The notes under the pieces were generated by a model that saw only the letters and a program-made list of their open reading frames with translations, was not told the DNA's origin and made no database searches. A DNA stretch of 64,000 bases from Pelosinus sp. (GTDB lineage: Bacteria; Bacillota; Negativicutes; DSM-13327): positions 1 to 64,000 of the forward strand of contig JARBUM010000002.1 of assembly GCA_029239675.1 (NCBI GenBank), written 5' to 3'. Shown piece by piece: positions 1 to 64,000 of the stretch. Positions within the stretch are counted from its first letter, which is position 1, and each line of letters begins with the position of its first letter. A program made the position numbers and the translations under genes.

Positions 1-643
1 CATCACTGCTCAGTTTCGATCCACCATGCATAACTAATGGTACACTAACCATATTATTTAATTGACTCAGCCTGTTAATATTCAACTTTGTCATACCTCT
101 ATATGCCCCATGATGATTACCTACAGAAACAGCCAAAGCATCAATCTTGGTTTTATCCACAAAATCTGCTGCTACATCACATGTAACAATATTATCTTCA
201 TTAATATCATTTACATGCTCACAACAACCAACATAGCCCAATTCACCTTCAACAGAAACGCCGAGGGAATGGGCTATACGTGTAACTTCCTTAGTACGTT
301 TTAAATTTTCAGCAACAGGCAAAGCAGATCCATCGAACATGACTGAAGTAAAACCCCAGCGGATTGCTTTAATAATTCCTTCGTAAGTATGTCCGTGGTC
401 TAAATGAAGAGCAATAGGTACAGATGATTTTTGTGCAGCTCGAACCATAGCAGCACTTAATGTATCTACATCGACAAATTTAAAGAATCGTTCTGTAATT
501 CCAAGCACTAATGGAGTCTTTAATTCTTCTGCAGCCTCTACAACAGCACACAAGGTTTCTAAATTAAATACATTAAAACCGCCAACTGCATACTTTCGAT
601 TACGTGCATCTTGGAGCAAATCATTCATTGTTACTAACGCCAA
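1..643 (-). CDS. Class II fructose/tagatose-bisphosphate aldolase family protein (C-terminal end missing)
   Basis: The reading frame is open to the window edge, giving about 214 residues, so the C-terminus lies outside. The start is a TTG at 643, chosen because a strong TAAGGAGGGA ribosome site sits about 9 bases upstream; an in-frame ATG lies at 628. Class II aldolases are zinc enzymes that cleave or form ketose bisphosphates in glycolysis. Visible family motifs are HLDHGHT (zinc His and catalytic Asp region), VEGELG and LVMHGGS. The usual GTSHG segment reads GNHHG and the glycine after HGGS is Lys, so it is a divergent member and its sugar specificity is uncertain. It is monocistronic as far as can be seen. 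Confidence 0.85.
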   Translation of the reverse strand, partial: MALVTMNDLLQDARNRKYAVGGFNVFNLETLCAVVEAAEELKTPLVLGITERFFKFVDVDTLSAAMVRAAQKSSVPIALHLDHGHTYEGIIKAIRWGFTSVMFDGSALPVAENLKRTKEVTRIAHSLGVSVEGELGYVGCCEHVNDINEDNIVTCDVAADFVDKTKIDALAVSVGNHHGAYRGMTKLNINRLSQLNNMVSVPLVMHGGSKLSSD

Positions 644-851
644 AATAAAATCCCTCCTTAACGGTTAAAATTTTACTTTAATTTGATATATTATATTCGC
701 GAAACTTTTTTTAAAACCTTCATATATTTTGAATATTTCAAATTTTTATTCACTCAATTAATTAATTAAAGTAGATCTAAATTTGCTACACTTTAGGAGG
801 TTTTTGCACCTTAGTTGCAATTGAAATCAATGAGAAACATATATTCTTCTA

Positions 852-887
852 CTAAAATAAAAATTCCTAGACAAAAGTCTAGGAATT
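852..887 (-). terminator. Intrinsic terminator of the infC-rpmI-rplT operon
   Basis: A perfect 11-bp stem (AATTCCTAGAC / GTCTAGGAATT) with a 4-base loop is followed on the minus strand by TTTATTTT. It begins 8 bases after the rplT stop codon. Confidence 0.9.
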
Positions 888-894
888 AAATTAT

Positions 895-1251
895 CTATTT
901 AAGTTGATCTTTAGCAATCTCAACAAGCTTACTAAAAGCAGCCATATCATTTACTGCAAAATCAGCCATCATTTTACGATTAACTTCTACGCCAGCCTTA
1001 CTCAAACCACTAATCAATTTACTGTAAGAAAGTCCATTCAGACGAGCTGCCGCATTAATACGGGATATCCACAATCTGCGGAATTCACCTTTTTTCGCAC
1101 GACGATCGCGACGAGCATAATAAAGAGCTTTCATTACTGTCTCATTTGCTTTTTTGAACAGCTTGCTCTTAGAACCTTTATAACCTTTAGCTAACTTTAG
1201 AATTTTTTTATGACGTTTATGTGCTGTCACGCCTTTTTTAACTCTTGGCAT
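895..1251 (-). CDS. rplT: Large ribosomal subunit protein bL20
   Basis: This 118-residue protein has the normal L20 length and its basic N-terminus ([16 protein letters not shown]). It binds 23S rRNA early in 50S assembly and, in Bacillota, represses its own operon by binding the infC leader RNA. It is the last gene of infC-rpmI-rplT and is followed by a strong intrinsic terminator. The order and spacing match the conserved operon, so identification is secure. Confidence 0.98.
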
Positions 1252-1283
1252 GTGCTGTACCCCCTATTTAATATATGTCAATT

Positions 1284-1481
1284 TTAGGCGTAAGGAAGCA
1301 TTTTCGATACGCGCTCATGATCAGCCTTGCTAACCAAACCAGCTTTACGTAAATTGCGTTTACGTGCTGGAGATTTTTTCTCAAGAATGTGACGTTTAAA
1401 AGATTTAGAGCGTTTGAATTCTCCGCTACCAGTAACTTTAAAGCGCTTAGCAGCAGCTCTACGTGTTTTCATTTTTGGCAT
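1284..1481 (-). CDS. rpmI: Large ribosomal subunit protein bL35
   Basis: A 65-residue, very basic protein with the typical L35 N-terminus ([20 protein letters not shown]) and the family's usual length. It is a structural protein of the 50S subunit. It lies between infC and rplT with short gaps (14 and 32 bases), and has a GGGGG-type ribosome site just upstream. Translation in this operon is coupled in related bacteria and is repressed by L20. Confidence 0.97.
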
Positions 1482-1495
1482 AATTGGTCCCCCTT

Positions 1496-2014
1496 CTAAT
1501 TCTGTGGCTTAGGAGCCAGAATCATTATCATATTTTTTCCTTCAAGCCTAGCCGCGCGCTCAATATTGGCAATATCTTTAATTTGGCTGGCCATTTTATC
1601 CAAAACCTTCTTACCAAGTTCAGGATGGGAAAGTTCCCGTCCACGAAACATGATGGTTACTTTTACTTTGTCACCATCTTCAAGAAAGCGCTGAGCGTTT
1701 TTGAATTTAACATCAAAATCATGATCTTCAATGTTAGGACGAAGTTTTACTTCTTTGACTGTTACAACTTTTTGTTTCTTCTTGGCTTCTTTTTCACGTT
1801 TCTGTTGTTCATATTTGAACTTACCAAAGTCCATAATACGACATACAGGCGGCTTAGCAGTTGGTGCTACTTCCACCAAATCAAGATGTTGTTCTGCTGC
1901 CATCTGCAGCGCATCTCTTAGTTGAACAATACCTAATGGCTCATTGGTTGCACTAGTCAAACGAACTTCTCTAGCCCTTATTTCCTCGTTAATTCTTAAT
2001 GTGTCTTTGCTAAT
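1496..2014 (-). CDS. infC: Translation initiation factor IF-3, with a rare ATT start codon
   Basis: IF-3 binds the 30S subunit and checks the start codon and initiator tRNA. An internal TTG at 1960 would omit the conserved N-terminus. Extending upstream gives [18 protein letters not shown] before TSATNEP, the usual IF-3 beginning, and the only start placed correctly after GGGGGTGA is ATT at 2014-2012. AUU is the classic infC start, used because IF-3 discriminates against it and so limits its own synthesis. The resulting protein has 172 residues, normal for the family. It is the first gene of the operon with rpmI and rplT. Confidence 0.95.
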
Positions 2015-2049
2015 TGTCGCTCACCCCCTGATAAATTTAGCTAAATATA

Positions 2050-2195
2050 TAAATAAAAACGGATGGTATAAATACCACCCGCAACAAAAGCATAATAATA
2101 CAAATATGCCGTCATAACCTTACGAACTGCTTATGCGTTGCAAGGTGAGAAGCGGATGGCTTCTGCTTAACTCAATATTTTTGAGTACTTGATAA
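2050..2195 (-). promoter_or_regulatory. L20-type autoregulatory leader of infC with attenuator hairpin
   Basis: The transcript from the promoter at 2195-2223 has about 180 untranslated bases before infC. It contains a GAAGCC...CGCTTCTCACCTTGCAACG segment resembling the L20-binding leader of Bacillota, then a hairpin (CGGGTGGTAT / ATACCATCCG, positions 2060-2081, one G-U pair) followed by TTTTTATTT. That arrangement is a transcription attenuator. Assignment to the L20 leader family is by position and remembered sequence pattern, not by a covariance search. Confidence 0.75.
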
Positions 2196-2223
2196 TATTA
2201 ACATTAGATAAATCTAAAGTCAA
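2195..2223 (-). promoter_or_regulatory. Sigma-A promoter of infC-rpmI-rplT
   Basis: TTGACT (2223-2218) and TAATAT (2200-2195) are separated by exactly 17 bases. The promoter lies directly after the thrS stop codon, so infC has its own start independent of the T-box-controlled thrS transcript. Confidence 0.85.
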
Positions 2224-2238
2224 GCACTAAAATCATTT

Positions 2239-4149
2239 TTAACATTTTTCTTTTATTTCTTTTAGAAGATTAGAAATAAACTCAGAAGCGATTTGCCCAC
2301 CAAGATCCCCTTGACCACGCTTACGTACAGCCACACTACCTGACTCAACTTCTTTATCACCAACAACTAGTGTGTAGGGAACCTTATCTAATTGTGCTTC
2401 GCGAATTTTATAGCCTATTTTTTCACTACGTTCATCAACTTCAACACGAATTTCTTGGTCAAACATAGTCGCAGCCAATTCACGGGCATAAGCTACCTGT
2501 CGATCGGTGATTGGTAATATTTTAACCTGTACAGGCGCCAACCACGCAGGAAAAGCTCCAGCATAATGCTCAATTAGAATTCCGATAAATCTTTCTATGC
2601 TGCCAAAAGCTACACGATGAATCATTACAGGGCGATGTTTTTGACCATCTTCACCGATATAGGTAAGGTCAAATTTTTCCGGCATCTGCATATCCAATTG
2701 TATAGTACCACATTGCCAAGTTCGTCCAATAGAGTCTCTTAAATGAAAGTCAATTTTAGGGCCATAAAATGCACCATCACCTTCATTTATACGATAATCC
2801 ATACCTCTTTCTTCTAAAGCATCTTTAAGAGCCTGTGTAGTCATTTCCCACACTTCATCAGATCCCATAGCTTTCTCAGGTTTTGTGCTTAGCTCTGCAT
2901 GGTAGGATAAACCAAAAGTACTATATACAGCATTAAATAAATCAATTACACCTTGTATTTCTACTTTTATTTGAGAAGGCAACATAAAAATATGAGCATC
3001 ATCCTGAGTAAAACTTCGTACCCGCATTAAACCATGTAGTGCTCCAGAAATTTCATGACGATGCACTAATCCTAATTCGGCTGTTCTAAGGGGAAGATCT
3101 CGATAACTATGATGTTGAGTACGATATACTAAAATCCCTCCTGGACAGTTCATAGGCTTTACAGCATAGCCTTCATTATCAATAGTAGTAAAATACATAT
3201 TCTCTCGATAATGATCCCAATGTCCTGACTGCTGCCATAATTTTTGGTTCAGAATAATAGGAGTTTTAATTTCTTGGTATCGATATTTAAAATGCAATTT
3301 GCGCCAGAAATTTTCCAGCTCATTTCTCAGTACCATACCTTTTGGATGAAAGAAAGGGAATCCTGGCCCCTCTTCTTGAATACTAAACAAATCAAGTTCT
3401 CGTCCTAATTTACGATGATCACGTTTGGCAGCCTCTTCCAACATAGTAAGATATGCTTCTAAATCAGCCTTCTTTTCAAAAGAGGTACCATAAATACGCT
3501 GCAACATTTTGCGTTTTTCGTCACCACGCCAATAAGCACCAGCTACACTTTGTAATTTAATCGCTTTTACCTTACCAGTAGAAGCAAGATGCGGTCCTGC
3601 GCATAGATCGATAAACTCTCCCTGCTTATACATAGAGATAGTTACATCAATTGGTAAATCACGAATTAACTCTACTTTATAATCTTCACCTAACTTTTCA
3701 AATATACCAATAGCCTCATCACGGCTAACTTCCATTCTTTCAATCGGGAAGTCTTCTTTAACGATTTTCTCCATCTCAGCCTGAATTTTTTCTAAATCTT
3801 CGGGAGTAAAGGCTGTCGCCACATCAAAATCATAATAAAATCCATTCGCAATAGCAGGACCAATTGCAATTTTGACATTTGAAAATAAACGTTTCACTGC
3901 TTGGGCTAATATATGCGATGAAGTATGACGAAAAGCATCGCGTCCTTCAACATCTTCAAATGTCACAAATTCGACCTTTGCATCGTTTTGTAATTTAATT
4001 GGTAAATCAGTAACATAGCCATCCACTTTAGCAGCTACAGCACTTTTGGCCAAACTACGACTAATGGAGGCGGCAAATTCAGCTAATGTAGTTCCTTGTT
4101 CAACCTCACGTATACTTCCATCTTTTAATGTCACTTTTATCTTGTTCAT
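2239..4149 (-). CDS. thrS: Threonyl-tRNA synthetase
   Basis: A 636-residue class II aminoacyl-tRNA synthetase that charges tRNA-Thr. The order is canonical: TGS domain (about 1-62), editing domain with the HTSSHILAQA zinc-site motif (about 75-80) and the CAGPH segment, catalytic core with FFHPKG, MNCPGG, RVRSFTQDDAH and GTIQLDMQMPEKF, and a C-terminal anticodon-binding domain from about 540. The ATG start follows AAGGAGG. Expression is controlled by the T-box leader upstream. It sits between ytxC and infC, an arrangement known in other spore formers. Confidence 0.98.
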   Translation of the reverse strand: MNKIKVTLKDGSIREVEQGTTLAEFAASISRSLAKSAVAAKVDGYVTDLPIKLQNDAKVEFVTFEDVEGRDAFRHTSSHILAQAVKRLFSNVKIAIGPAIANGFYYDFDVATAFTPEDLEKIQAEMEKIVKEDFPIERMEVSRDEAIGIFEKLGEDYKVELIRDLPIDVTISMYKQGEFIDLCAGPHLASTGKVKAIKLQSVAGAYWRGDEKRKMLQRIYGTSFEKKADLEAYLTMLEEAAKRDHRKLGRELDLFSIQEEGPGFPFFHPKGMVLRNELENFWRKLHFKYRYQEIKTPIILNQKLWQQSGHWDHYRENMYFTTIDNEGYAVKPMNCPGGILVYRTQHHSYRDLPLRTAELGLVHRHEISGALHGLMRVRSFTQDDAHIFMLPSQIKVEIQGVIDLFNAVYSTFGLSYHAELSTKPEKAMGSDEVWEMTTQALKDALEERGMDYRINEGDGAFYGPKIDFHLRDSIGRTWQCGTIQLDMQMPEKFDLTYIGEDGQKHRPVMIHRVAFGSIERFIGILIEHYAGAFPAWLAPVQVKILPITDRQVAYARELAATMFDQEIRVEVDERSEKIGYKIREAQLDKVPYTLVVGDKEVESGSVAVRKRGQGDLGGQIASEFISNLLKEIKEKC

Positions 4150-4173
4150 TGACCTTCCTCCTTAAATTTTTTT

Positions 4174-4440
4174 CAAAAAAATAAACTCTCATCCCCATAG
4201 GGACGAGAGTTGTTACCCGCGATTCCACCCTGATTAGCCGAAGCCCATCTTAATGATTGATAACGGGAATTACCCCGGCACAGCTTACCATTCTATAGTG
4301 ATTCGTCTAATCGACTTAACAGAATAAAATATTCAGCTTAGCAGTTTAAAGGTGGTAACAATAATGGTGTACGTAAAAATGCTTACAGCCTATGGCATCT
4401 TTTCTCTGAAACGACAGTGACACTATTGTCTTGTCCTTTG
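4174..4440 (-). promoter_or_regulatory. T-box riboswitch in the thrS leader
   Basis: The leader carries the T-box sequence AGGGTGGAATCGCGGG at 4231-4216 and ends in a 12-bp terminator stem (4211-4184) followed by TATTTTTTT. Upstream lies a long Stem I region (about 4270-4440) containing ACC triplets compatible with a threonine specifier. T-boxes sense uncharged tRNA and disrupt the terminator by antitermination. The specifier loop was not modelled; threonine specificity is inferred from the downstream gene. Confidence 0.93.
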
Positions 4441-4470
4441 CATTACTTTTAGTGATTTATTGTTAAAATA

Positions 4471-4499
4471 ATAATATCTATTTTCAAGATAATTGTCAA
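4471..4499 (-). promoter_or_regulatory. Sigma-A promoter of thrS
   Basis: A perfect -35 TTGACA (4499-4494) and TATTAT (4476-4471) are 17 bases apart, placing the start of transcription near 4465, just ahead of the T-box leader. Confidence 0.88.
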
Positions 4500-4516
4500 T
4501 ATCTACAACAATTGTT

Positions 4517-5443
4517 TTAATGAGTAGGAGTCAGATATTCTTCATAAGCTTTCATACAGAAATCGCACCCATTACATATCATAAATCTATCCTCAAAAAT
4601 GTTCTTTATAATATCCACTACACTCTGGGTAGTAACACGATTGCGGTCTTCTACATGAACCATAACATTATAGGGTGCAATGGTAATCAACGCTGTAATA
4701 AGCAAATCCTCATAATTGATCGCATGGCTACTTTCCAATACAAAATTCTCCAACTTTTGATTACTTATCAAATTCCCCTGATCATCTAAAATTTTATACG
4801 CACCACTATTTACAATTACTACATGTACTTCCTCTATTTGCGGTTCTTGAATTGTAATAAAATATCGCAAAACTCGAATAAACTCTTTATACTCTAATTC
4901 CATCATGTAATCATCTACAGCTGTATCTACTACTGTAGCCAATTTTTCCCGATACTCTTTTAATCTGAAATTCACAAAGCCTTCCAGCACAAGTTCGTGG
5001 TGTGAGTTAAGATATTCAGCAATTTTCTCCACTATATTTTTGCAACGCATACCAAAGCCAAAATCTGCAATCACACCATAATTGTCATTTAATAATTGTA
5101 ATGTATTATCGTAAATGGTTTTGCGTTCTTCTACAGAAAAATAATAATAATTATTTTCAACAATTTTATAAACAATTTTTTTTTCTTCCCGTGAAATAAT
5201 CAACTCAGCTAGCATATTAGCAACATGATGCTTTACTGCATTCTTTATCCGCTCATAATTACGAAAAGATAACTCGCCTTCCACCACATTGCAACCAATA
5301 AAAGTATAATGCCCTTTATTGATTTCATCAATGGCCACTCTATATCCATCTTTAATTAATGTTTTACAATCCATTTGCAACTTTTCTCTGATTTCCTGGG
5401 TTGTTCCACTTAAGCCAACAGAAAGCAATTTCACCACCCTCAC
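4517..5443 (-). CDS. ytxC: YtxC-family sporulation-associated protein
   Basis: The 308-residue product matches the YtxC family, whose hallmark is the central stretch around residues 155-200 (FVNFRLKEYREKL, then VDDYMMELEYKEFI and LRYFI). Family members occur in endospore formers and are often found next to thrS, as here. The biochemical role is unknown. There is a CNGCDFC cysteine cluster near the C-terminus (about 290-296) that could bind a metal. No signal peptide or membrane segment is visible. It is transcribed with thrS downstream, but thrS has its own promoter. Confidence 0.85.
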   Translation of the reverse strand: MRVVKLLSVGLSGTTQEIREKLQMDCKTLIKDGYRVAIDEINKGHYTFIGCNVVEGELSFRNYERIKNAVKHHVANMLAELIISREEKKIVYKIVENNYYYFSVEERKTIYDNTLQLLNDNYGVIADFGFGMRCKNIVEKIAEYLNSHHELVLEGFVNFRLKEYREKLATVVDTAVDDYMMELEYKEFIRVLRYFITIQEPQIEEVHVVIVNSGAYKILDDQGNLISNQKLENFVLESSHAINYEDLLITALITIAPYNVMVHVEDRNRVTTQSVVDIIKNIFEDRFMICNGCDFCMKAYEEYLTPTH

Positions 5444-5499
5444 TCCTTTCCTACTATATTATATGTACCACATTATATTTGCATACAAGTCAAAAATAT

Positions 5500-5530
5500 A
5501 ATAAGAAAAGACTTGGTGTATGCCAAGTCT
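5500..5530 (-). terminator. Terminator after the GRAM-domain gene
   Basis: An 8-bp stem AGACTTGG / CCAAGTCT with a 6-base loop (5509-5530) overlaps the stop codon of the gene ending at 5529 and is followed on the minus strand by TTTTCTTATT. Confidence 0.75.
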
Positions 5531-5855
5531 AGACAATTCTTCTTAGTTGTTCATTTATTTCTGCTAGCCACTGATTTCGTTGACTCACTACAAACTTCAA
5601 ATCCCGATTTTTAATGGTCTTCACACGCAATCCATTTGGAATAATAAATAAGGATGATTCCTTCAGAATTTCACTCACATGGAACAAAGAAATTTCTTCC
5701 ATATACTTATTCGTAATATCAAGCAAATATCCGACGAATATTAGCCGACCTGTAGTTAAGTATAGAGCACCATTAAAAGCCTCTCTATCACAATACAAAT
5801 TAGCGAGTCCCTTTTTTAAAATACGCTCATCTTCTTCCATAGGAAAACTGTACAC
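5529..5855 (-). CDS. Small GRAM/PH-like domain protein, function unknown
   Basis: A 108-residue cytoplasmic protein. The segment GALYLTTGRLIFVGY (about residues 29-43), then the short FHVSEI strand, is the pattern of a GRAM domain, a PH-like fold that in bacteria often forms most of small proteins of unknown role. No catalytic motif is visible. It starts 11 bases after the stop of the DEAD-box helicase gene and is probably cotranscribed with it, ending at the terminator that overlaps its stop codon. Confidence 0.65.
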   Translation of the reverse strand: MYSFPMEEDERILKKGLANLYCDREAFNGALYLTTGRLIFVGYLLDITNKYMEEISLFHVSEILKESSLFIIPNGLRVKTIKNRDLKFVVSQRNQWLAEINEQLRRIV

Positions 5856-5866
5856 GCTGTCACCTC

Positions 5867-7021
5867 CTACTTGCGAACGTTACCCTTATCAAATATTTTT
5901 CCATGTTCCATCTGTTTTGCCGCTATATTTAATTTTAATATTTTCTCATATTTATGAATCAAAGCTATCTCTTGCTTAGTAACTATGGATATAGCAATAC
6001 CACTTTTGCCTGCTCGACCAGTCCGTCCTACACGATGTAAATATACTTGAGGATCTTCAGGCATATCTAAATTAAACACATAGTCTACATCCACTATATC
6101 CAGGCCACGAGCTGCTACATCAGAAGCAACTAACAATTGAACTTTACCTTTTCGAAAATCTTCTAACGACTTTTTGCGATCACCTTTTATCGAACTTCCA
6201 TGTATACCTGCAGCCTTTAGTCCATGGTATACAAGTTTCTCAGTAGTTTCTTCAATATCATCACTTTTATTAATAAATACTAATGCACGCTCAGCATTGA
6301 CAAGCCTTACCATTTTGCGAACTACTTCAATTTTATCTCTCTGCTCAGCCACAAAGTACATATGTGAAATATCAGGTCTATCACCAAATTCTTCTGCAAC
6401 TGTAATCATCTCAGGTTCACGCATGATCCCTTTAGCAAGTTCTAATGTTTTTGGGGTTATTGTTGCAGAAAATAACATAATCTGCCGTTCTTTAAGTGTA
6501 GTCTTAAGTACAGCTTTCACACTGTCCACATTTTTGTCATCTAACAAACGATCAGCCTCATCAATAACAATCGTTCTGATTGTCTGAGATGTAATTTTCT
6601 TTTTTTGTATCAATTCTAATATTCTACCACTAGATCCAACTATAATATGAGGTTTTTCTTTCAATTTTTCGATTTGTCTCGCTATATTGACATTACCAAT
6701 AATAGGAGTCGATGTTACAGAAAGTCCTGAATTCTTAGATAATATCTCAATTTGTCGTTGTATCTGAATTGCAAGTTCATGAGTCGGAGCAAGAATCATA
6801 ACTTGCATTTCTCGTTTACTAGTATCAATTTTTTGAAATAAAGGCAACAAATAAGCTAACGTCTTGCCAGTACCTGTCGCCGATTGACCTATAATATCCT
6901 TCCCAAGCAAAGACAATGGAATTACTTTTGTCTGTATTCCCGTAGGAGCATTAATCCCCGCCTTACCCAAGCCTGCTGCCAACGTTGCAACTATCCCTAT
7001 CTTTTCAAATGATTCGCTCAT
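5867..7021 (-). CDS. DEAD-box ATP-dependent RNA helicase
   Basis: The 384-residue protein contains the complete helicase core: Q motif (GIQTKVIP), Walker A GQSATGTGKT near 44-53, PTHELAIQ, VIDEADRLLD (DEAD box), SAT (FSATI), VASDVAARGLD and HRVGRTGRAG. It lacks the long basic C-terminal extension of CshA, so it is a minimal-core enzyme, possibly for ribosome assembly or RNA turnover. Motif Ib reads SSGR rather than TPGR. The gene is followed closely by the GRAM-domain gene. Exact orthology cannot be fixed from sequence alone. Confidence 0.9.
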   Translation of the reverse strand: MSESFEKIGIVATLAAGLGKAGINAPTGIQTKVIPLSLLGKDIIGQSATGTGKTLAYLLPLFQKIDTSKREMQVMILAPTHELAIQIQRQIEILSKNSGLSVTSTPIIGNVNIARQIEKLKEKPHIIVGSSGRILELIQKKKITSQTIRTIVIDEADRLLDDKNVDSVKAVLKTTLKERQIMLFSATITPKTLELAKGIMREPEMITVAEEFGDRPDISHMYFVAEQRDKIEVVRKMVRLVNAERALVFINKSDDIEETTEKLVYHGLKAAGIHGSSIKGDRKKSLEDFRKGKVQLLVASDVAARGLDIVDVDYVFNLDMPEDPQVYLHRVGRTGRAGKSGIAISIVTKQEIALIHKYEKILKLNIAAKQMEHGKIFDKGNVRK

Positions 7022-7203
7022 TTTTTTCTCCTCTTTATATCACATATTACTAATTTTCCTAAAGCCTATCCTATTATACTCTATTTCTCATCACTATAAA
7101 AACCTAAAGGCTATTTTTGTCAAACATTCTATCAACGAAACTAACTAGAATAATGTATAATCTTCTTTATTACCTAACGTAACTTCCCTTTCATAACACA
7201 CAT

Positions 7204-7224
7204 GCCGCCTCAATAGGAGGCGGC
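7204..7224. other. Perfect GC-rich hairpin downstream of the small Cys-rich gene
   Basis: GCCGCCTC / GAGGCGGC form an 8-bp stem with a 5-base loop, 28 bases after the stop of the gene at 7253-7420. Neither strand has a U-tract after it, so it may be an RNA-stabilising hairpin or a weak terminator. Confidence 0.5.
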
Positions 7225-7252
7225 ACCTTATCAAGGTAAAACACACTGACAA

Positions 7253-7420
7253 TTATCTTTTTAGCGTCTGGATTAAAGCATAATTAACTGCTGACATTTC
7301 ATGCGGTACAGCCGCAATACCAAACTCACTTGCCGCCATATATCGCGCACATGTTTTGTGCCTATCACAATAAAGTTCTGGCGGACAAAACATAGAACAG
7401 TCTTCTTTAAATGGACACAT
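7253..7420 (-). CDS. Small cysteine-rich protein (55 residues), function unknown
   Basis: An open frame of 55 codons begins with ATG at 7420, six bases after GGGGGAT. The product starts MCPFKEDCSMFCPPELYC and has cysteines at 2, 8, 12, 18 and 24 in its first half, so metal or Fe-S binding is plausible. The C-terminal half (SEFGIAAVPHEM...) has no cysteine and looks like a short helix. It stands alone with its own likely promoter (7461-7489). I do not recognise a family; existence is supported by the ribosome site, promoter and downstream hairpin. Confidence 0.6.
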   Translation of the reverse strand: MCPFKEDCSMFCPPELYCDRHKTCARYMAASEFGIAAVPHEMSAVNYALIQTLKR

Positions 7421-7460
7421 GGTCTAATCCCCCATTTCCAATAATTATTTTTACATAATC

Positions 7461-7489
7461 ATTATCGTATAAATGAATTAATACATCAA
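7461..7489 (-). promoter_or_regulatory. Probable promoter of the small Cys-rich gene
   Basis: TTGATG (7489-7484) and GATAAT (7466-7461) are 17 bases apart, about 40 bases before the ATG. The -10 region reads GATAATGATTATG, which also resembles part of a Fur box; that second reading is weak. Confidence 0.55.
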
Positions 7490-7548
7490 TATTTTTTCTC
7501 CAAATTTACAAATTATTCTTCAATAAAGTGTGAATTATATCTTAAATT

Positions 7549-7588
7549 TTTATAAAAAGGTCTCCCATCAAAAGATGAGAGACCTTTT
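7549..7588 (-). terminator. Terminator after the C4-dicarboxylate carrier gene
   Basis: GGTCTCTCATC / GATGGGAGACC (7584-7559, one G-U pair) with a TTTT loop is followed on the minus strand by TTTTTATAAAA. It lies about 30 bases past the stop of the gene ending at 7616. Confidence 0.85.
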
Positions 7589-7615
7589 ATGTTGAAAAAT
7601 TAGAGATTCTATCGA

Positions 7616-8959
7616 CTACAGAAGTATTTTAACCAAGAAGTATCCAGTAATACATCCAACCACTACGCCAATTAGACCAGGCATAATAAAACTATGGTTA
7701 ATAATAAATTTACCAATTCGCGTTGTGCCCGATCTATCAAAACCAATACAGGCTAAATCACTTGGATAGGTTGGCAAAATAAAATATCCATAGGAGGCAG
7801 AGAAAAATGCTACCATCATTTTTGGATCTACTCCTAGACTAACACCTAAAGGAGCAATTGCAGCAACAGCAGCCGCCTGACTATTTACTAATTTTGAAAC
7901 AAGGAATAGTACAATAGCATACATCCAAGGCTGGCTAGCAACAACACCCGCCAACGTACTCTTCAATAAAGCAAAATGCGCATGAAAAAAAGTCTCGCTC
8001 ATCCACGCCACGCCAAATACAGAAACGATAGCAACCATACCCGCTTTAAAAACAGGGCCATTTGAAATCTCTCGCTGATTGACTTTACAGGCCATTAAAA
8101 TTACAGCACCAGCAATCAACATAACCATCTGAATCACTAGATTCATTGATAAAGGCTTCAACTTACCAACAGGGCCAAAGGAAGGAAGCAAACTAGGAAA
8201 TGAACCGAACAAAACTACAACGCCAATAGCAGCAAAGAAAATCCAAGTAGCCCAATAAGATTCCTTTGGAAATACTTTATCTAGCAAAGTATCTGAACTC
8301 CCATAAATATATGCTTTTTGTTCTGGATCCTTAAGCTTAGCTTGAAACTCCTCATCCTTATCCAAATCCTTACCACGACGCATACTCCAGAGAGCAGCTA
8401 CAATTACTCCGATTAAAGTCGATGGAATTGAAATTGATAATAAATCAAGAATACCAATAGCTTTTCCTACACCTTGAGATTGCGCCAAAATAGAAACCAT
8501 AGACACCACCGAAACCGATACAGGAGATGCGCCTATACCCATTTGGGAAGCGACAGAAGCTACAGCCATTGGTCTTTCTGGACGAATACCTTTTTTAACT
8601 GCAATATCATAAATAATAGGGAACATGGTATAAACCACATGGCCAGTACCACACAAAAACGTCAATGTCCATGTAGTAATTGGAGCCATAAATGTAATGT
8701 AAGCGGGATGGCGACGTAATATACGTTCCGCAACCTTCATCATAACATTTAAACCTCCAGCAGTTTGCAACACGGAAGCACAAGCAATTACCGCCAAAAT
8801 TGTCAGCATAACATCAACAGGTGGCACACCAGGCTGTAAATGAAAACCAAAAGTAAGAATAAAAAGACCAATACCACTAATTAACCCTAGTCCCATTCCA
8901 CCATAACGAGTACCCAAAATCAGACATCCCAAGACCACTAAAAATTCCAAGCCAAGCAT
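7616..8959 (-). CDS. dcuB: Anaerobic C4-dicarboxylate transporter, DcuA/DcuB family
   Basis: A polytopic membrane protein of 447 residues with the Dcu signature segments FHLQPG.PPVDVML, LCGTGHVVYT, IRPERPMA, ASPVSVSVVS, RGKDLDKDEEF, LVSKLVNSQAAA, LPTYPSDLA and FDRSGTT. Dcu carriers exchange fumarate, malate or aspartate for succinate during anaerobic growth. The ATG at 8959 was chosen because it matches the family N-terminus; an upstream in-frame TTG at 9007 with its own AAGGTGAT site would add 16 residues. It resembles DcuB more than DcuA by eye. The gene is monocistronic. Confidence 0.9.
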   Translation of the reverse strand: MLGLEFLVVLGCLILGTRYGGMGLGLISGIGLFILTFGFHLQPGVPPVDVMLTILAVIACASVLQTAGGLNVMMKVAERILRRHPAYITFMAPITTWTLTFLCGTGHVVYTMFPIIYDIAVKKGIRPERPMAVASVASQMGIGASPVSVSVVSMVSILAQSQGVGKAIGILDLLSISIPSTLIGVIVAALWSMRRGKDLDKDEEFQAKLKDPEQKAYIYGSSDTLLDKVFPKESYWATWIFFAAIGVVVLFGSFPSLLPSFGPVGKLKPLSMNLVIQMVMLIAGAVILMACKVNQREISNGPVFKAGMVAIVSVFGVAWMSETFFHAHFALLKSTLAGVVASQPWMYAIVLFLVSKLVNSQAAAVAAIAPLGVSLGVDPKMMVAFFSASYGYFILPTYPSDLACIGFDRSGTTRIGKFIINHSFIMPGLIGVVVGCITGYFLVKILL

Positions 8960-9100
8960 ATTATATACAAATCCCCTTTCTTTTAAGAGTCTAACAAGAT
9001 GGAACAAGTAAAAATCACCTTACAAAGAAGCCTTTTTTATACTTTCTCATTGACTTGTATTCCTCTTTTTCCTCCTATACTATTTGCTATTATTATGGGA

Positions 9101-9148
9101 AAATCCTGCGAATTCTCTCGATTTCGCAGGATTTCTCCGTTTTTTTTA
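9101..9148. terminator. Strong 12-bp hairpin with a U-tract only on the plus strand
   Basis: AAATCCTGCGAA / TTCGCAGGATTT (9101-9112 and 9123-9134) is followed on plus by a run of eight T at about 9141-9148. No plus-strand gene lies upstream. On minus it follows the small genes at 9178-9457 but has only TTTTCCC after it. Confidence 0.55.
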
Positions 9149-9177
9149 ATTATTTAACTCATATTTAATTATTTAAT

Positions 9178-9387
9178 TCAAATCATCCTTATAACTCTAT
9201 ATCTCTTAACCAGATCATCAATACTTTCTTCTAGTTCACTACTAATATTGACACCAATTTCTGATATTGCCGCAGGCTGAGACCGATAGTCATTAGAACT
9301 TTGGTGAATAAAAAACATTCTATTTATAATGTTCTTGACTCTAAACTTATCATTTATTCGATGTTCGCACATTAATAATTTCGCCAC
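9178..9387 (-). CDS. Uncertain small ORF overlapping the zinc-ribbon gene
   Basis: This 69-codon frame starts with GTG at 9387 inside the zinc-ribbon gene, in a different frame, and has no good ribosome site. The C-terminal part (ISSELEESIDDLVKRYRV) looks like an amphipathic helix and faintly resembles the Spo0E-like phosphatase signature, but with altered spacing. It may be a translationally coupled gene, or the remnant of a longer zinc-ribbon protein broken by a frameshift near 9350. Coding status is doubtful. Confidence 0.3.
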   Translation of the reverse strand: MAKLLMCEHRINDKFRVKNIINRMFFIHQSSNDYRSQPAAISEIGVNISSELEESIDDLVKRYRVIRMI

Positions 9388-9457
9388 ATCCTAAACATTT
9401 ACCCATACCATAATCATTAAAGCTTACTCTACCGCCACATTGTGTATGAACCAACAA
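9350..9457 (-). CDS. Tiny zinc-ribbon protein (35 residues)
   Basis: A strong TAAGGAGG site is 8 to 9 bases before a TTG start at 9457. The product contains TQCGGRVSF and, 12 residues later, CLGCGEII, so three cysteines at 7, 21 and 24 form a minimal zinc-ribbon or rubredoxin-knuckle pattern. It lies downstream of the GGDEF/HD-GYP gene. The frame stops at a TGA at 9352-9350. Family unknown; a single-stranded nucleic-acid or metal-binding role would be a guess. Confidence 0.55.
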   Translation of the reverse strand: MLVHTQCGGRVSFNDYGMGKCLGCGEIINVRTSNK

Positions 9458-9538
9458 GCGCAACGCCTCCTTATCTATTGCTTCTAAAGAATATTTTATG
9501 AGGTATTGCTATAATTTATAATTAAATAATTAATTTAA

Positions 9539-11788
9539 TTATTTACGCATGGAACTTTCATTTAACTTAGCAAATCCCAAAGTTAGGATTTGCTTAAAGA
9601 TCGGCACTAGATTAGGGTCAAATTGGCTACCTGCACACCTCTCAATTTCAGCAATCGCATCCTTATGCTTCATGGCTTTTCGATAAGGACGATCATTAGT
9701 CATGGCATCATAAGCATCGACAATGGATAAGATGCGACAAGCTAAAGGTATCTCCTCAGCCTGGATTCCCAATGGATATCCTTGTCCATTCCACCACTCC
9801 TGATGTTTTAATATCCAGTCCGCAATAGGTGATAAATCGCCCGAGGAACGAGCAATACGGTAACCAATTTCACAATGGCGTTTCATAATCACAAGTTCAT
9901 CATCTGATAAACAATCTGTTTTAAACAAGATTTGATCAGGTATACCTACTTTTCCAATATCATGAAAGCGACCAAAGAGACGTAAATCAGATAATTTGCT
10001 CTCCGGCACCCCCACAGCTGTTGCTACTTTCACGACTAAACTTTGTAGTCGATCAGTATGTCCATCAGCAACGAAATCACGAATTCCAAGCGCTTGACTA
10101 AGGGTATGCACAATAGAACTGCGAATACTTTGGCTACTATGTAGTTTTTCTCGATACATATTATCATCAGCAATTTTAAACACTTCAGCTATACTCTGTT
10201 TCGGATAAGTTCTAACACTAAATCCAATAGAGATACTAAGGGGAACTTTAGTGTACGTTTCACGGAATTCACTAACTCGTTGACGAATACGCTGACAGAT
10301 TTCTTCAATTTCAACACTACTTAGATTATATAAAATCACGGCAAATTCGTCGCCACCAATTCTTGCCACCTCAGCGGTCCCTGAAAAGCACTCTTTAATA
10401 ATAGTAGCAGCACTAACAAGAAGTTCATCTCCAGCTTGATGTCCAAAAGTATCATTTACTAATTTGAGTCCATCAACATCAAATATCACAATACCAATTG
10501 GCCCCTGGCAACTCTCATTTACCTCTTGTAGTTTTTCCTCAAAATATACTCTATTGTATAATCCCGTCATTCTATCATGCAAAGCATAGTATTGAAGTTT
10601 TTCCTCCATATCCTTGCGATTGGTAATGTCTCTTACAATGGCAATCACTTCTCTCGCGGAGTTCGCTATAATCCGCACCTCCTGGTGACTGGTTGCCTCT
10701 GCTTTCTGATATTGATATTCAAAAAATTGAATATTCCCCGTTAGAAGAGCTTGCTCAATCTTTTCCGCCAAAATCTCAGAATTTTCCATCACCAAAAACT
10801 CTTCTAATTTTTTCCCAATTGTCTCTTCCATCTTCACTCTAGAATTAAATTCCTTACCCCTTTTGTAAGTAAGTACGGTACCATACTGATCTAGCTGATA
10901 AATAGAATCAGGCAATGCATCAATTAACATTTGATTGCGCTGCTGACTGACCTGTAGCGCCTTGTATAAAAAAAGATTTCCCAAAGAGATGGATGTCAGT
11001 TCTGCAAAACTTTCTAGCATTTGTAATTCCTCTTTATCAAATACATGTTCCACAGTATAATTCATGCTAAGAACACCAATTACTCTACCCTCTGCTTTTA
11101 AAGGAATCCCAACTCCAGTACGTAAGAGACTATAAATCGGATCACGTAACCGATCTTCCCATTCATGATACTTAGGAACAATGAGCGCTTCCCCGCTCTC
11201 CCAAACCTTCCCAATAATACCTTCACCTTTTTTTACATTGTTTTTAATTTGATCTACTGAGAAACCCTCTATAATTTTAGCTGTCATGCTATCATCACTC
11301 TCATTAAGCAAGTAGATATATCCGTACTGAGCCCCGCCCATGGCCATCATTTTTCTTACAACAATTTTTAAAAAATCATCTACCATAAATCCTTGCATTA
11401 AGGCAATGGATGCTTCATGCAAAGCATGTAGACATTCATTCCTCCGACTGATTTTACCTTCTCTATCCCCCAATTCGTCTACTTGCTGTTTTAACTCCTC
11501 CTCAGCAGCGAGTAATTCTTCATACGCTGCCATGGTCTCACTATTCTTTTCCTGCAACGTCTTTTTTGATTTCATAAGTAGCATGACATTGCTAGAAATC
11601 AATTTATAAAGTAATATAGCTGTTATGACTACAAAAGAACCATCTTTTATTACCTCTATTTTAATAACCATAGCTGGATCTAATACAAAATAATTCATTA
11701 AATAATTCGATACTATAATCCATAATATACTAATTACTACATAAATCACTGTGATATTGAAACCACTAGAATATATATCATGAAACAT
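9539..11788 (-). CDS. Membrane GAF-PAS-GGDEF-HD-GYP c-di-GMP signalling protein
   Basis: This 749-residue protein has two membrane segments (about 9-34 and 50-67), a coiled coil (70-115), a GAF domain (130-275), a PAS domain (285-395), a GGDEF domain with intact RIGGDEF at 476-482, and an HD-GYP domain (555-740) with HDIGK at 609-613 and NGQGYP near 667. It may therefore both make and degrade c-di-GMP. There is no RxxD inhibitory site just before GGDEF. The HHE motif of HD-GYP reads HQE. Its transcript begins in the structured RNA module at 11984-12165, suggesting control at the RNA level. Confidence 0.92.
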   Translation of the reverse strand: MFHDIYSSGFNITVIYVVISILWIIVSNYLMNYFVLDPAMVIKIEVIKDGSFVVITAILLYKLISSNVMLLMKSKKTLQEKNSETMAAYEELLAAEEELKQQVDELGDREGKISRRNECLHALHEASIALMQGFMVDDFLKIVVRKMMAMGGAQYGYIYLLNESDDSMTAKIIEGFSVDQIKNNVKKGEGIIGKVWESGEALIVPKYHEWEDRLRDPIYSLLRTGVGIPLKAEGRVIGVLSMNYTVEHVFDKEELQMLESFAELTSISLGNLFLYKALQVSQQRNQMLIDALPDSIYQLDQYGTVLTYKRGKEFNSRVKMEETIGKKLEEFLVMENSEILAEKIEQALLTGNIQFFEYQYQKAEATSHQEVRIIANSAREVIAIVRDITNRKDMEEKLQYYALHDRMTGLYNRVYFEEKLQEVNESCQGPIGIVIFDVDGLKLVNDTFGHQAGDELLVSAATIIKECFSGTAEVARIGGDEFAVILYNLSSVEIEEICQRIRQRVSEFRETYTKVPLSISIGFSVRTYPKQSIAEVFKIADDNMYREKLHSSQSIRSSIVHTLSQALGIRDFVADGHTDRLQSLVVKVATAVGVPESKLSDLRLFGRFHDIGKVGIPDQILFKTDCLSDDELVIMKRHCEIGYRIARSSGDLSPIADWILKHQEWWNGQGYPLGIQAEEIPLACRILSIVDAYDAMTNDRPYRKAMKHKDAIAEIERCAGSQFDPNLVPIFKQILTLGFAKLNESSMRK

Positions 11789-11930
11789 AATATCAACTCC
11801 TTTTAATATTTATTAATGAATTAGTTTTCATAATATTCAGTTCGACAATATTTTCCTTTTTCCTGCGACTAATTATACAAATAACTCTCTGTCACGATTA
11901 AGCACTGTGTTTTACGGAAGCAGGTATCAT

Positions 11931-11961
11931 AAAGAAAAAAGGACTCCCCATTAGGAAATCC
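11931..11961 (-). terminator. Terminator closing structured RNA module A
   Basis: GGATTTCC (11961-11954) pairs with GGGAGTCC in 11949-11941 (8 bp including G-U, with one bulged G), followed by TTTTTTCTTT. It lies between the RNA module and the GGDEF/HD-GYP start, the position expected for an attenuator or for the end of a free small RNA. Confidence 0.75.
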
Positions 11962-11983
11962 TTCTTTCTTTACTAAAGAATAA

Positions 11984-12165
11984 GCCCATAATATCGTTTC
12001 TTTTATATGTCCAAACCTGCTACTAGCAGGTGGGCATCACAGATAGTCTTTTGTCATCCACTCAAAGGAGGTCCGACAGCTGCGTATCATTAGATTCCCT
12101 ATTTATAAAAGTAGGTTGGACATATATAAGATAACATATATCACAGGCAAATTGCTTATTACATT
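11984..12165 (-). ncRNA. Structured RNA element, copy A (riboswitch-like leader or small RNA)
   Basis: This 165-nt core (12148-11984) has a twin of the same length at 14283-14119. An outer helix pairs 5' GCCTGTGATAT with ATATTATGGGC (11 bp with G-U); an inner helix pairs TATGTCCAA with TTGGACATA and neighbours, up to 16 bp. Inside are a CCTA/TAGG hairpin, a GATA...TATC arm bearing a nested GTC/GAC stem, and an ACCTGC/GCAGGT hairpin. Arms change in compensating ways between copies. A promoter precedes it and a terminator follows it, then the GGDEF/HD-GYP gene. It matches no riboswitch class I can recall. Confidence 0.7.
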
Positions 12166-12171
12166 AGATAT

Positions 12172-12200
12172 ATAATACCACATGAATTATATAGATGCAA
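12172..12200 (-). promoter_or_regulatory. Promoter of structured RNA module A
   Basis: TTGCAT (12200-12195) and TATTAT (12177-12172), 17 bases apart, preceded at -10 by TGG (extended -10). The same hexamers and spacing occur at copy B, so the promoter belongs to the duplicated module. Confidence 0.8.
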
Positions 12201-12236
12201 AGTCATTTAACATAGAAAAGAAGCAGCAGCCTAAAG

Positions 12237-13934
12237 TTATTGTGCTTCATATACCAGCTTGCCATCGAAAAAAGTCATAACCACCTTTATTTTATCTATT
12301 TCTACGGGATTCACCGCTAATACATTCTGATCAAGTACCACCATATCCGCGATTTTTCCGACTTCAAGGGAACCAATTTCATGATCCATAAACAAACTAT
12401 AAGCACCATTTATGGTAAAGCTTTTAACCATTTGCACTACAGTAGCTCTTTCTTGCTTATTTAGAAGATACCTTTCATCATCCATATCTGTAATATCTTC
12501 TACACCATGAAACGTGCCATTGTCAATATTACGTGTAGCACCGATGTCAATCGCCAAAAGAGGATTGGGCACAGCCGTATCTGGATAATCAGAGGAAGAC
12601 GCTACCCTTATACCTTCCTGAAAAAACGTACCTAGAGGAAATTCCTGATTGGCCCGTTCACCTAAAAACTGATAATCTACATTATACCACCATTTGGGAC
12701 CTTTAAATTGCCAATAAGGTTGCACGTTAGCAACGACATTAAGCTCCTTGAAACGTAAAATATCTTTCTTATCTACAAGTTGCAGATGGGTAATAGTATT
12801 TCGATAGTCCCCTGCTGGGTCTTTATGATGAGCATACTCTAAAGCATCTAATACATTCCTAGTAGATCCATCTCCCGTAGAATGAACATGAATTTGTAAA
12901 CCACACTGATTCACCACGTAAAAAGCATGCTTAAGTTTTTCCATATCCCACAGAAAATCACCGTAATAATTAGAACCTTTTCCAGCCTTAAGACTATAAG
13001 GTTCTAATAAATAACTTGTACAACCTTCAATAACACCATCAGTAAAAAATTTTGCTGCTATAACTTTCAATAATGGCGTATTATATTTCGTCCGCAATCT
13101 TTTAATCTTATCGATCTGACTATATAAATCATCCTTTGTATTGATTGTCATAGCACCGCAAACACGAAGTAGCAATTGCTTTTCTTTTTGCATTTCATCA
13201 CATGCTGTAAATATGATATCAAAAGGTAAACTTGCCATACAAAGTATACTAGTAATCCCAAAGCTATGCATTTTTTTCTGAAAAGCAGTCATAGCAGTTA
13301 TATATTGAGTTAGACTATATTCAGGTAGGGCAATGAGCAACATAGCCCATTCCTTTAATGTACCCCACAGTTCACCATTACTCTGATCTTTTTCTATGAT
13401 GCCGCCCTTAGGTACCTCCGTTTCTGAAGTTACACCGTTTATCTCCAATGCCTTGGAATTTACCCACAAAGTATGACCATCATTGGCTCGCAATACCACA
13501 GGAATATCTTTTGCCACAGCATCAAGGTATTCCTTACGAGGGCCTTTAGTCAGTTCTTCTCCTGATAATATCCCCCATGACCAACCTCTGCCATAAACAG
13601 CTTTAGCATCTGGATGTTCCAATATAAATTTTTTTACCGCTTCAACATATCCTTCAATACTATTTATATTAACTAATTGAACTTCATAAAGATCCAATAG
13701 AGATAGGCCAGGTGGGTGGATGTGGCTATCGATCATACCAGGTAATACCATTTTTCCCTTCAGATCAATGATCTGCGTTTTTTCTTCTATTAAACTCTGC
13801 ACATCCTTGTCACTACCTGTAAACAGAATTTTATTATCCTTAATTGCCACAGCCTGATATACTGTGTCTTGCTCATCAGCAGTGTACACTACACCATTTG
13901 TCAATACGATATCAGCTAACATATTATTGACCAC
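12237..13934 (-). CDS. YtcJ-like metal-dependent amidohydrolase
   Basis: A 565-residue member of the amidohydrolase superfamily, cytoplasmic, with the first metal-binding motif GMIDSHIHPPG near 68-78, the characteristic GWSWG and RANDGHTLWVNS segments of the YtcJ/AepA group, HVHSTGDGS in the middle and SSDYPDT near 445. Substrates of this group are mostly unknown (amides, carbamates or lactam-like compounds). The GTG start at 13934 follows AGGTAGGTGA; an internal ATG lies four codons on. Its transcript starts from RNA module B. It lies between the two RNA copies and does not belong to the purine island by position. Confidence 0.85.
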   Translation of the reverse strand: MVNNMLADIVLTNGVVYTADEQDTVYQAVAIKDNKILFTGSDKDVQSLIEEKTQIIDLKGKMVLPGMIDSHIHPPGLSLLDLYEVQLVNINSIEGYVEAVKKFILEHPDAKAVYGRGWSWGILSGEELTKGPRKEYLDAVAKDIPVVLRANDGHTLWVNSKALEINGVTSETEVPKGGIIEKDQSNGELWGTLKEWAMLLIALPEYSLTQYITAMTAFQKKMHSFGITSILCMASLPFDIIFTACDEMQKEKQLLLRVCGAMTINTKDDLYSQIDKIKRLRTKYNTPLLKVIAAKFFTDGVIEGCTSYLLEPYSLKAGKGSNYYGDFLWDMEKLKHAFYVVNQCGLQIHVHSTGDGSTRNVLDALEYAHHKDPAGDYRNTITHLQLVDKKDILRFKELNVVANVQPYWQFKGPKWWYNVDYQFLGERANQEFPLGTFFQEGIRVASSSDYPDTAVPNPLLAIDIGATRNIDNGTFHGVEDITDMDDERYLLNKQERATVVQMVKSFTINGAYSLFMDHEIGSLEVGKIADMVVLDQNVLAVNPVEIDKIKVVMTFFDGKLVYEAQ

Positions 13935-14066
13935 TTTAATTCACCTACCTCTTTGTTTTTTCAAAGTTCTTTCACTTTTCATATGAAATATTATAGGATT
14001 GTTCATTTGTCAATATTTTTCTTCTCGGCCTAATGACATTATTATTCATTTCTTGTTTTATAAATA

Positions 14067-14100
14067 AGAAAAGGACTTACCTTTTGATAAGTCCTTTTCT
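14067..14100 (-). terminator. Terminator closing structured RNA module B
   Basis: A 15-bp stem, AGAAAAGGACTTATC / GGTAAGTCCTTTTCT with a 4-base loop, its 3' arm rich in T and followed by TATTTATAAAA. It lies between RNA copy B and the amidohydrolase start at 13934. Confidence 0.85.
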
Positions 14101-14118
14101 CTATAGAAAAATTTTAAA

Positions 14119-14299
14119 GCCCATAATATCGTTTCTTTTATATGTCCAAACCTGCAGCTCGCAGGTGGGCATCCTAGATATTCTTTTGCCATCCACTCTT
14201 AGATGGCTCGGCAGCCAAATACCATTAAATTCCCCAATTATAAAAGTAGGTTGGACATATAAAAGATCACATACACCCCAGGCAATTTGTTACTACAGT
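14119..14299 (-). ncRNA. Structured RNA element, copy B (riboswitch-like leader or small RNA)
   Basis: The core (14283-14119) is 165 nt, exactly as long as copy A and mostly identical. The inner closing helix is perfect here: TCTTTTATATGTCCAA pairs with TTGGACATATAAAAGA (16 bp). The internal arm GGTATT/AATATC replaces GATA/TATC of copy A, TGCC/GGCA replaces GTC/GAC, and CCTA/TGGG replaces CCTA/TAGG, all keeping base pairs. ATTATGGGC at the 3' end could pair with the upstream GCCTG or with GATGCCCA in the core, offering two alternative folds. Downstream are a terminator and the YtcJ-like amidohydrolase gene. Confidence 0.7.
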
Positions 14300-14305
14300 A
14301 AATAT

Positions 14306-14334
14306 ATAATACCACATGTATCTTATAGATGCAA
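14306..14334 (-). promoter_or_regulatory. Promoter of structured RNA module B
   Basis: TTGCAT (14334-14329) and TATTAT (14311-14306) with a 17-base spacer and an extended -10 TGG. Sequence and spacing match module A, with transcription expected near 14299. Confidence 0.8.
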
Positions 14335-14470
14335 AGACATTTAACATTGATTCTACGGGCATTTTTCTATTTTGGGAGATTCATATACTATATGCAAGTT
14401 TATACTTTCAAATGCGACTTTTTACGATTAAATGACACAGCTTATTTTCTAAATAATCCAATCGCAACTT

Positions 14471-16360
14471 TTAGCCCAAACTATGTATTTTCGCTTTATT
14501 TAAAAATTGATCAAAAAACATCTGATAGTATCTGCCTTGCTGATTCATTAAAAGATCATGATTGCCTTCTTCTAGTACTTCGCCATTATCGATTAGCAAA
14601 ATAGTATCTGCATCACGAATCGTATTTAGCCTGTGGGCAATGATAAAACTAGTGCGCCCCTGCATAATATTGAGCAAAGCATTCTGTATATGTACTTCTG
14701 TGCGAGTGTCAATACTACTGGTAGCTTCATCCAGAATAAGTATAGAAGGTTCCACTAAAATTATCCTTGCAATTGCTAGAAGCTGCCTTTGTCCTTGGCT
14801 TAGATTTCCGCCATTCTCTGACAATAGAGTTTCATATTGTTCTGGAAGTTGCAAAATAAAGCTATCAGCATTAGCCATTGTTGCTGCTCTTCTTACTTCC
14901 TCATCCGTAGCATCTGGTTTCCCATATTTTATATTTTCTCTAACCGAACCTGAAAACAAATAGGTATCCTGCAGTACTATACCAAAACATTTCCTTAAAC
15001 TATCTCGCGTATATTCTCTTATGTCAAGTCCATCAATCAATATCCTTCCCTTTGTTACATCATAGAAACGGGTAACTAAATTTACAATTGTAGTCTTCCC
15101 TGCCCCTGTAGGTCCCACAAGGGCCGTACTACTACCTTCTCCTGCTGAAAAACTTATATCTTTCAATACAGGTACATCTGGGCGATAACCAAAAGTCACA
15201 TTTTCAAACACTACATGTCCTTTAGGATTTTCTAATGGGATTGCATTCGACGAGTCAGCGACCTCCTCTTGCTCATCTAGAATTTCAAATACCCTCTCAG
15301 CACCAGCAACACCAGACTGCAAAAGATTAAATAGATTAGCTAAATCATTTAACGGCCTAGAAAATTGCCTTGAATAACTTAGAAAGCTAGCGATAACACC
15401 AATCGTAATTATACTCTTTATTGCCAGAATACCTCCTACAATGGCAATCAGCGCAGTTCCGAGATTATTAATTACATTCATGAGGGGCATAAGAAAGCCT
15501 GACCAAATTTGAGCCTTCAAACCTACCTCACACAACTTCATATTGATAAAATCAAATTCGGCAATCACCTTATCTTCATGATTGAATGCTTTAACCACTT
15601 GTATACCTGTAATCGTCTCTTCAATATGACTATTTAAATGGCCAAGCTGCATCTGCTGTTCTTTAAACAATTTACTGGTTTTATTAGCAATTGCACGTGC
15701 AAGTAATATTATCAGCAGAGCAGTGAGTAAATTCACTACTGTAAGAAACGGACTCAATAATACCATCATAACCAAAGAACCAATAATAGATATCAAGCCC
15801 GACAATAGTTGCGTTGTTGACTGAGAGATGGTTCCACTTACATTATCGATATCATTCGACAATCTACTCATCAATTCACCATGAGGATGAGTGTCAAAGA
15901 AGGCAACAGGAAGATTCTGAAGCTTTTTAAACAAAGCTCCTCTAAGATTTGTAATGATCTGCTGAGATACACCCGCCATAAGCCATCCTTGAAAAAAAGT
16001 CAGAATTGTACTAGCAGCATATACCATAATAAGCGCTATAACCAGTATTTTCAGTGTGCCAAAATCAACAAATCCTTGGGAAGTGGACATGGCATCAATA
16101 GAAAGTCCTATCAAATAAGGCCCTATAAGAATCAGTAAGGATTCACCTATAATAAACATTGCAATATAGGTTAGAATTCTTCTTTCTTTATCAATGTAAT
16201 ACCAAAGCCTCTTAAGAGTTCCTATAAAGTTTTTGGCTTTAATAATAGGTTCTCTCCCACCACGCTTACCCAGACTTCCTCGTGGACTTCTTAGGGCACC
16301 TGAAATATAAGAATTTTTATGTTCCTTACCTTCTTTTAATTGTTCATTTTCATGAGACAT
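14471..16360 (-). CDS. ABC exporter half-transporter (catalytic subunit of a heterodimer)
   Basis: A 629-residue type IV ABC exporter: an unusual basic cytosolic N-terminus (about 1-45), a six-helix membrane domain (about 50-340) and an ATPase domain with GPTGAGKT near 417, LSQGQRQ and ILILDEATSSID. The signature LSQGQ replaces LSGGQ. The catalytic glutamate after Walker B is present. It follows its partner by four bases, so the pair forms a heterodimeric multidrug or lipid exporter of the YfiB/YfiC or LmrCD kind. The substrate cannot be told from sequence. Confidence 0.9.
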   Translation of the reverse strand: MSHENEQLKEGKEHKNSYISGALRSPRGSLGKRGGREPIIKAKNFIGTLKRLWYYIDKERRILTYIAMFIIGESLLILIGPYLIGLSIDAMSTSQGFVDFGTLKILVIALIMVYAASTILTFFQGWLMAGVSQQIITNLRGALFKKLQNLPVAFFDTHPHGELMSRLSNDIDNVSGTISQSTTQLLSGLISIIGSLVMMVLLSPFLTVVNLLTALLIILLARAIANKTSKLFKEQQMQLGHLNSHIEETITGIQVVKAFNHEDKVIAEFDFINMKLCEVGLKAQIWSGFLMPLMNVINNLGTALIAIVGGILAIKSIITIGVIASFLSYSRQFSRPLNDLANLFNLLQSGVAGAERVFEILDEQEEVADSSNAIPLENPKGHVVFENVTFGYRPDVPVLKDISFSAGEGSSTALVGPTGAGKTTIVNLVTRFYDVTKGRILIDGLDIREYTRDSLRKCFGIVLQDTYLFSGSVRENIKYGKPDATDEEVRRAATMANADSFILQLPEQYETLLSENGGNLSQGQRQLLAIARIILVEPSILILDEATSSIDTRTEVHIQNALLNIMQGRTSFIIAHRLNTIRDADTILLIDNGEVLEEGNHDLLMNQQGRYYQMFFDQFLNKAKIHSLG

Positions 16361-16364
16361 ACCA

Positions 16365-18089
16365 CTACATCTCCTTACCTACTTGTGAATAAAATATTTC
16401 CTGATAAATCTTGCAAAACCTTATAAGTTCGTCATGTTTACCAATACCAATGATTTCTCCTTGATCTAGTACTACTATTTTATCTGCGTCTATTACAGAG
16501 GCAATTCGCTGTGCAATAATAAGACAGGTAAGACCTTTTGTATATTTTTTCAGTTCTTTCTTTATTTTCTCTTCTGTAACCACATCTACAGCACTTGTAG
16601 AGTCATCTAAAATGAGAATTTCCGGTTTTCGAACCAATGCCCTAGCAATCGCTAGTCTTTGTTTTTGCCCTCCAGAAAAGTTGACTCCACCTTGACCTAC
16701 TTTTGTTTTATAACCTTCTGGAAATGCAACAATAAAATCATGCGCTTGAGCAATCTTTGCTGCTTTTTCAATCTCTTCTATTGTGGCGTCTTCCTTTCCC
16801 CATTTTATATTATCAATGACGGTACCAGTAAATAGAATGGATTTCTGAGGAACGATAGCAACTTTTTCCCTTATCCACTTAGGGTCTTTATGTTTCAAAT
16901 CTTCACCATCTACTTTTATAGAACCGGAACTTACATCATAAAAACGTGGGATGAGATTAATAAGACTACTCTTGCCTGAACCTGTAGAACCTATAATTCC
17001 AACCGTCTCCCCTGGCATACAAGTAAAATTAATATTTTTGATAATTGATTGCGTAGTAGTTCCCCCATACGAAAAATATACGTCTTCAAAATCCACTCTT
17101 CCTTTTACAGCTACATCTTTTACAATATGCTGATCCCATTTCATGTTACTTACCTGCGAAAATATTTCACTGATACGTCCTGCTGATGCTTTTGCTCGCA
17201 CAAACATATTAAAAACCATAGAAATTAATAGCAATGAGAATAGCATTTGTGTCATATAGTTAATAAATGCAATAACGTGACCTGCTTGCATCGCTCCTAG
17301 ATTTACATATATCCCACCGAACCAAAGTACCCCTATGATGCCAAGGTTCACAGTCAACATGATCCCAGGACCAAATATAGACATCATACGCATAGCTGTA
17401 ACGGATCTTAATTGTAACTTTGTGTTAGCTTCATTAAATTTTTCCACTTCATAATCAAATCTATTAAATGCTTTTACAACTCTGACACCTGCTAAATACT
17501 CCCTCATCACACTGTTTACATGATCAAGGGCCTGCTGAACTTTTGTAAAAAAAGGAAATCCAATTTTCATATTGATTATGATTAATATTCCAACAATAGG
17601 AACGACTATAGCCAACACCATCGCCAAATTATAGTTTAGACGTATGGCCATGATAAGGCTCCCGATACACAGAAATGGCCCCTTAATAAAAATTCTCATG
17701 AGTCCATTTACAAGGGTTTGCACTTGCGTAACATCATTTGTTAATCTAGTTACCAAAGAAGCTTTATCAAAATGATCAATATTTTGAAGTGAAAGCGTCT
17801 GTATCTTTTTATACAAGTCTAATCTTAATTCAGCTCCAAATTTCTGCGAAACATTACTTGATATTATGTTGCGGGCAGAAGCTGCAAAAGCTCCTAAGAT
17901 CGTAATAATTAGCATTGTGCCACCTTTTAAAGTGACATACTCCATATTCTTGCTAGCTATACCCACATCAATAATTTGCGACATAATGGTCGGTAGCATA
18001 AGATCACACAGCGTTTCACACATTACAAAAAACACTGCAAGAAAAAAAGACTTTCGATATTTTACTTGGTAAGGATTTAAAAATTCCAT
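16365..18089 (-). CDS. ABC exporter half-transporter (degenerate-site subunit)
   Basis: A 574-residue fused permease/ATPase. The membrane domain covers about 15-310 and the ATPase domain has GSTGSGKSS near 369, FSGGQKQR and ILILDDSTSAVD. The residue after Walker B is Asp rather than Glu, the usual sign of the non-catalytic site of heterodimeric exporters, which fits its partner gene directly downstream. The ATG follows AAGGAGAG. Only 27 bases separate the start from a strong hairpin at 18116-18169, so its promoter is not obvious. Confidence 0.9.
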   Translation of the reverse strand: MEFLNPYQVKYRKSFFLAVFFVMCETLCDLMLPTIMSQIIDVGIASKNMEYVTLKGGTMLIITILGAFAASARNIISSNVSQKFGAELRLDLYKKIQTLSLQNIDHFDKASLVTRLTNDVTQVQTLVNGLMRIFIKGPFLCIGSLIMAIRLNYNLAMVLAIVVPIVGILIIINMKIGFPFFTKVQQALDHVNSVMREYLAGVRVVKAFNRFDYEVEKFNEANTKLQLRSVTAMRMMSIFGPGIMLTVNLGIIGVLWFGGIYVNLGAMQAGHVIAFINYMTQMLFSLLLISMVFNMFVRAKASAGRISEIFSQVSNMKWDQHIVKDVAVKGRVDFEDVYFSYGGTTTQSIIKNINFTCMPGETVGIIGSTGSGKSSLINLIPRFYDVSSGSIKVDGEDLKHKDPKWIREKVAIVPQKSILFTGTVIDNIKWGKEDATIEEIEKAAKIAQAHDFIVAFPEGYKTKVGQGGVNFSGGQKQRLAIARALVRKPEILILDDSTSAVDVVTEEKIKKELKKYTKGLTCLIIAQRIASVIDADKIVVLDQGEIIGIGKHDELIRFCKIYQEIFYSQVGKEM

Positions 18090-18115
18090 GTTTTTACTCT
18101 CCTTGGATATTTCAT

Positions 18116-18169
18116 AAAGAAGACTTGGTCTAGGTGGAGTTTCAAACCCACCAAAATCAAGTCTTCTTT
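18116..18169 (-). terminator. Terminator-like hairpin at the end of the selenium gene operon
   Basis: AAAGAAGACTTG pairs with CAAGTCTTCTTT around an inner GGTGGG/CCACC helix; the 3' arm is T-rich. It overlaps the stop codon of the DUF3343 gene. Because the ABC genes start immediately beyond it, some read-through is likely. Confidence 0.8.
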
Positions 18170-18444
18170 ATAAAATCTTCATACTCTGCGATCTTTTCAT
18201 AAACTTTATTCAAACTATCTCTTATAAACAACTCTGCCCAATACACATTTTTATCCCGCAAAACAGCCATCAATTGACCCTCTTGCTCATCCATAAAAAG
18301 AATGCATTGCCCACAAGTTATATTAATTTCCCGAGGAATTGGCACTGCAGCCACTCTTATAGCGGCTTGACTCAGCAATTCTTCAGCTCGAATAGCGTGG
18401 CGTATAGAACAAAAAGAGAGTAGACGATTATATTCCTCATACAT
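18157..18444 (-). CDS. DUF3343 putative Se/S carrier-like protein
   Basis: A 95-residue protein of the DUF3343 family: a short ferredoxin-like fold beginning FCSIRHAIRAEELL and carrying a CGQC pair near 44-47. Families of this kind sit beside selenium-handling genes and are thought to pass sulfur or selenium, possibly to molybdenum hydroxylases. Here it is the last gene after selD and yedF, 9 bases from yedF, which supports that reading. No experimental role is known to me. Confidence 0.8.
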   Translation of the reverse strand: MYEEYNRLLSFCSIRHAIRAEELLSQAAIRVAAVPIPREINITCGQCILFMDEQEGQLMAVLRDKNVYWAELFIRDSLNKVYEKIAEYEDFIKKT

Positions 18445-18453
18445 GACCTCACC

Positions 18454-19041
18454 TCATAAAGTAATGGCTTTTCCAGAAGAAGATAATTCTTCTATAATCG
18501 AATACATATTGGTTATTGCCCCGACAACTAATTTATCTTTTAGCTCATAATAGTCAAGGCATGCACCACATGATAGTATTTGTACGCCTTTATTATTTAA
18601 CGCAACTAGATGTTCCAATACTGAAGAGTTTTCAGTCGTTAAGAATACCCCACCGTTAATAAACATGATGGTGCGAGGTAAAGGTTCTTTTTCTAGTAAT
18701 GCATAAAAGAAAGATTTTATTAAAACTGCCCCCAGTTCACTATTTCCCTGTCCCAGGGTACTTTGAGTAATAAGATATACACTATCATTTTGGACTATTT
18801 TAGGAGTTAGGTCCGCAACTACTCCTTGCCCTTTAGTGATAGTAATAGAATAAAGATTATCTTTCTCTTCTACTGTGACTTTACATTGATTTGCAGTAGC
18901 AAATTTCATGACATTTTCTTTGGCTGCTAGATTATCAACAACCACGGTAATGATTCCATCAACCATTTCTTCCAATGCTTTTTTTGTAGCAATAACAGGA
19001 CGTGGACAAGCTAATCCACGAGCATCTACACTAATAAACAT
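18454..19041 (-). CDS. yedF: Selenium-metabolism sulfurtransferase-like protein YedF
   Basis: A 195-residue protein with an N-terminal TusA-like domain (DARGLACPRPVIATKKAL, CPxP cysteine near 10) and a C-terminal DsrE-like domain (INGGVFLTTENSSV...ILSCGACLDYY). YedF is encoded in organisms using selenium and is thought to carry selenium. The ATG at 19041 was chosen because GAGGTGA is 7 bases upstream; it overlaps the end of selD by 11 bases, implying translational coupling. A longer in-frame start at 19071 lacks a ribosome site. Confidence 0.93.
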   Translation of the reverse strand: MFISVDARGLACPRPVIATKKALEEMVDGIITVVVDNLAAKENVMKFATANQCKVTVEEKDNLYSITITKGQGVVADLTPKIVQNDSVYLITQSTLGQGNSELGAVLIKSFFYALLEKEPLPRTIMFINGGVFLTTENSSVLEHLVALNNKGVQILSCGACLDYYELKDKLVVGAITNMYSIIEELSSSGKAITL

Positions 19042-20059
19042 AAATTTCACCTCTTTCTTTATTGGAAACACGTCCTATAATTGCTGCCTCCTCTATTCCA
19101 GCCTGCTGCAAATCTGTGAGCAATTGTGAAGCAACATCTTCTGGAACGCTCACGAGGAGACCACCAGAAGTTTGCGGGTCATAGCACAAATCCCGTATGT
19201 ATTCTGGTACTGTAGGCGCAAATTTAATGGTGGTTAGATAACTCCGAGTACTATAGGCACTAGCTGGTATTAATCCCATCTCTGCCGCTTCTTTTGCCTC
19301 TGGCAAAAAAGGCAGGGTTGTGGTATCAATAGAAATTCCAATACCGCTAGCATTTGCCATCTCATGGAGATGTCCTAATAGACCAAATCCAGTAATATCG
19401 GTGCAAGCATGAGCAGTAAATCTTTCTATTATTTCAGCAGCTGTTCGGTTCAGTTTAACCATACTCCTAACAGCTGCTGCAGCCCCCTTGGGAAACATCT
19501 CTGCACGAGCCGCCATAGTCAAAACACCTGTGCCAATAGCTTTGGTAATGAGTAATACATCCCCTAGTTTAGCCCCAGCATTAGTAAGAATTCTATTAGG
19601 ATGCGCTACACCCGTGACACTTAGTCCATATTTAGGTTCATCGTCGTGAATAGAGTGGCCACCAACGATGAGAGCTCCTGCCTCGGCTACTTTATCTTGC
19701 CCACCACGCAAAATAGTCAAAAGCACTTCAGGATCAAGTTTGCAAACAGGGAATGCCACTAAATTCATAGCAGTCAGTGGCTTCCCACCCATGGCATAAA
19801 CATCACTTAGGCTATTTGCTGCAGCAATCTGACCAAATAAATAGGGATCATCAACAATGGGAGTAAAAAAATCAACAGTTTGAATCAATGCAGTTGTTTC
19901 ATTTAGCTTATATACACCGGCATCATCCGAAGTATCTATACCAACTAAGAGGCGAGGATCAGATATTTTAGGCAATTGCCGTAATACCTCTGCTAAATCT
20001 CCCGGACCAATTTTAGCAGCACAACCACCATTTTTGCTATACTCCGTTAATTTTATCAT
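19031..20059 (-). CDS. selD: Selenophosphate synthetase (Cys form)
   Basis: Makes selenophosphate from selenide and ATP, the selenium donor for selenocysteine, seleno-tRNA and the labile Se cofactor of molybdenum hydroxylases. The 342-residue protein has the catalytic site GGCAAKIGPGDL with Cys13 where many homologues have selenocysteine; Lys16 is next to it. GIDTSDDAGVY, VDFFTPIVDDPY and GGHSI.DDEPKYGL are also typical. It overlaps yedF and follows the xdhC pieces, so here it is probably dedicated to the Se-dependent xanthine dehydrogenase. Confidence 0.97.
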   Translation of the reverse strand: MIKLTEYSKNGGCAAKIGPGDLAEVLRQLPKISDPRLLVGIDTSDDAGVYKLNETTALIQTVDFFTPIVDDPYLFGQIAAANSLSDVYAMGGKPLTAMNLVAFPVCKLDPEVLLTILRGGQDKVAEAGALIVGGHSIHDDEPKYGLSVTGVAHPNRILTNAGAKLGDVLLITKAIGTGVLTMAARAEMFPKGAAAAVRSMVKLNRTAAEIIERFTAHACTDITGFGLLGHLHEMANASGIGISIDTTTLPFLPEAKEAAEMGLIPASAYSTRSYLTTIKFAPTVPEYIRDLCYDPQTSGGLLVSVPEDVASQLLTDLQQAGIEEAAIIGRVSNKERGEIYVY

Positions 20060-20079
20060 ATGACTGCCTCCCCTAAGCT

Positions 20080-20391
20080 TTAAATAACTTGAAGAAAGAT
20101 TTCCATTGTACCGCCGCAGACCATCCCCTCATCAGCTGCATTATCATCAAGCAATGACAATACATAAGTAAAGGATATATTTTCATCTAAGGCTCTAAGA
20201 GCTTGTAACCTAGCCTCTGACTCTGTACACCCACCACCGATAGTACCTACTATCCTTCCATCAGGATAGACAAGCATTTTAGTTCCTGCTTTACGAGGCG
20301 TCGAACCATGAGTGTCAACAATGGTAACTAACACAGCCTTACTTTTTTCTCCCTTAATATCACAAATAGTTTTAAGAATTATTTCATCCAT
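20080..20391 (-). CDS. XdhC/CoxI-domain maturation protein, N-terminal half
   Basis: A 103-residue protein equal to the XdhC_CoxI domain alone, with VDTHGSTPRKAGTKMLV and GTIGGGCTE. XdhC proteins bind molybdenum cofactor and insert its equatorial sulfur or, in selenium systems, selenium before it enters xanthine dehydrogenase. The second half of a normal XdhC is a separate gene 4 bases upstream (20396-21157). The two polypeptides are likely to work together. No frameshift is evident: both have clean starts and stops. Confidence 0.85.
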   Translation of the reverse strand: MDEIILKTICDIKGEKSKAVLVTIVDTHGSTPRKAGTKMLVYPDGRIVGTIGGGCTESEARLQALRALDENISFTYVLSLLDDNAADEGMVCGGTMEIFLQVI

Positions 20392-20395
20392 CCTA

Positions 20396-21157
20396 TCACC
20401 TTCCTATATCTCTAAGAGGTAAGCAAGTCCCTTTTCGAGTAGTTGCTAATACCTCTGCAACAATACTAAGAGCAATCTCTGCTGGTGTTTGAGCACCAAG
20501 ATCAAGGCCAATGGGAGCCCGCAGGTGTGATAAAAATTCTTTGGATACACCTTCTTCAGTCAACTTTTTTATAATTCCATTGACTCTTCGCCGACTGCCA
20601 ATCATACCTAGATATGATACCGGATAATGCATCACTGCCCGTAAGCATTCTAAATCATAACGATGTCCTCTGGTAACAATAATAATTGCAGAGTACCTTT
20701 TATTATTTATTTCTTTTAAAGCGATTCCAAAATTTTCACAAATAACGCTTTCGGCATTGGGAAAAGAGATGTTGTTCGCAAAATCAGGACGATCATCTAC
20801 TACTGTTACAGCGTAGCCGATCAAATATAGCATCTCCACTACAGGCTGACTAATATGCCCAGCTCCTAATACCAAAGCACTCGGTCGAGTGCTCAAGCGA
20901 TCCCAAAAGAGACGATAGTGCCCATTATATTCTAGTTCTATTATTGTCGCCTTCTGCCAGCTTATTGTTTCTATTTTTTGAATAAGCGCGGTAGTAAAAG
21001 TTTGATCAACAAGAATTCCTTCAGGCTCATTCCCGTTGGATATAGTCAACATTTCCCCTAAGTTAATTGCTTGTTCCTTAGGAGTGTTTATAATTGTTAT
21101 AATATCTGTCGGTTGATAACGATTGGCCTTTTGCAATAGACGTAAAAAAATATCCAT
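20396..21157 (-). CDS. XdhC Rossmann-domain maturation protein
   Basis: A protein of 253 residues (from ATG at 21157, preceded by GGGGGGAG; an in-frame ATG at 21175 has no site). The C-terminal two thirds is the XdhC Rossmann domain: LVLGAGHISQPVVEML, VVDDRPDFA, LGMIGSRRRV, RAPIGLDLGAQTPAEIALSI. The N-terminal 90 residues are a poorly conserved XdhC-like region. It pairs with the short XdhC_CoxI protein downstream and probably matures the selenium-dependent xanthine dehydrogenase. Confidence 0.88.
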   Translation of the reverse strand: MDIFLRLLQKANRYQPTDIITIINTPKEQAINLGEMLTISNGNEPEGILVDQTFTTALIQKIETISWQKATIIELEYNGHYRLFWDRLSTRPSALVLGAGHISQPVVEMLYLIGYAVTVVDDRPDFANNISFPNAESVICENFGIALKEINNKRYSAIIIVTRGHRYDLECLRAVMHYPVSYLGMIGSRRRVNGIIKKLTEEGVSKEFLSHLRAPIGLDLGAQTPAEIALSIVAEVLATTRKGTCLPLRDIGR

Positions 21158-21284
21158 ATCTTCTCCCCCCGCCATATTCTCTTTTCATCGGATATAGGAT
21201 AAAATTCCGTTAATAGCGAGTAGCAATATCTTCAATCCAAATTAAATATCATTATTAGCTTATCATCATTTTCTAATCCTTATA

Positions 21285-21530
21285 TTATTCGGGAACTTTT
21301 ATTAAGAAACGTAATGTCGGTCCAATTTTCTGAGGAATCTCCATCATTTCATAGCCGGCTTTCACTACTTCTTCAGGCACAGAAATAAAACTTTGCGGAC
21401 AATCTGCTAATACTTCAACAATACTCCCCTTAGCTAATTTACCTAATGTATTTAAAGAAAAAATAACTGGATAAGGACAGGGTTCCCCCCTAAGATCTAA
21501 TAAATATAGTTTATCCGTTTGCTTCATCAT
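21285..21530 (-). CDS. TusA/YeeD-like sulfur or selenium carrier
   Basis: An 81-residue TusA-family protein with the invariant LRGEPCPYPVIFSL (CPxP, Cys near 18) whose cysteine carries persulfide or selenide. It overlaps the YedE transporter gene by 20 bases, the usual transporter-carrier pair (YeeE-YeeD). In this cluster it presumably takes selenium or thiosulfate sulfur from the transporter and passes it to SelD or the maturation proteins. Confidence 0.9.
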   Translation of the reverse strand: MMKQTDKLYLLDLRGEPCPYPVIFSLNTLGKLAKGSIVEVLADCPQSFISVPEEVVKAGYEMMEIPQKIGPTLRFLIKVPE

Positions 21531-22737
21531 GTTTTGACCTCCTCACTACTATTCCTTGATTTGAAACTTGTCGCCAATCAGCCCAAATATACAAGGAAAA
21601 TAGCATAGCGATCGTGAGAATAATAGCTCCAACGTAGCCAAAATTTGTGACTAAGTTAATTCTGGGAAAGGGTTCCACTAACCAAGTATATATACCAGAA
21701 TCCCAGGCAAGAATTAAAATTGTCGCTCCAATAACATTACCAATGCCAACAAACCAAAATTGTATCTGTCCTTCTACTGATCGATACATCCATCCAGTTT
21801 CACACCCTCCAGCAATAACAATACCCAAACCAAATAAAGCACCTCCTAGTAATGCGCCAGGACCAGCCCACCAAATGACCTTAGGAGGCATACCTTGTGC
21901 CAAAAACACAGCAGTAATTAGAGTCTGAACTACCATACCCCAAACCAAAGCTTTTGTCATCTTAGAGCGTCCAATTAGCCAGAGATCTCGAAAGGCAGAT
22001 GTAAAACAAATTTGTCCTTTCTGTATTAGAAAACCAAAACCAAACCCGAAACAAGTAGCAATCAATAAATTCAGTGCATAGTTAGCGCTCACTTTTTGAA
22101 GTAAGTAAAGAATAAATAGAATCAGTCCTAGAAACCCAATATAAGGTTGCACACGATAATACCATCGATCTTGCAACATATTTCCCACGGTTTTCACTGA
22201 AACCAGTTTCGGTTCCCCCATCATGAGTGGGTGCATGCTTAATTTTAATCCATAAAACGTACCAACTATAGTACCAAAAGTAAAGAGCCAAGTATGAAAT
22301 GAGAATTGAGGAATCCCTGTAAATAAGGCCGCTAAGTTACACCCCATCGCCATTCTTGTGCCAAACCCTGCAATTATTCCTCCTAGCAAAGCTTGAAGTA
22401 TGCGTCTACCTGATGGTAGGCGCAACTTAACATTCTGCCCAAACAGCGCACTAATAAAAGCACCGCTAAACATTCCTATTACCATCACACCATCAATTCT
22501 AGTTAAAGGTGATCCTGCAAAGTTAATTAATTTTAAATATGTATAATGACTTACATCCACACCGATAATTTCCAAGAAATGTCCACCCCAGCGAGTAAAC
22601 TCCCCTGTTACCGCCCAGGCTACACCAACAGAGCCAAAATATAAGGCGCTTAATACTCCTAATGCAATTACTGAAGACTTTTGTTCCCAGAAGTTTTCTA
22701 CAATTCTCAAATAATATATTTTATATAATGATATCAT
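21511..22737 (-). CDS. yedE: YedE/YeeE-family putative selenium (or thiosulfate) transporter
   Basis: A polytopic membrane protein of 408 residues with about nine or ten helices. It has the conserved YeeE cysteine loops: GTRMAMGCNLAALFTG, QKGQICFTSAFRDLWL and AGGCETGWMYRS. Homologues import thiosulfate; those next to selD and yedF are annotated as selenium transporters. The gene overlaps its TusA-like partner. An ATG start follows AGGAGAAG. The selenium role is inferred from neighbours. Confidence 0.88.
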   Translation of the reverse strand: MISLYKIYYLRIVENFWEQKSSVIALGVLSALYFGSVGVAWAVTGEFTRWGGHFLEIIGVDVSHYTYLKLINFAGSPLTRIDGVMVIGMFSGAFISALFGQNVKLRLPSGRRILQALLGGIIAGFGTRMAMGCNLAALFTGIPQFSFHTWLFTFGTIVGTFYGLKLSMHPLMMGEPKLVSVKTVGNMLQDRWYYRVQPYIGFLGLILFILYLLQKVSANYALNLLIATCFGFGFGFLIQKGQICFTSAFRDLWLIGRSKMTKALVWGMVVQTLITAVFLAQGMPPKVIWWAGPGALLGGALFGLGIVIAGGCETGWMYRSVEGQIQFWFVGIGNVIGATILILAWDSGIYTWLVEPFPRINLVTNFGYVGAIILTIAMLFSLYIWADWRQVSNQGIVVRRSKHDEANG

Positions 22738-22811
22738 GAATGACTTCTCCTAACCATCATTTATCCAATTACTTTCAGTATAACTTTTACAACTATCAAA
22801 TCAAATGATAT

Positions 22812-25367
22812 TTATTTTTTCTTATTATATGCAGTATCTTTTAATGGTAAGGAATTTCTAAGTTTTCCATCCCGCCTATAGTAGGCACAAGCTACCGCAG
22901 GTGCACCAGGAATTGCTACAATTTCACCTACACCTTTTGCACCGTAGGCAAGAGATGAGTGATTTTTTTCCACAAGAATACAATCAATTGTAGGTACATG
23001 AATAGAGCGAAATAAGCCTAGTGTACCAAATTTTGCAGTAGGCATACCATTCTCTAGGGGAAAATCTTCTGTAAGCGCATAACCTAGACTCATGACTACT
23101 CCCCCCTCTATTTGCCCTTCTACAGAAACAGGATTAATAGCTTTACCTACATCATGAGCAGCTACTACTTTTTCAACTTTCCCCTGATCATCTAAAATCA
23201 CTACCTGTGTAGCATAGCCATAAGCAACATGACTAACAGGATTAGCTTTAGTAGAGTTCATAGGGTCAGTTATACCACAGTATTCCTTATAATATTCCTT
23301 ACCCTCTAGTTGTAACAACGAGGCTATTTCTAAATCAGCTTTAAGAGCCAAAGCAGCCTGACGAGCAGCTTCCCCATTAAATACAGTTTGTCTTGAAGCT
23401 GTTGATGTACCTCCATTAGGGGTCATCAACGTATCTGCAGGATAAGCTTCAATAGAAGTAGCGTGTAGACCTGTTGTTTCTGCAACGATTTGGATTAAAG
23501 TAGTTGCCAATCCTTGGCCCATACAAGCTGCACTCGTATAAATAACGACTTTTCCTTCTAGTACCCTAATCCTTACTCGCCCTACATCTGGCACTCCTAC
23601 ACCAAGACCACTATTTTTCATAGCACAGGCAATTCCAGCATCAGGATATTCATTAAAAATATCCTCTACAGCTAATAAAGTTTCTTTAAAAGCTGTACTT
23701 TCATCAGCAATTTGTCCATTTGTCAGTACTTTACCAGGTTCAATAGCATTGCGAAAACGAATTTCCCAAGGAGAAATACCTGCTTTTTCTGCCAATAGAT
23801 TAAGATTTGTTTCCATCGCAAAACAAGACTGAGTTACGCCAAACCCGCGAAAAGCCCCTGCTGGTGGATTATTTGTATATACGCCCAAGCCTGTAATATC
23901 AACATTTTCAACTTGATAAGGTCCTGCAGCATGAGTACAGGCTCGCTGCAAAACAGGTCCTCCTAGAGAAGCATAAGCACCAGTATCAGCTACAAGAAAA
24001 GCCTGTACGGCTGTGAGTTTTCCATTTTCATCACAAGCAGTAGTAAACTCCATTTCCATAGCATGACGTTTAGGATGCGTCCGAATACTTTCTTGGCGGC
24101 TTAGTGTGATTTTGACAGGTTTACCTGTATGCCAAGTCAATAGTGCTGCGTGGTGTTGTACAGATAAATCCTCTTTGCCACCAAAACCACCGCCTACCAA
24201 TTTACTAATCACTCGCACTTTCTCATTGTCTACTCCTAACAAACCTACAATACCATGATGGTCATCATACACACTCTGAGTCCCTGTATATACTATCATA
24301 ATTCCTTGTTCAGAGGGAACAGCCAAGGCACTTTCTGGTTCTAAAAAAGCATGTTCCGTTGGAGGGGTCGTATATTTTTGGGTTACAACATATGCAGCTT
24401 TTGAGAAGGCTTGCTCTACATTGCCCCGTTTGAGAACCGTTTTATTAAGTATATTACCCTTAGCATTGATTTTGGGAGCCTTTTCTTCCATGGCTGCCTG
24501 TGGAGTAAGCAATGGTACTAGCTCTTCATAATCTACTTTAATCAATTGCAATGCATTCTCTGCATTTCTCTTTGAAGTTGCTGCAACTAAGGCTAAAGCA
24601 TCCCCCACATAACGGGTTTCTTCGCCTTCAGCAATCAGTGCTGGCCAATCTTGAACTATGTGACCTAGGAATCGCTGTCCCGGGATATCTTTTGCTGTTA
24701 ATACTGCTTTAACACCGAGAGCTATTGTTGCATCAGAAATATCGATTTTTTTCACTAAAGCCCTAGGATATTTAGCTCTTAATACAGCGCCATACAGCAT
24801 ATCCTCCACTTTCATATCATCAACATAAATACCAGTACCCAATACTTTCTCAGTAACATCAATGCGATGCATATTTTCTCCAACCCGATACTTAATTTCC
24901 ACTTGAGGAACATAATCTTCATATAAAGCTTTGGCTACCATCGCTATCGCCTTTTCAATTTTTACGTAACCAGTACAACGGCAAATATTTCCTTGTAGAG
25001 CCTTCTTAATCTCTGTACCTGTTGGATTAGGATTTTGATCTAATAACGCTTTCGCACTAATCACCATACCCGGTATGCAAAAACCACACTGAACTGCTCC
25101 AGCTTCAGCAAAAGCCCAACTGTATACTTCTTTTTCTCGTTGAGATAGACCTTCTACCGTAGTAACTTGTCTTTCACCCACTTTGGCTATGGTTAAGAGG
25201 CAGGCTCGAAAAGCTTTTCCACCCACTAATACCATACAAGCACCACATGCTCCTTCACCACAGCCATTTTTTACAGAAGTGAGGCGAGCCTCATCACGCA
25301 AAAAATCCAGTAAGTTCATGTCTTCCTTTACAGAATAAATATTGTTGTTAAGATTTATTCTGAACAT
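22812..25367 (-). CDS. xdh: Selenium-dependent xanthine dehydrogenase, fused Fe-S/Mo subunit
   Basis: An 851-residue molybdenum hydroxylase that fuses a two-cluster [2Fe-2S] module (about 1-155; NGCGEGACGACMVL, QCGFCIPGM, CRCTGYVK) to the molybdopterin subunit (about 160-851; GGGFGGKEDLS, GAFRGFGVTQ, AKGVGEIVAIPGAP with the catalytic Glu). There is no FAD subunit in the fusion. Size and context (yedE, yedF, selD, xdhC, ygfK, hyuA) match the selenium-dependent xanthine dehydrogenase family, which carries selenium as a labile ligand and not as selenocysteine. Likely substrates are xanthine, hypoxanthine or another purine. Confidence 0.9.
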   Translation of the reverse strand: MFRINLNNNIYSVKEDMNLLDFLRDEARLTSVKNGCGEGACGACMVLVGGKAFRACLLTIAKVGERQVTTVEGLSQREKEVYSWAFAEAGAVQCGFCIPGMVISAKALLDQNPNPTGTEIKKALQGNICRCTGYVKIEKAIAMVAKALYEDYVPQVEIKYRVGENMHRIDVTEKVLGTGIYVDDMKVEDMLYGAVLRAKYPRALVKKIDISDATIALGVKAVLTAKDIPGQRFLGHIVQDWPALIAEGEETRYVGDALALVAATSKRNAENALQLIKVDYEELVPLLTPQAAMEEKAPKINAKGNILNKTVLKRGNVEQAFSKAAYVVTQKYTTPPTEHAFLEPESALAVPSEQGIMIVYTGTQSVYDDHHGIVGLLGVDNEKVRVISKLVGGGFGGKEDLSVQHHAALLTWHTGKPVKITLSRQESIRTHPKRHAMEMEFTTACDENGKLTAVQAFLVADTGAYASLGGPVLQRACTHAAGPYQVENVDITGLGVYTNNPPAGAFRGFGVTQSCFAMETNLNLLAEKAGISPWEIRFRNAIEPGKVLTNGQIADESTAFKETLLAVEDIFNEYPDAGIACAMKNSGLGVGVPDVGRVRIRVLEGKVVIYTSAACMGQGLATTLIQIVAETTGLHATSIEAYPADTLMTPNGGTSTASRQTVFNGEAARQAALALKADLEIASLLQLEGKEYYKEYCGITDPMNSTKANPVSHVAYGYATQVVILDDQGKVEKVVAAHDVGKAINPVSVEGQIEGGVVMSLGYALTEDFPLENGMPTAKFGTLGLFRSIHVPTIDCILVEKNHSSLAYGAKGVGEIVAIPGAPAVACAYYRRDGKLRNSLPLKDTAYNKKK

Positions 25368-25423
25368 ACTTCACGACCTTTCTTAACCATTTTATGGACG
25401 GTAGTGTGTATGAATTTTTTCTC

Positions 25424-26800
25424 TTATCTAATCCCTTGACGTGGCAAATAAATCCCATGAGGATTTACATCGCATAACTTACCATGATGCACAACCTGCC
25501 GCCCTCGTAAAAAAACATGTCTAGCTTTTCCTTTTTGTTGTAATCCCTCATAAGGTGTATAATCAACCCGTTGATACTGAGTTTCGGCCCGAATTACAAA
25601 AGTATGATTCGTATCCCATACCACAATATCGGCATCACTTCCAGGTGCTATAGTTCCCTTACGAGGAAAGAGACCAAATATTTTTGCTGGTTGAGTTGCA
25701 GTCACATTCACAAATGTATTCATACTAATTTTGCCTGGCACAACACCATAGGTGTATAACAAACTTAAGCGATTCTCCACTCCCGGAATGCCATTTGGTA
25801 TCATACTAAAATCTTGCAAACCAGCATCTTTCTGTCCATTAAAATTGAAAGAACAATGGTCGGTTGCAACAACATCAAGTATTCTATTGCTTAAACCGCG
25901 CCAAAGGAAATCCTGATTCTCTTTCTGTCGCAATGGAGGAGATATAACATATTTCGTACTTTCAAAACTATGATTATAATAACTTTCATCTAACAATAAA
26001 TATTGCGGACAAGTTTCAGCGTATACTTTATTTCCTTTAGCTTTCGCTTTCATTACAACTTGTAAAGCAAGATTAGAACTTAAATGTACAATATAAACCT
26101 GTGATTGAGCAGCTTGCGCTATTGCAATAACCCTGGTAACCGCTTCCTCCTCTGCTATGATGGGACGTGATAGAGAATGGTAGTAAGGCGTAACATTACC
26201 TTGACTACGATATTGATTGACTAAATTGTAGATCATATCACCATTTTCACAATGGACACAAACAAGCACACCATGCTGCTTACCTTTAGTAAAGGCTTTG
26301 AATAATATATCATCATTTACTTGTAAAACATTTTTATAAGCCATATATAGTTTAATTGAAGTCACACCAGCACTTTTAGATAGCCAGCATATTTCCTCAG
26401 CTATATCATCATTCCAATCACTGATTGCCATATGAAAACCATAATCAGTATAATTCTTCCCCCTAGCTTTAGCATGCCAAGCCATTAAGGCTTCTTTGAG
26501 AGTCTGACCTTTAAACTGGGTTGCATAATCAACAACTGTCGTTGTTCCGCCAATAATTGCTCCTTGTGTACCACTGCTAAAATCATCAGCAGTAACAGTA
26601 TTACCTACTGGCAGATCAAAATGTGTATGGACATCAACACCTCCTGGAAGTAAAAAGCATCCTTCTACATCCAGTATGTGATCTTCCGGTAAAGCAATAC
26701 CTTCGCCAATCGCAATAACCTTCTCGCCTTCCATACGAATGTCGGCTTTATAATAATCAACAGCTGTTACAATGATTCCACCACGTAATATGACCCCCAT
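25424..26800 (-). CDS. hyuA: D-hydantoinase/dihydropyrimidinase-like hydrolase (HyuA/YgeZ type)
   Basis: A 458-residue cyclic-amidohydrolase. Metal ligands are visible as DVHTHFDLP near 56-64, the carboxylated lysine in SIKLYMAYKN near 150, HCEN near 183 and VATDHCSFN near 310. It opens cyclic amides such as hydantoins; in purine clusters it is thought to act on a ring-opened purine intermediate. The ATG follows GGAGG. A terminator and an inverted repeat in the gap before it suggest a separate transcript from yqeA and the genes upstream of that. Confidence 0.92.
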   Translation of the reverse strand: MGVILRGGIIVTAVDYYKADIRMEGEKVIAIGEGIALPEDHILDVEGCFLLPGGVDVHTHFDLPVGNTVTADDFSSGTQGAIIGGTTTVVDYATQFKGQTLKEALMAWHAKARGKNYTDYGFHMAISDWNDDIAEEICWLSKSAGVTSIKLYMAYKNVLQVNDDILFKAFTKGKQHGVLVCVHCENGDMIYNLVNQYRSQGNVTPYYHSLSRPIIAEEEAVTRVIAIAQAAQSQVYIVHLSSNLALQVVMKAKAKGNKVYAETCPQYLLLDESYYNHSFESTKYVISPPLRQKENQDFLWRGLSNRILDVVATDHCSFNFNGQKDAGLQDFSMIPNGIPGVENRLSLLYTYGVVPGKISMNTFVNVTATQPAKIFGLFPRKGTIAPGSDADIVVWDTNHTFVIRAETQYQRVDYTPYEGLQQKGKARHVFLRGRQVVHHGKLCDVNPHGIYLPRQGIR

Positions 26801-26822
26801 ATCAGTACCTCCAATAAAAGGC

Positions 26823-26846
26823 AGAAATACATTCTAAAGTATTTCT
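26823..26846. promoter_or_regulatory. Inverted repeat before the hydantoinase gene
   Basis: AGAAATAC and GTATTTCT are 8-bp inverted arms with an 8-base spacer, about 25-45 bases upstream of the hyuA start. It could be an operator; no regulator is known. Confidence 0.4.
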
Positions 26847-26873
26847 ACAAACTAAACTCTTACCTAATCATCC

Positions 26874-26925
26874 CATAAAAATAAAGCGGTAATGTTATGC
26901 TAATAATAGTTAGTAACATCACCGC
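26874..26925 (-). terminator. Intrinsic terminator between carbamate kinase and hydantoinase genes
   Basis: GCGGTGATGTTA pairs with TAACATTACCGC (12 bp, one G-U) with a 16-base loop, followed by TTTATTTTTAT on the minus strand. It splits the purine island into two transcripts, or attenuates the distal half. Confidence 0.85.
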
Positions 26926-26980
26926 CATTTTAAAACAGCCAAGTTCTAAATAAATATCACCCAACATAAAAATCTGCCAA

Positions 26981-27931
26981 CTATAAATAAATATGCGTGC
27001 CCGTTTTTCCAGCTACTGCTGCTTCCAGTGATGCTGGATTAGTAATGATGGCTTTCTTACCACCGCTTTCCAGGAAATTGATTACAGCTTGAATTTTGGG
27101 CAACATACTACCAGGAGCAAAATGTTCTTTTTGGACATATTGCTTTAGTTCCATCACCGTGACTGAATCCAATGCTATTTCATCTGCTTTCCCATAATTT
27201 AAATATACCTTTGGCACACCTGTTGAAATAACGAGCAAATCAGCTTTTATTTTCGTCGCTAGCAAACTGGAGGCAAAATCCTTATCAATGACGGCATCTA
27301 TACCCGTTAGTGTACCATCAGCCTGTTTAATCACAGGAATACCACCACCGCCGACTGCTACAAGACAATATCCATCTCCAACCAGTTTTCTAATAACATC
27401 CTCTTCAACAATTTTTTGGGGAAGTGGAGAAGCAACAACACGACGATATCCTCTACCAGCATCATTTACTAATATCCAGCTAGGGTTTTCAGCCTTAATT
27501 TCTTGAACTTGTTGTTCAGAATAATAAGAACCAATCGGTTTGGTTGGATTGCCAAAAGCCGGATCTTCTACATCTACAACCACCTGCGTAACAACAGTAA
27601 CAGCAGACTTATCAAGTTTTCTTCTTCTAAATTCATTGTCCATAGCCTGTTGTATCTGATAACCAATTGCCCCTTGAGTATCAGCCCCACAACTTACTAA
27701 AGGTACAGGATGCATTCCTGCGGTTACCATGGCAATTTCCGATCTCCTTAGAATAAAACCTATTTGAGGACCATTACCATGGGTAATAACTACATCATAG
27801 CCTTGTTCAATGATACTAGTGATGCAACTTGCGGTTTCACAAACAGCACCATATTGATCCTCTACCGTTTGATGGTCATTGTCGCGAATCAAAGAATTAC
27901 CTCCAATAGCGATAACAGCCAATCTCTTCAT
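26981..27931 (-). CDS. arcC: Carbamate kinase (YqeA/ArcC family)
   Basis: A 316-residue amino-acid-kinase-fold enzyme with AIGGNSLI, THGNGPQIGFILRRSE, VSCGADTQGAIGYQIQQ and VAVGGGGIPV. It turns carbamoyl phosphate plus ADP into ATP plus carbamate (CO2 and NH3). Next to ygeW, 2 bases upstream, it can harvest ATP from the carbamoyl groups released during purine or ureido-compound breakdown, the substrate-level phosphorylation step of this pathway. It is followed by an intrinsic terminator. Confidence 0.95.
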   Translation of the reverse strand: MKRLAVIAIGGNSLIRDNDHQTVEDQYGAVCETASCITSIIEQGYDVVITHGNGPQIGFILRRSEIAMVTAGMHPVPLVSCGADTQGAIGYQIQQAMDNEFRRRKLDKSAVTVVTQVVVDVEDPAFGNPTKPIGSYYSEQQVQEIKAENPSWILVNDAGRGYRRVVASPLPQKIVEEDVIRKLVGDGYCLVAVGGGGIPVIKQADGTLTGIDAVIDKDFASSLLATKIKADLLVISTGVPKVYLNYGKADEIALDSVTVMELKQYVQKEHFAPGSMLPKIQAVINFLESGGKKAIITNPASLEAAVAGKTGTHIYL

Positions 27932-27933
27932 AT

Positions 27934-28938
27934 TTATCTTCCACCCATTAAGAGAGTCATAACTGCTTTCGCAGTATGTAGACGATTTTCGGCTTCATCA
28001 TAAACAATAGAATGGGGACCATCAATCACTGTATCCTCTACTTCATTATTTCGATCAGCAGGTAGAGCATGCATATACATAACCTTTTTGTCTGCAGTAG
28101 CTATTTTAGCTTCCGTACATTTCCATGATTTTTGAGCCATCAGCTTATCATCCACCACAGATACAGAACCAGAGGCAGCGACACCTGTTTGATCGTTCAC
28201 CCAATTACCCCAGTTTTTGGGAATTACAATATGAGCGCCTTCATAAGCTTGGGCTTCATCATTGGTAATGGTTACAGTACCACCATATTGCGCAGCATTG
28301 GCTTTTGCTTGCTCAATAACCCAATCAGGAAGTTCCCAGCCTTTCGGGTGAGCCAGCCATACATCCATGCCATAACGAGGGAATACCAGAAGCTGGGATA
28401 CAGGTACAGAAATGGGCTTCTTGTGACTTTCAGCATAAGCCCAGATAATAGATACTTTAATGCGTTTTAAATCACCAAGTTTTTCTTTCATGGTCATCAG
28501 GTCTGCTAAAGCTTGGAAGGGGTGGTAAAGATCACACTGCAGATTCATAACAGGAGCTGTGGACCATTTAGCCATTTCATTCAGATATTTATTGCCATAT
28601 CCCCAATTGCAGTAACGGCAGGCAATGGCATGACCGAAACGAGAAAGAATAATGGCTGTATCTTTAGCACTTTCTCCATGAGCAATTTGCATACTGCTGG
28701 AATCTAGAAAACCAGCATGACCGCCAAGTTGTGCAAAACCAGCTTCCATGGAATTTCTTGTGCGAGTAGATTGTTCAAAGAACATTAGGAACATGGATTG
28801 GTTTGGTAAATAGTTAGTAGGAACACCCATTGCAAATTTTCTTTTAAGATCTAGTGAAACTTCTAACATCGTATCGACTTCTTCTTTCGTGAAATCTTCT
28901 AAATTGATAAAATGTCTTCCGCGAAAAATGGATTGCAT
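27934..28938 (-). CDS. ygeW: YgeW-type knotted carbamoyltransferase
   Basis: A 334-residue aspartate/ornithine-transcarbamylase homologue. The carbamoyl-phosphate motif is FEQSTRTRNSME near 54-65, the HPFQAL motif follows CDLY near 139-144, and the HCLP loop reads MHALP near 292. It transfers carbamoyl from an unidentified ureido substrate to phosphate or the reverse. It is clearly shorter than the E. coli YgeW I recall (about 396 residues). Located between ygeY and carbamate kinase, the expected order in purine clusters. Confidence 0.93.
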   Translation of the reverse strand: MQSIFRGRHFINLEDFTKEEVDTMLEVSLDLKRKFAMGVPTNYLPNQSMFLMFFEQSTRTRNSMEAGFAQLGGHAGFLDSSSMQIAHGESAKDTAIILSRFGHAIACRYCNWGYGNKYLNEMAKWSTAPVMNLQCDLYHPFQALADLMTMKEKLGDLKRIKVSIIWAYAESHKKPISVPVSQLLVFPRYGMDVWLAHPKGWELPDWVIEQAKANAAQYGGTVTITNDEAQAYEGAHIVIPKNWGNWVNDQTGVAASGSVSVVDDKLMAQKSWKCTEAKIATADKKVMYMHALPADRNNEVEDTVIDGPHSIVYDEAENRLHTAKAVMTLLMGGR

Positions 28939-28989
28939 AACAGTTATCCCCCTATTTTTTTGTAGATGATGAATCCATCTACATCAATA

Positions 28990-30237
28990 TTATTTATTTA
29001 CAATATTTGTTGTGTGAGCAGGCATTTTAGCAGCGTACTTCTTACTATACATTATGGGAATCACTGCATATACAGCTGCACAATTGATCAGTTCTTTCTT
29101 CCAAGTACATTCGTTTGGTGCGTGTGCCTGATCTTCATGCCCAGGACCAAAACCAATACAGGGAATACCATAACGTCCCATAATAGAAACTCCATTGGTG
29201 GAGAATGTCCATTTGTCCACCTTAGGATCCTCTTTAAATAGACCTTTATAGGAATCGACTACCGTATGACAAACTGGATGACCATCTTCAATCAACCATG
29301 TTGGAAAGTAACACTCTGTAGGATAAACTAAATTAGTATAAGATGGCCTTTCATATTGATACATCGAAACTTCTGCCTTTGCAGCTTTAACGGATGGGAG
29401 ATTCTTAATTTGCTGGATCGCAAATTCACCCGTTTCACCAACTGTTAATCTCCTATCAATGGAAATCCAACAACTATCAGCCACTGCACAACGAGAAGGT
29501 GAAGTATGAAAAATTTCTGAAACAGTCAAACTACCTTTTCCCAAGAAATCATGATCGACTAGGTTTTCATGAAGAGCTTTCAAATCCTGAAGAATACCAG
29601 CCATTTTATAAATTGCATTATCACCGCGCTCAGGAGCTGATCCATGACAGCTTACCCCTTTGGTAACTACTTTTATTTCCATGCGGCCTCTTTGTCCTCT
29701 GTAAATCTTGCCATCTGTTGGCTCGGTAATAAGAACAAATTCTGGTCTTAGCTGATCTTCATTTATGATATATTGCCAGCAAAGCCCATCACAATCTTCC
29801 TCTTGTACAGAACCAACAACCACTAATGTGTAATCATCCTCCAGTTGAAGTTCTTTAATGATTTTTCCAGCATACACCATGGACGCCATACCACCTTCTT
29901 GGTCACTGCTACCACGGCCAATGATGATTTCATCATCTTCATGCCCTTTAAAAGGGTCATATATCCAATTTTCAGGATTGCCAATACCCACCGTATCAAT
30001 ATGAGCATCCATAGCAATTACATGTTTACCGTGACCAATATATCCAAAGATATTTCCCATTGGGTCAATTTCTACTTTATCAAAACCGACCTGTTCCATT
30101 TCTTCCTTTATGCGTAAGACGACTTTTTCTTCTTGGCAGCTTTCACTAGGAATAGCAATCATATCGCGAAGGAACTTACTCATTTCAGGCTCGTATTTTT
30201 TTGCTAATTCTAATACTTTCTCAAAATCAACTTTCAA
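28990..30237 (-). CDS. ygeY: YgeY-family M20 peptidase-like hydrolase
   Basis: A 415-residue zinc amidohydrolase of the M20 family, starting with TTG at 30237 after GAGGAGG. Metal-site motifs are MDAHIDTVG near 76-84, [10 protein letters not shown] near 108-117, and EEDCDG near 147. YgeY occurs in selenium/purine clusters and is proposed to cleave an amide bond in a ureido-acid or diaminopropionate derivative. It lies between ygfK and ygeW; a 150-base gap separates it from ygfK. Confidence 0.92.
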
Positions 30238-30387
30238 AAGGTCAACCTCCTCTAAGATTTTCTGTCTCTATATACACTATTTTTGACTTGTATTTGTTAT
30301 CATTGTTATCTTACTGATATCTTTATGTTAATACCAAATGCAATATTACAACTTCTTTAGTTACCTCGAGGATATGTCTTCCAATTA

Positions 30388-33300
30388 TTAAGACATCTTT
30401 TTAGATTCCTTAATTCCGTAATTTGCGGAATTTTCAAATAAAAAAGGCAATGATGTAGTTATACCTCGATAGATAACTGCCATCTGTGCAGCTTCCCGAA
30501 TTGACAGTATCCCTGTAAACAGTTTTTTTACTGTCATCTTCTGAATCACAAAATCCGAAGATAAATGGACTGCAACCAATGAACTGACAAAAACTAGACC
30601 ATCTTTTTCTACAGAAAGTTTAGATTCCAAGCCACCAGTTTTACAGCGAATGGTATTATCTTCTATGTAGAACGCATTATTTTCTTCTTGTAAAAAATCA
30701 CTTTCTTTAAGAAATAACCTCGGCTTATCTATATAAGGCATACCATTATGAACACAGAAGGAAGCACAGTTACCACACTCATTGCAGAAATCATCAAGAT
30801 GAACAATTTGGCGTTTTTGATTAACCTGAAAGATTTCTTTTCCCACAATAATTAGTTTGCCATTTTGACAAGCAAGTTTAGATAGCGTTGTTCTGATTGG
30901 TGAAATAGTATACGTATAATTAGCCCTATTGGGACATACCTCAACACATTTGTCACAGAGAATAGAACATTGCATACAACGAGCTGCTTCTTGGCGAGCG
31001 GCCTCTGCCGTAAAGGTTTGCTCAACATGATTGAAATTCATACGCTCAGCTAATGGAAGTATCTTTGCTTTCTGTCGCTCTTCTTTTCTAGCACGAACTT
31101 GTTTTACTTCTATAAGATCTTTTTCGGAAAGGGCGACTTGAGGAGAAATCTCTTGTTCAAAAGCAATACCAAGCTCATGGCAAATAGCCTCTGCAGCTCG
31201 GCGTCCATCCGCACAAGCCTGAATAATAATTGCTGGACCGCGTGCTACATCGCCTCCTGCATATATAGCTTTTCTGCTCGTTTTTCCTGTTTTATCATCT
31301 ACTACAACAGCACCGTTTTTATTTAGAGATAAGGAATGTCCCTTAAGGAAGGCAATATCTGGACGTTGTCCAATAGCGACAATAATAGAATCTGCCTTTA
31401 TTTCGAACTCACTGCCAGGAATACTCACTACTTTTCTCCGACCATCCTCATCAACTTCATCTAATCGATTACGTAAACACTCCAGTGCCGCTACTCGACC
31501 TTCTTTTAAAATCACTCGAATTGGCATGACAAGTTCTTCTATGGTATTGCCTTCACGAAATAATTCTTCCTTTTCTTCATCCGTTGCTGGCATCTCCTGT
31601 TTTGTTCGCCGATAAACAATTTTTACCGGCTTCCCTGTAATTCTCTGCGCTGTACGCGCCCCATCCATAGCTGTATTGCCACCACCAATTACCAGGACGT
31701 TTGAACCTAAGTCCAGCCTTTCTCCTTTGGTTACGCATTCTAGCAAATCCAAAGCCGCATAAACACCTTTTCCTTCTATCCCAGGAATATTCAAAGAAGC
31801 ATCTTTCGGAAAACCACAAGCCACATATACAGCATCAAAACCAGATTTCAACAAATCTTCTGGGGGGGTAGTAATGGGATGTGAAAGCTCTATTTTTACT
31901 CCCAGGTCGGTTATGCGAGAAAGATCCTCTTGTACTACCTTATATGGAATTCGAAAAGCTGGAGCAATTGCCGGCATACCACCAGCCTTATTTTTCGCCT
32001 CATAAATAGTAGTTTGAATACCATTCAATGCTAAGAAAGAAGCTGCAGCTAACCCAGAAGGCCCTCCACCGATTATAGCTACCTTCTTGCTGTTTTTCTT
32101 GGGGAGCTGCCTCTTGACCTGCCCTTTTTCAACAGCAAAGCGTTTTAGGGCTCTGATTGCTACGGGTTCATCGTAGTTATTTCGTGTACAGCGAGTCTGG
32201 CAGAGATGCGTACAAATATAACCATTTATTGCTGGTAAAGGATTACGTGCTACAATCACTTCCAGAGCTTTATCATATTCGCCTTGGGAAATCCACCAAA
32301 CATATTCAGGAACATCCTGGCACACTGCGCATTGCTCTTTACAAGGAGCCGTAACACAATCAAAAACATTAAGCCCAGAAGCTACCTTAGGCAATCCATG
32401 AGGATAATAACTTTTTTTGTAACGTTCATTGATGAGCGCTTCAGCCGCTGCTTTTTCTAAATGAATCATTTTATTGCTGGCAAGCTCATCCAGACTGACC
32501 ACGCCACACCGTGCCATGTCATTCTGTAAATTTTCCAGGTATTGAATAAACCTAGAGTAGCCGCCTGGCTTTAATAAATCAGTGGCAACAGTTACAGTTT
32601 TCGCACCAGATGCTAATATTTCAGTCAAATTAAAGGCATCGGCTCCAGCAGAATAGGAAACATATAAATCACCTTGAAAATCTTGAAGTATTTTATAATA
32701 CAAGTTCATTGCTATAGGATACAAAGCCCGCCCCGACATATACATCTCATCTCCAGGCAAATGCCCTTTATGATTTGCTACAGCCAACGTATTGGTCAGT
32801 TTTATGCCAAATATTAAATTTTGTTCTGCAGCAACTTTCTTTAACGTTCTTATCAGTTCTAATGCATGATCATATTGCAAATCATGAGCAAACACAGCAT
32901 CAGGAATGTGAATATTCTTGTAACCTAAATCATCATGGATAATACTCAATAATCTTTCTTTACCTAGGAGAGTAGGATTCAATTTTATAGTCGTATGTAA
33001 TTTTCTCTCTACCATCAAATAACAAGCAATTTTCTCAATTTCATTAGAAGGGCAGCCATGCATAGTCGAAAGCGTCACATTATTAGTAAGCTGAGTAGGA
33101 ATATCAATATCTGCAAAACGTGGAAACTGTTCTCTAAGAATCGCTTTAATTTGAGCAATTTCTTCTGTGGCGTCCGTCATCATATTCATAAAGCGAGTCA
33201 TAGCTGGACTCTTGATTCCTTCGAGATTATAACCTACGCTCATATTAAAGATGGTGCCAACAGGAACATTTTCAAATTCAAGCATGTTGTGTAAGATATG

Positions 33301-33696
33301 AATCAACGCCCAAGCCTTTATATATTCATTAGCAGATTGATTTAATTTCAATTCCTGAGACCATTCCACGTTGTAACCCTCGTCTTCCATATCAATACAT
33401 GGTCTGGAGATATCTAGTTCATCCATAATCTGAACCGTTTTCAGTTCGATAAACCGCCCACCAGACAACCAGGTGCAAATAATATTCTGTGTTAATTGAG
33501 TATGGGGACCTGCTGCTGTACCAATAGGAGTTGCCAGATAATTGCCAAACATATCGGAGATAGCATAAGGATTATCATTTTTTGGTATGTAGAACAAGGA
33601 ACGGTGTATTCCAAAAATGGATTGTTTTTCTTCATATTCTTGCAAAATCCATTTCAGTAAAACAGCAATGGGTTGAACTTTCATTGTGTGAGACAT
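30388..33696 (-). CDS. ygfK: YgfK-type flavin/iron-sulfur oxidoreductase (putative selenate reductase subunit)
   Basis: This 1102-residue protein has an N-terminal dihydroorotate-dehydrogenase-like region (about 40-420), an Fe-S segment of the glutamate-synthase small-subunit kind (CKEQCAVC 452-459, CTHLCQTRC 495-503), an FAD motif IIGGGPSGLAAA at 541-552, an NAD motif VIGGGNTAMDGA at 669-680, and ferredoxin motifs CMQCSILCDKCVEVCP 907-922 and CNECGNCASFC 971-981. It was named for selenate reduction in E. coli, but clusters like this are linked to anaerobic urate breakdown, where it likely reduces a purine ring or feeds electrons to the Mo enzyme. No Sec codon is used. Confidence 0.93.
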   Translation of the reverse strand: MSHTMKVQPIAVLLKWILQEYEEKQSIFGIHRSLFYIPKNDNPYAISDMFGNYLATPIGTAAGPHTQLTQNIICTWLSGGRFIELKTVQIMDELDISRPCIDMEDEGYNVEWSQELKLNQSANEYIKAWALIHILHNMLEFENVPVGTIFNMSVGYNLEGIKSPAMTRFMNMMTDATEEIAQIKAILREQFPRFADIDIPTQLTNNVTLSTMHGCPSNEIEKIACYLMVERKLHTTIKLNPTLLGKERLLSIIHDDLGYKNIHIPDAVFAHDLQYDHALELIRTLKKVAAEQNLIFGIKLTNTLAVANHKGHLPGDEMYMSGRALYPIAMNLYYKILQDFQGDLYVSYSAGADAFNLTEILASGAKTVTVATDLLKPGGYSRFIQYLENLQNDMARCGVVSLDELASNKMIHLEKAAAEALINERYKKSYYPHGLPKVASGLNVFDCVTAPCKEQCAVCQDVPEYVWWISQGEYDKALEVIVARNPLPAINGYICTHLCQTRCTRNNYDEPVAIRALKRFAVEKGQVKRQLPKKNSKKVAIIGGGPSGLAAASFLALNGIQTTIYEAKNKAGGMPAIAPAFRIPYKVVQEDLSRITDLGVKIELSHPITTPPEDLLKSGFDAVYVACGFPKDASLNIPGIEGKGVYAALDLLECVTKGERLDLGSNVLVIGGGNTAMDGARTAQRITGKPVKIVYRRTKQEMPATDEEKEELFREGNTIEELVMPIRVILKEGRVAALECLRNRLDEVDEDGRRKVVSIPGSEFEIKADSIIVAIGQRPDIAFLKGHSLSLNKNGAVVVDDKTGKTSRKAIYAGGDVARGPAIIIQACADGRRAAEAICHELGIAFEQEISPQVALSEKDLIEVKQVRARKEERQKAKILPLAERMNFNHVEQTFTAEAARQEAARCMQCSILCDKCVEVCPNRANYTYTISPIRTTLSKLACQNGKLIIVGKEIFQVNQKRQIVHLDDFCNECGNCASFCVHNGMPYIDKPRLFLKESDFLQEENNAFYIEDNTIRCKTGGLESKLSVEKDGLVFVSSLVAVHLSSDFVIQKMTVKKLFTGILSIREAAQMAVIYRGITTSLPFLFENSANYGIKESKKMS

Positions 33697-33748
33697 ATAA
33701 ATTAGCCTCCTTTAAACGTGCAACATTGTTACTTCACTATCCAGTTGC

Positions 33749-35074
33749 TTAGGCGCTCTTCTTTATAACACTACTTTCACTCTTTGTTCCATTTAGCAAC
33801 GCATTGATTACAATTGCTGCAATGCTTCCTGTAGTAATACCGCTATGTAAAATTACTTGCAGCCAGGTTGGGAAGTTATGATAAAAGTTCGGAACTGCCA
33901 GAGTAATCATACCAAGTCCAAGGCTTATTCCTACCACCATAATATTATGAGTACCTTGAAAGTCAATTTTCGAAAGTGTTTTTATGCCACTTGCAGCAAC
34001 CATACCGAACATGGCAATGCCTGCACCGCCTAAAACAGGACTTGGAATCGCGGCAATAACTGCTGCTAATTTTGGAAACATACCAAGAATGACTAATATG
34101 ACGCCAGCAGCTGCCACAACAAAGCGGCTTTTAACCCGAGTCAATCCCACTAATCCTACATTCTGAGCAAAGGCCGTGTAAGGGAAACTATTTAATATTC
34201 CACCTAGCATAGTTGAGAAACCATCGGCTCGTAAACATCGTGTAAGGTCATCTTCACTAATCGATTTATCAACAATTTCACCAATAGCAATACAGTCACC
34301 TGTTGTTTCCGTCATTACCACTAGCATGACCAATACCATAGCCACAATAGAAGCTACATCAAAAGTCGGTAATCCGAACCAAAAGGGTGTGGTAATACTA
34401 ATCCAACCAGCTTGGGAAACTTGTTCAAAATTAACTAAACCCATAAAAAACGCTATTACTGTACCTACAATCAGGCCTAAAAGGACAGCAATATTACTCA
34501 TAAAGCCTTTAAAATAGCGATAAAATAACAACACTAACATTAAAACAAAAAATGCAAGCCCAATATACTCTATACTAGCAAAATCCTTTGCAGCTGGATT
34601 GCCTCCGCCTGCCCACCTGACTGCTACAGGCATGAGGCTAATTCCTATAATGGTTATAATACTGCCAGTTACTACGGGAGGAAAGAAACGAAGGAGGCGA
34701 CTAAAGTAAGGACTAATAAAATAGGTAACAGCACCAGCTACAATAATGGAACCATAAATTGCTGGTATTCCGTGAGTTGTACCAATAATAATCATCGGGG
34801 TGACAGCCGCAAATGTTACGCCCTGAATCATAGGTATACGGATACCCATATTCCAGAAGCCTAAGGTTTGAATGAGAGTAGCAATTCCACAAGTAAACAA
34901 GTCAGCATTGATTAGAAAAATTAGTTGCTCTTTACTTAACCCTAGAGCATTGGCAATAATTAGAGGAACAGCTACAGCACCTGCATACATTGCTAAAACA
35001 TGTTGTAAACCATAGGTGAACAACTGCCCCGCTGGCAGCATCTCATCAACTGGATGATGTCTGTCTTCCGCCAT
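33749..35074 (-). CDS. NCS2-family xanthine/urate-type permease
   Basis: A 441-residue nucleobase:cation symporter with about 12-14 helices. It has the NCS2 motif TETTGDCIAIGEIV in the middle and QNVGLVGLTRVKSR just after. The N-terminus (QLFTYGLQHVLAMYAGAV) is typical of uracil-xanthine permeases such as YgfU and XanP. It presumably imports urate or xanthine for the enzymes encoded around it. It lies between ssnA and ygfK; substrate within the NCS2 family cannot be fixed by eye. Confidence 0.9.
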   Translation of the reverse strand: MAEDRHHPVDEMLPAGQLFTYGLQHVLAMYAGAVAVPLIIANALGLSKEQLIFLINADLFTCGIATLIQTLGFWNMGIRIPMIQGVTFAAVTPMIIIGTTHGIPAIYGSIIVAGAVTYFISPYFSRLLRFFPPVVTGSIITIIGISLMPVAVRWAGGGNPAAKDFASIEYIGLAFFVLMLVLLFYRYFKGFMSNIAVLLGLIVGTVIAFFMGLVNFEQVSQAGWISITTPFWFGLPTFDVASIVAMVLVMLVVMTETTGDCIAIGEIVDKSISEDDLTRCLRADGFSTMLGGILNSFPYTAFAQNVGLVGLTRVKSRFVVAAAGVILVILGMFPKLAAVIAAIPSPVLGGAGIAMFGMVAASGIKTLSKIDFQGTHNIMVVGISLGLGMITLAVPNFYHNFPTWLQVILHSGITTGSIAAIVINALLNGTKSESSVIKKSA

Positions 35075-35099
35075 TTATATCACTCCATTATTCTAATTT

Positions 35100-36425
35100 T
35101 CACAATCTATTCCATAATTTAGAGCTTAATTCTCGTGCTCTAGCGCATACCTGCGCTTCATCAATGTTCATTAAAATTCTATCCTTCATGATAACCTGAC
35201 CATTAATGACCGTCGTCACTACTCCTCTACCAGAAATACCGAATAAAATATGTCCATTAACATTATTCTCATTTAATACGGTGGGGGGATCATAATCAAC
35301 GACAATGACATCTCCGTAACAGCCCGCAGCTAACTTACCAATTGGACGTGAAAGGTAGAGATTAGCAATCGCCGAGTTATTTTCAAATAACATGGTTGGG
35401 ATTTCTCCCCAAGCAACACTTGGATTACCTTGATCATGCTTATGTAAAATATTAGCTACTTTATAGGATTCGAACATGTCGCTGGTATAACCATCTGTCC
35501 CTAGACCAACCCTAATACCTTTTTTCATTAATTTAAGAATGGGAGCACACCCTACAGCGTTTCCCATATTTGATTCAGGATTATGAACTACATTGGCACC
35601 TTTTGCCTTTAAAATATTCATTTCAGCTTCATCCACATGCACACAATGTACGCTAATTGATTTCGGACCAATCACTCCAAACTCAGCTAATCGTTCTACA
35701 ACTTTCTTCCCATATTTCTTATCCGCATCAGCTTGATCTGCAGCATCTTCTGCTACATGAACATGGAAACCTATTTCCGATCCAGCGTTTGCTGCAGAAC
35801 ACTTTTCAAGAGTATGATTACTTAGCGTCATAGATGCGTGAAGCCCAAACATACCTTGCAGTAAATCATCCTGACTCTGAGCATATTTGATAAACTCAAT
35901 ATTTTCCTGTATCCCCTCTTCCATGATCTCACTACCGTCACGGTCAGATACCTCATAACATAAAGAGCTGCGGATCCCAGCTGCTTTAGTCGCCTTCGCC
36001 ATTTCAAATAAGCTGCCCCGTACTGCGCCTGGACTAGCATGATGATCAAAGATTGTTGTTGTACCGTTCTTGATGCAATCAATCAATACAACCATCCCAC
36101 TATAATAGATATCCTCGATAGTCAAGACCTTATCTAGCCTCCACCATAGACGTTCTAAAATTTCCACAAAGTTTTGTGGTGGCGACTCTTTTGATGACAT
36201 GCCACGTGCAAAGGTGCTATATAAGTGCATATGAGTATTTATCATTCCTGGCATAATAATTTTGCCTTTGACATCCATAAATTCAGCTTTAGGATATTTC
36301 TCCAACATCTTTTCTGTCAAACCCACTTCAGTAATGATATTCCCCTGAATCACTACGCAGCCGTTAGCCAAATATGGCTGATTACTGTCCCGCGTTATCA
36401 CTTTCCCATTGCCAATAAGCAGCAT
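35100..36425 (-). CDS. ssnA: SsnA-type aminohydrolase
   Basis: A 441-residue amidohydrolase-superfamily protein with GMINTHMHLYSTFARG near 56-71, HHASPGA, HVHVAEDAAD near 222, and VGLGTDGYTSDM near 305. SsnA is conserved in purine/selenium clusters, its substrate unproven, probably a deaminase or amidohydrolase of a purine or imidazole intermediate. The ATG at 36425 was chosen because it matches the family N-terminus and follows GAGG; a reading from 36551 would run into the dpaL gene. It lies 22 bases from dpaL. Confidence 0.92.
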   Translation of the reverse strand: MLLIGNGKVITRDSNQPYLANGCVVIQGNIITEVGLTEKMLEKYPKAEFMDVKGKIIMPGMINTHMHLYSTFARGMSSKESPPQNFVEILERLWWRLDKVLTIEDIYYSGMVVLIDCIKNGTTTIFDHHASPGAVRGSLFEMAKATKAAGIRSSLCYEVSDRDGSEIMEEGIQENIEFIKYAQSQDDLLQGMFGLHASMTLSNHTLEKCSAANAGSEIGFHVHVAEDAADQADADKKYGKKVVERLAEFGVIGPKSISVHCVHVDEAEMNILKAKGANVVHNPESNMGNAVGCAPILKLMKKGIRVGLGTDGYTSDMFESYKVANILHKHDQGNPSVAWGEIPTMLFENNSAIANLYLSRPIGKLAAGCYGDVIVVDYDPPTVLNENNVNGHILFGISGRGVVTTVINGQVIMKDRILMNIDEAQVCARARELSSKLWNRL

Positions 36426-36447
36426 GCCTATGACCTCACTTAATCTT

Positions 36448-37665
36448 TTATTCCATGACAGGATACGCTCCATCCCAAACAATACTATGATATTTATCCG
36501 GATCCGTATCTCCTTCGGTACTAAAGAGAAGTATCTTTGAATTTGCGTCAAGACCTAAGAGGGCTTTTACTTCTTTCATTTTTTCATTTGTCATAATGGT
36601 TGCTAGTAGTCCAGCAGTAACTGCACCAGATTCACCTGAGATAACCTGGCAATCTTCTTTCATTGGACTACCCAAAATACGCATTCCCTTTGCCGCCACC
36701 CAATCAGGGCAAGAAACAAACATATCACTAAAGTCCCTTAAAACTTCCCAACTAATGGTGTTGGGTTCACCACAAGCCAAACCAGCCATGATAGTATTAA
36801 GATCACCTGTAACTGCATGGGGGTAACCATCATTTGCTAAAGTTGATTGATACAAACAATCAGCTTGATCTGATTCGACAATTATCGTTTTAGGCCGATT
36901 TTCTCCAAATACAGAAGCAAAGTATCCCTGCACGGCACCAGCTAAAGAACCAACACCTGCTTGAATAAAAATATGGGTTGGTTTGTCAACTTTTAGCTCC
37001 CGTAATTGTTCCAATGCCTCTGCAGCCATGGTACCGTATCCCTGCATAATCCATGTAGGGATTTCCTCATATCCTTCCCAGGCAGTATCTTGAACTACTA
37101 TCCATCCATGTTTTCGTGCTTCTTCCGATGTCATACGCACAGTATCATCATAATTGAGCTCCGTAATATATGCTTCTGCACCCTCTGCCTTAATATTATT
37201 AAGCCGCGTAGCGGAAGATCCTTTAGGCATATATATAATAGACTTTTGTTTCAATTCCTTTGCCGTCCAAGCCACACCACGTCCGTGATTTCCATCTGTT
37301 GTTGTAGTAAAAGTAATTTCGCCAAGTTGTTTCCGTATTTCATCTGAAACTAAAGTATTATAATCCAATTGACCAATATCTTTCCCCAAGCGTTGCGCTA
37401 GATATTTTGCCATAGCAAAAGATCCGCCTAGTACTTTAAAAGCATTTAAGCCAAAACGATAGGACTCATCTTTTACATATACTCCTGAAACCTCTAAATA
37501 CTTAGCTAATTTTTCCAAATTACGTAGGGGTGTGAAATGATATTGCGGAAAACTCTCATGAAATTTTTTCACTTTTTGGACTTCTTTCTCACTTAGAAAA
37601 TCAGTAGAAACCTTTTCTGTTTTTTTCATCATACAATTGACAGCCCATTTAATTTTTTGTTCCAT
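36448..37665 (-). CDS. dpaL: 2,3-Diaminopropionate ammonia-lyase
   Basis: A 405-residue PLP enzyme (YgeX family). The Schiff-base lysine is in LNAFKVLGGSFAMA near 73, the substrate loop in TTTDGNHGRGVAW near 118, and the glycine-rich phosphate loop in QAGVGSLAGAV near 236. It eliminates ammonia from diaminopropionate to give pyruvate. In anaerobic purine breakdown the C2-C3 amine skeleton is thought to reach this enzyme. It is the first gene after the sigma-54 promoter at 37706-37721, thus first in the large operon. Confidence 0.95.
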   Translation of the reverse strand: MEQKIKWAVNCMMKKTEKVSTDFLSEKEVQKVKKFHESFPQYHFTPLRNLEKLAKYLEVSGVYVKDESYRFGLNAFKVLGGSFAMAKYLAQRLGKDIGQLDYNTLVSDEIRKQLGEITFTTTTDGNHGRGVAWTAKELKQKSIIYMPKGSSATRLNNIKAEGAEAYITELNYDDTVRMTSEEARKHGWIVVQDTAWEGYEEIPTWIMQGYGTMAAEALEQLRELKVDKPTHIFIQAGVGSLAGAVQGYFASVFGENRPKTIIVESDQADCLYQSTLANDGYPHAVTGDLNTIMAGLACGEPNTISWEVLRDFSDMFVSCPDWVAAKGMRILGSPMKEDCQVISGESGAVTAGLLATIMTNEKMKEVKALLGLDANSKILLFSTEGDTDPDKYHSIVWDGAYPVME

Positions 37666-37705
37666 ATCTACGCCTCTCTTTTGTTATATCTTCTACACTA
37701 TACTT

Positions 37706-37721
37706 TGCAAGAAATGTGCCA
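37706..37721 (-). promoter_or_regulatory. Sigma-54 promoter of the dpaL operon
   Basis: TGGCAC (37721-37716), a 5-base spacer and TTGCA (37710-37706) fit the -24/-12 consensus exactly. It lies about 40 bases upstream of dpaL and needs an enhancer-binding activator. Confidence 0.9.
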
Positions 37722-37851
37722 GAATTAAGATATATTTTCAATAACTCTTTACAGAATGACATATACAGGTCAACTACTTGTTCTCTTCCCAAATTAATAT
37801 GATATATATAAAACAAAGAAAACGCGTCAACCCAGATCACATGTATAATTT

Positions 37852-37966
37852 TATCAAAATGATAGTTTTTATCAAATTGATAAAATTATCATTTTTCAGT
37901 TATCTTCTCCTGTCTGCCACCACTACCTATTTTAATAAAACATTATACATAACTATCATTTTGATA
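37852..37966. promoter_or_regulatory. Three enhancer-like TATCA-N3-TGATA sites upstream of dpaL
   Basis: TATCAAAATGATA (37852-37864), TATCAAATTGATA (37870-37882) and TATCATTTTGATA (37954-37966). Each is a 13-bp inverted repeat with 5-bp arms. The first two have centres 18 bases apart. They lie about 160-265 bases upstream of the expected start of dpaL transcription, the usual range for sigma-54 activator sites. The whole 377-base gap 37666-38042 is this control region; no gene is visible in it. Confidence 0.82.
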
Positions 37967-38042
37967 ATGATATCTGAGCTTAATACGTCTAAATGTATTG
38001 AGTCACTTAAAAAATATGAGCGGTTATTCTTAAACAACTCTT

Positions 38043-39755
38043 TTAGATGGAAACGGAGGAAATTACTAATTTATTTACATCAACCAGCCCCTTATCTGTC
38101 AATTTAAGTGTTGGTATTACGGGTAAGCTCATAAATGCTAACGTCATAAAAGGATCATAACAAGGATTAACACCAAGCTCAGAAGCAATATTGTGTAATA
38201 AGATTAATTGGTCATAAACAATATGAATATCCTGATCTGCCATTAACCCTGCTAAGGGCAAGGCTAGTGTTCCTAACACCTTTCCCTTGTTTACAATGAC
38301 AATACCGCCTTGTATTCTTTCAAGTTCTTGTACAGCCATAATCATATCAGGATCACTAGCTCCAATGACAACAACATTATGAGAATCATGAGCAATTGTA
38401 GAAGCAATAGCTCCTGAGTGCATTCCAAAGCCCTTTACTAGACCAACACCAACATTCCCGGTAGCATGATGCCGCTCAAACACTGCCATTTTTAAAATAT
38501 CATTGGCGATATCTTGCACAAATTCCCCATTAGTTACTTCCATTTCTAGTTCTAGTGCAGTTGTAATGAGCTGATGTGGTACAAGACCAATCACTCTAGC
38601 TAACGTTGAATTAGCCTTAAGCTTTAATTGATTAAGATGGATATCTCCCAAATACATAGTTTCGCGTATCTGATCATCATTCATTTGCAAGCTAGTAAAC
38701 ACAATTTTGCCATTTTTCGCTACCATTTGTCCCTTTTTGAAAACCATGCTAGGACGCCATGATTCTAAATCATCAAACACTAACAAATCAGCATAATAAC
38801 CTGGTGCAATCGCTCCAAAATCTTTCAGACTAAAATAAGTTGCTGGATTAATAGTAACCATTTGCAACACTGTAGCGACTTCAATACCTCCAGCAACTGC
38901 CATTTGCACCATATGATTGATGTGACCAAGAGTAATGAGATCACCAGGATGTCTGTCATCAGTAGCAAACATACAACGTCGAGCCGTATGACAGTTGACC
39001 ATGGGTAATAGATTGATAAGATTCTTAGCTGCTGAACCTTCACGCAACATGATATACATTCCTTGCTCCAATCTTTCCATAGCCTCATCAACCGTCACAC
39101 ATTCATGATCGGATCCAATACCAGCAGCAATATAAGCAGTTAATTTCTTACCAGAAAGTTCTGGTGCATGACCATCTATCAACTTACCTTCAGCCAGTTT
39201 AATTTTTGCCAGTATCTCCTCATTTTGCTGAAGAACCCCAGGATAGTCCATAAGTTCTCCTAATCCTAGCACTCTTGGGTGGTTTATAAATTTAGCCAAT
39301 TCATTTGCTGTTAATTTTGCACCTGAAGTTTCTAGTACAGTAGCAGGCACACAGGAAGGTAACATAACAAAGATGTCTAGAGGCAACCCCTCCGCTGCAT
39401 CTAATATATATTGAATGCCTTTCTCACCCACCACATTGGCAATTTCATGTGGATCAGCAATCAGAGTAGTAGTTCCTGCCGGGACTACTACCTTTGCAAA
39501 TTCTCCAGGACTAACCATAGAACTTTCCATATGAACATGTCCATCAATAAAACCCGGAGTTAAGAATTTCCCCGTCAAGTCTAGCTCCTTAGTCCCACTA
39601 TATTGGCCAATACCAGCGATGTAGCCGTCAACAACAGCTACATCGCCTTTAGCAAATTTTCCGGTAAACACATTGAAAATATGAGCATGTTTTAATACTA
39701 AATCCCCAGGAGCCTGCCCCTGAGCCACAGCAATTAATTTATTTATTGGTTTCAT
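38043..39755 (-). CDS. ade: Adenine deaminase
   Basis: A 570-residue amidohydrolase with GFIDGHVHMESSMVSPGEF near 67-85, LIADPHEIANVVG near 100 and ATDDRHPGD near 270, the family's metal and active-site segments. It converts adenine to hypoxanthine and ammonia. The ATG at 39755 follows AAGGTGAT; the in-frame GTG at 39764 lies within that ribosome site. It is downstream of and close to the AzgA-type permease gene, so imported adenine is deaminated at once and passed to xanthine dehydrogenase. Confidence 0.96.
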   Translation of the reverse strand: MKPINKLIAVAQGQAPGDLVLKHAHIFNVFTGKFAKGDVAVVDGYIAGIGQYSGTKELDLTGKFLTPGFIDGHVHMESSMVSPGEFAKVVVPAGTTTLIADPHEIANVVGEKGIQYILDAAEGLPLDIFVMLPSCVPATVLETSGAKLTANELAKFINHPRVLGLGELMDYPGVLQQNEEILAKIKLAEGKLIDGHAPELSGKKLTAYIAAGIGSDHECVTVDEAMERLEQGMYIMLREGSAAKNLINLLPMVNCHTARRCMFATDDRHPGDLITLGHINHMVQMAVAGGIEVATVLQMVTINPATYFSLKDFGAIAPGYYADLLVFDDLESWRPSMVFKKGQMVAKNGKIVFTSLQMNDDQIRETMYLGDIHLNQLKLKANSTLARVIGLVPHQLITTALELEMEVTNGEFVQDIANDILKMAVFERHHATGNVGVGLVKGFGMHSGAIASTIAHDSHNVVVIGASDPDMIMAVQELERIQGGIVIVNKGKVLGTLALPLAGLMADQDIHIVYDQLILLHNIASELGVNPCYDPFMTLAFMSLPVIPTLKLTDKGLVDVNKLVISSVSI

Positions 39756-39775
39756 CTTGATCACCTTGTTTCTCC

Positions 39776-41116
39776 TTAGTGAAGACGCATATAAAAATTA
39801 ATTAAGAAGGCTACGCTAACCGCCCACATAATCCAACTAACGTCTTTTGCTTTTCCTGTTAGCGATTTAATAAAAGTATAACTGATAAATCCAAAAGCAA
39901 AGCCATTGGCAATACTAAAGGTTAACGGCATCATGATAATAGTCATGAAAGCTGGAAAACCATCAGTAAAATCTGCAAAGTTAACTTGACCAATCTCCGC
40001 CATCATCAGTGCTCCTACCAGAATGAGGGCTGGAGCTGTTGCAAATCCAGGTACTAGACCAATAAGTGGAGCAAATAGCAACGAAACAATGAATAATAGA
40101 GATACAGTAAGGGCGGTTAATCCTGTTTTTCCACCTTCCGCAATACCAGCAGCACTTTCTACATAAGATGTAACAGTAGAAGTACCAAACATGGCACTGC
40201 CAATCGTACCGATAGCATCGGTCGTCAATGCCTTATCCAGATTTTCAATCTCACCATTTTTATCCATCAATTTAGCTTTACGAGTTAAGCCAATTAAAGT
40301 CCCCATATTATCAAATAATTCTACTATAGTAAATGTAAATATAATCGAAAATATGCCATACTCCCAAGCTCCTATAATATCCATTTGCATAAAAGTAGCA
40401 CTCATGCTAGGAAGATTAAAACTCATAATATCACCAATGCCTTTAGGAGTAGGCACAGCGCCCAAGAGCATCCCTAATATAGTAGTTGTAAGTATACCAA
40501 TCAACATGGAACCTTTAACGTTACGAGCCATCAATACTGAGGTTAAGATTAAGCCAGCACAGGATAATAGAGGCTCGATACTGGTTAAGTTCCCCACTGT
40601 AACAAAAGTAGCCTTATCGGCAACAATAATTCCAGAATTTTTCAAACCAATAAAGGCAATAAACAAACCAATACCTACGCCAATGGAACATTTTAAATTC
40701 ATAGGTACCGCTTTAATAATGGCTTGGCGAATGCCCCCCATAGTTAAAATCAAGAATAAAAACCCTGAGAAAAAGACAGCTCCTAAGGCTACCTGCCAAG
40801 GGAGATGCAGTACCCCCACAACATAATATGCAAAAAAAGCGTTAAGTCCCATGCCTGGAGCCACTGCGATAGGATAGTTAGCCCAAAGAGCCATGAGCAA
40901 GGTTACCACAGCTGTTGCATAAATAGTAGACGCAATCGCTGCTTCTTTAGGAATTCCGGCGTCTGCTAAGATATTAGGATTCACAAAAATAATATAAGCT
41001 AGCGCAACAAAGGTAGTCAAACCAGCCAGCACTTCTGTTTTTACATCCGTTTTTTTCTGACTGAGTTTAAAGAATCGGTCTAAAAAACTCTGCTTGATTA
41101 CAATATTGGGTATCAT
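39776..41116 (-). CDS. AzgA-type NCS2 purine permease (adenine/guanine/hypoxanthine)
   Basis: A 446-residue membrane protein of about 12-13 helices. The segments AGLTTFVALAYIIFVNPNIL, MGLNAFFAYYVVG and TSTVTSYVESAAGIAEGGKTGLTAL are those of AzgA-like purine permeases. The ATG at 41116 has GGGAGG 7 bases upstream. It precedes ade by 20 bases, forming an uptake-deamination pair. A 13-bp palindrome at 41165-41177 lies in its upstream region. Confidence 0.93.
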   Translation of the reverse strand: MIPNIVIKQSFLDRFFKLSQKKTDVKTEVLAGLTTFVALAYIIFVNPNILADAGIPKEAAIASTIYATAVVTLLMALWANYPIAVAPGMGLNAFFAYYVVGVLHLPWQVALGAVFFSGFLFLILTMGGIRQAIIKAVPMNLKCSIGVGIGLFIAFIGLKNSGIIVADKATFVTVGNLTSIEPLLSCAGLILTSVLMARNVKGSMLIGILTTTILGMLLGAVPTPKGIGDIMSFNLPSMSATFMQMDIIGAWEYGIFSIIFTFTIVELFDNMGTLIGLTRKAKLMDKNGEIENLDKALTTDAIGTIGSAMFGTSTVTSYVESAAGIAEGGKTGLTALTVSLLFIVSLLFAPLIGLVPGFATAPALILVGALMMAEIGQVNFADFTDGFPAFMTIIMMPLTFSIANGFAFGFISYTFIKSLTGKAKDVSWIMWAVSVAFLINFYMRLH

Positions 41117-41164
41117 TCTAAAACCTCCCAATTATTCTTACAAACCAAATATAACGAGCTTTTC

Positions 41165-41177
41165 ATAACCAGGTTAT
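41165..41177. promoter_or_regulatory. Palindrome ATAACC-N-GGTTAT upstream of the AzgA permease gene
   Basis: A perfect 6-1-6 inverted repeat about 50 bases before the start codon. It could be a repressor site or a small hairpin. No second copy was noticed in the window. Confidence 0.4.
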
Positions 41178-41314
41178 AGTCTATACGTTTATCTGTAATT
41201 GGTTCCCCCCTTTTTCGTTTTTTCTATATAAAACACACTAATTTCTTACTGCATTTAATACGTGATTATACTTCATCACCTAAGACTTTTTGCGCAACAA
41301 TCTAAAGTTTTTTC

Positions 41315-41806
41315 TCAATCTATTTGTACAGCTTGTTTATCCTCTCTTCCCAAGGCTTTTTCCGCAGCAAGCATAATATTATGGTAGCCCGTACAGCGGC
41401 ACATATGACCAGATAACTCTTTTTTAATCTGTTCCCTGCTGAAGTTCTTGCCACTCTCCAGCATCTCCGTTGTTGACATTACAAACCCTGGCGTACAAAA
41501 TCCGCATTGTACAGCTGTTTCATCTAGAAAGGCTTGCTGTACTTTGGACAATTTTCCGTCTTTAGCTTCACCTTCAATAGTTCTGATTTCTTTTCCATCT
41601 GCCCAGACTGCAAGATAAATACACGTATCAAAGGCCATATTATCAATAAGTACTGTACAGGCACCACATTCACCAACAGAGCAACCCTTTTTCACCCCTG
41701 TCAGGTGAAACTTATTTCTCAGAACATCTAACAATGATTCTCTGATATCAACTTCGATCGTAACTTCTTTACCATTAACTTTGAAGGTAATTTTTTTAAC
41801 TAACAT
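41315..41806 (-). CDS. xdhC: Xanthine dehydrogenase, [2Fe-2S] subunit
   Basis: A 163-residue subunit with two [2Fe-2S] motifs: KGCSVGECGACTVL near 39-52 and QCGFCTPGF...CRCTGYHN near 96-140. It carries electrons between the molybdenum and FAD subunits. Its start overlaps the stop of the FAD subunit gene by one base. The symbol follows the E. coli three-subunit naming and should not be confused with the XdhC maturation factor at 20-21 kb. A 184-base gap with no gene follows before the permease. Confidence 0.94.
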   Translation of the reverse strand: MLVKKITFKVNGKEVTIEVDIRESLLDVLRNKFHLTGVKKGCSVGECGACTVLIDNMAFDTCIYLAVWADGKEIRTIEGEAKDGKLSKVQQAFLDETAVQCGFCTPGFVMSTTEMLESGKNFSREQIKKELSGHMCRCTGYHNIMLAAEKALGREDKQAVQID

Positions 41807-42684
41807 TACAGTTCACCTCCGGCATTGATAAAAGCCTGCCTAAAGGCCCGTTTGCTTAATTCTTGGATTAACTGTATGCGAAATTCCTTGGAAGCACGCC
41901 AAGATGTTCTTGGATTGACTTCTTCTATCGCCATTTTTCCTACCTCTTCTAATAATGCTTCTGTAAAAATCCTTCCTTTTACCTGTTCTTCTGTTCCTTT
42001 ACAACGCATCGGAATAGGGGCAGCCACCCCTAAAGCTAATCTGAAATCCTTAATTTTCTTTCCACCCTCTACATTACAAAGAACAACACAACCCAAGGTT
42101 GCAATATCCATTGCATTACGCATGGCATATTTAATATAATGACCGCTATATCCCTGGTAATCTTCAGGTGCAATCAAAATAGTTGTTAGAATCTCTTCAT
42201 GGCGCAAATCGACTTTACCTGGCCCTTTATAAAAATCTGCAATTGGAATATAACGCACACCATCAGGGCCTTGGATTTCTAATTTAGCATTGAAGGCAAA
42301 TAGGGTAGAAGCACTATCAGCAGAAGTAACTCCATTACAAATATTACCGCCAATACTCCCGATATTGCGAATCTGTGGACCGCCAACCATATCTACAGCT
42401 TCTCCTAAAACAGGAATATATTGCTGAACAATCGGATGTTTCGAGACTTGACTAAAACTAGCCCCTGACCCTATCACAATGGTTCCATCTTCCTTAAGAA
42501 AGATTCCCTTTAGCTCAGCTATCCCGTGTATGCTAATTAATTGGGCATCATGTATTTTTCCTTCATGTAACTTAATTAGAACATCGCTACCACCTGAAAT
42601 CAGCATGGCATTTGGGTTGACTAGCAGTAATTCTATGGCCTCTTGTACCGAACCAGCTTCTTCATATTTTGCAATGTCATACAT
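41806..42684 (-). CDS. xdhB: Xanthine dehydrogenase, FAD-binding subunit
   Basis: A 292-residue FAD-binding subunit of the CO-dehydrogenase flavoprotein family, with LISGGSDVLIKL near 29-40 and GSIGGNICNGVTSADSAST near 108-126, which bind the FAD. It passes electrons from the Fe-S subunit to NAD+ or another acceptor. It is the middle gene of the three-subunit enzyme, 16 bases after the molybdenum subunit. Confidence 0.94.
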   Translation of the reverse strand: MYDIAKYEEAGSVQEAIELLLVNPNAMLISGGSDVLIKLHEGKIHDAQLISIHGIAELKGIFLKEDGTIVIGSGASFSQVSKHPIVQQYIPVLGEAVDMVGGPQIRNIGSIGGNICNGVTSADSASTLFAFNAKLEIQGPDGVRYIPIADFYKGPGKVDLRHEEILTTILIAPEDYQGYSGHYIKYAMRNAMDIATLGCVVLCNVEGGKKIKDFRLALGVAAPIPMRCKGTEEQVKGRIFTEALLEEVGKMAIEEVNPRTSWRASKEFRIQLIQELSKRAFRQAFINAGGEL

Positions 42685-42700
42685 TTTCTATCACTTCCCC

Positions 42701-44983
42701 CTATAGTAAGCCTGTTTCCTTAAATTTCTCAAATAAACGTTGTGGATTCATGGGAACTTCATAGATCTTCACACCTGTGGCATCATAAATTGCATTACGA
42801 ATAGCAGGCGCAGGCGATATAGCAGGCGGTTCCCCAAGAGCTTTATTTCCATAAGGTGCAGTTGGTTCATAGGTTTCAATAAAAGCAGTACCTATCTCAG
42901 GTGTATCTAATGTAGTCATCAGTTTATAATCAAGAAGATTACTATTTAACGGCCTGCCTGTTTTGCAATCAAACAGCATTTGCTCATATAAAGCATATCC
43001 TAAGGCCATGCTCACTCCCCCATGAACTTGAGCATGAGCTAATTTAGGATTAATAAGCCTTCCTGCATCATGGACATTATAAATTTCCAAAACCTCTACT
43101 TTTGCAGTAGGCATATCGACTTCTATCTCAACGAAAGTACATCCGTAAGCCAGAGCATTCGTTCTCGCATTATTCGTCACATCAGCCGTAATTGGAGCGG
43201 CAAAAACGGTATCATAATAGCTATCTAATGCCACATCTGCAAGGGATAGCACCCTCTCTCCATTATGTATATAAGCTATCCAGCCATCTATAATGGTGAG
43301 CGCGCTTGCAGGAATATCAGTCATACCCCAGGCATAATTCAAGACTTTCATCCTAATCTCTTCTGCTGCTTTTTTTACTGCCATACCTGATACATAGGTC
43401 TGCCTTGAAGCATAAGACCCTGTATCAAAAGGTGTGATATCTGTATCTTGGGAAGATACCACACTAACCATCTCAATAGATATCCCAATCGTCTCTGCTG
43501 CCATTTGGGCAAAAACCGTATCACTTCCCTGTCCAATCTCCGTGGCTCCAACCTGTAATTGAATAGAACCATCTTGATTAAGTACAATTCTAGCGCCAGC
43601 AAGTTCCAGTCCAAAAGGATAGGTTCCTGTCTTATAACAAAAACAAGCCATCCCTAATCCGCGCCGTTTTGCTCCTGTATCTTTTGACTTATTTGTCTTT
43701 TTTCTATCCCAGCCAATCAAATCCTTACCTGTAGCAACACATTCAGCAAGCCCATTACTTCGAGCGCAAATACCACTTAAAGGGTCTATATAACCTTCTT
43801 GATTGCTATTTTTCAAACGAAATTCGATAGGATCAAGCTTTAGTTCTCTAGCGATATCCTCCATATGTGATTCTAAACCAAAAGTAATTTGAGGAATACC
43901 GTATCCTCTCATGGCACCTGCTGTAGGTAGGTTGGTATAGACCGTCGTTGCCTCACCCCTAATTGCTTTTTGATCATATAGATGCCTAAATTTCGTAAGG
44001 CAGTTAGATGCAATCGAGTGTCCGTGGGAAGCATATGCGCCATTATTAGAAATCGCCGTTAGTTCTCTGGCAATGATCTTTCCCTCTTTATTTACGCCTG
44101 TTTTAAATTTGAATTTAAATGCATGGCGAACCCGAGATGCAATAAATGTTTCTTCTCTCGTAAATTCTAGTTTTACGGGTTTGCCATGAACTACTGTTGT
44201 CATAAAGGCAACCAGAGGCTCTACTACTATATCCTGCTTACTGCCAAAGCCACCTCCGATATAGGGCTTAATGACACGTGCCCGCCCCCAGGGAATACCT
44301 AAAGCCTGACCGATAATCCGACGACAGATATGGGGGATTTGCGTTGAAGAAACAACTACAATCTTGCCATTTTCATCTATATAAGAATAAGCACTATGAT
44401 TTTCCATAGCACAGTGCTGCACCATACTGGTAATAAACTCATCTTCAAAGATATAATCTGATTCTGCAAACGCTTCTTCCAGCTCTCCTAAAGAAAAATC
44501 AGTTGTTTTTATAATATTTTTAGTACCTTCATGAATTTCAATCGCCTCTTCTTTTAAAGAATCCTCGACTGTTAAAATAGGTAAATATTCCTCATATTCA
44601 ACTTCGATAAGACGTAATGCTTTTTCAGCTGTCAATTCATCTACGGCAATGACGGCTGCAATCTCGTCACCATATAAACGTACTCGTTGGGTAAGCAGAT
44701 TACGATCCGCCACATCTTGATGTTCTGGATCTTTACTATAAGGGTGACCTGCTGTAGGGAACATATGTTTCGGAACATCCTCGAAGGTAATAACTGCTTC
44801 CACACCTGGCATTGCTTTGGCTTTACTTATATCAATTTTTTTCACCCAGCCATTGGCGATTGTACTACGGTAAATTTTTGCATAAAGCATATCCTTCTCA
44901 AAAAAATCATCTACATATTTAGCTTTGCCGCAAACTTTGGCAAAACCATCAATTCTCGGGAAATTCTTTCCTACACTCTGCAT
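42701..44983 (-). CDS. xdhA: Xanthine dehydrogenase, molybdenum-binding subunit
   Basis: A 760-residue subunit holding the molybdopterin active site: IGGGFGSKQDIVVEP, AGAMRGYGIPQ, QVGATEIGQGSDT, and GNKALGEPPAIS with the catalytic Glu near the C-terminus. It oxidises hypoxanthine or xanthine. The ATG at 44983 was chosen because AAAGGAG is correctly placed for it; a GTG at 44992 lies on the ribosome site. With xdhB and xdhC it makes a second xanthine dehydrogenase beside the fused Se-type one. Confidence 0.94.
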   Translation of the reverse strand: MQSVGKNFPRIDGFAKVCGKAKYVDDFFEKDMLYAKIYRSTIANGWVKKIDISKAKAMPGVEAVITFEDVPKHMFPTAGHPYSKDPEHQDVADRNLLTQRVRLYGDEIAAVIAVDELTAEKALRLIEVEYEEYLPILTVEDSLKEEAIEIHEGTKNIIKTTDFSLGELEEAFAESDYIFEDEFITSMVQHCAMENHSAYSYIDENGKIVVVSSTQIPHICRRIIGQALGIPWGRARVIKPYIGGGFGSKQDIVVEPLVAFMTTVVHGKPVKLEFTREETFIASRVRHAFKFKFKTGVNKEGKIIARELTAISNNGAYASHGHSIASNCLTKFRHLYDQKAIRGEATTVYTNLPTAGAMRGYGIPQITFGLESHMEDIARELKLDPIEFRLKNSNQEGYIDPLSGICARSNGLAECVATGKDLIGWDRKKTNKSKDTGAKRRGLGMACFCYKTGTYPFGLELAGARIVLNQDGSIQLQVGATEIGQGSDTVFAQMAAETIGISIEMVSVVSSQDTDITPFDTGSYASRQTYVSGMAVKKAAEEIRMKVLNYAWGMTDIPASALTIIDGWIAYIHNGERVLSLADVALDSYYDTVFAAPITADVTNNARTNALAYGCTFVEIEVDMPTAKVEVLEIYNVHDAGRLINPKLAHAQVHGGVSMALGYALYEQMLFDCKTGRPLNSNLLDYKLMTTLDTPEIGTAFIETYEPTAPYGNKALGEPPAISPAPAIRNAIYDATGVKIYEVPMNPQRLFEKFKETGLL

Positions 44984-45039
44984 GGTCCACACTCCTTTCT
45001 ATAAACAAGAAAGCATATCTATTCAAAAACGAAGGATTT

Positions 45040-46395
45040 CTATTTCATTGTAAGCAGATTATTGACAAGAATATTTGCTTTATGAACTATTTCTTGCTCA
45101 TCCAAATCACATAATTCACCCTGTTGAGCTACAATTTTTCCATTTACGATAGTATAAGCAACAGGCCGATTCACACCAACCGTTGCCAATAAGGATTTAG
45201 GATCGGAACAGGCCCCCACATATTCCAATTGATTGCTATCAATCATAAACAAATCTGCAGCTTTCCCTACTTCAATACTGCCAATATCGTCTCTTCCTAA
45301 AATTTTAGCCCCGCCTTTAGTTCCCATTTTCAAAATTTCATATCCGCTTGGTGCCTGAAGGCTAGCTTGCAAACGATGTAGTAAAAAGGCCGCCCTCAAC
45401 TCTGCTAATAAATTAGAGCCATCATTACTGGCACTTCCATCTACAGCAAGGCCCACAGGTACACCCAATTCCAGCATCCGAGGTATCTTAGCAATCCCTG
45501 ATGATAATTTCTGATTCGATATAGGACAATGTGCTACTCCCGTTTGAGTACATGCAAGCCTATACAACTCTTGATCGCTAAAATGGATGCCATGAGCAAA
45601 CCATACATCCTTGCCAAGCCACCCTAAACTTTCCATGTAATCCAAAGGCCTCATATTATATTTTTCAATACAATAGTCCTCTTCATCTTTGGTTTCTGCT
45701 AGATGAGTATGTAAGCGAACATTGTTTTTTCTTGCTAACTCTGCTGTTCTTATCATTAATTCACTAGTAACACTAAAGGGTGAACAAGGAGCCAAAACTA
45801 TTTGGCGCATAGAATACTTACTAGTATCATGATAGCTTTCAATTAGTTGTAAACTCTCTTCCAGAATTTCCTCTACACTTTGCACCAGTTCATCTGGCGG
45901 CAATCCCCCATTACTCTTGCCTCTAGACATACTTCCTCTGGAAGCATGAAAACGCATTCCTAACTTCTCTGCGGCTAAAAACTGCTGGTCTATAAACGCA
46001 GAATTTTCTTTTGGGAAAACATAATGATGATCAAAGCAGGTGGTACATCCATACTTTAATAATTCTCCCATACCGACCACTGCACTATAATAGATCATCT
46101 CAGGATTGAGTCCTCGCCAGATTTCATATAAGGTAACTAACCAATCAAATAATTCTAGATTTTGCACTTGTGGTAAATTCCGTGTAAAGGTTTGATATAA
46201 ATGATGATGCGTATTGATCAAACCAGGATAAACAAACATTCCTTCAGCATCAATAACTTTATCTGCAATAAAAAACTCCTTACCGATATGGCAAAAATAA
46301 TTATTTTCAATGAAAATGTTTTGATTTTCAAGCACTGTATCTTTATCATCCACAGTAATAATGGCTCTGGCATTTTTGATAAGTATACTTGTCAT
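45040..46395 (-). CDS. 8-Oxoguanine deaminase-like amidohydrolase
   Basis: A 451-residue amidohydrolase with the first metal site GLINTHHHLYQTFTRNLP near 58-75, TTCFDHHYVFP near 118, LHTHLAETKDEED near 232, and VDGSASNDGSN near 327. These match 8-oxoguanine deaminase, which turns 8-oxoguanine into urate; guanine or isocytosine deaminase are alternatives. It is the first gene of the operon with xdhABC and has a sigma-54 promoter, so guanine-derived compounds would enter the same breakdown route. Confidence 0.85.
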   Translation of the reverse strand: MTSILIKNARAIITVDDKDTVLENQNIFIENNYFCHIGKEFFIADKVIDAEGMFVYPGLINTHHHLYQTFTRNLPQVQNLELFDWLVTLYEIWRGLNPEMIYYSAVVGMGELLKYGCTTCFDHHYVFPKENSAFIDQQFLAAEKLGMRFHASRGSMSRGKSNGGLPPDELVQSVEEILEESLQLIESYHDTSKYSMRQIVLAPCSPFSVTSELMIRTAELARKNNVRLHTHLAETKDEEDYCIEKYNMRPLDYMESLGWLGKDVWFAHGIHFSDQELYRLACTQTGVAHCPISNQKLSSGIAKIPRMLELGVPVGLAVDGSASNDGSNLLAELRAAFLLHRLQASLQAPSGYEILKMGTKGGAKILGRDDIGSIEVGKAADLFMIDSNQLEYVGACSDPKSLLATVGVNRPVAYTIVNGKIVAQQGELCDLDEQEIVHKANILVNNLLTMK

Positions 46396-46488
46396 CAGAA
46401 CATCGTCCCTTCCTGTATATTTTCTTAAAATTATCTTTTTCGTCCTATGATTATGCTACTGTGAATACACTTCCCTTCCAACATGTAT

Positions 46489-46504
46489 TGCAATAACTAT
46501 GCCA
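46489..46504 (-). promoter_or_regulatory. Sigma-54 promoter of the 8-oxoguanine deaminase/xdh operon
   Basis: TGGCAT (46504-46499), a 5-base spacer and TTGCA (46493-46489) fit the -24/-12 pattern, with one departure at the last base of the -24 hexamer. Confidence 0.85.
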
Positions 46505-46613
46505 ATAGATAAAATGCGTATCATAGATTAAATATTTTTGTAACAATAGGCAAAGCCGCTAGACTTTGCTTGCTTTATAAAAAAGTTAAAAGAAGAAATG
46601 TATAAAAATTTTT

Positions 46614-46752
46614 TATCAAAATGATATTTTTTATCAAAATGATAAAGTTTTCTTTGATATTTTCTAGAATCTACATGTACGAACTCCACAATAGGTTTTA
46701 TTAAATAGAAAATGAGTAGAATACAGAACCTTTTTTGCTTATCATTTTGATA
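46614..46752. promoter_or_regulatory. Three enhancer-like TATCA-N3-TGATA sites upstream of the xdh operon
   Basis: TATCAAAATGATA at 46614-46626 and again at 46632-46644, and TATCATTTTGATA at 46740-46752. The first two are 18 bases apart centre to centre, exactly as at dpaL, and all lie about 140-270 bases upstream of the expected start. The rest of the gap 46753-46938 is AT-rich with no gene or clear signal. Confidence 0.82.
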
Positions 46753-46938
46753 ATTATATAAAATAAAGAAGACTTGATTTATAGCTTCAATTCTGTATGT
46801 ATATTATTACTTATAGAAGATATCGTCCTTAGAGCAACTTGTTATCTGCTAAAGAATCACCCAATAAATACTATATACTTATCCAACTTCAAATAGATTC
46901 TTTTGCATCTTATTAATATTCTTAATTGAATATACCAT

Positions 46939-48687
46939 TTATAATAGTTCATTCAATTTTCGATACAATGTAGCAATCCCAATCTTTAACTGTTTCGCAG
47001 CAATTTGCTTACCTTTTGTATTATCACCATAAAATGCAACCGCCTTTAAGATATGTTCCTTTTCTACTTCATGCAAAGGACGAATACATTTACTATTGAT
47101 TGTTTCTATATGATTCTTGTATTCACGGATATTACGGGGTAATGTTTCCTGAGTTAAAATTCCTAAATCATCTGCCATATTAATCATAAATTCAATCGTA
47201 TTTTCTAACTCCCGTACATTCCCCGGCCAAGGATAATGGGTTAAGATCGCCATAGTCTGCTGATCAATATCTTGTACTTTTTTATGAAATAAACCGCAAT
47301 ATTTTTCCATAGTACTTTTTACAAGTAATTGAATATCTTCAACCCTCTGCCTAAGAGGCGGTACTTCAAGAGGAATAACATTCAGTCGATAATACAGATC
47401 TTCTCGAAATTTATTTTCAGCAATTAATTCTTTTAAGTCCCTATTGGTCGCAGCGATAACTCTAACATCAAAGGAAATTAGCTGATTTGAACCAATACGT
47501 ACCAGTTTTCGTTCTTGTAAAACTCTTAGTAATTTTACCTGCAAGTATATTGGCATGTCTCCAACTTCATCCAAAAAGATAACCCCTTTATTCGCAAGTT
47601 CAAACTTACCGATTTTTCCACGAGGGTCAGCACCAGTAAATGCCCCTTTGATATAACCAAATAGTTCACTTTCTAACAAGGTATCCGGAATAGCACCACA
47701 GTTTACAGCAATGAAAGGCTTATCACGACGATTGCTTTCTCTATGAATTGCTCTAGCAACTAACTCTTTACCTGTACCACTCTCTCCGATAACTAATACT
47801 GTCGAATTCGAATCTGATACCTTTCGAATCCTATTCTTTAGTTGCTTAATTACATCGGATTTGCCAATTATATGATCTAGATTGACAGATTTAGATATAT
47901 TGGTTAATCCATAAATATCAGATTTGACACTTTTCATTTCAGCAAAAATAAATATTTTATCATAAATGGCTAAACCTGGAGATACAGATAACAAAGTTCC
48001 CATTAAATAATATTTTTTCTTGGCGATAATAACTTTATATTCTTCTACACCTAACATAGAATCACCAGTAACATCTATTGTAACCTCTTCATTGATACAA
48101 AGTGACGTTAGTTGCAACTGTTTTAATGCACTATTATTAATTTGTATAATTTGGTTGTTCTGATTTAAGATAAGTATACCTTTGTCTACATTATTAATGA
48201 CCTGCAACAATAAATTAGTAATAACTTGGTTTCTTTCATTCTCTCGGTGTTCATATGCTTTAGAACTTATAAATCCAGCAATTTGCAATATAAATATTTG
48301 ATAAAAATCTATATCTCCCAATAATCTTTGCTTCTGCTCCTCCTCAAAACAAATCAAACCAATTACACCAATAATCTCATCATTCAACTTAATAGGAGTA
48401 CATAACTCCATTTTCTCATCGCAGCAGCCTTGCTTGGGGCACAAAGTGCAAAATACATGTTTTCCAGGCTCTTCAATTAGCTGAGTTTTGCCAGTAGCCA
48501 ACACCTGCTTATATACGAAACCCTCTTTTGACATATCTTCATTTATCTTGTTATGGTAATTTCCTGTACCAGAAATTCGCAATAAATTTGCATCAACAAT
48601 CTCCACATCCATTTTAATAACATAAGAGATAATTTTTCCATACTGAGTCACTACATTTTGAATTTCCTGTAAAACTGATTTTTTCAC
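46939..48687 (-). CDS. ygeV: Sigma-54-dependent transcriptional activator (YgeV-like)
   Basis: A 582-residue enhancer-binding protein starting with GTG at 48687 after GGAGGAG. An N-terminal sensor region (1-150) carries a cysteine cluster at 80, 83, 88, 89 and 96, then a PAS-like domain (158-250), an AAA+ domain (275-505) with GESGTGKE 301-308 and the sigma-54 contact loop GAFTGAD 348-354, and a C-terminal Fis-type helix-turn-helix (about 538-582). E. coli YgeV sits in the homologous purine cluster. It is inferred to bind the TATCA-N3-TGATA sites of both operons and respond to a purine signal or redox state. Confidence 0.88.
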
Positions 48688-48844
48688 ATTTATCTCCTCC
48701 GTATATTTATCTCTACTACTTGGTTAAGCTATATATAAATACAAATGGTAATAAATGTAATTTATTCTATAGATTTTTATTTTTCCCTTCGCCGTTTATT
48801 CTTTCAAGCTATTTAATATTTTTATATTCAAATACTTGTTTTTT

Positions 48845-48889
48845 ACAATAAAAAAAGCTCCAATACGATATTTCTTCGTCTTGAAGCTT
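48845..48889 (-). terminator. Terminator-like hairpin in the region upstream of ygeV
   Basis: A 14-bp stem with one mismatch (48855-48868 with 48876-48889) is followed on the minus strand by TTTTTTATTG. No minus-strand gene ends just before it, so it is a possible attenuator of ygeV. The 312-base gap 48688-48999 also holds the nudC promoter region, where I see no convincing -35/-10 pair. Confidence 0.6.
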
Positions 48890-48999
48890 ATGACCTTATC
48901 TTAACATCGTTAAAAAGCTGACAAAATTTCGGGCTATATTCTACTCTATTTTGTGATAGTATAAGATCTAGAATATATTATATTAAGGTGGTAAATAGC

Positions 49000-49791
49000 A
49001 TGGTTCTAGAAAATGCATACTGGTTCTTATTTCATGATGATGATCTTTTAGTCAAAGAAGCTGAAGGGATTAGTCATATTCTTGCAACTTCTGATATAGA
49101 ACAACTAGGAATAGTACCTATAAATGCCCAGTGCATCGGTTTTTTTCATGAAAAAGAATGTTTCGTTGCCCATGTAGATAGTACAACTCTACCTGAAGGA
49201 TTCTCCTGGAAAAAAGTAAGGCCTTTATATGGGAATATACAAGAAGAATGTTTTTGGTTTGCTTGCCGTGCATTTCATATCATGAATTGGATGAAAACCA
49301 GTAAATATTGTGGCTGCTGTGGAACTCAAATGAATGTATCAACTCAAGAACTTGCAATGAAATGCTCAAATTGCGATCATATTGCATATCCTCGCATATC
49401 TCCGGCCATTATTGTGGCTGTTATAAAAGATAATCAAATTCTTCTAGCGCGCTCCAACCGATTCCCACCTAACCGCTACAGTGTTATTGCTGGATTTGTA
49501 GAGCCAGGAGAATCACTAGAAGACTGTGTACAAAGGGAAATTAAAGAGGAAGTTGGTATTGAAGTACATTCTATCAATTACTTTGGAAACCAGCCATGGC
49601 CTTTTCCTGATTCTCTTATGATTGCCTTTACAGCCGAATGCTCAACTGAAGAAATAACCATTGATAATCAAGAAATTGTGGATGCTGGCTGGTTTTCTGC
49701 CCATAATCTTCCTGACATTCCCGACAAACTGAGCGTGGCAAGACAGCTTATTGATTGGTTTGTCGAAAAACAAACCCTAAACCACACTTAA
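49000..49791 (+). CDS. nudC: NAD+ diphosphatase / NADH pyrophosphatase
   Basis: A 263-residue Nudix hydrolase of the NudC type: zinc ribbon CGCCG...CSNC near 102-123, the Nudix box GFVEPGESLEDCVQREIKEEVGIE near 164-187, and the diagnostic SQPWPFP-like segment NQPWPFPDSLMIAFTA. It cleaves NADH or NAD+ to NMN and AMP and, in other bacteria, removes NAD caps from RNA. The ATG at 49000 was chosen over an upstream GTG because AAGGTGG is 8 bases before it. It is the only plus gene between two minus operons. Confidence 0.93.
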   Translation: MVLENAYWFLFHDDDLLVKEAEGISHILATSDIEQLGIVPINAQCIGFFHEKECFVAHVDSTTLPEGFSWKKVRPLYGNIQEECFWFACRAFHIMNWMKTSKYCGCCGTQMNVSTQELAMKCSNCDHIAYPRISPAIIVAVIKDNQILLARSNRFPPNRYSVIAGFVEPGESLEDCVQREIKEEVGIEVHSINYFGNQPWPFPDSLMIAFTAECSTEEITIDNQEIVDAGWFSAHNLPDIPDKLSVARQLIDWFVEKQTLNHT

Positions 49792-49806
49792 ATATTATAA
49801 AATACC

Positions 49807-49851
49807 CCTTTAAGTATGCACATGGACTTTTTCTATGTGCATACTTAAAGG
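49807..49851. repeat. Long perfect inverted repeat after nudC
   Basis: A 17-bp perfect stem CCTTTAAGTATGCACAT with its complement and an 11-base loop, 15 bases past the nudC stop. There is no U-tract on the plus strand, so it acts at most as an RNA 3' stabiliser. A standard terminator follows at 49893. Confidence 0.7.
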
Positions 49852-49892
49852 AGTGATCTTTGTCAACGCTTAATATAACTTAAAAACTCCGA

Positions 49893-49926
49893 TAAAAAAC
49901 ACTCTTGAACAGAAGAGTGTTTTTTT
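49893..49926. terminator. Bidirectional terminator between nudC and the MoeA-fusion gene
   Basis: AACACTCTT / AAGAGTGTT with a 6-base loop; T-runs occur on both sides (TTTTTTT on plus, TTTTTTATC on minus). It can end nudC and the molybdenum operon. Confidence 0.9.
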
Positions 49927-49952
49927 GAATCACTTAGATTGCAACTCAAAGC

Positions 49953-51893
49953 TCATCTATATTCGATTAATTTTCCCGCATCGCGCAAATCATAACCACC
50001 TAAGGCTTCTACTTCGTGACGGAATTCTGGTGATTGTAAAATTTCTATGATTATATTCATACGTTCATCAGCAATATCAAAGTTTAAAATTAAATCATAT
50101 TGTTCTTGTGACACCGGTATAAAATCTAATCCTAAAGCCTTAGCTGCAGCTTGAACACCCAGCCCCGTATCCGCTGCCCCAGCCAATATGGAAGCCCCTA
50201 CTGCCATATGAGTACCTACTTCTTTTTCGTAGCCACATATTTGACTAGAATGTATTTTTATTTTTTTCAACTCATAATCTAGCAGCATACGTGTGCCTGA
50301 TCCACGTTGACGATTGATATAAGTAATATCAGCTCTTGCCAAATCTTCTAACCCTTTAATATCTTTAGGATTAGAAGGCAATACCATGAGGCCTTGCTGC
50401 CGCATTGCAAAATGTACAAGTTTAACTTCCTTATTCAGCAAGAATTTTTTAAGATGAGTAATATTATACTGACCAGTAACATCATCCAATAAATGAACAC
50501 CAGCAATATGAGCTTCATTATTGCCAATTGCCATAATTCCTCCCATGCTGCCAACATTAGCACAGGACAAATCCACATTCTCTATGTGACGTCTCAAAAA
50601 GATGCCTAATAATTCCAATGCAAACTCATGGCTGCCAACAGCTAGAATCGTATTAGTCGGATGAGATTTACGCAATAAAGTCACAGGCACTGTAGTCCCT
50701 GGAGCAATGCCCAAATGAGTTTGTCCAACACCAATTATACCTTGTGCTTTGGCGAGAGACGAAATTAATCCTGCACCACGACTCAAAGGAGCTGCTACCA
50801 TTTTCCCCTGCACATTCCCTACAGATACTCTAACGTATTCTTCCACGCCAAGAGTCGAAGCCACCTGCTTCACTAATATTGCCTCTATTTGATCGGCTTG
50901 TAAAGGCGCTAGTTTCTGTCTAGCCAGTAAAATATCTCGCACAAATAGCTCCGCTGTTAGCATAGCAGACACAGGGTACCCTGGCAGACCAATTACTGGT
51001 TTGCCTTGGCAAATAGCCAAGACAACTGGCTTACCGGGCTTTATTGCCACACCATGTACCAATACTTCTCCTAATTCAGCTAAGACACTGGCAGTATAAT
51101 CTTCTCTGCCCGCAGATGTACCTGCATTCACAATCACCATGTCATTTACTTGCAAACTAGCAAAGATTGCTCTTTGAATCTCATGAATATCATCCTTGAC
51201 AATATTTGTACGAACTGGTTCACCTCCCCATTCCATTACTGCCGCTGACAGCATATGAGAATTAACATCTAAAATTACTCCTGGTTTTAACTCTTTACAA
51301 GTCGCAACAATTTCATCTCCTGTTGGAATAATAGCCGCCTTAGGTTTGCACAAAACGTCGATATTTTCTATCCCTGCTGCTAATAATGCAGCAATATCAA
51401 TTGGTGCAATGACGCGATGTTCAGATAATACCAATTCATTAGCTACAATATCTTCCCCAATAATGCGCACATGCTGCCATGGTGCTGCAGCTGCAATAAT
51501 TTCTGCTTCACCATCAATAAAATAAACATCTTCCACCATTACCACAGCATTGGTTCCAGCAGGCATTAGATCACCAGTGTCAACTACATAACAACAGTCG
51601 CTAGAAAATGGTTGCTGGGCATTGAGAAGCTTCAATCGCTTTGGTTCAGTTTCTTGAGCGCCGAAAGTATCCGATGCACAAAGAGCAATTCCATCCATCG
51701 CAGAGCCATTATAATGAGGTACAGATCGTTTAGCGTAAACAGAATAAGCAGTTACCCGCCCCAGGGATGTTTCAACTGCTACAGTCTCCACAGAAGGATT
51801 TTTGAAAAAGCCACACTCTTTTAATTTGTGCCACCACAATTCTTGCGCTTGCTCTCGTTGTAAACAATTTAGATATGACTTATTCTTCTGCAA
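49953..51893 (-). CDS. MoeA-like molybdotransferase fused to a periplasmic-binding-protein-like domain
   Basis: A 646-residue protein starting with TTG at 51893 after GGAGGGG. Residues about 1-410 are a MoeA domain (YNGSAMDGIA, DTGDLMPAGTNAVVMVED, PTGDEI, VNAGTSAGREDYT, GKPVIGLPGYPVSAMLTAE), which inserts molybdate into molybdopterin. Residues about 420-646 are a substrate-binding domain of the LysR/PBP type (INRQRGSGTRMLLDYEL, TGLGVQAAAKALGLDFIPV). The added domain may sense or hold molybdate. It lies 15 bases after a normal moeA, so two MoeA domains are encoded in tandem; such fusions occur in other anaerobes. Confidence 0.9.
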   Translation of the reverse strand: MQKNKSYLNCLQREQAQELWWHKLKECGFFKNPSVETVAVETSLGRVTAYSVYAKRSVPHYNGSAMDGIALCASDTFGAQETEPKRLKLLNAQQPFSSDCCYVVDTGDLMPAGTNAVVMVEDVYFIDGEAEIIAAAAPWQHVRIIGEDIVANELVLSEHRVIAPIDIAALLAAGIENIDVLCKPKAAIIPTGDEIVATCKELKPGVILDVNSHMLSAAVMEWGGEPVRTNIVKDDIHEIQRAIFASLQVNDMVIVNAGTSAGREDYTASVLAELGEVLVHGVAIKPGKPVVLAICQGKPVIGLPGYPVSAMLTAELFVRDILLARQKLAPLQADQIEAILVKQVASTLGVEEYVRVSVGNVQGKMVAAPLSRGAGLISSLAKAQGIIGVGQTHLGIAPGTTVPVTLLRKSHPTNTILAVGSHEFALELLGIFLRRHIENVDLSCANVGSMGGIMAIGNNEAHIAGVHLLDDVTGQYNITHLKKFLLNKEVKLVHFAMRQQGLMVLPSNPKDIKGLEDLARADITYINRQRGSGTRMLLDYELKKIKIHSSQICGYEKEVGTHMAVGASILAGAADTGLGVQAAAKALGLDFIPVSQEQYDLILNFDIADERMNIIIEILQSPEFRHEVEALGGYDLRDAGKLIEYR

Positions 51894-51908
51894 AATTTCC
51901 CCTCCTCC

Positions 51909-53153
51909 TCATTCCTTACTCTTGTTAAGTAATACTTCTATGATTTCTCCATTATAAAGTCCACTTTTATCTGAAGGGATATGCACTATACCATCTGCTT
52001 GAGCCATAATACGAATCAATCCTGATTTTCCTAATATAGGACTAACAATATATTTTCCATCCTGTTTGCTGAGGCGTACATTGATAAAATCATCTCTACC
52101 CGGGGCTGAAGCCACATTCCGTATAAGACTTGCAGGAATACCAATAGGCTCAATAGGCTGTTCTTGGCCCATTAGCTGCCGGACTGCCACTTTAACTAGT
52201 TGCTTGCATACCGTTAGTGCGGCAGCAGGATGCCCTGGCAAACCAAATACCGGTACAGCATCTATCATACCAAAAATCGTCGGTTTACCAGGTTTAATAG
52301 AGACTCCATGAATCAATACTCCTGGAGATCCTAGCGCATCGATAGCCTTAACTGTATAATCCCTTGCCCCTACGGAACTGCCACCAGAAATAATCACTAA
52401 TTGACAGTTGGTTATTGCTTTCGAAAGGACATCAAAAAATTTCTGATAACTATCTTTAACAATTCCCATATGTTTTACTGCGCAGCCCATTTCCAATAAT
52501 AAAGCACCAAGTGCATAAGAGTTAACATCCCTGACTTGTCCAAAGGTTAACGATTCTTCAATATCTACTAGTTCATCACCAGTAGATATAATTGCGACTT
52601 CTACCTTTTTACATACCGGAATAGTAGCACAACCGCAAGCTGCCAACACACCGATATGTTGAGGTGCAATACGCTGTCCCTTCTCAATAATAGTAGTACC
52701 GCCTTGAATATCTTCCCCTTTTGCAACAACATTTTCCCCTGGGGCGACCATCTTTAATACTAATAAATGATTAGAATCCGGTTGCTCCGTATGCTCTAAC
52801 ATAACTACCCCATCTGCACCAAGAGGCAACATTCCTCCTGTAGGAATGCTCACTGCATCTCCAGAAAATATTTCCATTAACGCTTCTTCACCCATAGCAA
52901 CTTCTCCTATAATGGAGAAAAGAGATGAAGCAGACTCACTGGCACCAAAAGTATCGGCACTTTGTACAGCAAACCCATCAACGGTAGATCGACTAAAAGC
53001 TGGTACATCATCCTTTGCCACAATATCTTCAGCAGCAATCCTCCCTAGGGCATCAGATAAATGTACAGTTTCACTATGTATAATACTATTCTTAAGATAA
53101 TCTATAATCGTATCTCGTGCCTCACTGAGGGGCACACACTGAAAAAATTCCAT
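51909..53153 (-). CDS. moeA: Molybdopterin molybdenumtransferase MoeA
   Basis: A 414-residue MoeA with FSRSTVDGFAV near 53-63, GAVS-like metal-binding stretch IPTGGMLPLGADGVVMLEHTE, ISTGDELV, ISGGSSVGARDYT and VFGLPGHPAAALTV. It inserts molybdate into adenylylated molybdopterin using the product of MogA-type enzymes. The ATG follows GGGGAAAA. It starts after a 185-base gap that contains a foldable element (53181-53252), then runs straight into the MoeA fusion gene. Confidence 0.95.
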   Translation of the reverse strand: MEFFQCVPLSEARDTIIDYLKNSIIHSETVHLSDALGRIAAEDIVAKDDVPAFSRSTVDGFAVQSADTFGASESASSLFSIIGEVAMGEEALMEIFSGDAVSIPTGGMLPLGADGVVMLEHTEQPDSNHLLVLKMVAPGENVVAKGEDIQGGTTIIEKGQRIAPQHIGVLAACGCATIPVCKKVEVAIISTGDELVDIEESLTFGQVRDVNSYALGALLLEMGCAVKHMGIVKDSYQKFFDVLSKAITNCQLVIISGGSSVGARDYTVKAIDALGSPGVLIHGVSIKPGKPTIFGMIDAVPVFGLPGHPAAALTVCKQLVKVAVRQLMGQEQPIEPIGIPASLIRNVASAPGRDDFINVRLSKQDGKYIVSPILGKSGLIRIMAQADGIVHIPSDKSGLYNGEIIEVLLNKSKE

Positions 53154-53168
53154 AACGATTTTCCCCTT

Positions 53169-53252
53169 TCAAGCAAAAATAAACAGACAACTCATTGCCT
53201 TTTATATACCAGTAGATCGGTGGAAAATTATTGCGGTCTTGAGTGTCCGTTT
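53169..53252 (-). promoter_or_regulatory. Foldable RNA element with terminal U-tract before moeA
   Basis: AAACGGACACTCA (53252-53240) pairs with TGAGTTGTCTGTTT (53194-53181; 13 bp with one bulged U) around a 45-base interior, followed by ATTTTTG. It is a terminator with a large head or a riboswitch-like attenuator of moeA. I could not match it to the molybdenum cofactor riboswitch. Confidence 0.5.
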
Positions 53253-53338
53253 ACCTATATTTAACTATTATCATCACATAGCTGGCCCATAAAAGCAAGA
53301 TCCTCTATTATATAATTTCCAGGCCCCAACATAACCAT

Positions 53339-54136
53339 TTAAATGACTACTCTATTGGCATGAGAATATACATAAAAAGATTCGCCCTTAGCTGCCCCAA
53401 CAAGAGTAATACCAAGATCTTCAGCCAATCCAATTGCCAAACTAGTCGGTACCGCTCGTGCAATAATTAGAGGTATTCCCATTTTACTCACCTTAATCAG
53501 AATTTCAGATGAAATACGGCCACTAAATACAATCACTTTATCAGTAGTGGACATTTTTTTTTCTAAACATTTTCCATAGAGTTTATCAAAAACATTATGC
53601 CGCCCAATATCCTCGGAATAAAGCAGAAATTTACCCTTTGCTACCATAGCCCCACAATGCACTCCGTGGGTAATATGATAGGTTGCTGACATTTCTTCTA
53701 GCATTACCGAATATCGAAGTATCTCTGAAGCACTAATCTTTAAGTCACTTTCTATTGTTCTAATTGTGCGTGCATCATTGGCAAAGTAAAATCCTGTTCG
53801 TCCTCGACCACAACATGCAGTTAAACATCGTTTAAGATAGGTGTTTGCCACATTAGGGAAGACCACGTCAGCCTCTACCCAAATCAAGCCCCGTTCGTTA
53901 TCTATAGTTAAATTTGTTATGGTATTGATATCATCAATCATTCCTTCCGAAATCAGAAAACCTAGTGTAAGATATTTTTCTTCGTTAGGCGAACAGAGCA
54001 TTGTAACTAACTCTTTGCCATTTAGATAAATGGTCAAAGGTGCTTCTTCAGAAACCATTTGCTTAACTTTAACCAATTCACCCTTTTCCAACTTTACTGC
54101 GGAATAAGTTTGAATTCGGTAAAAATCTTGAATCAT
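53339..54136 (-). CDS. fdhD: Formate dehydrogenase maturation sulfurtransferase FdhD
   Basis: A 265-residue protein with the active-site CLTACCGRGRTGF near 118-130, THGVHCGAM near 176 and SEDIGRHNVFDKLYG near 194-208. FdhD carries sulfur from cysteine desulfurase to the molybdenum cofactor of formate dehydrogenase, needed for activity. The ATG follows AGAGGTG. It lies downstream of the hydrogenase and HycB genes and is probably in the same transcript as fdhF. Confidence 0.95.
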   Translation of the reverse strand: MIQDFYRIQTYSAVKLEKGELVKVKQMVSEEAPLTIYLNGKELVTMLCSPNEEKYLTLGFLISEGMIDDINTITNLTIDNERGLIWVEADVVFPNVANTYLKRCLTACCGRGRTGFYFANDARTIRTIESDLKISASEILRYSVMLEEMSATYHITHGVHCGAMVAKGKFLLYSEDIGRHNVFDKLYGKCLEKKMSTTDKVIVFSGRISSEILIKVSKMGIPLIIARAVPTSLAIGLAEDLGITLVGAAKGESFYVYSHANRVVI

Positions 54137-54179
54137 GCATACACCTCTTATATCTTTAGCTCATTTGTAACTATATCTT

Positions 54180-54764
54180 TTAGGAATTGCGTATGTACCT
54201 ACATTTTGCAATTTCCTGGGCACTTGAAATTCGCTTTTGATTAAGATTTCTTCTGATAAACTCAGAGTTCACTATTACAAAAGCATTTGCTGGACAAACC
54301 TCTATACAGGCTGGTCCTTCAGCACGCCCGGTACACAAATCACATTTCTGCATGACAACGTATGCCTTTTGCTGTTCACCGTTTATTGATTCCACCTTAA
54401 GTCCAGCTTGAAATTCCATCTCTCCTTGGGCAGACTTTGGCTGCATCTCTAGCATACCAAAAGGACAGGCAAGCATACATTCTTTACAGCCAATGCACTT
54501 TTCCTCAAGTACTATATTACAATTATCTTTATGCACGATAGCTCCAACACTGCAAACATTAGCACAAGGAGCATCTTCACACTGCCTACACTGAACAGGC
54601 ATAGTAGCGGCAGACGTCCTCACAAGATTTAATCGTGAAATAAAAGGTATATTCATTTCATTGGCCTTTACAACGCTAATATCTAAATGAGCAACAGAGC
54701 AGGCAATTTCACAAGCTTTGCATCCAATACATTTTTCAGGATTTCCTAGAATAAAAGCATTCAT
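54180..54764 (-). CDS. HycB-like 4Fe-4S electron-transfer protein (copy 1)
   Basis: A 194-residue polyferredoxin with four [4Fe-4S] motif sets (KCIGCKACEIACS near 12-24, CRQCEDAPCANVC, KCIGCKECMLACP, KCDLCTGR...CIEVCP). It is a paralogue of the 197-residue protein at 56164-56757. Such subunits wire formate dehydrogenase to hydrogenase in hydrogen-dependent CO2 reductase and formate-hydrogen lyase. The start overlaps the hydrogenase stop (ATGA), so translation is coupled. Confidence 0.9.
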   Translation of the reverse strand: MNAFILGNPEKCIGCKACEIACSVAHLDISVVKANEMNIPFISRLNLVRTSAATMPVQCRQCEDAPCANVCSVGAIVHKDNCNIVLEEKCIGCKECMLACPFGMLEMQPKSAQGEMEFQAGLKVESINGEQQKAYVVMQKCDLCTGRAEGPACIEVCPANAFVIVNSEFIRRNLNQKRISSAQEIAKCRYIRNS

Positions 54765-56152
54765 TTGCCTTCCCTCCTTGGAGTATACTCCGTATGCAAA
54801 AGATGATGAGACTTCTGACCAAGTGGTTCACCAAGAAATTTTTGATAAATTGCCTTTATTTCAGGGTTTTCATGAGACTTTCTATAGATTTGATCCTCAT
54901 AATGGCGGTAGGTACTACTAATCCTATTCTTAAAAGAAATGTCATTATCTTTTGGCAATAGCATCTTAGGCTGCCCGCCACCACTTACGCACCCTACAGG
55001 ACATGTCATAACCTCCATAAAATGAAAATCTGCATCTCCTTGCTTAATCTCCTCTAAGATTGGTACTACATTCTTTAATCCTGATACAACAACGGTCTTA
55101 ACTTTTAAATCGCCAGCTTTTACAACACCTCTTCGTATTCCTTGGCCACCCCTAACATACTGTATATTCACATCAGAAATAGGTTCTTCTGTTATCATTT
55201 CATAAGCAGTACGAATCGCTGCTTCCATAACTCCACCTGTTGCACAAAATAAGTGCCCAGCACCAGAATACATACTTAATGGTTTATCAAAACTACTTTC
55301 TAATAAACTGTTAAAATCAATTCCCACTTCCTTAATTAGATAGGCAAGCTCCCTCACCGTTAAAACTGCATCTACATCTTGATAACCACTTGTATTCATT
55401 TCTGGACGCTCAGCCTCAAACTTTTTGCAAGTACAAGGCATAATAGCTATACTAAATATATTTTCAGGTTCAATACTATCTTTTTCTGCACCATATGTCT
55501 TAAACATGGTCCCTGCCATTTGTTGAGGTGATTTACAACTTGATAAGTGAGGAATAAGTTCTGGATATTCTCTTTCTACAAATTTTACCCAAGCAGGACA
55601 GCAGGAAGTAAACATCGGCAGCGTGCCTCCCTCTGTGATACGCTGCACCAATTCACTGCCTTCTTCCATGATGGTTAAATCCGCAGCAAAATTTGTATCA
55701 TATATCTTATTAAAGCCTAGTTGTCTAAGAGCCGCCGCCAACTTCCCTGGAACAAGACTTCCCAATGGCATACCAAATTCTTCTGCAATAGATACCCGTA
55801 CTGCGGGTGCACATTGTACCATTGTAAATTTTGCTGAATTGGCTAATGCTTCCTTTACTTTTGGTAGATCTCCTATACTATAAGCCGCAAAAAGTGGTTC
55901 TGTTAAAGTCTCTGGCAGATTGCGTTCAAGAAGTTTTTTCTCACGTGAAGTTGGATACTCTTCAAATACAGAAGCATAAGCACTACATATTTGTATACAT
56001 TGCCCACACATCACACATTTATCTATGTTAATAGACTGAGAGCTTCCGTCGTTTCCTTCAATGGCATCGACTGGGCAAACCTCAGCACAACGTCTGCATC
56101 CTGTACAAAGTTCTATATCAATTTTAATATTTCCTTGATTCTTGTCCGCCAC
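54761..56152 (-). CDS. [FeFe] hydrogenase (HydA2-like)
   Basis: A 463-residue hydrogenase with two N-terminal [4Fe-4S] clusters (16-56) and the H-cluster domain: L1 TSCCPAW at 182-188 including the proton-transfer Cys, L2 MPCTCKKFE at 238-246 (the usual Ala is Cys), and L3 EVMTCPVGCVSGGGQP at 380-395. No signal peptide; no extra N-terminal domains, so it is cytoplasmic and depends on partner ferredoxins. It starts with GTG at 56152 after GGAGG. Together with fdhF and the HycB proteins it forms a CO2 + H2 / formate module. Its maturases (HydE, F, G) are not in the window. Confidence 0.93.
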   Translation of the reverse strand: MADKNQGNIKIDIELCTGCRRCAEVCPVDAIEGNDGSSQSINIDKCVMCGQCIQICSAYASVFEEYPTSREKKLLERNLPETLTEPLFAAYSIGDLPKVKEALANSAKFTMVQCAPAVRVSIAEEFGMPLGSLVPGKLAAALRQLGFNKIYDTNFAADLTIMEEGSELVQRITEGGTLPMFTSCCPAWVKFVEREYPELIPHLSSCKSPQQMAGTMFKTYGAEKDSIEPENIFSIAIMPCTCKKFEAERPEMNTSGYQDVDAVLTVRELAYLIKEVGIDFNSLLESSFDKPLSMYSGAGHLFCATGGVMEAAIRTAYEMITEEPISDVNIQYVRGGQGIRRGVVKAGDLKVKTVVVSGLKNVVPILEEIKQGDADFHFMEVMTCPVGCVSGGGQPKMLLPKDNDISFKNRISSTYRHYEDQIYRKSHENPEIKAIYQKFLGEPLGQKSHHLLHTEYTPRREGK

Positions 56153-56163
56153 ATTTAGCCCTC

Positions 56164-56757
56164 CTAAACCATAAAATTTTTAATAGTTGCCCCTGTTTTG
56201 CTTACGATTTCAGCATTGCGTCGTTTTTTTTCCATCTTGACGTTCTCGTAGCTAAGAGCTTGACGAGGACAAGCCTCTATACAAGCAGGTCCATTGGACC
56301 TATCTATGCATAAATCACATTTACTCGCAACTGCTGATTGTTTGTGAATAAACTCATCTTCACTATTTAATGTCAAAAGATTTTGCAATATTGGTCTACC
56401 CTCTTTGTAAGCAGCAGCAAGCTCAATCGCACCAAAAGGACAGGCAATCATGCAGCTCTTGCAACCGATACATTTTTCTTCATTAATGATAATTTTGTTA
56501 TCAATTTGTGTAATTGCTGAGACCGGACAAATATTTGCACAAGGGGCATCTTCACAATGACGACACTGTATGGGCATTGTTACATCAGCAATTCTCACTA
56601 GATATAGTCTAGGCATTATCGGTACATCCATATTGCCTACAGTTTTTAGCTCTTCACTTCTATGCGCCACAGCACAGGCTACTTCACAGACCTTACACCC
56701 AATACACTTCTTCGGATCTGCCAAAACAAATGAATTTAATTGAATACCCAAGGACAT
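56164..56757 (-). CDS. HycB-like 4Fe-4S electron-transfer protein (copy 2)
   Basis: A 197-residue protein with KCIGCKVCEVACA near 17-29, CRHCEDAPCANIC, KCIGCKSCMIACP and KCDLCIDR...CIEACP, four [4Fe-4S] sites, paralogous to the gene at 54180-54764. It links fdhF and hydrogenase. The ATG at 56757 sits only two bases from AGGAGG, so a TTG at 56751 (codon 3) may be the true start. It lies 11 bases before the hydrogenase gene. Confidence 0.9.
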   Translation of the reverse strand: MSLGIQLNSFVLADPKKCIGCKVCEVACAVAHRSEELKTVGNMDVPIMPRLYLVRIADVTMPIQCRHCEDAPCANICPVSAITQIDNKIIINEEKCIGCKSCMIACPFGAIELAAAYKEGRPILQNLLTLNSEDEFIHKQSAVASKCDLCIDRSNGPACIEACPRQALSYENVKMEKKRRNAEIVSKTGATIKNFMV

Positions 56758-56772
56758 AGCCTCCTGTCTACT

Positions 56773-57387
56773 CTAATTAAAATGACCTTTTAACATAGCT
56801 TGAACACCTTTTAAATCTTCCCGCGTATTCACATTGACCAGTGACTGACGCGCAAAAGGAAATTGGTCCATCTCTACTTTATTAATGTAGCGAACTTTGA
56901 CTTCTGGAAAAAAAGAAATGACTTTCCGTTCATTATGCTTTAATTTATTTTCAATAGCAGGGAGACAACTCCTACTATATATGGCATGCAAAGGATGAGT
57001 GTAACCATCTTCTTCGGGGATAGTAATATCATATTCTTTAATTTGACTAACCATATATTGAATAAATGCAGAATCCAATAAGGGAATATCACAGCCAACA
57101 ATAAAATTCTGTAACGTAGCTGAACAAGATAAGCCTGCATGAATCCCAGACAAAGGACCCATTCCTGAAAAAATATCCTTTTCTAATCGAATATTGAGAT
57201 ATGAATACTCCACAAAGGAATTAGTAATTAGGATTGGAGGTAAGGAGAAAATTCTTGTAACTTTTTCTAACACCACTTCAATCATCGGTTTTGCCGTCAA
57301 CTGAACAAAGGACTTATTTACCTTCATTCTTGTACTCTTTCCGCCAGCTAGTATAATAGGCGTTATAGACAAAACCCTTTTTTCCAT
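56773..57387 (-). CDS. mobA: Molybdenum cofactor guanylyltransferase MobA
   Basis: A 204-residue nucleotidyltransferase beginning near ITPIILAGGKSTRMKVNKSF, with GPLSGIHAGL near 78 and VGCDIPLL near 97. It attaches GMP to molybdopterin to form the guanine dinucleotide cofactor required by FdhF. The ATG at 57387 is preceded by AAAGGGGTG; an alternative ATG at 57411 adds eight residues. Placed directly after fdhF, it is presumably made together with its client enzyme. Confidence 0.9.
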   Translation of the reverse strand: MEKRVLSITPIILAGGKSTRMKVNKSFVQLTAKPMIEVVLEKVTRIFSLPPILITNSFVEYSYLNIRLEKDIFSGMGPLSGIHAGLSCSATLQNFIVGCDIPLLDSAFIQYMVSQIKEYDITIPEEDGYTHPLHAIYSRSCLPAIENKLKHNERKVISFFPEVKVRYINKVEMDQFPFARQSLVNVNTREDLKGVQAMLKGHFN

Positions 57388-57425
57388 TTCAAAAATACAC
57401 CCCTTTATCATTACAATTACACCTA

Positions 57426-59468
57426 TTATCCGGATAACTTTTCAACTTTCACTGCACAGACTTTAAACTCTGGGATTTGACATACAGGATCGGAAGCGCT
57501 ATTCGTCAGCATGTTGCCAGGGCTTTCTGTAAAATGAAACGTGATAAAAGTTAAACCTTTTGCCACTCTAGTTGTCACCTGAGCTTTGGTTGTGATCGTA
57601 CCTCGTCTTGAAGTTACCCTTATAATATCTTCATCCTCAATATTTAGTATCTGGGCATCTTGAGGATTGATCTCTAAAAAACCTTCAGGATGAGTCCCAT
57701 GCAATCCCCAGCTCCTGCGTGTCATAGAGCCAGTATGATAATGAGCTACAACTCTACCCGTTGTTAGCATAAGTGGGTATTCGTGATCTGGCAGCTCCGC
57801 TGGATCACGATAATCAACAGCAGTAAACTCTCCGATGCCTCGATTAAACGTTCCAACATGTAAAATAGGCGTACCTGGATGTTCAATTGTACCGCAAGGC
57901 CACTGTATTCCACCCTTCTCGATTCTTGAATAGGTAATTCCAGCATAAGAGGGAGTAACAGTTTGCATCTCTTCATAAATTTTCTTAGGTGAAGAATAAT
58001 CCGTAGAGTCTCCCATGGCTTTCATTATATCGGCAATAATCTTCCAATCAGGTCGACTATTTCCCCTGGGACTAACAGCCTTGCGTATACGTTGCACTCG
58101 TCTTTCCGTACTAGTAAAAGTCCCATCTTTTTCAGCAAAAGTGGTCCCCGGCAATACAACATCCGCTAATTCTGCAGTCTCAGTCAGAAAAATATCCTGT
58201 ACCACCAAAAAATCAACATGCTCTAAACAATGCTTTACATGGTTTATATCTGGATCACTCCGCATGGGATTTTCTCCAAATACATAAAGCACCTTTAACT
58301 TATCTTCTTCAATGGCATGTAACACTTCAGGAATTGTCATACCAACTTTATCACTAAGAGGAGTCTTCCATGCCTCTTGGAATTTTGCGTTGACAGAGCT
58401 GTCTGATACAGGCTGATATCCTGGATACACATTAGGTAACGCCCCCATATCACAAGAACCTTGCACATTGTTTTGCCCGCGAAGCGGATTTACACCAGCT
58501 TTTTCTTTCCCAAGATTACCCGTTATCATTGCAAGATTAGCGACGGATAATACATTATCCACGCCGCTAGTATGCTGCGTAATCCCCATTGTATAGTAAG
58601 TCGCTGTATTATCTGCCTGGCCAATAATTTTAGCCGCTTTTATGATTTTACCTGCTGGGACTCCAGTAATTAACTCAGCATACTCAGGAGTATATCGTTT
58701 CACGGTTTGCTTAAAAGCGGCGAAATTATTGGTACGAGCATTTATGAAATCGTGATCCGCTATTCCCTCTCGTAAAATGACATGGGATATTGCATTCAGC
58801 AATGCAACATCCGTTCCAGGCTTATGTTGCAACCATACATCAGCGTGCCTAGCCAAATCAATTTCACGAGGATCTGCCACAATTAGCTTGGAGCCGCGTG
58901 CTTTTGCTTGTAGCATCAAAACTCCCATAATAGGATGGCATTCTGTTGTATTGGTTCCGATAGCGAACATAGCATCTTTGGGTCCCATTTTTTCAATCTC
59001 ATCAATTGAATTTGTCATAGCACCACTCCCAAATGCAGTGGCAAGACCAGCCACAGTAGGAGAATGACATAGACGAGCGCAATGATCTATATTATTCGTA
59101 CCAATCACTGCGCGCATGAATTTTTGCATTAGATAGTTTTCTTCGTTCGTACACCTTGCCGAACTAAAAGCAGCTATACTATCTGAACCAAATTCTTTAA
59201 TTGTATCTTTTAATTTCGTCGCAATAAGGTTAAGAGCCTCATCCCAAGTAGCTTCAACCAATACACCATTTCTTCGAATCAATGGATGTTTTAAACGATC
59301 ACGGTGATGCACGAAATCAAAACCAAAATACCCCTTTGAACAAAGCTTTCCTTTATTAACAGCATTAGTGCGATTAGGTGTAACACTCACAATTTCATCT
59401 TCTTTAATATTTAAATAAAAGGTACAACCTGTGCCACAATAAGGACAAGTAGTTAAAACACTCTCCAC
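57426..59468 (-). CDS. fdhF: Formate dehydrogenase, Cys-type FdhF
   Basis: A 680-residue bis-MGD molybdenum or tungsten oxidoreductase. The [4Fe-4S] ligands are C8, C11, C15 and C43. The metal ligand is Cys134 in HCARLCHSPTVAGLA, where E. coli FdhF has selenocysteine, followed by His135. It starts with GTG at 59468 after GGGAG. Length and lack of N-terminal ferredoxin clusters fit the small cytoplasmic FdhF partnered with HycB and hydrogenase, as in hydrogen-dependent CO2 reductase. It heads the operon running through mobA, hycB, hydrogenase and fdhD. Confidence 0.94.
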   Translation of the reverse strand: MESVLTTCPYCGTGCTFYLNIKEDEIVSVTPNRTNAVNKGKLCSKGYFGFDFVHHRDRLKHPLIRRNGVLVEATWDEALNLIATKLKDTIKEFGSDSIAAFSSARCTNEENYLMQKFMRAVIGTNNIDHCARLCHSPTVAGLATAFGSGAMTNSIDEIEKMGPKDAMFAIGTNTTECHPIMGVLMLQAKARGSKLIVADPREIDLARHADVWLQHKPGTDVALLNAISHVILREGIADHDFINARTNNFAAFKQTVKRYTPEYAELITGVPAGKIIKAAKIIGQADNTATYYTMGITQHTSGVDNVLSVANLAMITGNLGKEKAGVNPLRGQNNVQGSCDMGALPNVYPGYQPVSDSSVNAKFQEAWKTPLSDKVGMTIPEVLHAIEEDKLKVLYVFGENPMRSDPDINHVKHCLEHVDFLVVQDIFLTETAELADVVLPGTTFAEKDGTFTSTERRVQRIRKAVSPRGNSRPDWKIIADIMKAMGDSTDYSSPKKIYEEMQTVTPSYAGITYSRIEKGGIQWPCGTIEHPGTPILHVGTFNRGIGEFTAVDYRDPAELPDHEYPLMLTTGRVVAHYHTGSMTRRSWGLHGTHPEGFLEINPQDAQILNIEDEDIIRVTSRRGTITTKAQVTTRVAKGLTFITFHFTESPGNMLTNSASDPVCQIPEFKVCAVKVEKLSG

Positions 59469-59625
59469 AGCAGTTACTCCCTTCCATTATTAACTTTTAT
59501 AGCTCTAACACCATGTAATCAGACATCAAGTTAAGGATAATCTAGATTTGACTAAAAATAGTACTTTAATTTACAATTATACCAGACTAAATTCCATACT
59601 AATAATACCAATAATACTCAATTGC

Positions 59626-59642
59626 TATACCTTTGGAGTATA
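59626..59642. promoter_or_regulatory. LysR-type box between fdhF and lysR
   Basis: TATAC-N7-GTATA, a 5-7-5 inverted repeat fitting the T-N11-A rule, 30 bases upstream of the lysR start and 160 bases from fdhF. It is a likely binding site for the divergent regulator. Confidence 0.65.
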
Positions 59643-59671
59643 TCTAGTCAAGTAAGGAGGATTGAATTATC

Positions 59672-60592
59672 ATGATGAGCATTCGAGAGCTGAAATATTT
59701 TCTTACTCTTGCGGAAGAAGGCAATATCACAACAGCTGCTAAGCGCCTACATATAGCCCAACCACCCCTTAGTCGGCAACTGAAACAACTCGAAGACAAT
59801 CTAGGAGCCAAGCTTTTTGAGAGAGGTCATCGTAAGATTCAGTTGACAGAAGCCGGTCACCTACTGCGCAATAAAGCAGAACAGTTATTAGAATTCATGG
59901 ATACTACGGTTAAAGAGATAAGAGAAATTGAAGCAGGAACTCATGGTACCTTATCTATAGGTACAGCTTCTTCTTCCGTGGCAACTATTTTGCCGCGCGT
60001 GGCCCGTATTTTTTGCAATCAATATCCTAGTTTAAAATTCGAATTGCGTGAAGGAGAATCGAGCCAAATAATTGAGCTATTAAATGGCGGATTAATTGAA
60101 ATAGGCTTGGTACGTTTTTCTTTTGATGATGAACTTTATGAATCCATAAAGTTGTCCAATGAACCTTTGGTAGCAGCCCTCAATAAGAATAATAAGAGCT
60201 ATGCCGATCACGATTGCATTAATCTTGCAGATCTTGCAGGTAAACCTTTGATGATTCATCGAAAATTCGAAACCATGATTACGGAACATTGTGAGCAAAC
60301 AGGCTTCAAACCTTATTTCCTTTGCAAAAGCGATGATGTTATGCCGATTTTAGCATGGGCTGACGCTGATGTGGGTATAGCTGTCGTACCTAGAGCGGCA
60401 ATTGATCTTATCCCAAATACAAATCTAATTTTCAAAACCATCGTGAACCCTTGCATCGAAACTACAGCAGCCGTCATCTGGATGCGCAATCGTTATCTCT
60501 CTGCCGCCGCGCGCCACTTCTTAACTTTATTTACAACCATGAACAAAACTTCTATTGATAATAATTCAATGGCATATAGTGAATCCCTCTAA
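59672..60592 (+). CDS. LysR-family transcriptional regulator
   Basis: A 306-residue regulator. The winged helix-turn-helix (about 1-62: LKYFLTLAEEGNITTAAKRLHIAQPPLSRQL split here by its motifs) is followed by a periplasmic-binding-like effector domain (about 92-295). The ATG at 59672 has AAGGAGG 10 bases upstream; a second ATG follows immediately. It is transcribed away from fdhF across a 203-base gap with a LysR box, so it probably controls the formate dehydrogenase/hydrogenase operon and itself. The effector is not known. Confidence 0.92.
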   Translation: MMSIRELKYFLTLAEEGNITTAAKRLHIAQPPLSRQLKQLEDNLGAKLFERGHRKIQLTEAGHLLRNKAEQLLEFMDTTVKEIREIEAGTHGTLSIGTASSSVATILPRVARIFCNQYPSLKFELREGESSQIIELLNGGLIEIGLVRFSFDDELYESIKLSNEPLVAALNKNNKSYADHDCINLADLAGKPLMIHRKFETMITEHCEQTGFKPYFLCKSDDVMPILAWADADVGIAVVPRAAIDLIPNTNLIFKTIVNPCIETTAAVIWMRNRYLSAAARHFLTLFTTMNKTSIDNNSMAYSESL

Positions 60593-60614
60593 AATAGTAC
60601 TCTATGTTAGATAT

Positions 60615-60657
60615 AAAAAAACTACCGATATGACAATATGGGTAGTTTTTTTATTAT
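60615..60657 (+). terminator. Terminator after lysR
   Basis: AAAAAACTACC / GGTAGTTTTTT with a loop of about 13 bases, followed by TTATTATTTC; the stem begins 22 bases after the lysR stop. Confidence 0.85.
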
Positions 60658-60703
60658 TTCTTTGACTGACCTCATGCGTATCAAACTGAATTAATTTAAA
60701 TAC

Positions 60704-60808
60704 TCAGCCCCTATAGCATGAATCAATTTCAATATTACAATAACGTCCATATCTAAATGCAATTAAAATAATAATCCATATTACATTATTAAATCCACAT
60801 AATCTCAT
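60704..60808 (-). CDS. Tiny hydrophobic peptide (34 residues), function unknown
   Basis: An ATG at 60808 has a strong CAGGAGGAA site 8 bases upstream. The peptide starts MRLCGFNNVIWIIILIAF, a short single membrane segment, and ends with a Cys- and charge-rich tail, three cysteines in total. It slightly resembles the small YjcZ-type or other sporulation peptides, but this is not a firm match. The rest of the 430-base gap 60593-61023 contains the lysR terminator, and between 60821 and 61010 I see no gene. Confidence 0.45.
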   Translation of the reverse strand: MRLCGFNNVIWIIILIAFRYGRYCNIEIDSCYRG

Positions 60809-61023
60809 ATTATGTTCCTCCTGTAGCTAGATAGTTTATTACGGTATTGTATGTTTGATTTTTCAATTAGGTCATTCCTTCACCAGAAACAGTTGTTAAA
60901 CAAGTCTCATTCATTTAAAAAATAGGGCTAGACCCCAGCACAAGTAAAGGAAAGCAACAGTTTTTGTCGAATTCTAAAGAAAGCATATACTTATAATTAA
61001 TCTTATTATTGTGAGGCTTTAAT

Positions 61024-63636
61024 ATGAAACATCTACATAAACTGCGTGGCTCTAAGACATTACTAAATACCCTACGCAAAAAAGCAATATCTACAGTTCT
61101 TTATGATACCGCACTTGGGTTGCTTAATCATCTCGATCTTACTGGCCTACTTGAAATGGTTGTTGTGGAAGCTACGAAATTAATTAAAACAAAACATGGG
61201 TACTATAACTTAGTCGCCTTCGATCAGGAGCAAATGATTCGAAAGGTAGGAGTAGGAATTTATAAGATTGATGTAAACAGGGTTATGCGTCTAGATCAAG
61301 GGCTGATTCAACGGACCATTGAAACAGGTGAAATTTCAATTATTGAAGACTATAGTGCCTGGGAGTATCGGCTAACTGACCACTTTTTCGACGAAATTCA
61401 TACAGAAATGCAAGTCCCCATAAAAGTAGGCTCGAAAATCGTTGGAGTTCTTGGTTTATCCTTTATAGAACCTCATCGTAGATTTACACTAAACGACGTT
61501 GCTGTTTTTCAGCAATTTGCTACTATTGCATCGATGGCTATATATAATGCAATCCTCTATCGTACAGCTCAAAGAGAAAATGAAGAACGAAAAAAAATCC
61601 AGGAAAATTTATTACAAATCACTGATGCTATGCAAGACATCGTAGCAAAACTCAATCATCAAGGAATTATTGAATATATCACTCCATCTTGTAAAAAATT
61701 AACAGGTTATAACATCGACCAGTTAGTAGGAAAGCGTTTTTTTGATTTTATTCATCCCAATGATTCGGAAAAAGCTCAAAAATCTTTTTCCGCCTTTTTA
61801 GCTACTAATGAGCCTCGCAGTGTTTGTTACCGCTATATTCACGCATCAGGGCAAGTGAGATGGCTTGAGAGTCTCAGAGAGAAATTGTATGAGGATGGAG
61901 TTGTCGTTGGCGTAGTATTTGCCGCTCGAGATGTAACTGACCGAATTAGAGCAGAACAGGATGCAACTGTATTGGAAGATAATTATCAAGCCATTTTTAG
62001 TTCTGTAAATGATGGGATCATTATCTATGATGTGGAATCCTTAAATATGATTGAAGCCAATCATAAAGCCTGTGAAATTTTTGGTCTCTCCAAAGATAAT
62101 CTCCTACTGACAAGACTACAGGATTTTGGCACTGGCGAGACTCCCTATACACAAGAGGAAGCCTTAACTTGGTTTCAAAAGGCCATACAAGGAGAGACCC
62201 CTCTCTATGATTGGAAAATTAAAAATTCCCAAGGAGAATACGTTGATCTTGAAGTGAGCCTTAAGTATACTATGCTTGGCGGTAAATGGCGTATGTTAGC
62301 TGTAGTTCGTGACATTTCAGAACGTGAATGTGCAAAAGAAAAAATCTACCGATTAGTGAATTTTGATACGTTAACAAAACTTCCTAATAAGACGCTCTTC
62401 AATGATAGGCTACATATTGCTATGGCTCATGCCAAAAGAAATAGAGAGCAACTTGCTGTTTTATTCTTAGACCTAGATCGATTTAAAATCATTAACGATT
62501 CTTTAGGACATCATGTTGGAGACCTTGTTCTACAAGAAGTCGCTGAAAGATTGCAGCTATGTATTCGAGATGAAGACACTGTATGCCGTATGAGCGCAGA
62601 TGAGTTTATTATTCTTTTGACTGATATAGAGAAGTCCTCTAACATTACTAAAATAATCACAAGAATGACTGCTACTCTATCTATGCCTTTTATCGTTGGA
62701 GAGAACGAGTTACGCATTACTTCTAGCATTGGTATCAGTATTTATCCGCACAATGGCCATACACCGGAAGTATTAGTCAAACATGCAGAGCTCGCTATGT
62801 ATCACGGAAAAGAAAATGGTAGAAACAATTATCAATTTTTCACAGAGTCACTAAACGAAGTTGTTTCAGAACGTTTATCTCTTGAAAACAGTCTTAGACT
62901 GGCAATTGAGAGAAATGAATTTGTTTTATATTATCAACCACAAATTGATATAAACACCAGTAAATTAATTGGTGTTGAAGCCTTAATTCGATGGAATCAT
63001 CCTCAAAATGGCTTAATATCTCCAGCCAAGTTTATTCCTGTTGCAGAAGACACAGGACTTATTATACCAATAGGCGAATGGGTACTACGTGAAGTTTGCC
63101 AACAACATTTCACTTGGCTGGATTTTGGCCTGCCTGGAATACAAATCGCTGTGAATGTCTCCGCTATTCAGTTCCAAGAAAAGCAATTCTTCTTTACTCT
63201 ACAAGAAATTTTGAGAAGTTATAATATGAATCCTGCTTACCTAGAACTTGAATTAACGGAAGGTATTTTAATGAGAGATGCCACTACTGCTACAAAAGAA
63301 TTACACTCACTAAAAAGATTGGGTGTAAAATTATCGATTGATGATTTTGGAACTGGATATTCAAGTTTGCAATATCTAAGCCAATTCCCTATTGACAAAC
63401 TTAAAATTGACCAAACTTTTATTAGAGCAATGACCACTCATGCTTCAAGCCTTGCAATTGTAGAATCAATTACCTCTCTTGCAGATAAGCTGCATATTAA
63501 GGTGATCGCTGAAGGCGTTGAAAATAATGAAGAGTTAAAAATTTTACAGAAATGTGGCTGTAACGAAGTGCAGGGGTATTATTTTTCAAAACCCTTACCT
63601 GCTGACAAGTTTATAGAATGGTATTATGCTAGATAG
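61024..63636 (+). CDS. GAF-PAS-PAS-GGDEF-EAL protein, probable c-di-GMP phosphodiesterase
   Basis: An 870-residue cytoplasmic signalling protein: GAF (about 25-180), PAS (190-310), PAS (318-438), GGDEF (445-605) and EAL (620-868). The GGDEF motif is degenerate (SADEF at 524-528), so cyclase activity is unlikely and the domain may bind GTP. The EAL domain keeps EALIRW at 652-657, ELTEGI, DDFGTGYSSL, KIDQTFI and AEGVEN, all needed for phosphodiesterase activity. No membrane segment is visible. It is monocistronic and has a terminator. Confidence 0.92.
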   Translation: MKHLHKLRGSKTLLNTLRKKAISTVLYDTALGLLNHLDLTGLLEMVVVEATKLIKTKHGYYNLVAFDQEQMIRKVGVGIYKIDVNRVMRLDQGLIQRTIETGEISIIEDYSAWEYRLTDHFFDEIHTEMQVPIKVGSKIVGVLGLSFIEPHRRFTLNDVAVFQQFATIASMAIYNAILYRTAQRENEERKKIQENLLQITDAMQDIVAKLNHQGIIEYITPSCKKLTGYNIDQLVGKRFFDFIHPNDSEKAQKSFSAFLATNEPRSVCYRYIHASGQVRWLESLREKLYEDGVVVGVVFAARDVTDRIRAEQDATVLEDNYQAIFSSVNDGIIIYDVESLNMIEANHKACEIFGLSKDNLLLTRLQDFGTGETPYTQEEALTWFQKAIQGETPLYDWKIKNSQGEYVDLEVSLKYTMLGGKWRMLAVVRDISERECAKEKIYRLVNFDTLTKLPNKTLFNDRLHIAMAHAKRNREQLAVLFLDLDRFKIINDSLGHHVGDLVLQEVAERLQLCIRDEDTVCRMSADEFIILLTDIEKSSNITKIITRMTATLSMPFIVGENELRITSSIGISIYPHNGHTPEVLVKHAELAMYHGKENGRNNYQFFTESLNEVVSERLSLENSLRLAIERNEFVLYYQPQIDINTSKLIGVEALIRWNHPQNGLISPAKFIPVAEDTGLIIPIGEWVLREVCQQHFTWLDFGLPGIQIAVNVSAIQFQEKQFFFTLQEILRSYNMNPAYLELELTEGILMRDATTATKELHSLKRLGVKLSIDDFGTGYSSLQYLSQFPIDKLKIDQTFIRAMTTHASSLAIVESITSLADKLHIKVIAEGVENNEELKILQKCGCNEVQGYYFSKPLPADKFIEWYYAR

Positions 63637-63679
63637 CAGGAACATTAAACTGTGCAATGAAAAGCATTATAGCAAAAAG

Positions 63680-63707
63680 AAAACCATAGCAAATTTGCTG
63701 TGGTTTC
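63680..63707. terminator. Bidirectional terminator between the EAL gene and the last gene
   Basis: AAACCATAGCAA / TTGCTGTGGTTT hairpin at 63681-63706, followed on plus by CTTTTATG and on minus by TCTTTTTGC. It separates two convergent genes. Confidence 0.8.
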
Positions 63708-63709
63708 TT

Positions 63710-64000
63710 TTATGATTGGATATTATAAGTTTGCTCTATTAAAATAACCGTATGTTCCGACTCTTCCACGATAGAAAATATATGATCATAAGTATTAGAT
63801 AGTTCTATCAAAAATGTAAGAAAACTAAGAGCATAATTGCCACTGATATCGATCTTAAGATTGCTCTTTAGAGTTACTTTTTCAGAATTAGCAGTAGCAG
63901 TTATATTACAATCTAATATGTTCATTTGATATTGTTTAGATAACAGCACTAAAAACTCAAATAAAAATAGTGTAAAGTCAGCGTTACCATGACACTTCAC
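63710..64000 (-). CDS. Unrecognised protein, 5' end outside the window
   Basis: An open frame of 96 codons runs from the window edge to a stop at 63710. The visible part (for example FLFEFLVLLSKQYQMNILDCN, then alternating residues in TATANSEKVTLKSNL) suggests an alpha/beta fold of a small soluble protein. The GTG at the very edge is not a reliable start. I do not recognise a family. It converges with the EAL gene and ends at the shared terminator. Confidence 0.55.
   Translation of the reverse strand: MKCHGNADFTLFLFEFLVLLSKQYQMNILDCNITATANSEKVTLKSNLKIDISGNYALSFLTFLIELSNTYDHIFSIVEESEHTVILIEQTYNIQS

Follow-up and report, generated by a model that had tools for sequence, protein, structure and literature searches.

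A selenium-supplied gene island in Pelosinus sp. likely to encode the reductive uric acid pathway

Gene content of the island

Profile searches with NCBIfam and Pfam models identified an island of genes, all on the minus strand, at positions 18157-46395 of the window (the whole 64,000-nt stretch of Pelosinus sp. DNA that was analysed). Curated NCBIfam cut-offs were the main criterion of identity, with Pfam E-values and BLAST comparisons with E. coli proteins used beside them. The genes are listed below (scores in bits vs cut-off; percentages are BLAST identities to E. coli proteins).

18157-18444, minus: DUF3343 protein (Se/S carrier-like), Pfam match only (PF11823, E=2.2e-14)
18454-19071, minus: YedF (TusA + DsrE domains), TIGR03527, 221.9 vs 110; ATG start at 19041
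19031-20059, minus: SelD selenophosphate synthetase, Cys form (Cys13 in GGCAAK), TIGR00476, 395 vs 125
20080-20391, minus: XdhC N-terminal half (XdhC_CoxI), PF02625, E=1.6e-23
20396-21175, minus: XdhC C-terminal half (Rossmann), PF13478, E=2.6e-41
21285-21530, minus: TusA-like/E. coli YedF-like sulfurtransferase, 81 aa, NF008242, 102.7 vs 79
21511-22737, minus: YedE/FdhT selenium-metabolism membrane protein, NF033796, 500.5 vs 350
22812-25367, minus: selenium-dependent-type xanthine dehydrogenase (XDH), fused 2x[2Fe-2S] + Mo domains, proposed urate reductase, TIGR03311, 1408 vs 830
25424-26800, minus: HyuA hydantoinase (dihydropyrimidinase), TIGR02033, 594.6 vs 393; 40% to HyuA
26981-27931, minus: carbamate kinase (YqeA/ArcC), TIGR00746, 365.5 vs 358; 44% to YqeA
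27934-28938, minus: carbamoyltransferase, YgeW-like role; 34% to YgeW
28990-30237, minus: YgeY hydrolase, TIGR03526, 696 vs 321.5; 69% to YgeY
30388-33696, minus: YgfK Fe-S flavoenzyme, TIGR03315, 1004 vs 835; 39% to YgfK
33749-35074, minus: NCS2 permease, urate (UacT) like, TIGR03173, 569.7 vs 414; 48% to UacT
35100-36425, minus: SsnA aminohydrolase, TIGR03314, 644 vs 455.5, match from ORF residue 44
36448-37665, minus: YgeX diaminopropionate ammonia-lyase, TIGR03528, 677 vs 532; 50% to YgeX
38043-39764, minus: adenine deaminase, TIGR01178, 631.8 vs 472.5
39776-41131, minus: second NCS2 permease, GhxQ-like, PF00860, E=1.6e-45; 35% to GhxQ
41315-41806, minus: XDH Fe-S subunit, NF043084, 253 vs 217
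41806-42684, minus: XDH FAD subunit, NF043083, 437.7 vs 310
42701-44992, minus: XDH Mo subunit, NF043082, 1240.8 vs 780
45040-46395, minus: 8-oxoguanine deaminase, NF006055, 585 vs 532

All the genes named in a sequence-only reading of this DNA were thus found within the island, most of them above curated cut-offs: two purine importers (the second with a Pfam match and no NCBIfam match), adenine and 8-oxoguanine deaminases, two different XDHs, and genes for ring opening (SsnA, HyuA), ammonia-lyase and carbamate kinase. The selenium supply line that it had described (YedE, TusA, SelD, YedF, XdhC and DUF3343) is present in full, except that 'XdhC' is two half-genes, neither above the cut-off for whole XdhC. 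The split itself was rejected as an unusual trait: among the XdhC_CoxI matches listed from 60 genomes (own included), 29 of 41 are in open frames of at most 166 aa, two of the 29 being pieces of one gene in G048, and in 23 of the 30 fetched loci (window's own included) the gene for the C-half comes immediately before that for the N-half. The carbamoyltransferase, which was absent from the earlier gene list, is under the cut-offs for both YgeW (TIGR03316, 173.9 vs 500) and OTC (241 vs 281) and is therefore named YgeW-like by role only. The start of SsnA is probably near 36425 and not at the TTG at 36551, where the ORF reaches.

Regulation

37706-37721, minus: promoter-like site of the sigma-54 type (-24/-12), upstream of ygeX, exact match to TGGCACN5TTGCW
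46489-46504, minus: sigma-54-like promoter, upstream of the gene for 8-oxoguanine deaminase, one mismatch
46939-48687, minus: sigma-54 activator, YgeV-like (PF00158; 37% to E. coli YgeV)

Sites with at most one mismatch number six against 2.35 expected, a count that is weak alone. The TGGCAY form was chosen after the sites had been seen. A form looser still, which also gave two sites inside genes, places a site upstream of ygeX in all four relatives; sigma-54-like sites are also found upstream of xdhMo in genomes G005 and G006. It is the position and conservation of the sites that carry the argument for sigma-54 control. The activator is possibly the DioR of Clostridiales. Scans for sigma-70 promoters and terminators gave nothing usable.

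Probable assignment to the reductive uric acid pathway

This pathway is known from work on E. coli and C. difficile; the available text of PMC12507026 describes conversion of urate via 2,8-dioxopurine to pyruvate, with carbamoyl phosphate yielding ATP. The island holds every enzyme class of this pathway, with the carbamoyltransferase as a YgeW candidate, each pathway enzyme having an E. coli counterpart by BLAST, and the link to anaerobic urate breakdown suggested earlier is borne out to this extent. SsnA, HyuA, YgeY and YgeX occur together, all over curated cut-offs; YgfK, which with UacX makes a pair of alternative markers, is over its own; and an XdhD/XdhAC-type Mo enzyme, recognised by class and position, adjoins the other genes. 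A search for homologous islands, one of the checks that the sequence-only reading had named, found the gene order again in G005 and G006, two relatives within the genus, which excludes chance. The exception is the 8-oxoguanine deaminase gene, which those two genomes do not have at this position; beyond the regulator they have an amidohydrolase of 34% identity.

We consider it likely that the island is a sigma-54-controlled, selenium-supplied unit for the use of adenine, hypoxanthine, xanthine, 8-oxoguanine and urate via this pathway; the pathway is already known, and the island is another instance of its gene set. In the scheme that follows, all reactions, the functions given to the selenium genes, the selenium in the enzyme and the ATP yield are modelled on published homologues. 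The NCS2 permeases would import purines, which adenine deaminase, XdhABC and 8-oxoguanine deaminase would funnel to urate. The fused Fe-S/Mo enzyme (22812-25367), with labile selenium on molybdenum, would convert urate to 2,8-dioxopurine; an Fe-S electron donor is proposed because the enzyme has no FAD domain (no FAD family is among its Pfam matches). YgfK and SsnA would then reduce and open the ring, HyuA would open the hydantoin, and the YgeW-like transferase would release carbamoyl phosphate by phosphorolysis of one ureido group. Carbamate kinase would make ATP from carbamoyl phosphate, an origin of ATP with which the presence of the two genes is consistent, and YgeY and YgeX would complete the route to pyruvate and ammonia. 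YedE, TusA, YedF, DUF3343 and SelD would acquire, carry and activate selenium, and the split XdhC with YqeB and YqeC (the latter two on contig C138) would insert it. The FAD subunit of XdhABC could also act as electron donor, a point that weighs against this scheme.

One more gene group is located near the island:

49953-59468, minus: MoeA1, MoeA2, FdhD, HycB1, [FeFe] hydrogenase HydA, HycB2, MobA and a Cys-type formate dehydrogenase

We take hydrogen-dependent CO2 reductase (HDCR), a complex that interconverts formate and H2 + CO2, to consist of formate dehydrogenase, [FeFe] hydrogenase and two HycB-type ferredoxins; all of these are encoded in this one cluster, a putative HDCR. All three selenium-type genomes of the genus have the cluster next to the island; the two selenium-free genomes do not have it at this site. 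It is a possible electron supply and a candidate for the missing donor to urate reduction. The formate dehydrogenase was also considered as a selenoprotein and rejected, since it has Cys at what we take, by comparison with E. coli, to be the Sec position.

The selenium-type XDH

The 22812-25367 enzyme passes TIGR03311 and scores 231 bits with the TIGR03313 model (cut-off 1102). The PDB entry closest to it in sequence is nicotinate dehydrogenase 3hrd. The window enzyme shares only 25% identity (BLAST) with E. coli XdhD and is missing the insert that carries XdhD Glu606, a residue proposed to orient urate. The lack of a counterpart of Glu606 would suit an ordinary xanthine dehydrogenase of the kind found in purinolytic clostridia, converting xanthine to urate or the reverse, with XdhABC handling hypoxanthine or itself reducing urate. 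The name of the TIGR03311 family (xanthine dehydrogenase) agrees with this, as does the description of clostridial selenium XDHs as reversible enzymes that interconvert xanthine and urate; clostridial XDHs can also reduce urate to xanthine (PMC11448449). We nevertheless judge this alternative unlikely: the gene is located between hyuA and the selenium genes in the genus and near ygfK/ssnA in many relatives, and in C. sporogenes it is a Mo enzyme named XdhAC that starts the pathway (PMC12990295). Moreover, the window XdhABC is 46-53% identical (BLAST) to E. coli XdhABC, whose XdhA is said in the available text of PMC12507026 to oxidise purines to urate.

An alignment of XDHs of the window's clade (A) and its sister clade (B) gave no active-site signature of selenium dependence. 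Window position 738 is His in 52/52 clade-A rows and Tyr in 16/16 SelD-negative clade-B rows; Tyr is also commonest among the SelD-positive clade-B rows (14 Tyr, 7 Val and 2 His in 24), so this position marks the clade and not selenium.

Selenium genes in the window's genome

The window's genome (G000) is a MAG of 89% completeness and 3.5% contamination. It has the selenium-cofactor trait (SelD, YqeB and YqeC), with YqeB, YqeC and a MocA-like gene together on contig C138. Observations here comprise gene identity, order, conservation and co-occurrence, and nothing over cut-off for other selenium traits. In this 89% complete MAG no SelA was found, nothing exceeded the SelU cut-off, and five SelB-model matches were all under cut-off (best 130 vs 242 bits). 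The one of these that we looked into is a 575-aa GTPase adjoining a 266-aa protein, by appearance presumably CysN and CysD. Seven matches to the tRNA-Sec model all stay under the gathering score of 47 (best 45.6); they are tRNAs for Ser, Leu, Gly or Trp, the best one a tRNA-Ser. The cofactor trait is thus alone, with no selenocysteine system or selenouridine synthase over cut-off, which fits the 'dedicated' supply of the sequence-only reading. In G006 (one contig, 100% complete) SelD is likewise inside the island and no SelA or SelU is over cut-off. Since contig C185 of the window's MAG matches another species of the genus at 99.9% identity, a foreign origin is in principle possible for C138 as well.

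SelD and its neighbours might instead serve general selenium use or selenium detoxification. An export function for selenium has also been suggested for YedE (available text of PMC5322559), and at least one further Mo hydroxylase beside YqeB/YqeC on C138 may share selenium. We hold this to be very improbable given that the window's genome has nothing over cut-off for selenocysteine or selenouridine genes, that among eight genomes of the genus SelD and YqeB are over cut-off only in the three with this XDH, and that YqeB is found in 21 of the 23 clade-A genomes tested.

Two versions of the island in one genus

Among genomes of this GTDB genus, two versions of the island occur at a single chromosomal site. 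Three genomes, the window's included, have the selenium-type Mo enzyme. In two others, one of them P. fermentans JBW45, the pathway backbone is kept (78-94% identical) with a 56%-identical XDH and different XDH subunits, and neither SelD nor YqeB was found. We tentatively suggest, with rather less than even confidence, that one genus holds a selenium-dependent and a selenium-independent urate pathway at one site, the Mo-enzyme block and selenium genes having been exchanged while the other enzymes stayed 78-94% identical.

The first step of the pathway is poorly understood with respect to the selenium need of the Mo enzyme, selenium insertion and the electron donor (PMC11448449, PMC12990295); strict selenium dependence of urate reduction is one hypothesis among others (Johnstone and Self). 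If the selenium-free version (in P. fermentans JBW45, G002 and probably Parasporobacterium paucivorans) still reduces urate, selenium would not be inherent in the anaerobic reduction of urate, and TIGR03311, whose curated name is 'selenium-dependent xanthine dehydrogenase', would cover a clade often working without selenium. Within Pelosinus, genomes that have the selenium genes at this locus can be compared with genomes that lack them, a natural test of selenium need in native hosts.

Survey of the two XDH clades

SelD was found in 23/23 clade-A genomes tested vs 24/40 clade-B genomes (Fisher p = 0.0002, not a fair probability as the rows are related). For the SelD test 50 of the 80 named loci were picked by the analyst (38 clade B, 12 clade A); L038 and L063 were outside the test. 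Locus L041, on a contig of 3.6 kb from a Neobacillus bin, is probably misbinned and was dropped before the final count (25/41 with it); its XDH clusters, with very short branches, with the XDHs of Pelosinus G002 and G003. The 23/23 figure is confounded, because seven of the 11 clade-A genomes searched have SelA over cut-off (G008, G012, G024, G030, G041, G042 and G048), so that selenocysteine also explains their SelD. SelD is within the fetched XDH flank, often a short one, in only 4/80 named loci (L007, L028, L029 and L063). Among the SelD-negative clade-B genomes 12/16 are without both SelD and YqeB; 4/16 keep YqeB (L071, L073, L064 and L026), and in these the loss of SelD possibly reflects genome incompleteness. 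YqeB is an imperfect marker, present in 19/25 SelD-positive clade-B genomes (19/24 without L041).

Comparison with known systems

The E. coli K-12 cluster (xdhABC-ygeVWXY-hyuA-yqeABC-mocA-ygfK-ssnA-ygfM-xdhD-xanQ-guaD-ghxQ-ygfST-uacT) shares enzyme classes, regulator, kinase and transporters with the island, at identities of 25-69%. Unlike it, the island has no YgfM match, its urate-reductase candidate passes TIGR03311 and not TIGR03313, it contains selD, yedE, tusA and yedF as well as an added adenine deaminase, and yqeB/yqeC are on a separate contig of the window's genome.

The island resembles the C. difficile system, as described in the available text of PMC12507026 and PMC6615313, in a Mo enzyme without YgfM subunit and in predicted sigma-54 control (by DioR in C. 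difficile). Urate use there has been shown to depend on selD and yqeB, mutants in either losing the growth benefit of urate (PMC11448449); the island has SelD and the genome YqeB. In contrast, C. difficile has UacX and UacY in place of the YgfK and YgeW-like transferase that the island keeps (available text of PMC12507026).

Closest in selenium use is the pattern described for Enterococcus faecalis in the available text of PMC2276186 (selD, yqeB, yqeC and a Mo hydroxylase with no Sec or SeU system), where SelD serves only selenium-dependent molybdenum hydroxylases, near purine genes. The window's genome differs in that yqeB/yqeC are on another contig and that YedE, TusA and DUF3343 join the island.

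Gene content and order of the island

The earlier observation that purine/urate genes and selenium genes lie together on one strand holds: all are present on the minus strand (window 18157–46395), transcribed in the following order.

Minus strand, first block: 8-oxoguanine deaminase; XdhABC-type xanthine dehydrogenase (Mo, FAD, Fe-S); NCS2 permease; adenine deaminase
Minus strand, second block: YgeX; SsnA; NCS2 permease; YgfK; YgeY; carbamoyltransferase; carbamate kinase; HyuA
Minus strand, after HyuA: fused selenium-type xanthine dehydrogenase (XDH); YedE; TusA; XdhC C-half; XdhC N-half; SelD; YedF; DUF3343

Outside the island, at 12237–13934, a gene encodes a 565-aa PF07969 amidohydrolase (82% identity to its JBW45 homologue over the part compared), whose Pfam family is shared with UacY of Clostridioides difficile. 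Two 6S RNA genes (11979–12152 and 14114–14287, minus strand), ∼2 kb apart, lie on either side of it; in G005 and G006, two other genomes of the genus, a tandem pair of 6S RNAs immediately follows the same ABC genes as in the window.

Two versions at one chromosomal site

In G002 and Pelosinus fermentans JBW45, both of the same genus, the window's site is occupied by the same urate backbone. The site is flanked on one side by the ABC transporter pair of the window (both genes in JBW45, one in G002, where the compared stretch ends) and on the other, in both genomes, by NudC and then the window's GGDEF-EAL gene, which in G005 and G006 falls beyond the compared stretch. Identity of the backbone to the window is 93–94% for the carbamoyltransferase, 89–90% for YgeY, 83–84% for the activator, 82–83% for YgeX, 81% for HyuA, 79–80% for carbamate kinase, 78–79% for SsnA and 78% for YgfK. 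The urate-type permease has only 64% identity, the fused XDH only 56% and other XDH subunits 26–44%. No match to adenine deaminase, YedE, TusA, SelD or YedF was found at the site in either genome; the split XdhC is present there in G002 (73–82% identity) and absent in JBW45. Neither genome has SelD or YqeB above cut-off, and each has one enzyme above the cut-off of TIGR03311 (‘selenium-dependent xanthine dehydrogenase’). A formate dehydrogenase/hydrogenase cluster adjoins the island in all three selenium-type genomes and is absent from the site in both selenium-free ones.

In G002 and JBW45 (L159 and L170, at about 1.1–3.0 kb and 5.5–7.4 kb) a T-box leader, together with a gene of 520 aa that by its appearance we take to be LeuA-like, separates the ABC gene from the urate genes.

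In its assembly, a MAG of 3.88 Mb in 271 contigs (89.2% complete, 3.5% contamination), the window is contig C53. Another contig of this bin, C185, has 99.9% identity to G002 across 3.6 kb; it is probably a contamination by a strain of the selenium-free type that lived in the same sample.

Selenium genes in the genus

A profile search of the window's genome (a MAG 89.2% complete) found no SelA; SelU had no match above cut-off, and all five matches to the SelB model fell below it, the best being, presumably, CysN-like. No tRNA-Sec exceeded the gathering score, the best candidate (45.6 versus 47 bits) being a tRNA-Ser. The formate dehydrogenase at 57426–59468 is the Cys form. Contig C138 carries YqeB, YqeC and a MocA-like gene in one group, along with another Mo hydroxylase; SelD, YqeB and YqeC together serve as the signature of the selenium-cofactor trait (PMC5029168).

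SelD and YqeB are above cut-off in exactly three of the eight genus genomes, namely the window's own, G005 and G006 (G004 and G007 among the eight are 83% and 85% complete); SelA is above cut-off in none of the eight and SelU in G005 only. The single-contig, 100% complete G006 carries SelD, YedF and DUF3343 in its island as the window does, with YqeC and a MocA-like gene where the window has YedE and TusA. In G005, SelD adjoins SelU outside the island; YedE, TusA, YqeC and the MocA-like gene are inside.

SelD and YqeB across XDH clades

The 97 rows of a fused-XDH tree fall into two clades: 52, the window's among them, form clade A, and 45, with those of G002 and JBW45, form clade B. SelD is present in all 23 clade-A genomes tested, which is partly explained by selenocysteine use, since SelA is above cut-off in seven of the 11 searched for it. 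For clade B the figure is 25 of 41 genomes, or 24 of 40 without L041. This locus, from a Neobacillus bin, lies on a short contig, and very short branches join its XDH to the clade-B enzymes of Pelosinus; it is probably misbinned. YqeB exceeds its cut-off in 21 of the 23 clade-A genomes (none in G008, two pieces in G048) and in 19 of 24 SelD-positive clade-B genomes, L041 left out. It is also missing from 12 of the 16 SelD-negative clade-B genomes, including P. fermentans JBW45, Parasporobacterium paucivorans DSM 15970 (where ssnA, ygfK and hyuA adjoin the XDH gene), Propionispira arboris and P. raffinosivorans; the four that retain it may lack SelD owing to incomplete assembly. Because SelD and YqeB are missing from many clade-B genomes, the NCBIfam name ‘selenium-dependent xanthine dehydrogenase’ seems over-extended for this clade.

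According to PMC11448449, growth of C. difficile on urate requires selD and yqeB, strictly selenium-dependent urate reduction is one hypothesis on offer, and its authors consider it still unclear what selenium Mo enzymes contribute to the breakdown of urate. The Pelosinus pair, with and without selenium genes at the same site, makes strict selenium dependence of urate reduction testable.

Probable sigma-54 control

A sigma-54 activator gene, whose product has 37% identity to E. coli YgeV, lies upstream of the island. Ahead of ygeX, a TGGCACN5TTGCA site ends 40 bases from the gene; the 8-oxoguanine deaminase gene has a sigma-54-like site with one mismatch 93 bases upstream. The counts alone are weak (six sites with at most one mismatch versus 2.35 expected); a looser form of the site is found upstream of ygeX in all four relatives examined (G002, JBW45, G005 and G006). 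The predicted Clostridiales regulon of the sigma-54 activator DioR includes ygeW-ygfK-ssnA-ygeY and yqeB among its members (PMC6615313); we infer that the window's activator may be DioR.

Proposed pathway, candidate electron donor and comparison with known systems

The reductive uric acid pathway starts with conversion of urate to 2,8-dioxopurine, followed by reductive dearomatisation by YgfK with SsnA, and leads through HyuA, YgeW or UacY, YgeY and YgeX to pyruvate (PMC12990295, PMC12507026). The fused XDH (22812–25367), the proposed urate reductase, lacks an FAD domain by its Pfam matches, and comparison with E. coli proteins gave no YgfM match in the window; its electron donor is thus likely to be an Fe-S protein, as proposed for the C. 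difficile urate enzyme. The FAD subunit of XdhABC is a possible alternative donor. The solved structure closest by sequence to the fused XDH is nicotinate dehydrogenase (3hrd), which we take to be a selenium-molybdenum enzyme. At 49953–59468 a single cluster contains a Cys-type formate dehydrogenase, two HycB-type ferredoxins and an [FeFe] hydrogenase, presumably the composition of a hydrogen-dependent CO2 reductase; the HycB proteins have 37–38% identity to E. coli YgfS, itself encoded beside the urate locus. In G008 (L165, 1651–8382), NuoE-like, NuoF-like and group A6 [FeFe] hydrogenase genes lie directly downstream of the selenium-type XDH gene on the same strand, possibly another electron partner.

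Among the papers listed, which for two of the literature searches were 20 of 318 and 10 of 73 (subscription journals being mostly beyond reach), we found no description of a Pelosinus urate or selenium-cofactor island. The sequence-only reading of the island as a urate-degradation set is supported: it carries the gene set of the reductive uric acid pathway, with E. coli homologues for its enzymes. Identities to E. coli K-12 proteins are 69% for YgeY, 50% for YgeX, 48% for UacT, 44% for YqeA, 40% for HyuA, 39% for YgfK, 37% for YgeV, 34% each for SsnA and YgeW, and 47/46/53% for XdhA/B/C, with only 25% for XdhD. The window's island is a well-equipped example of an already known kind of system.
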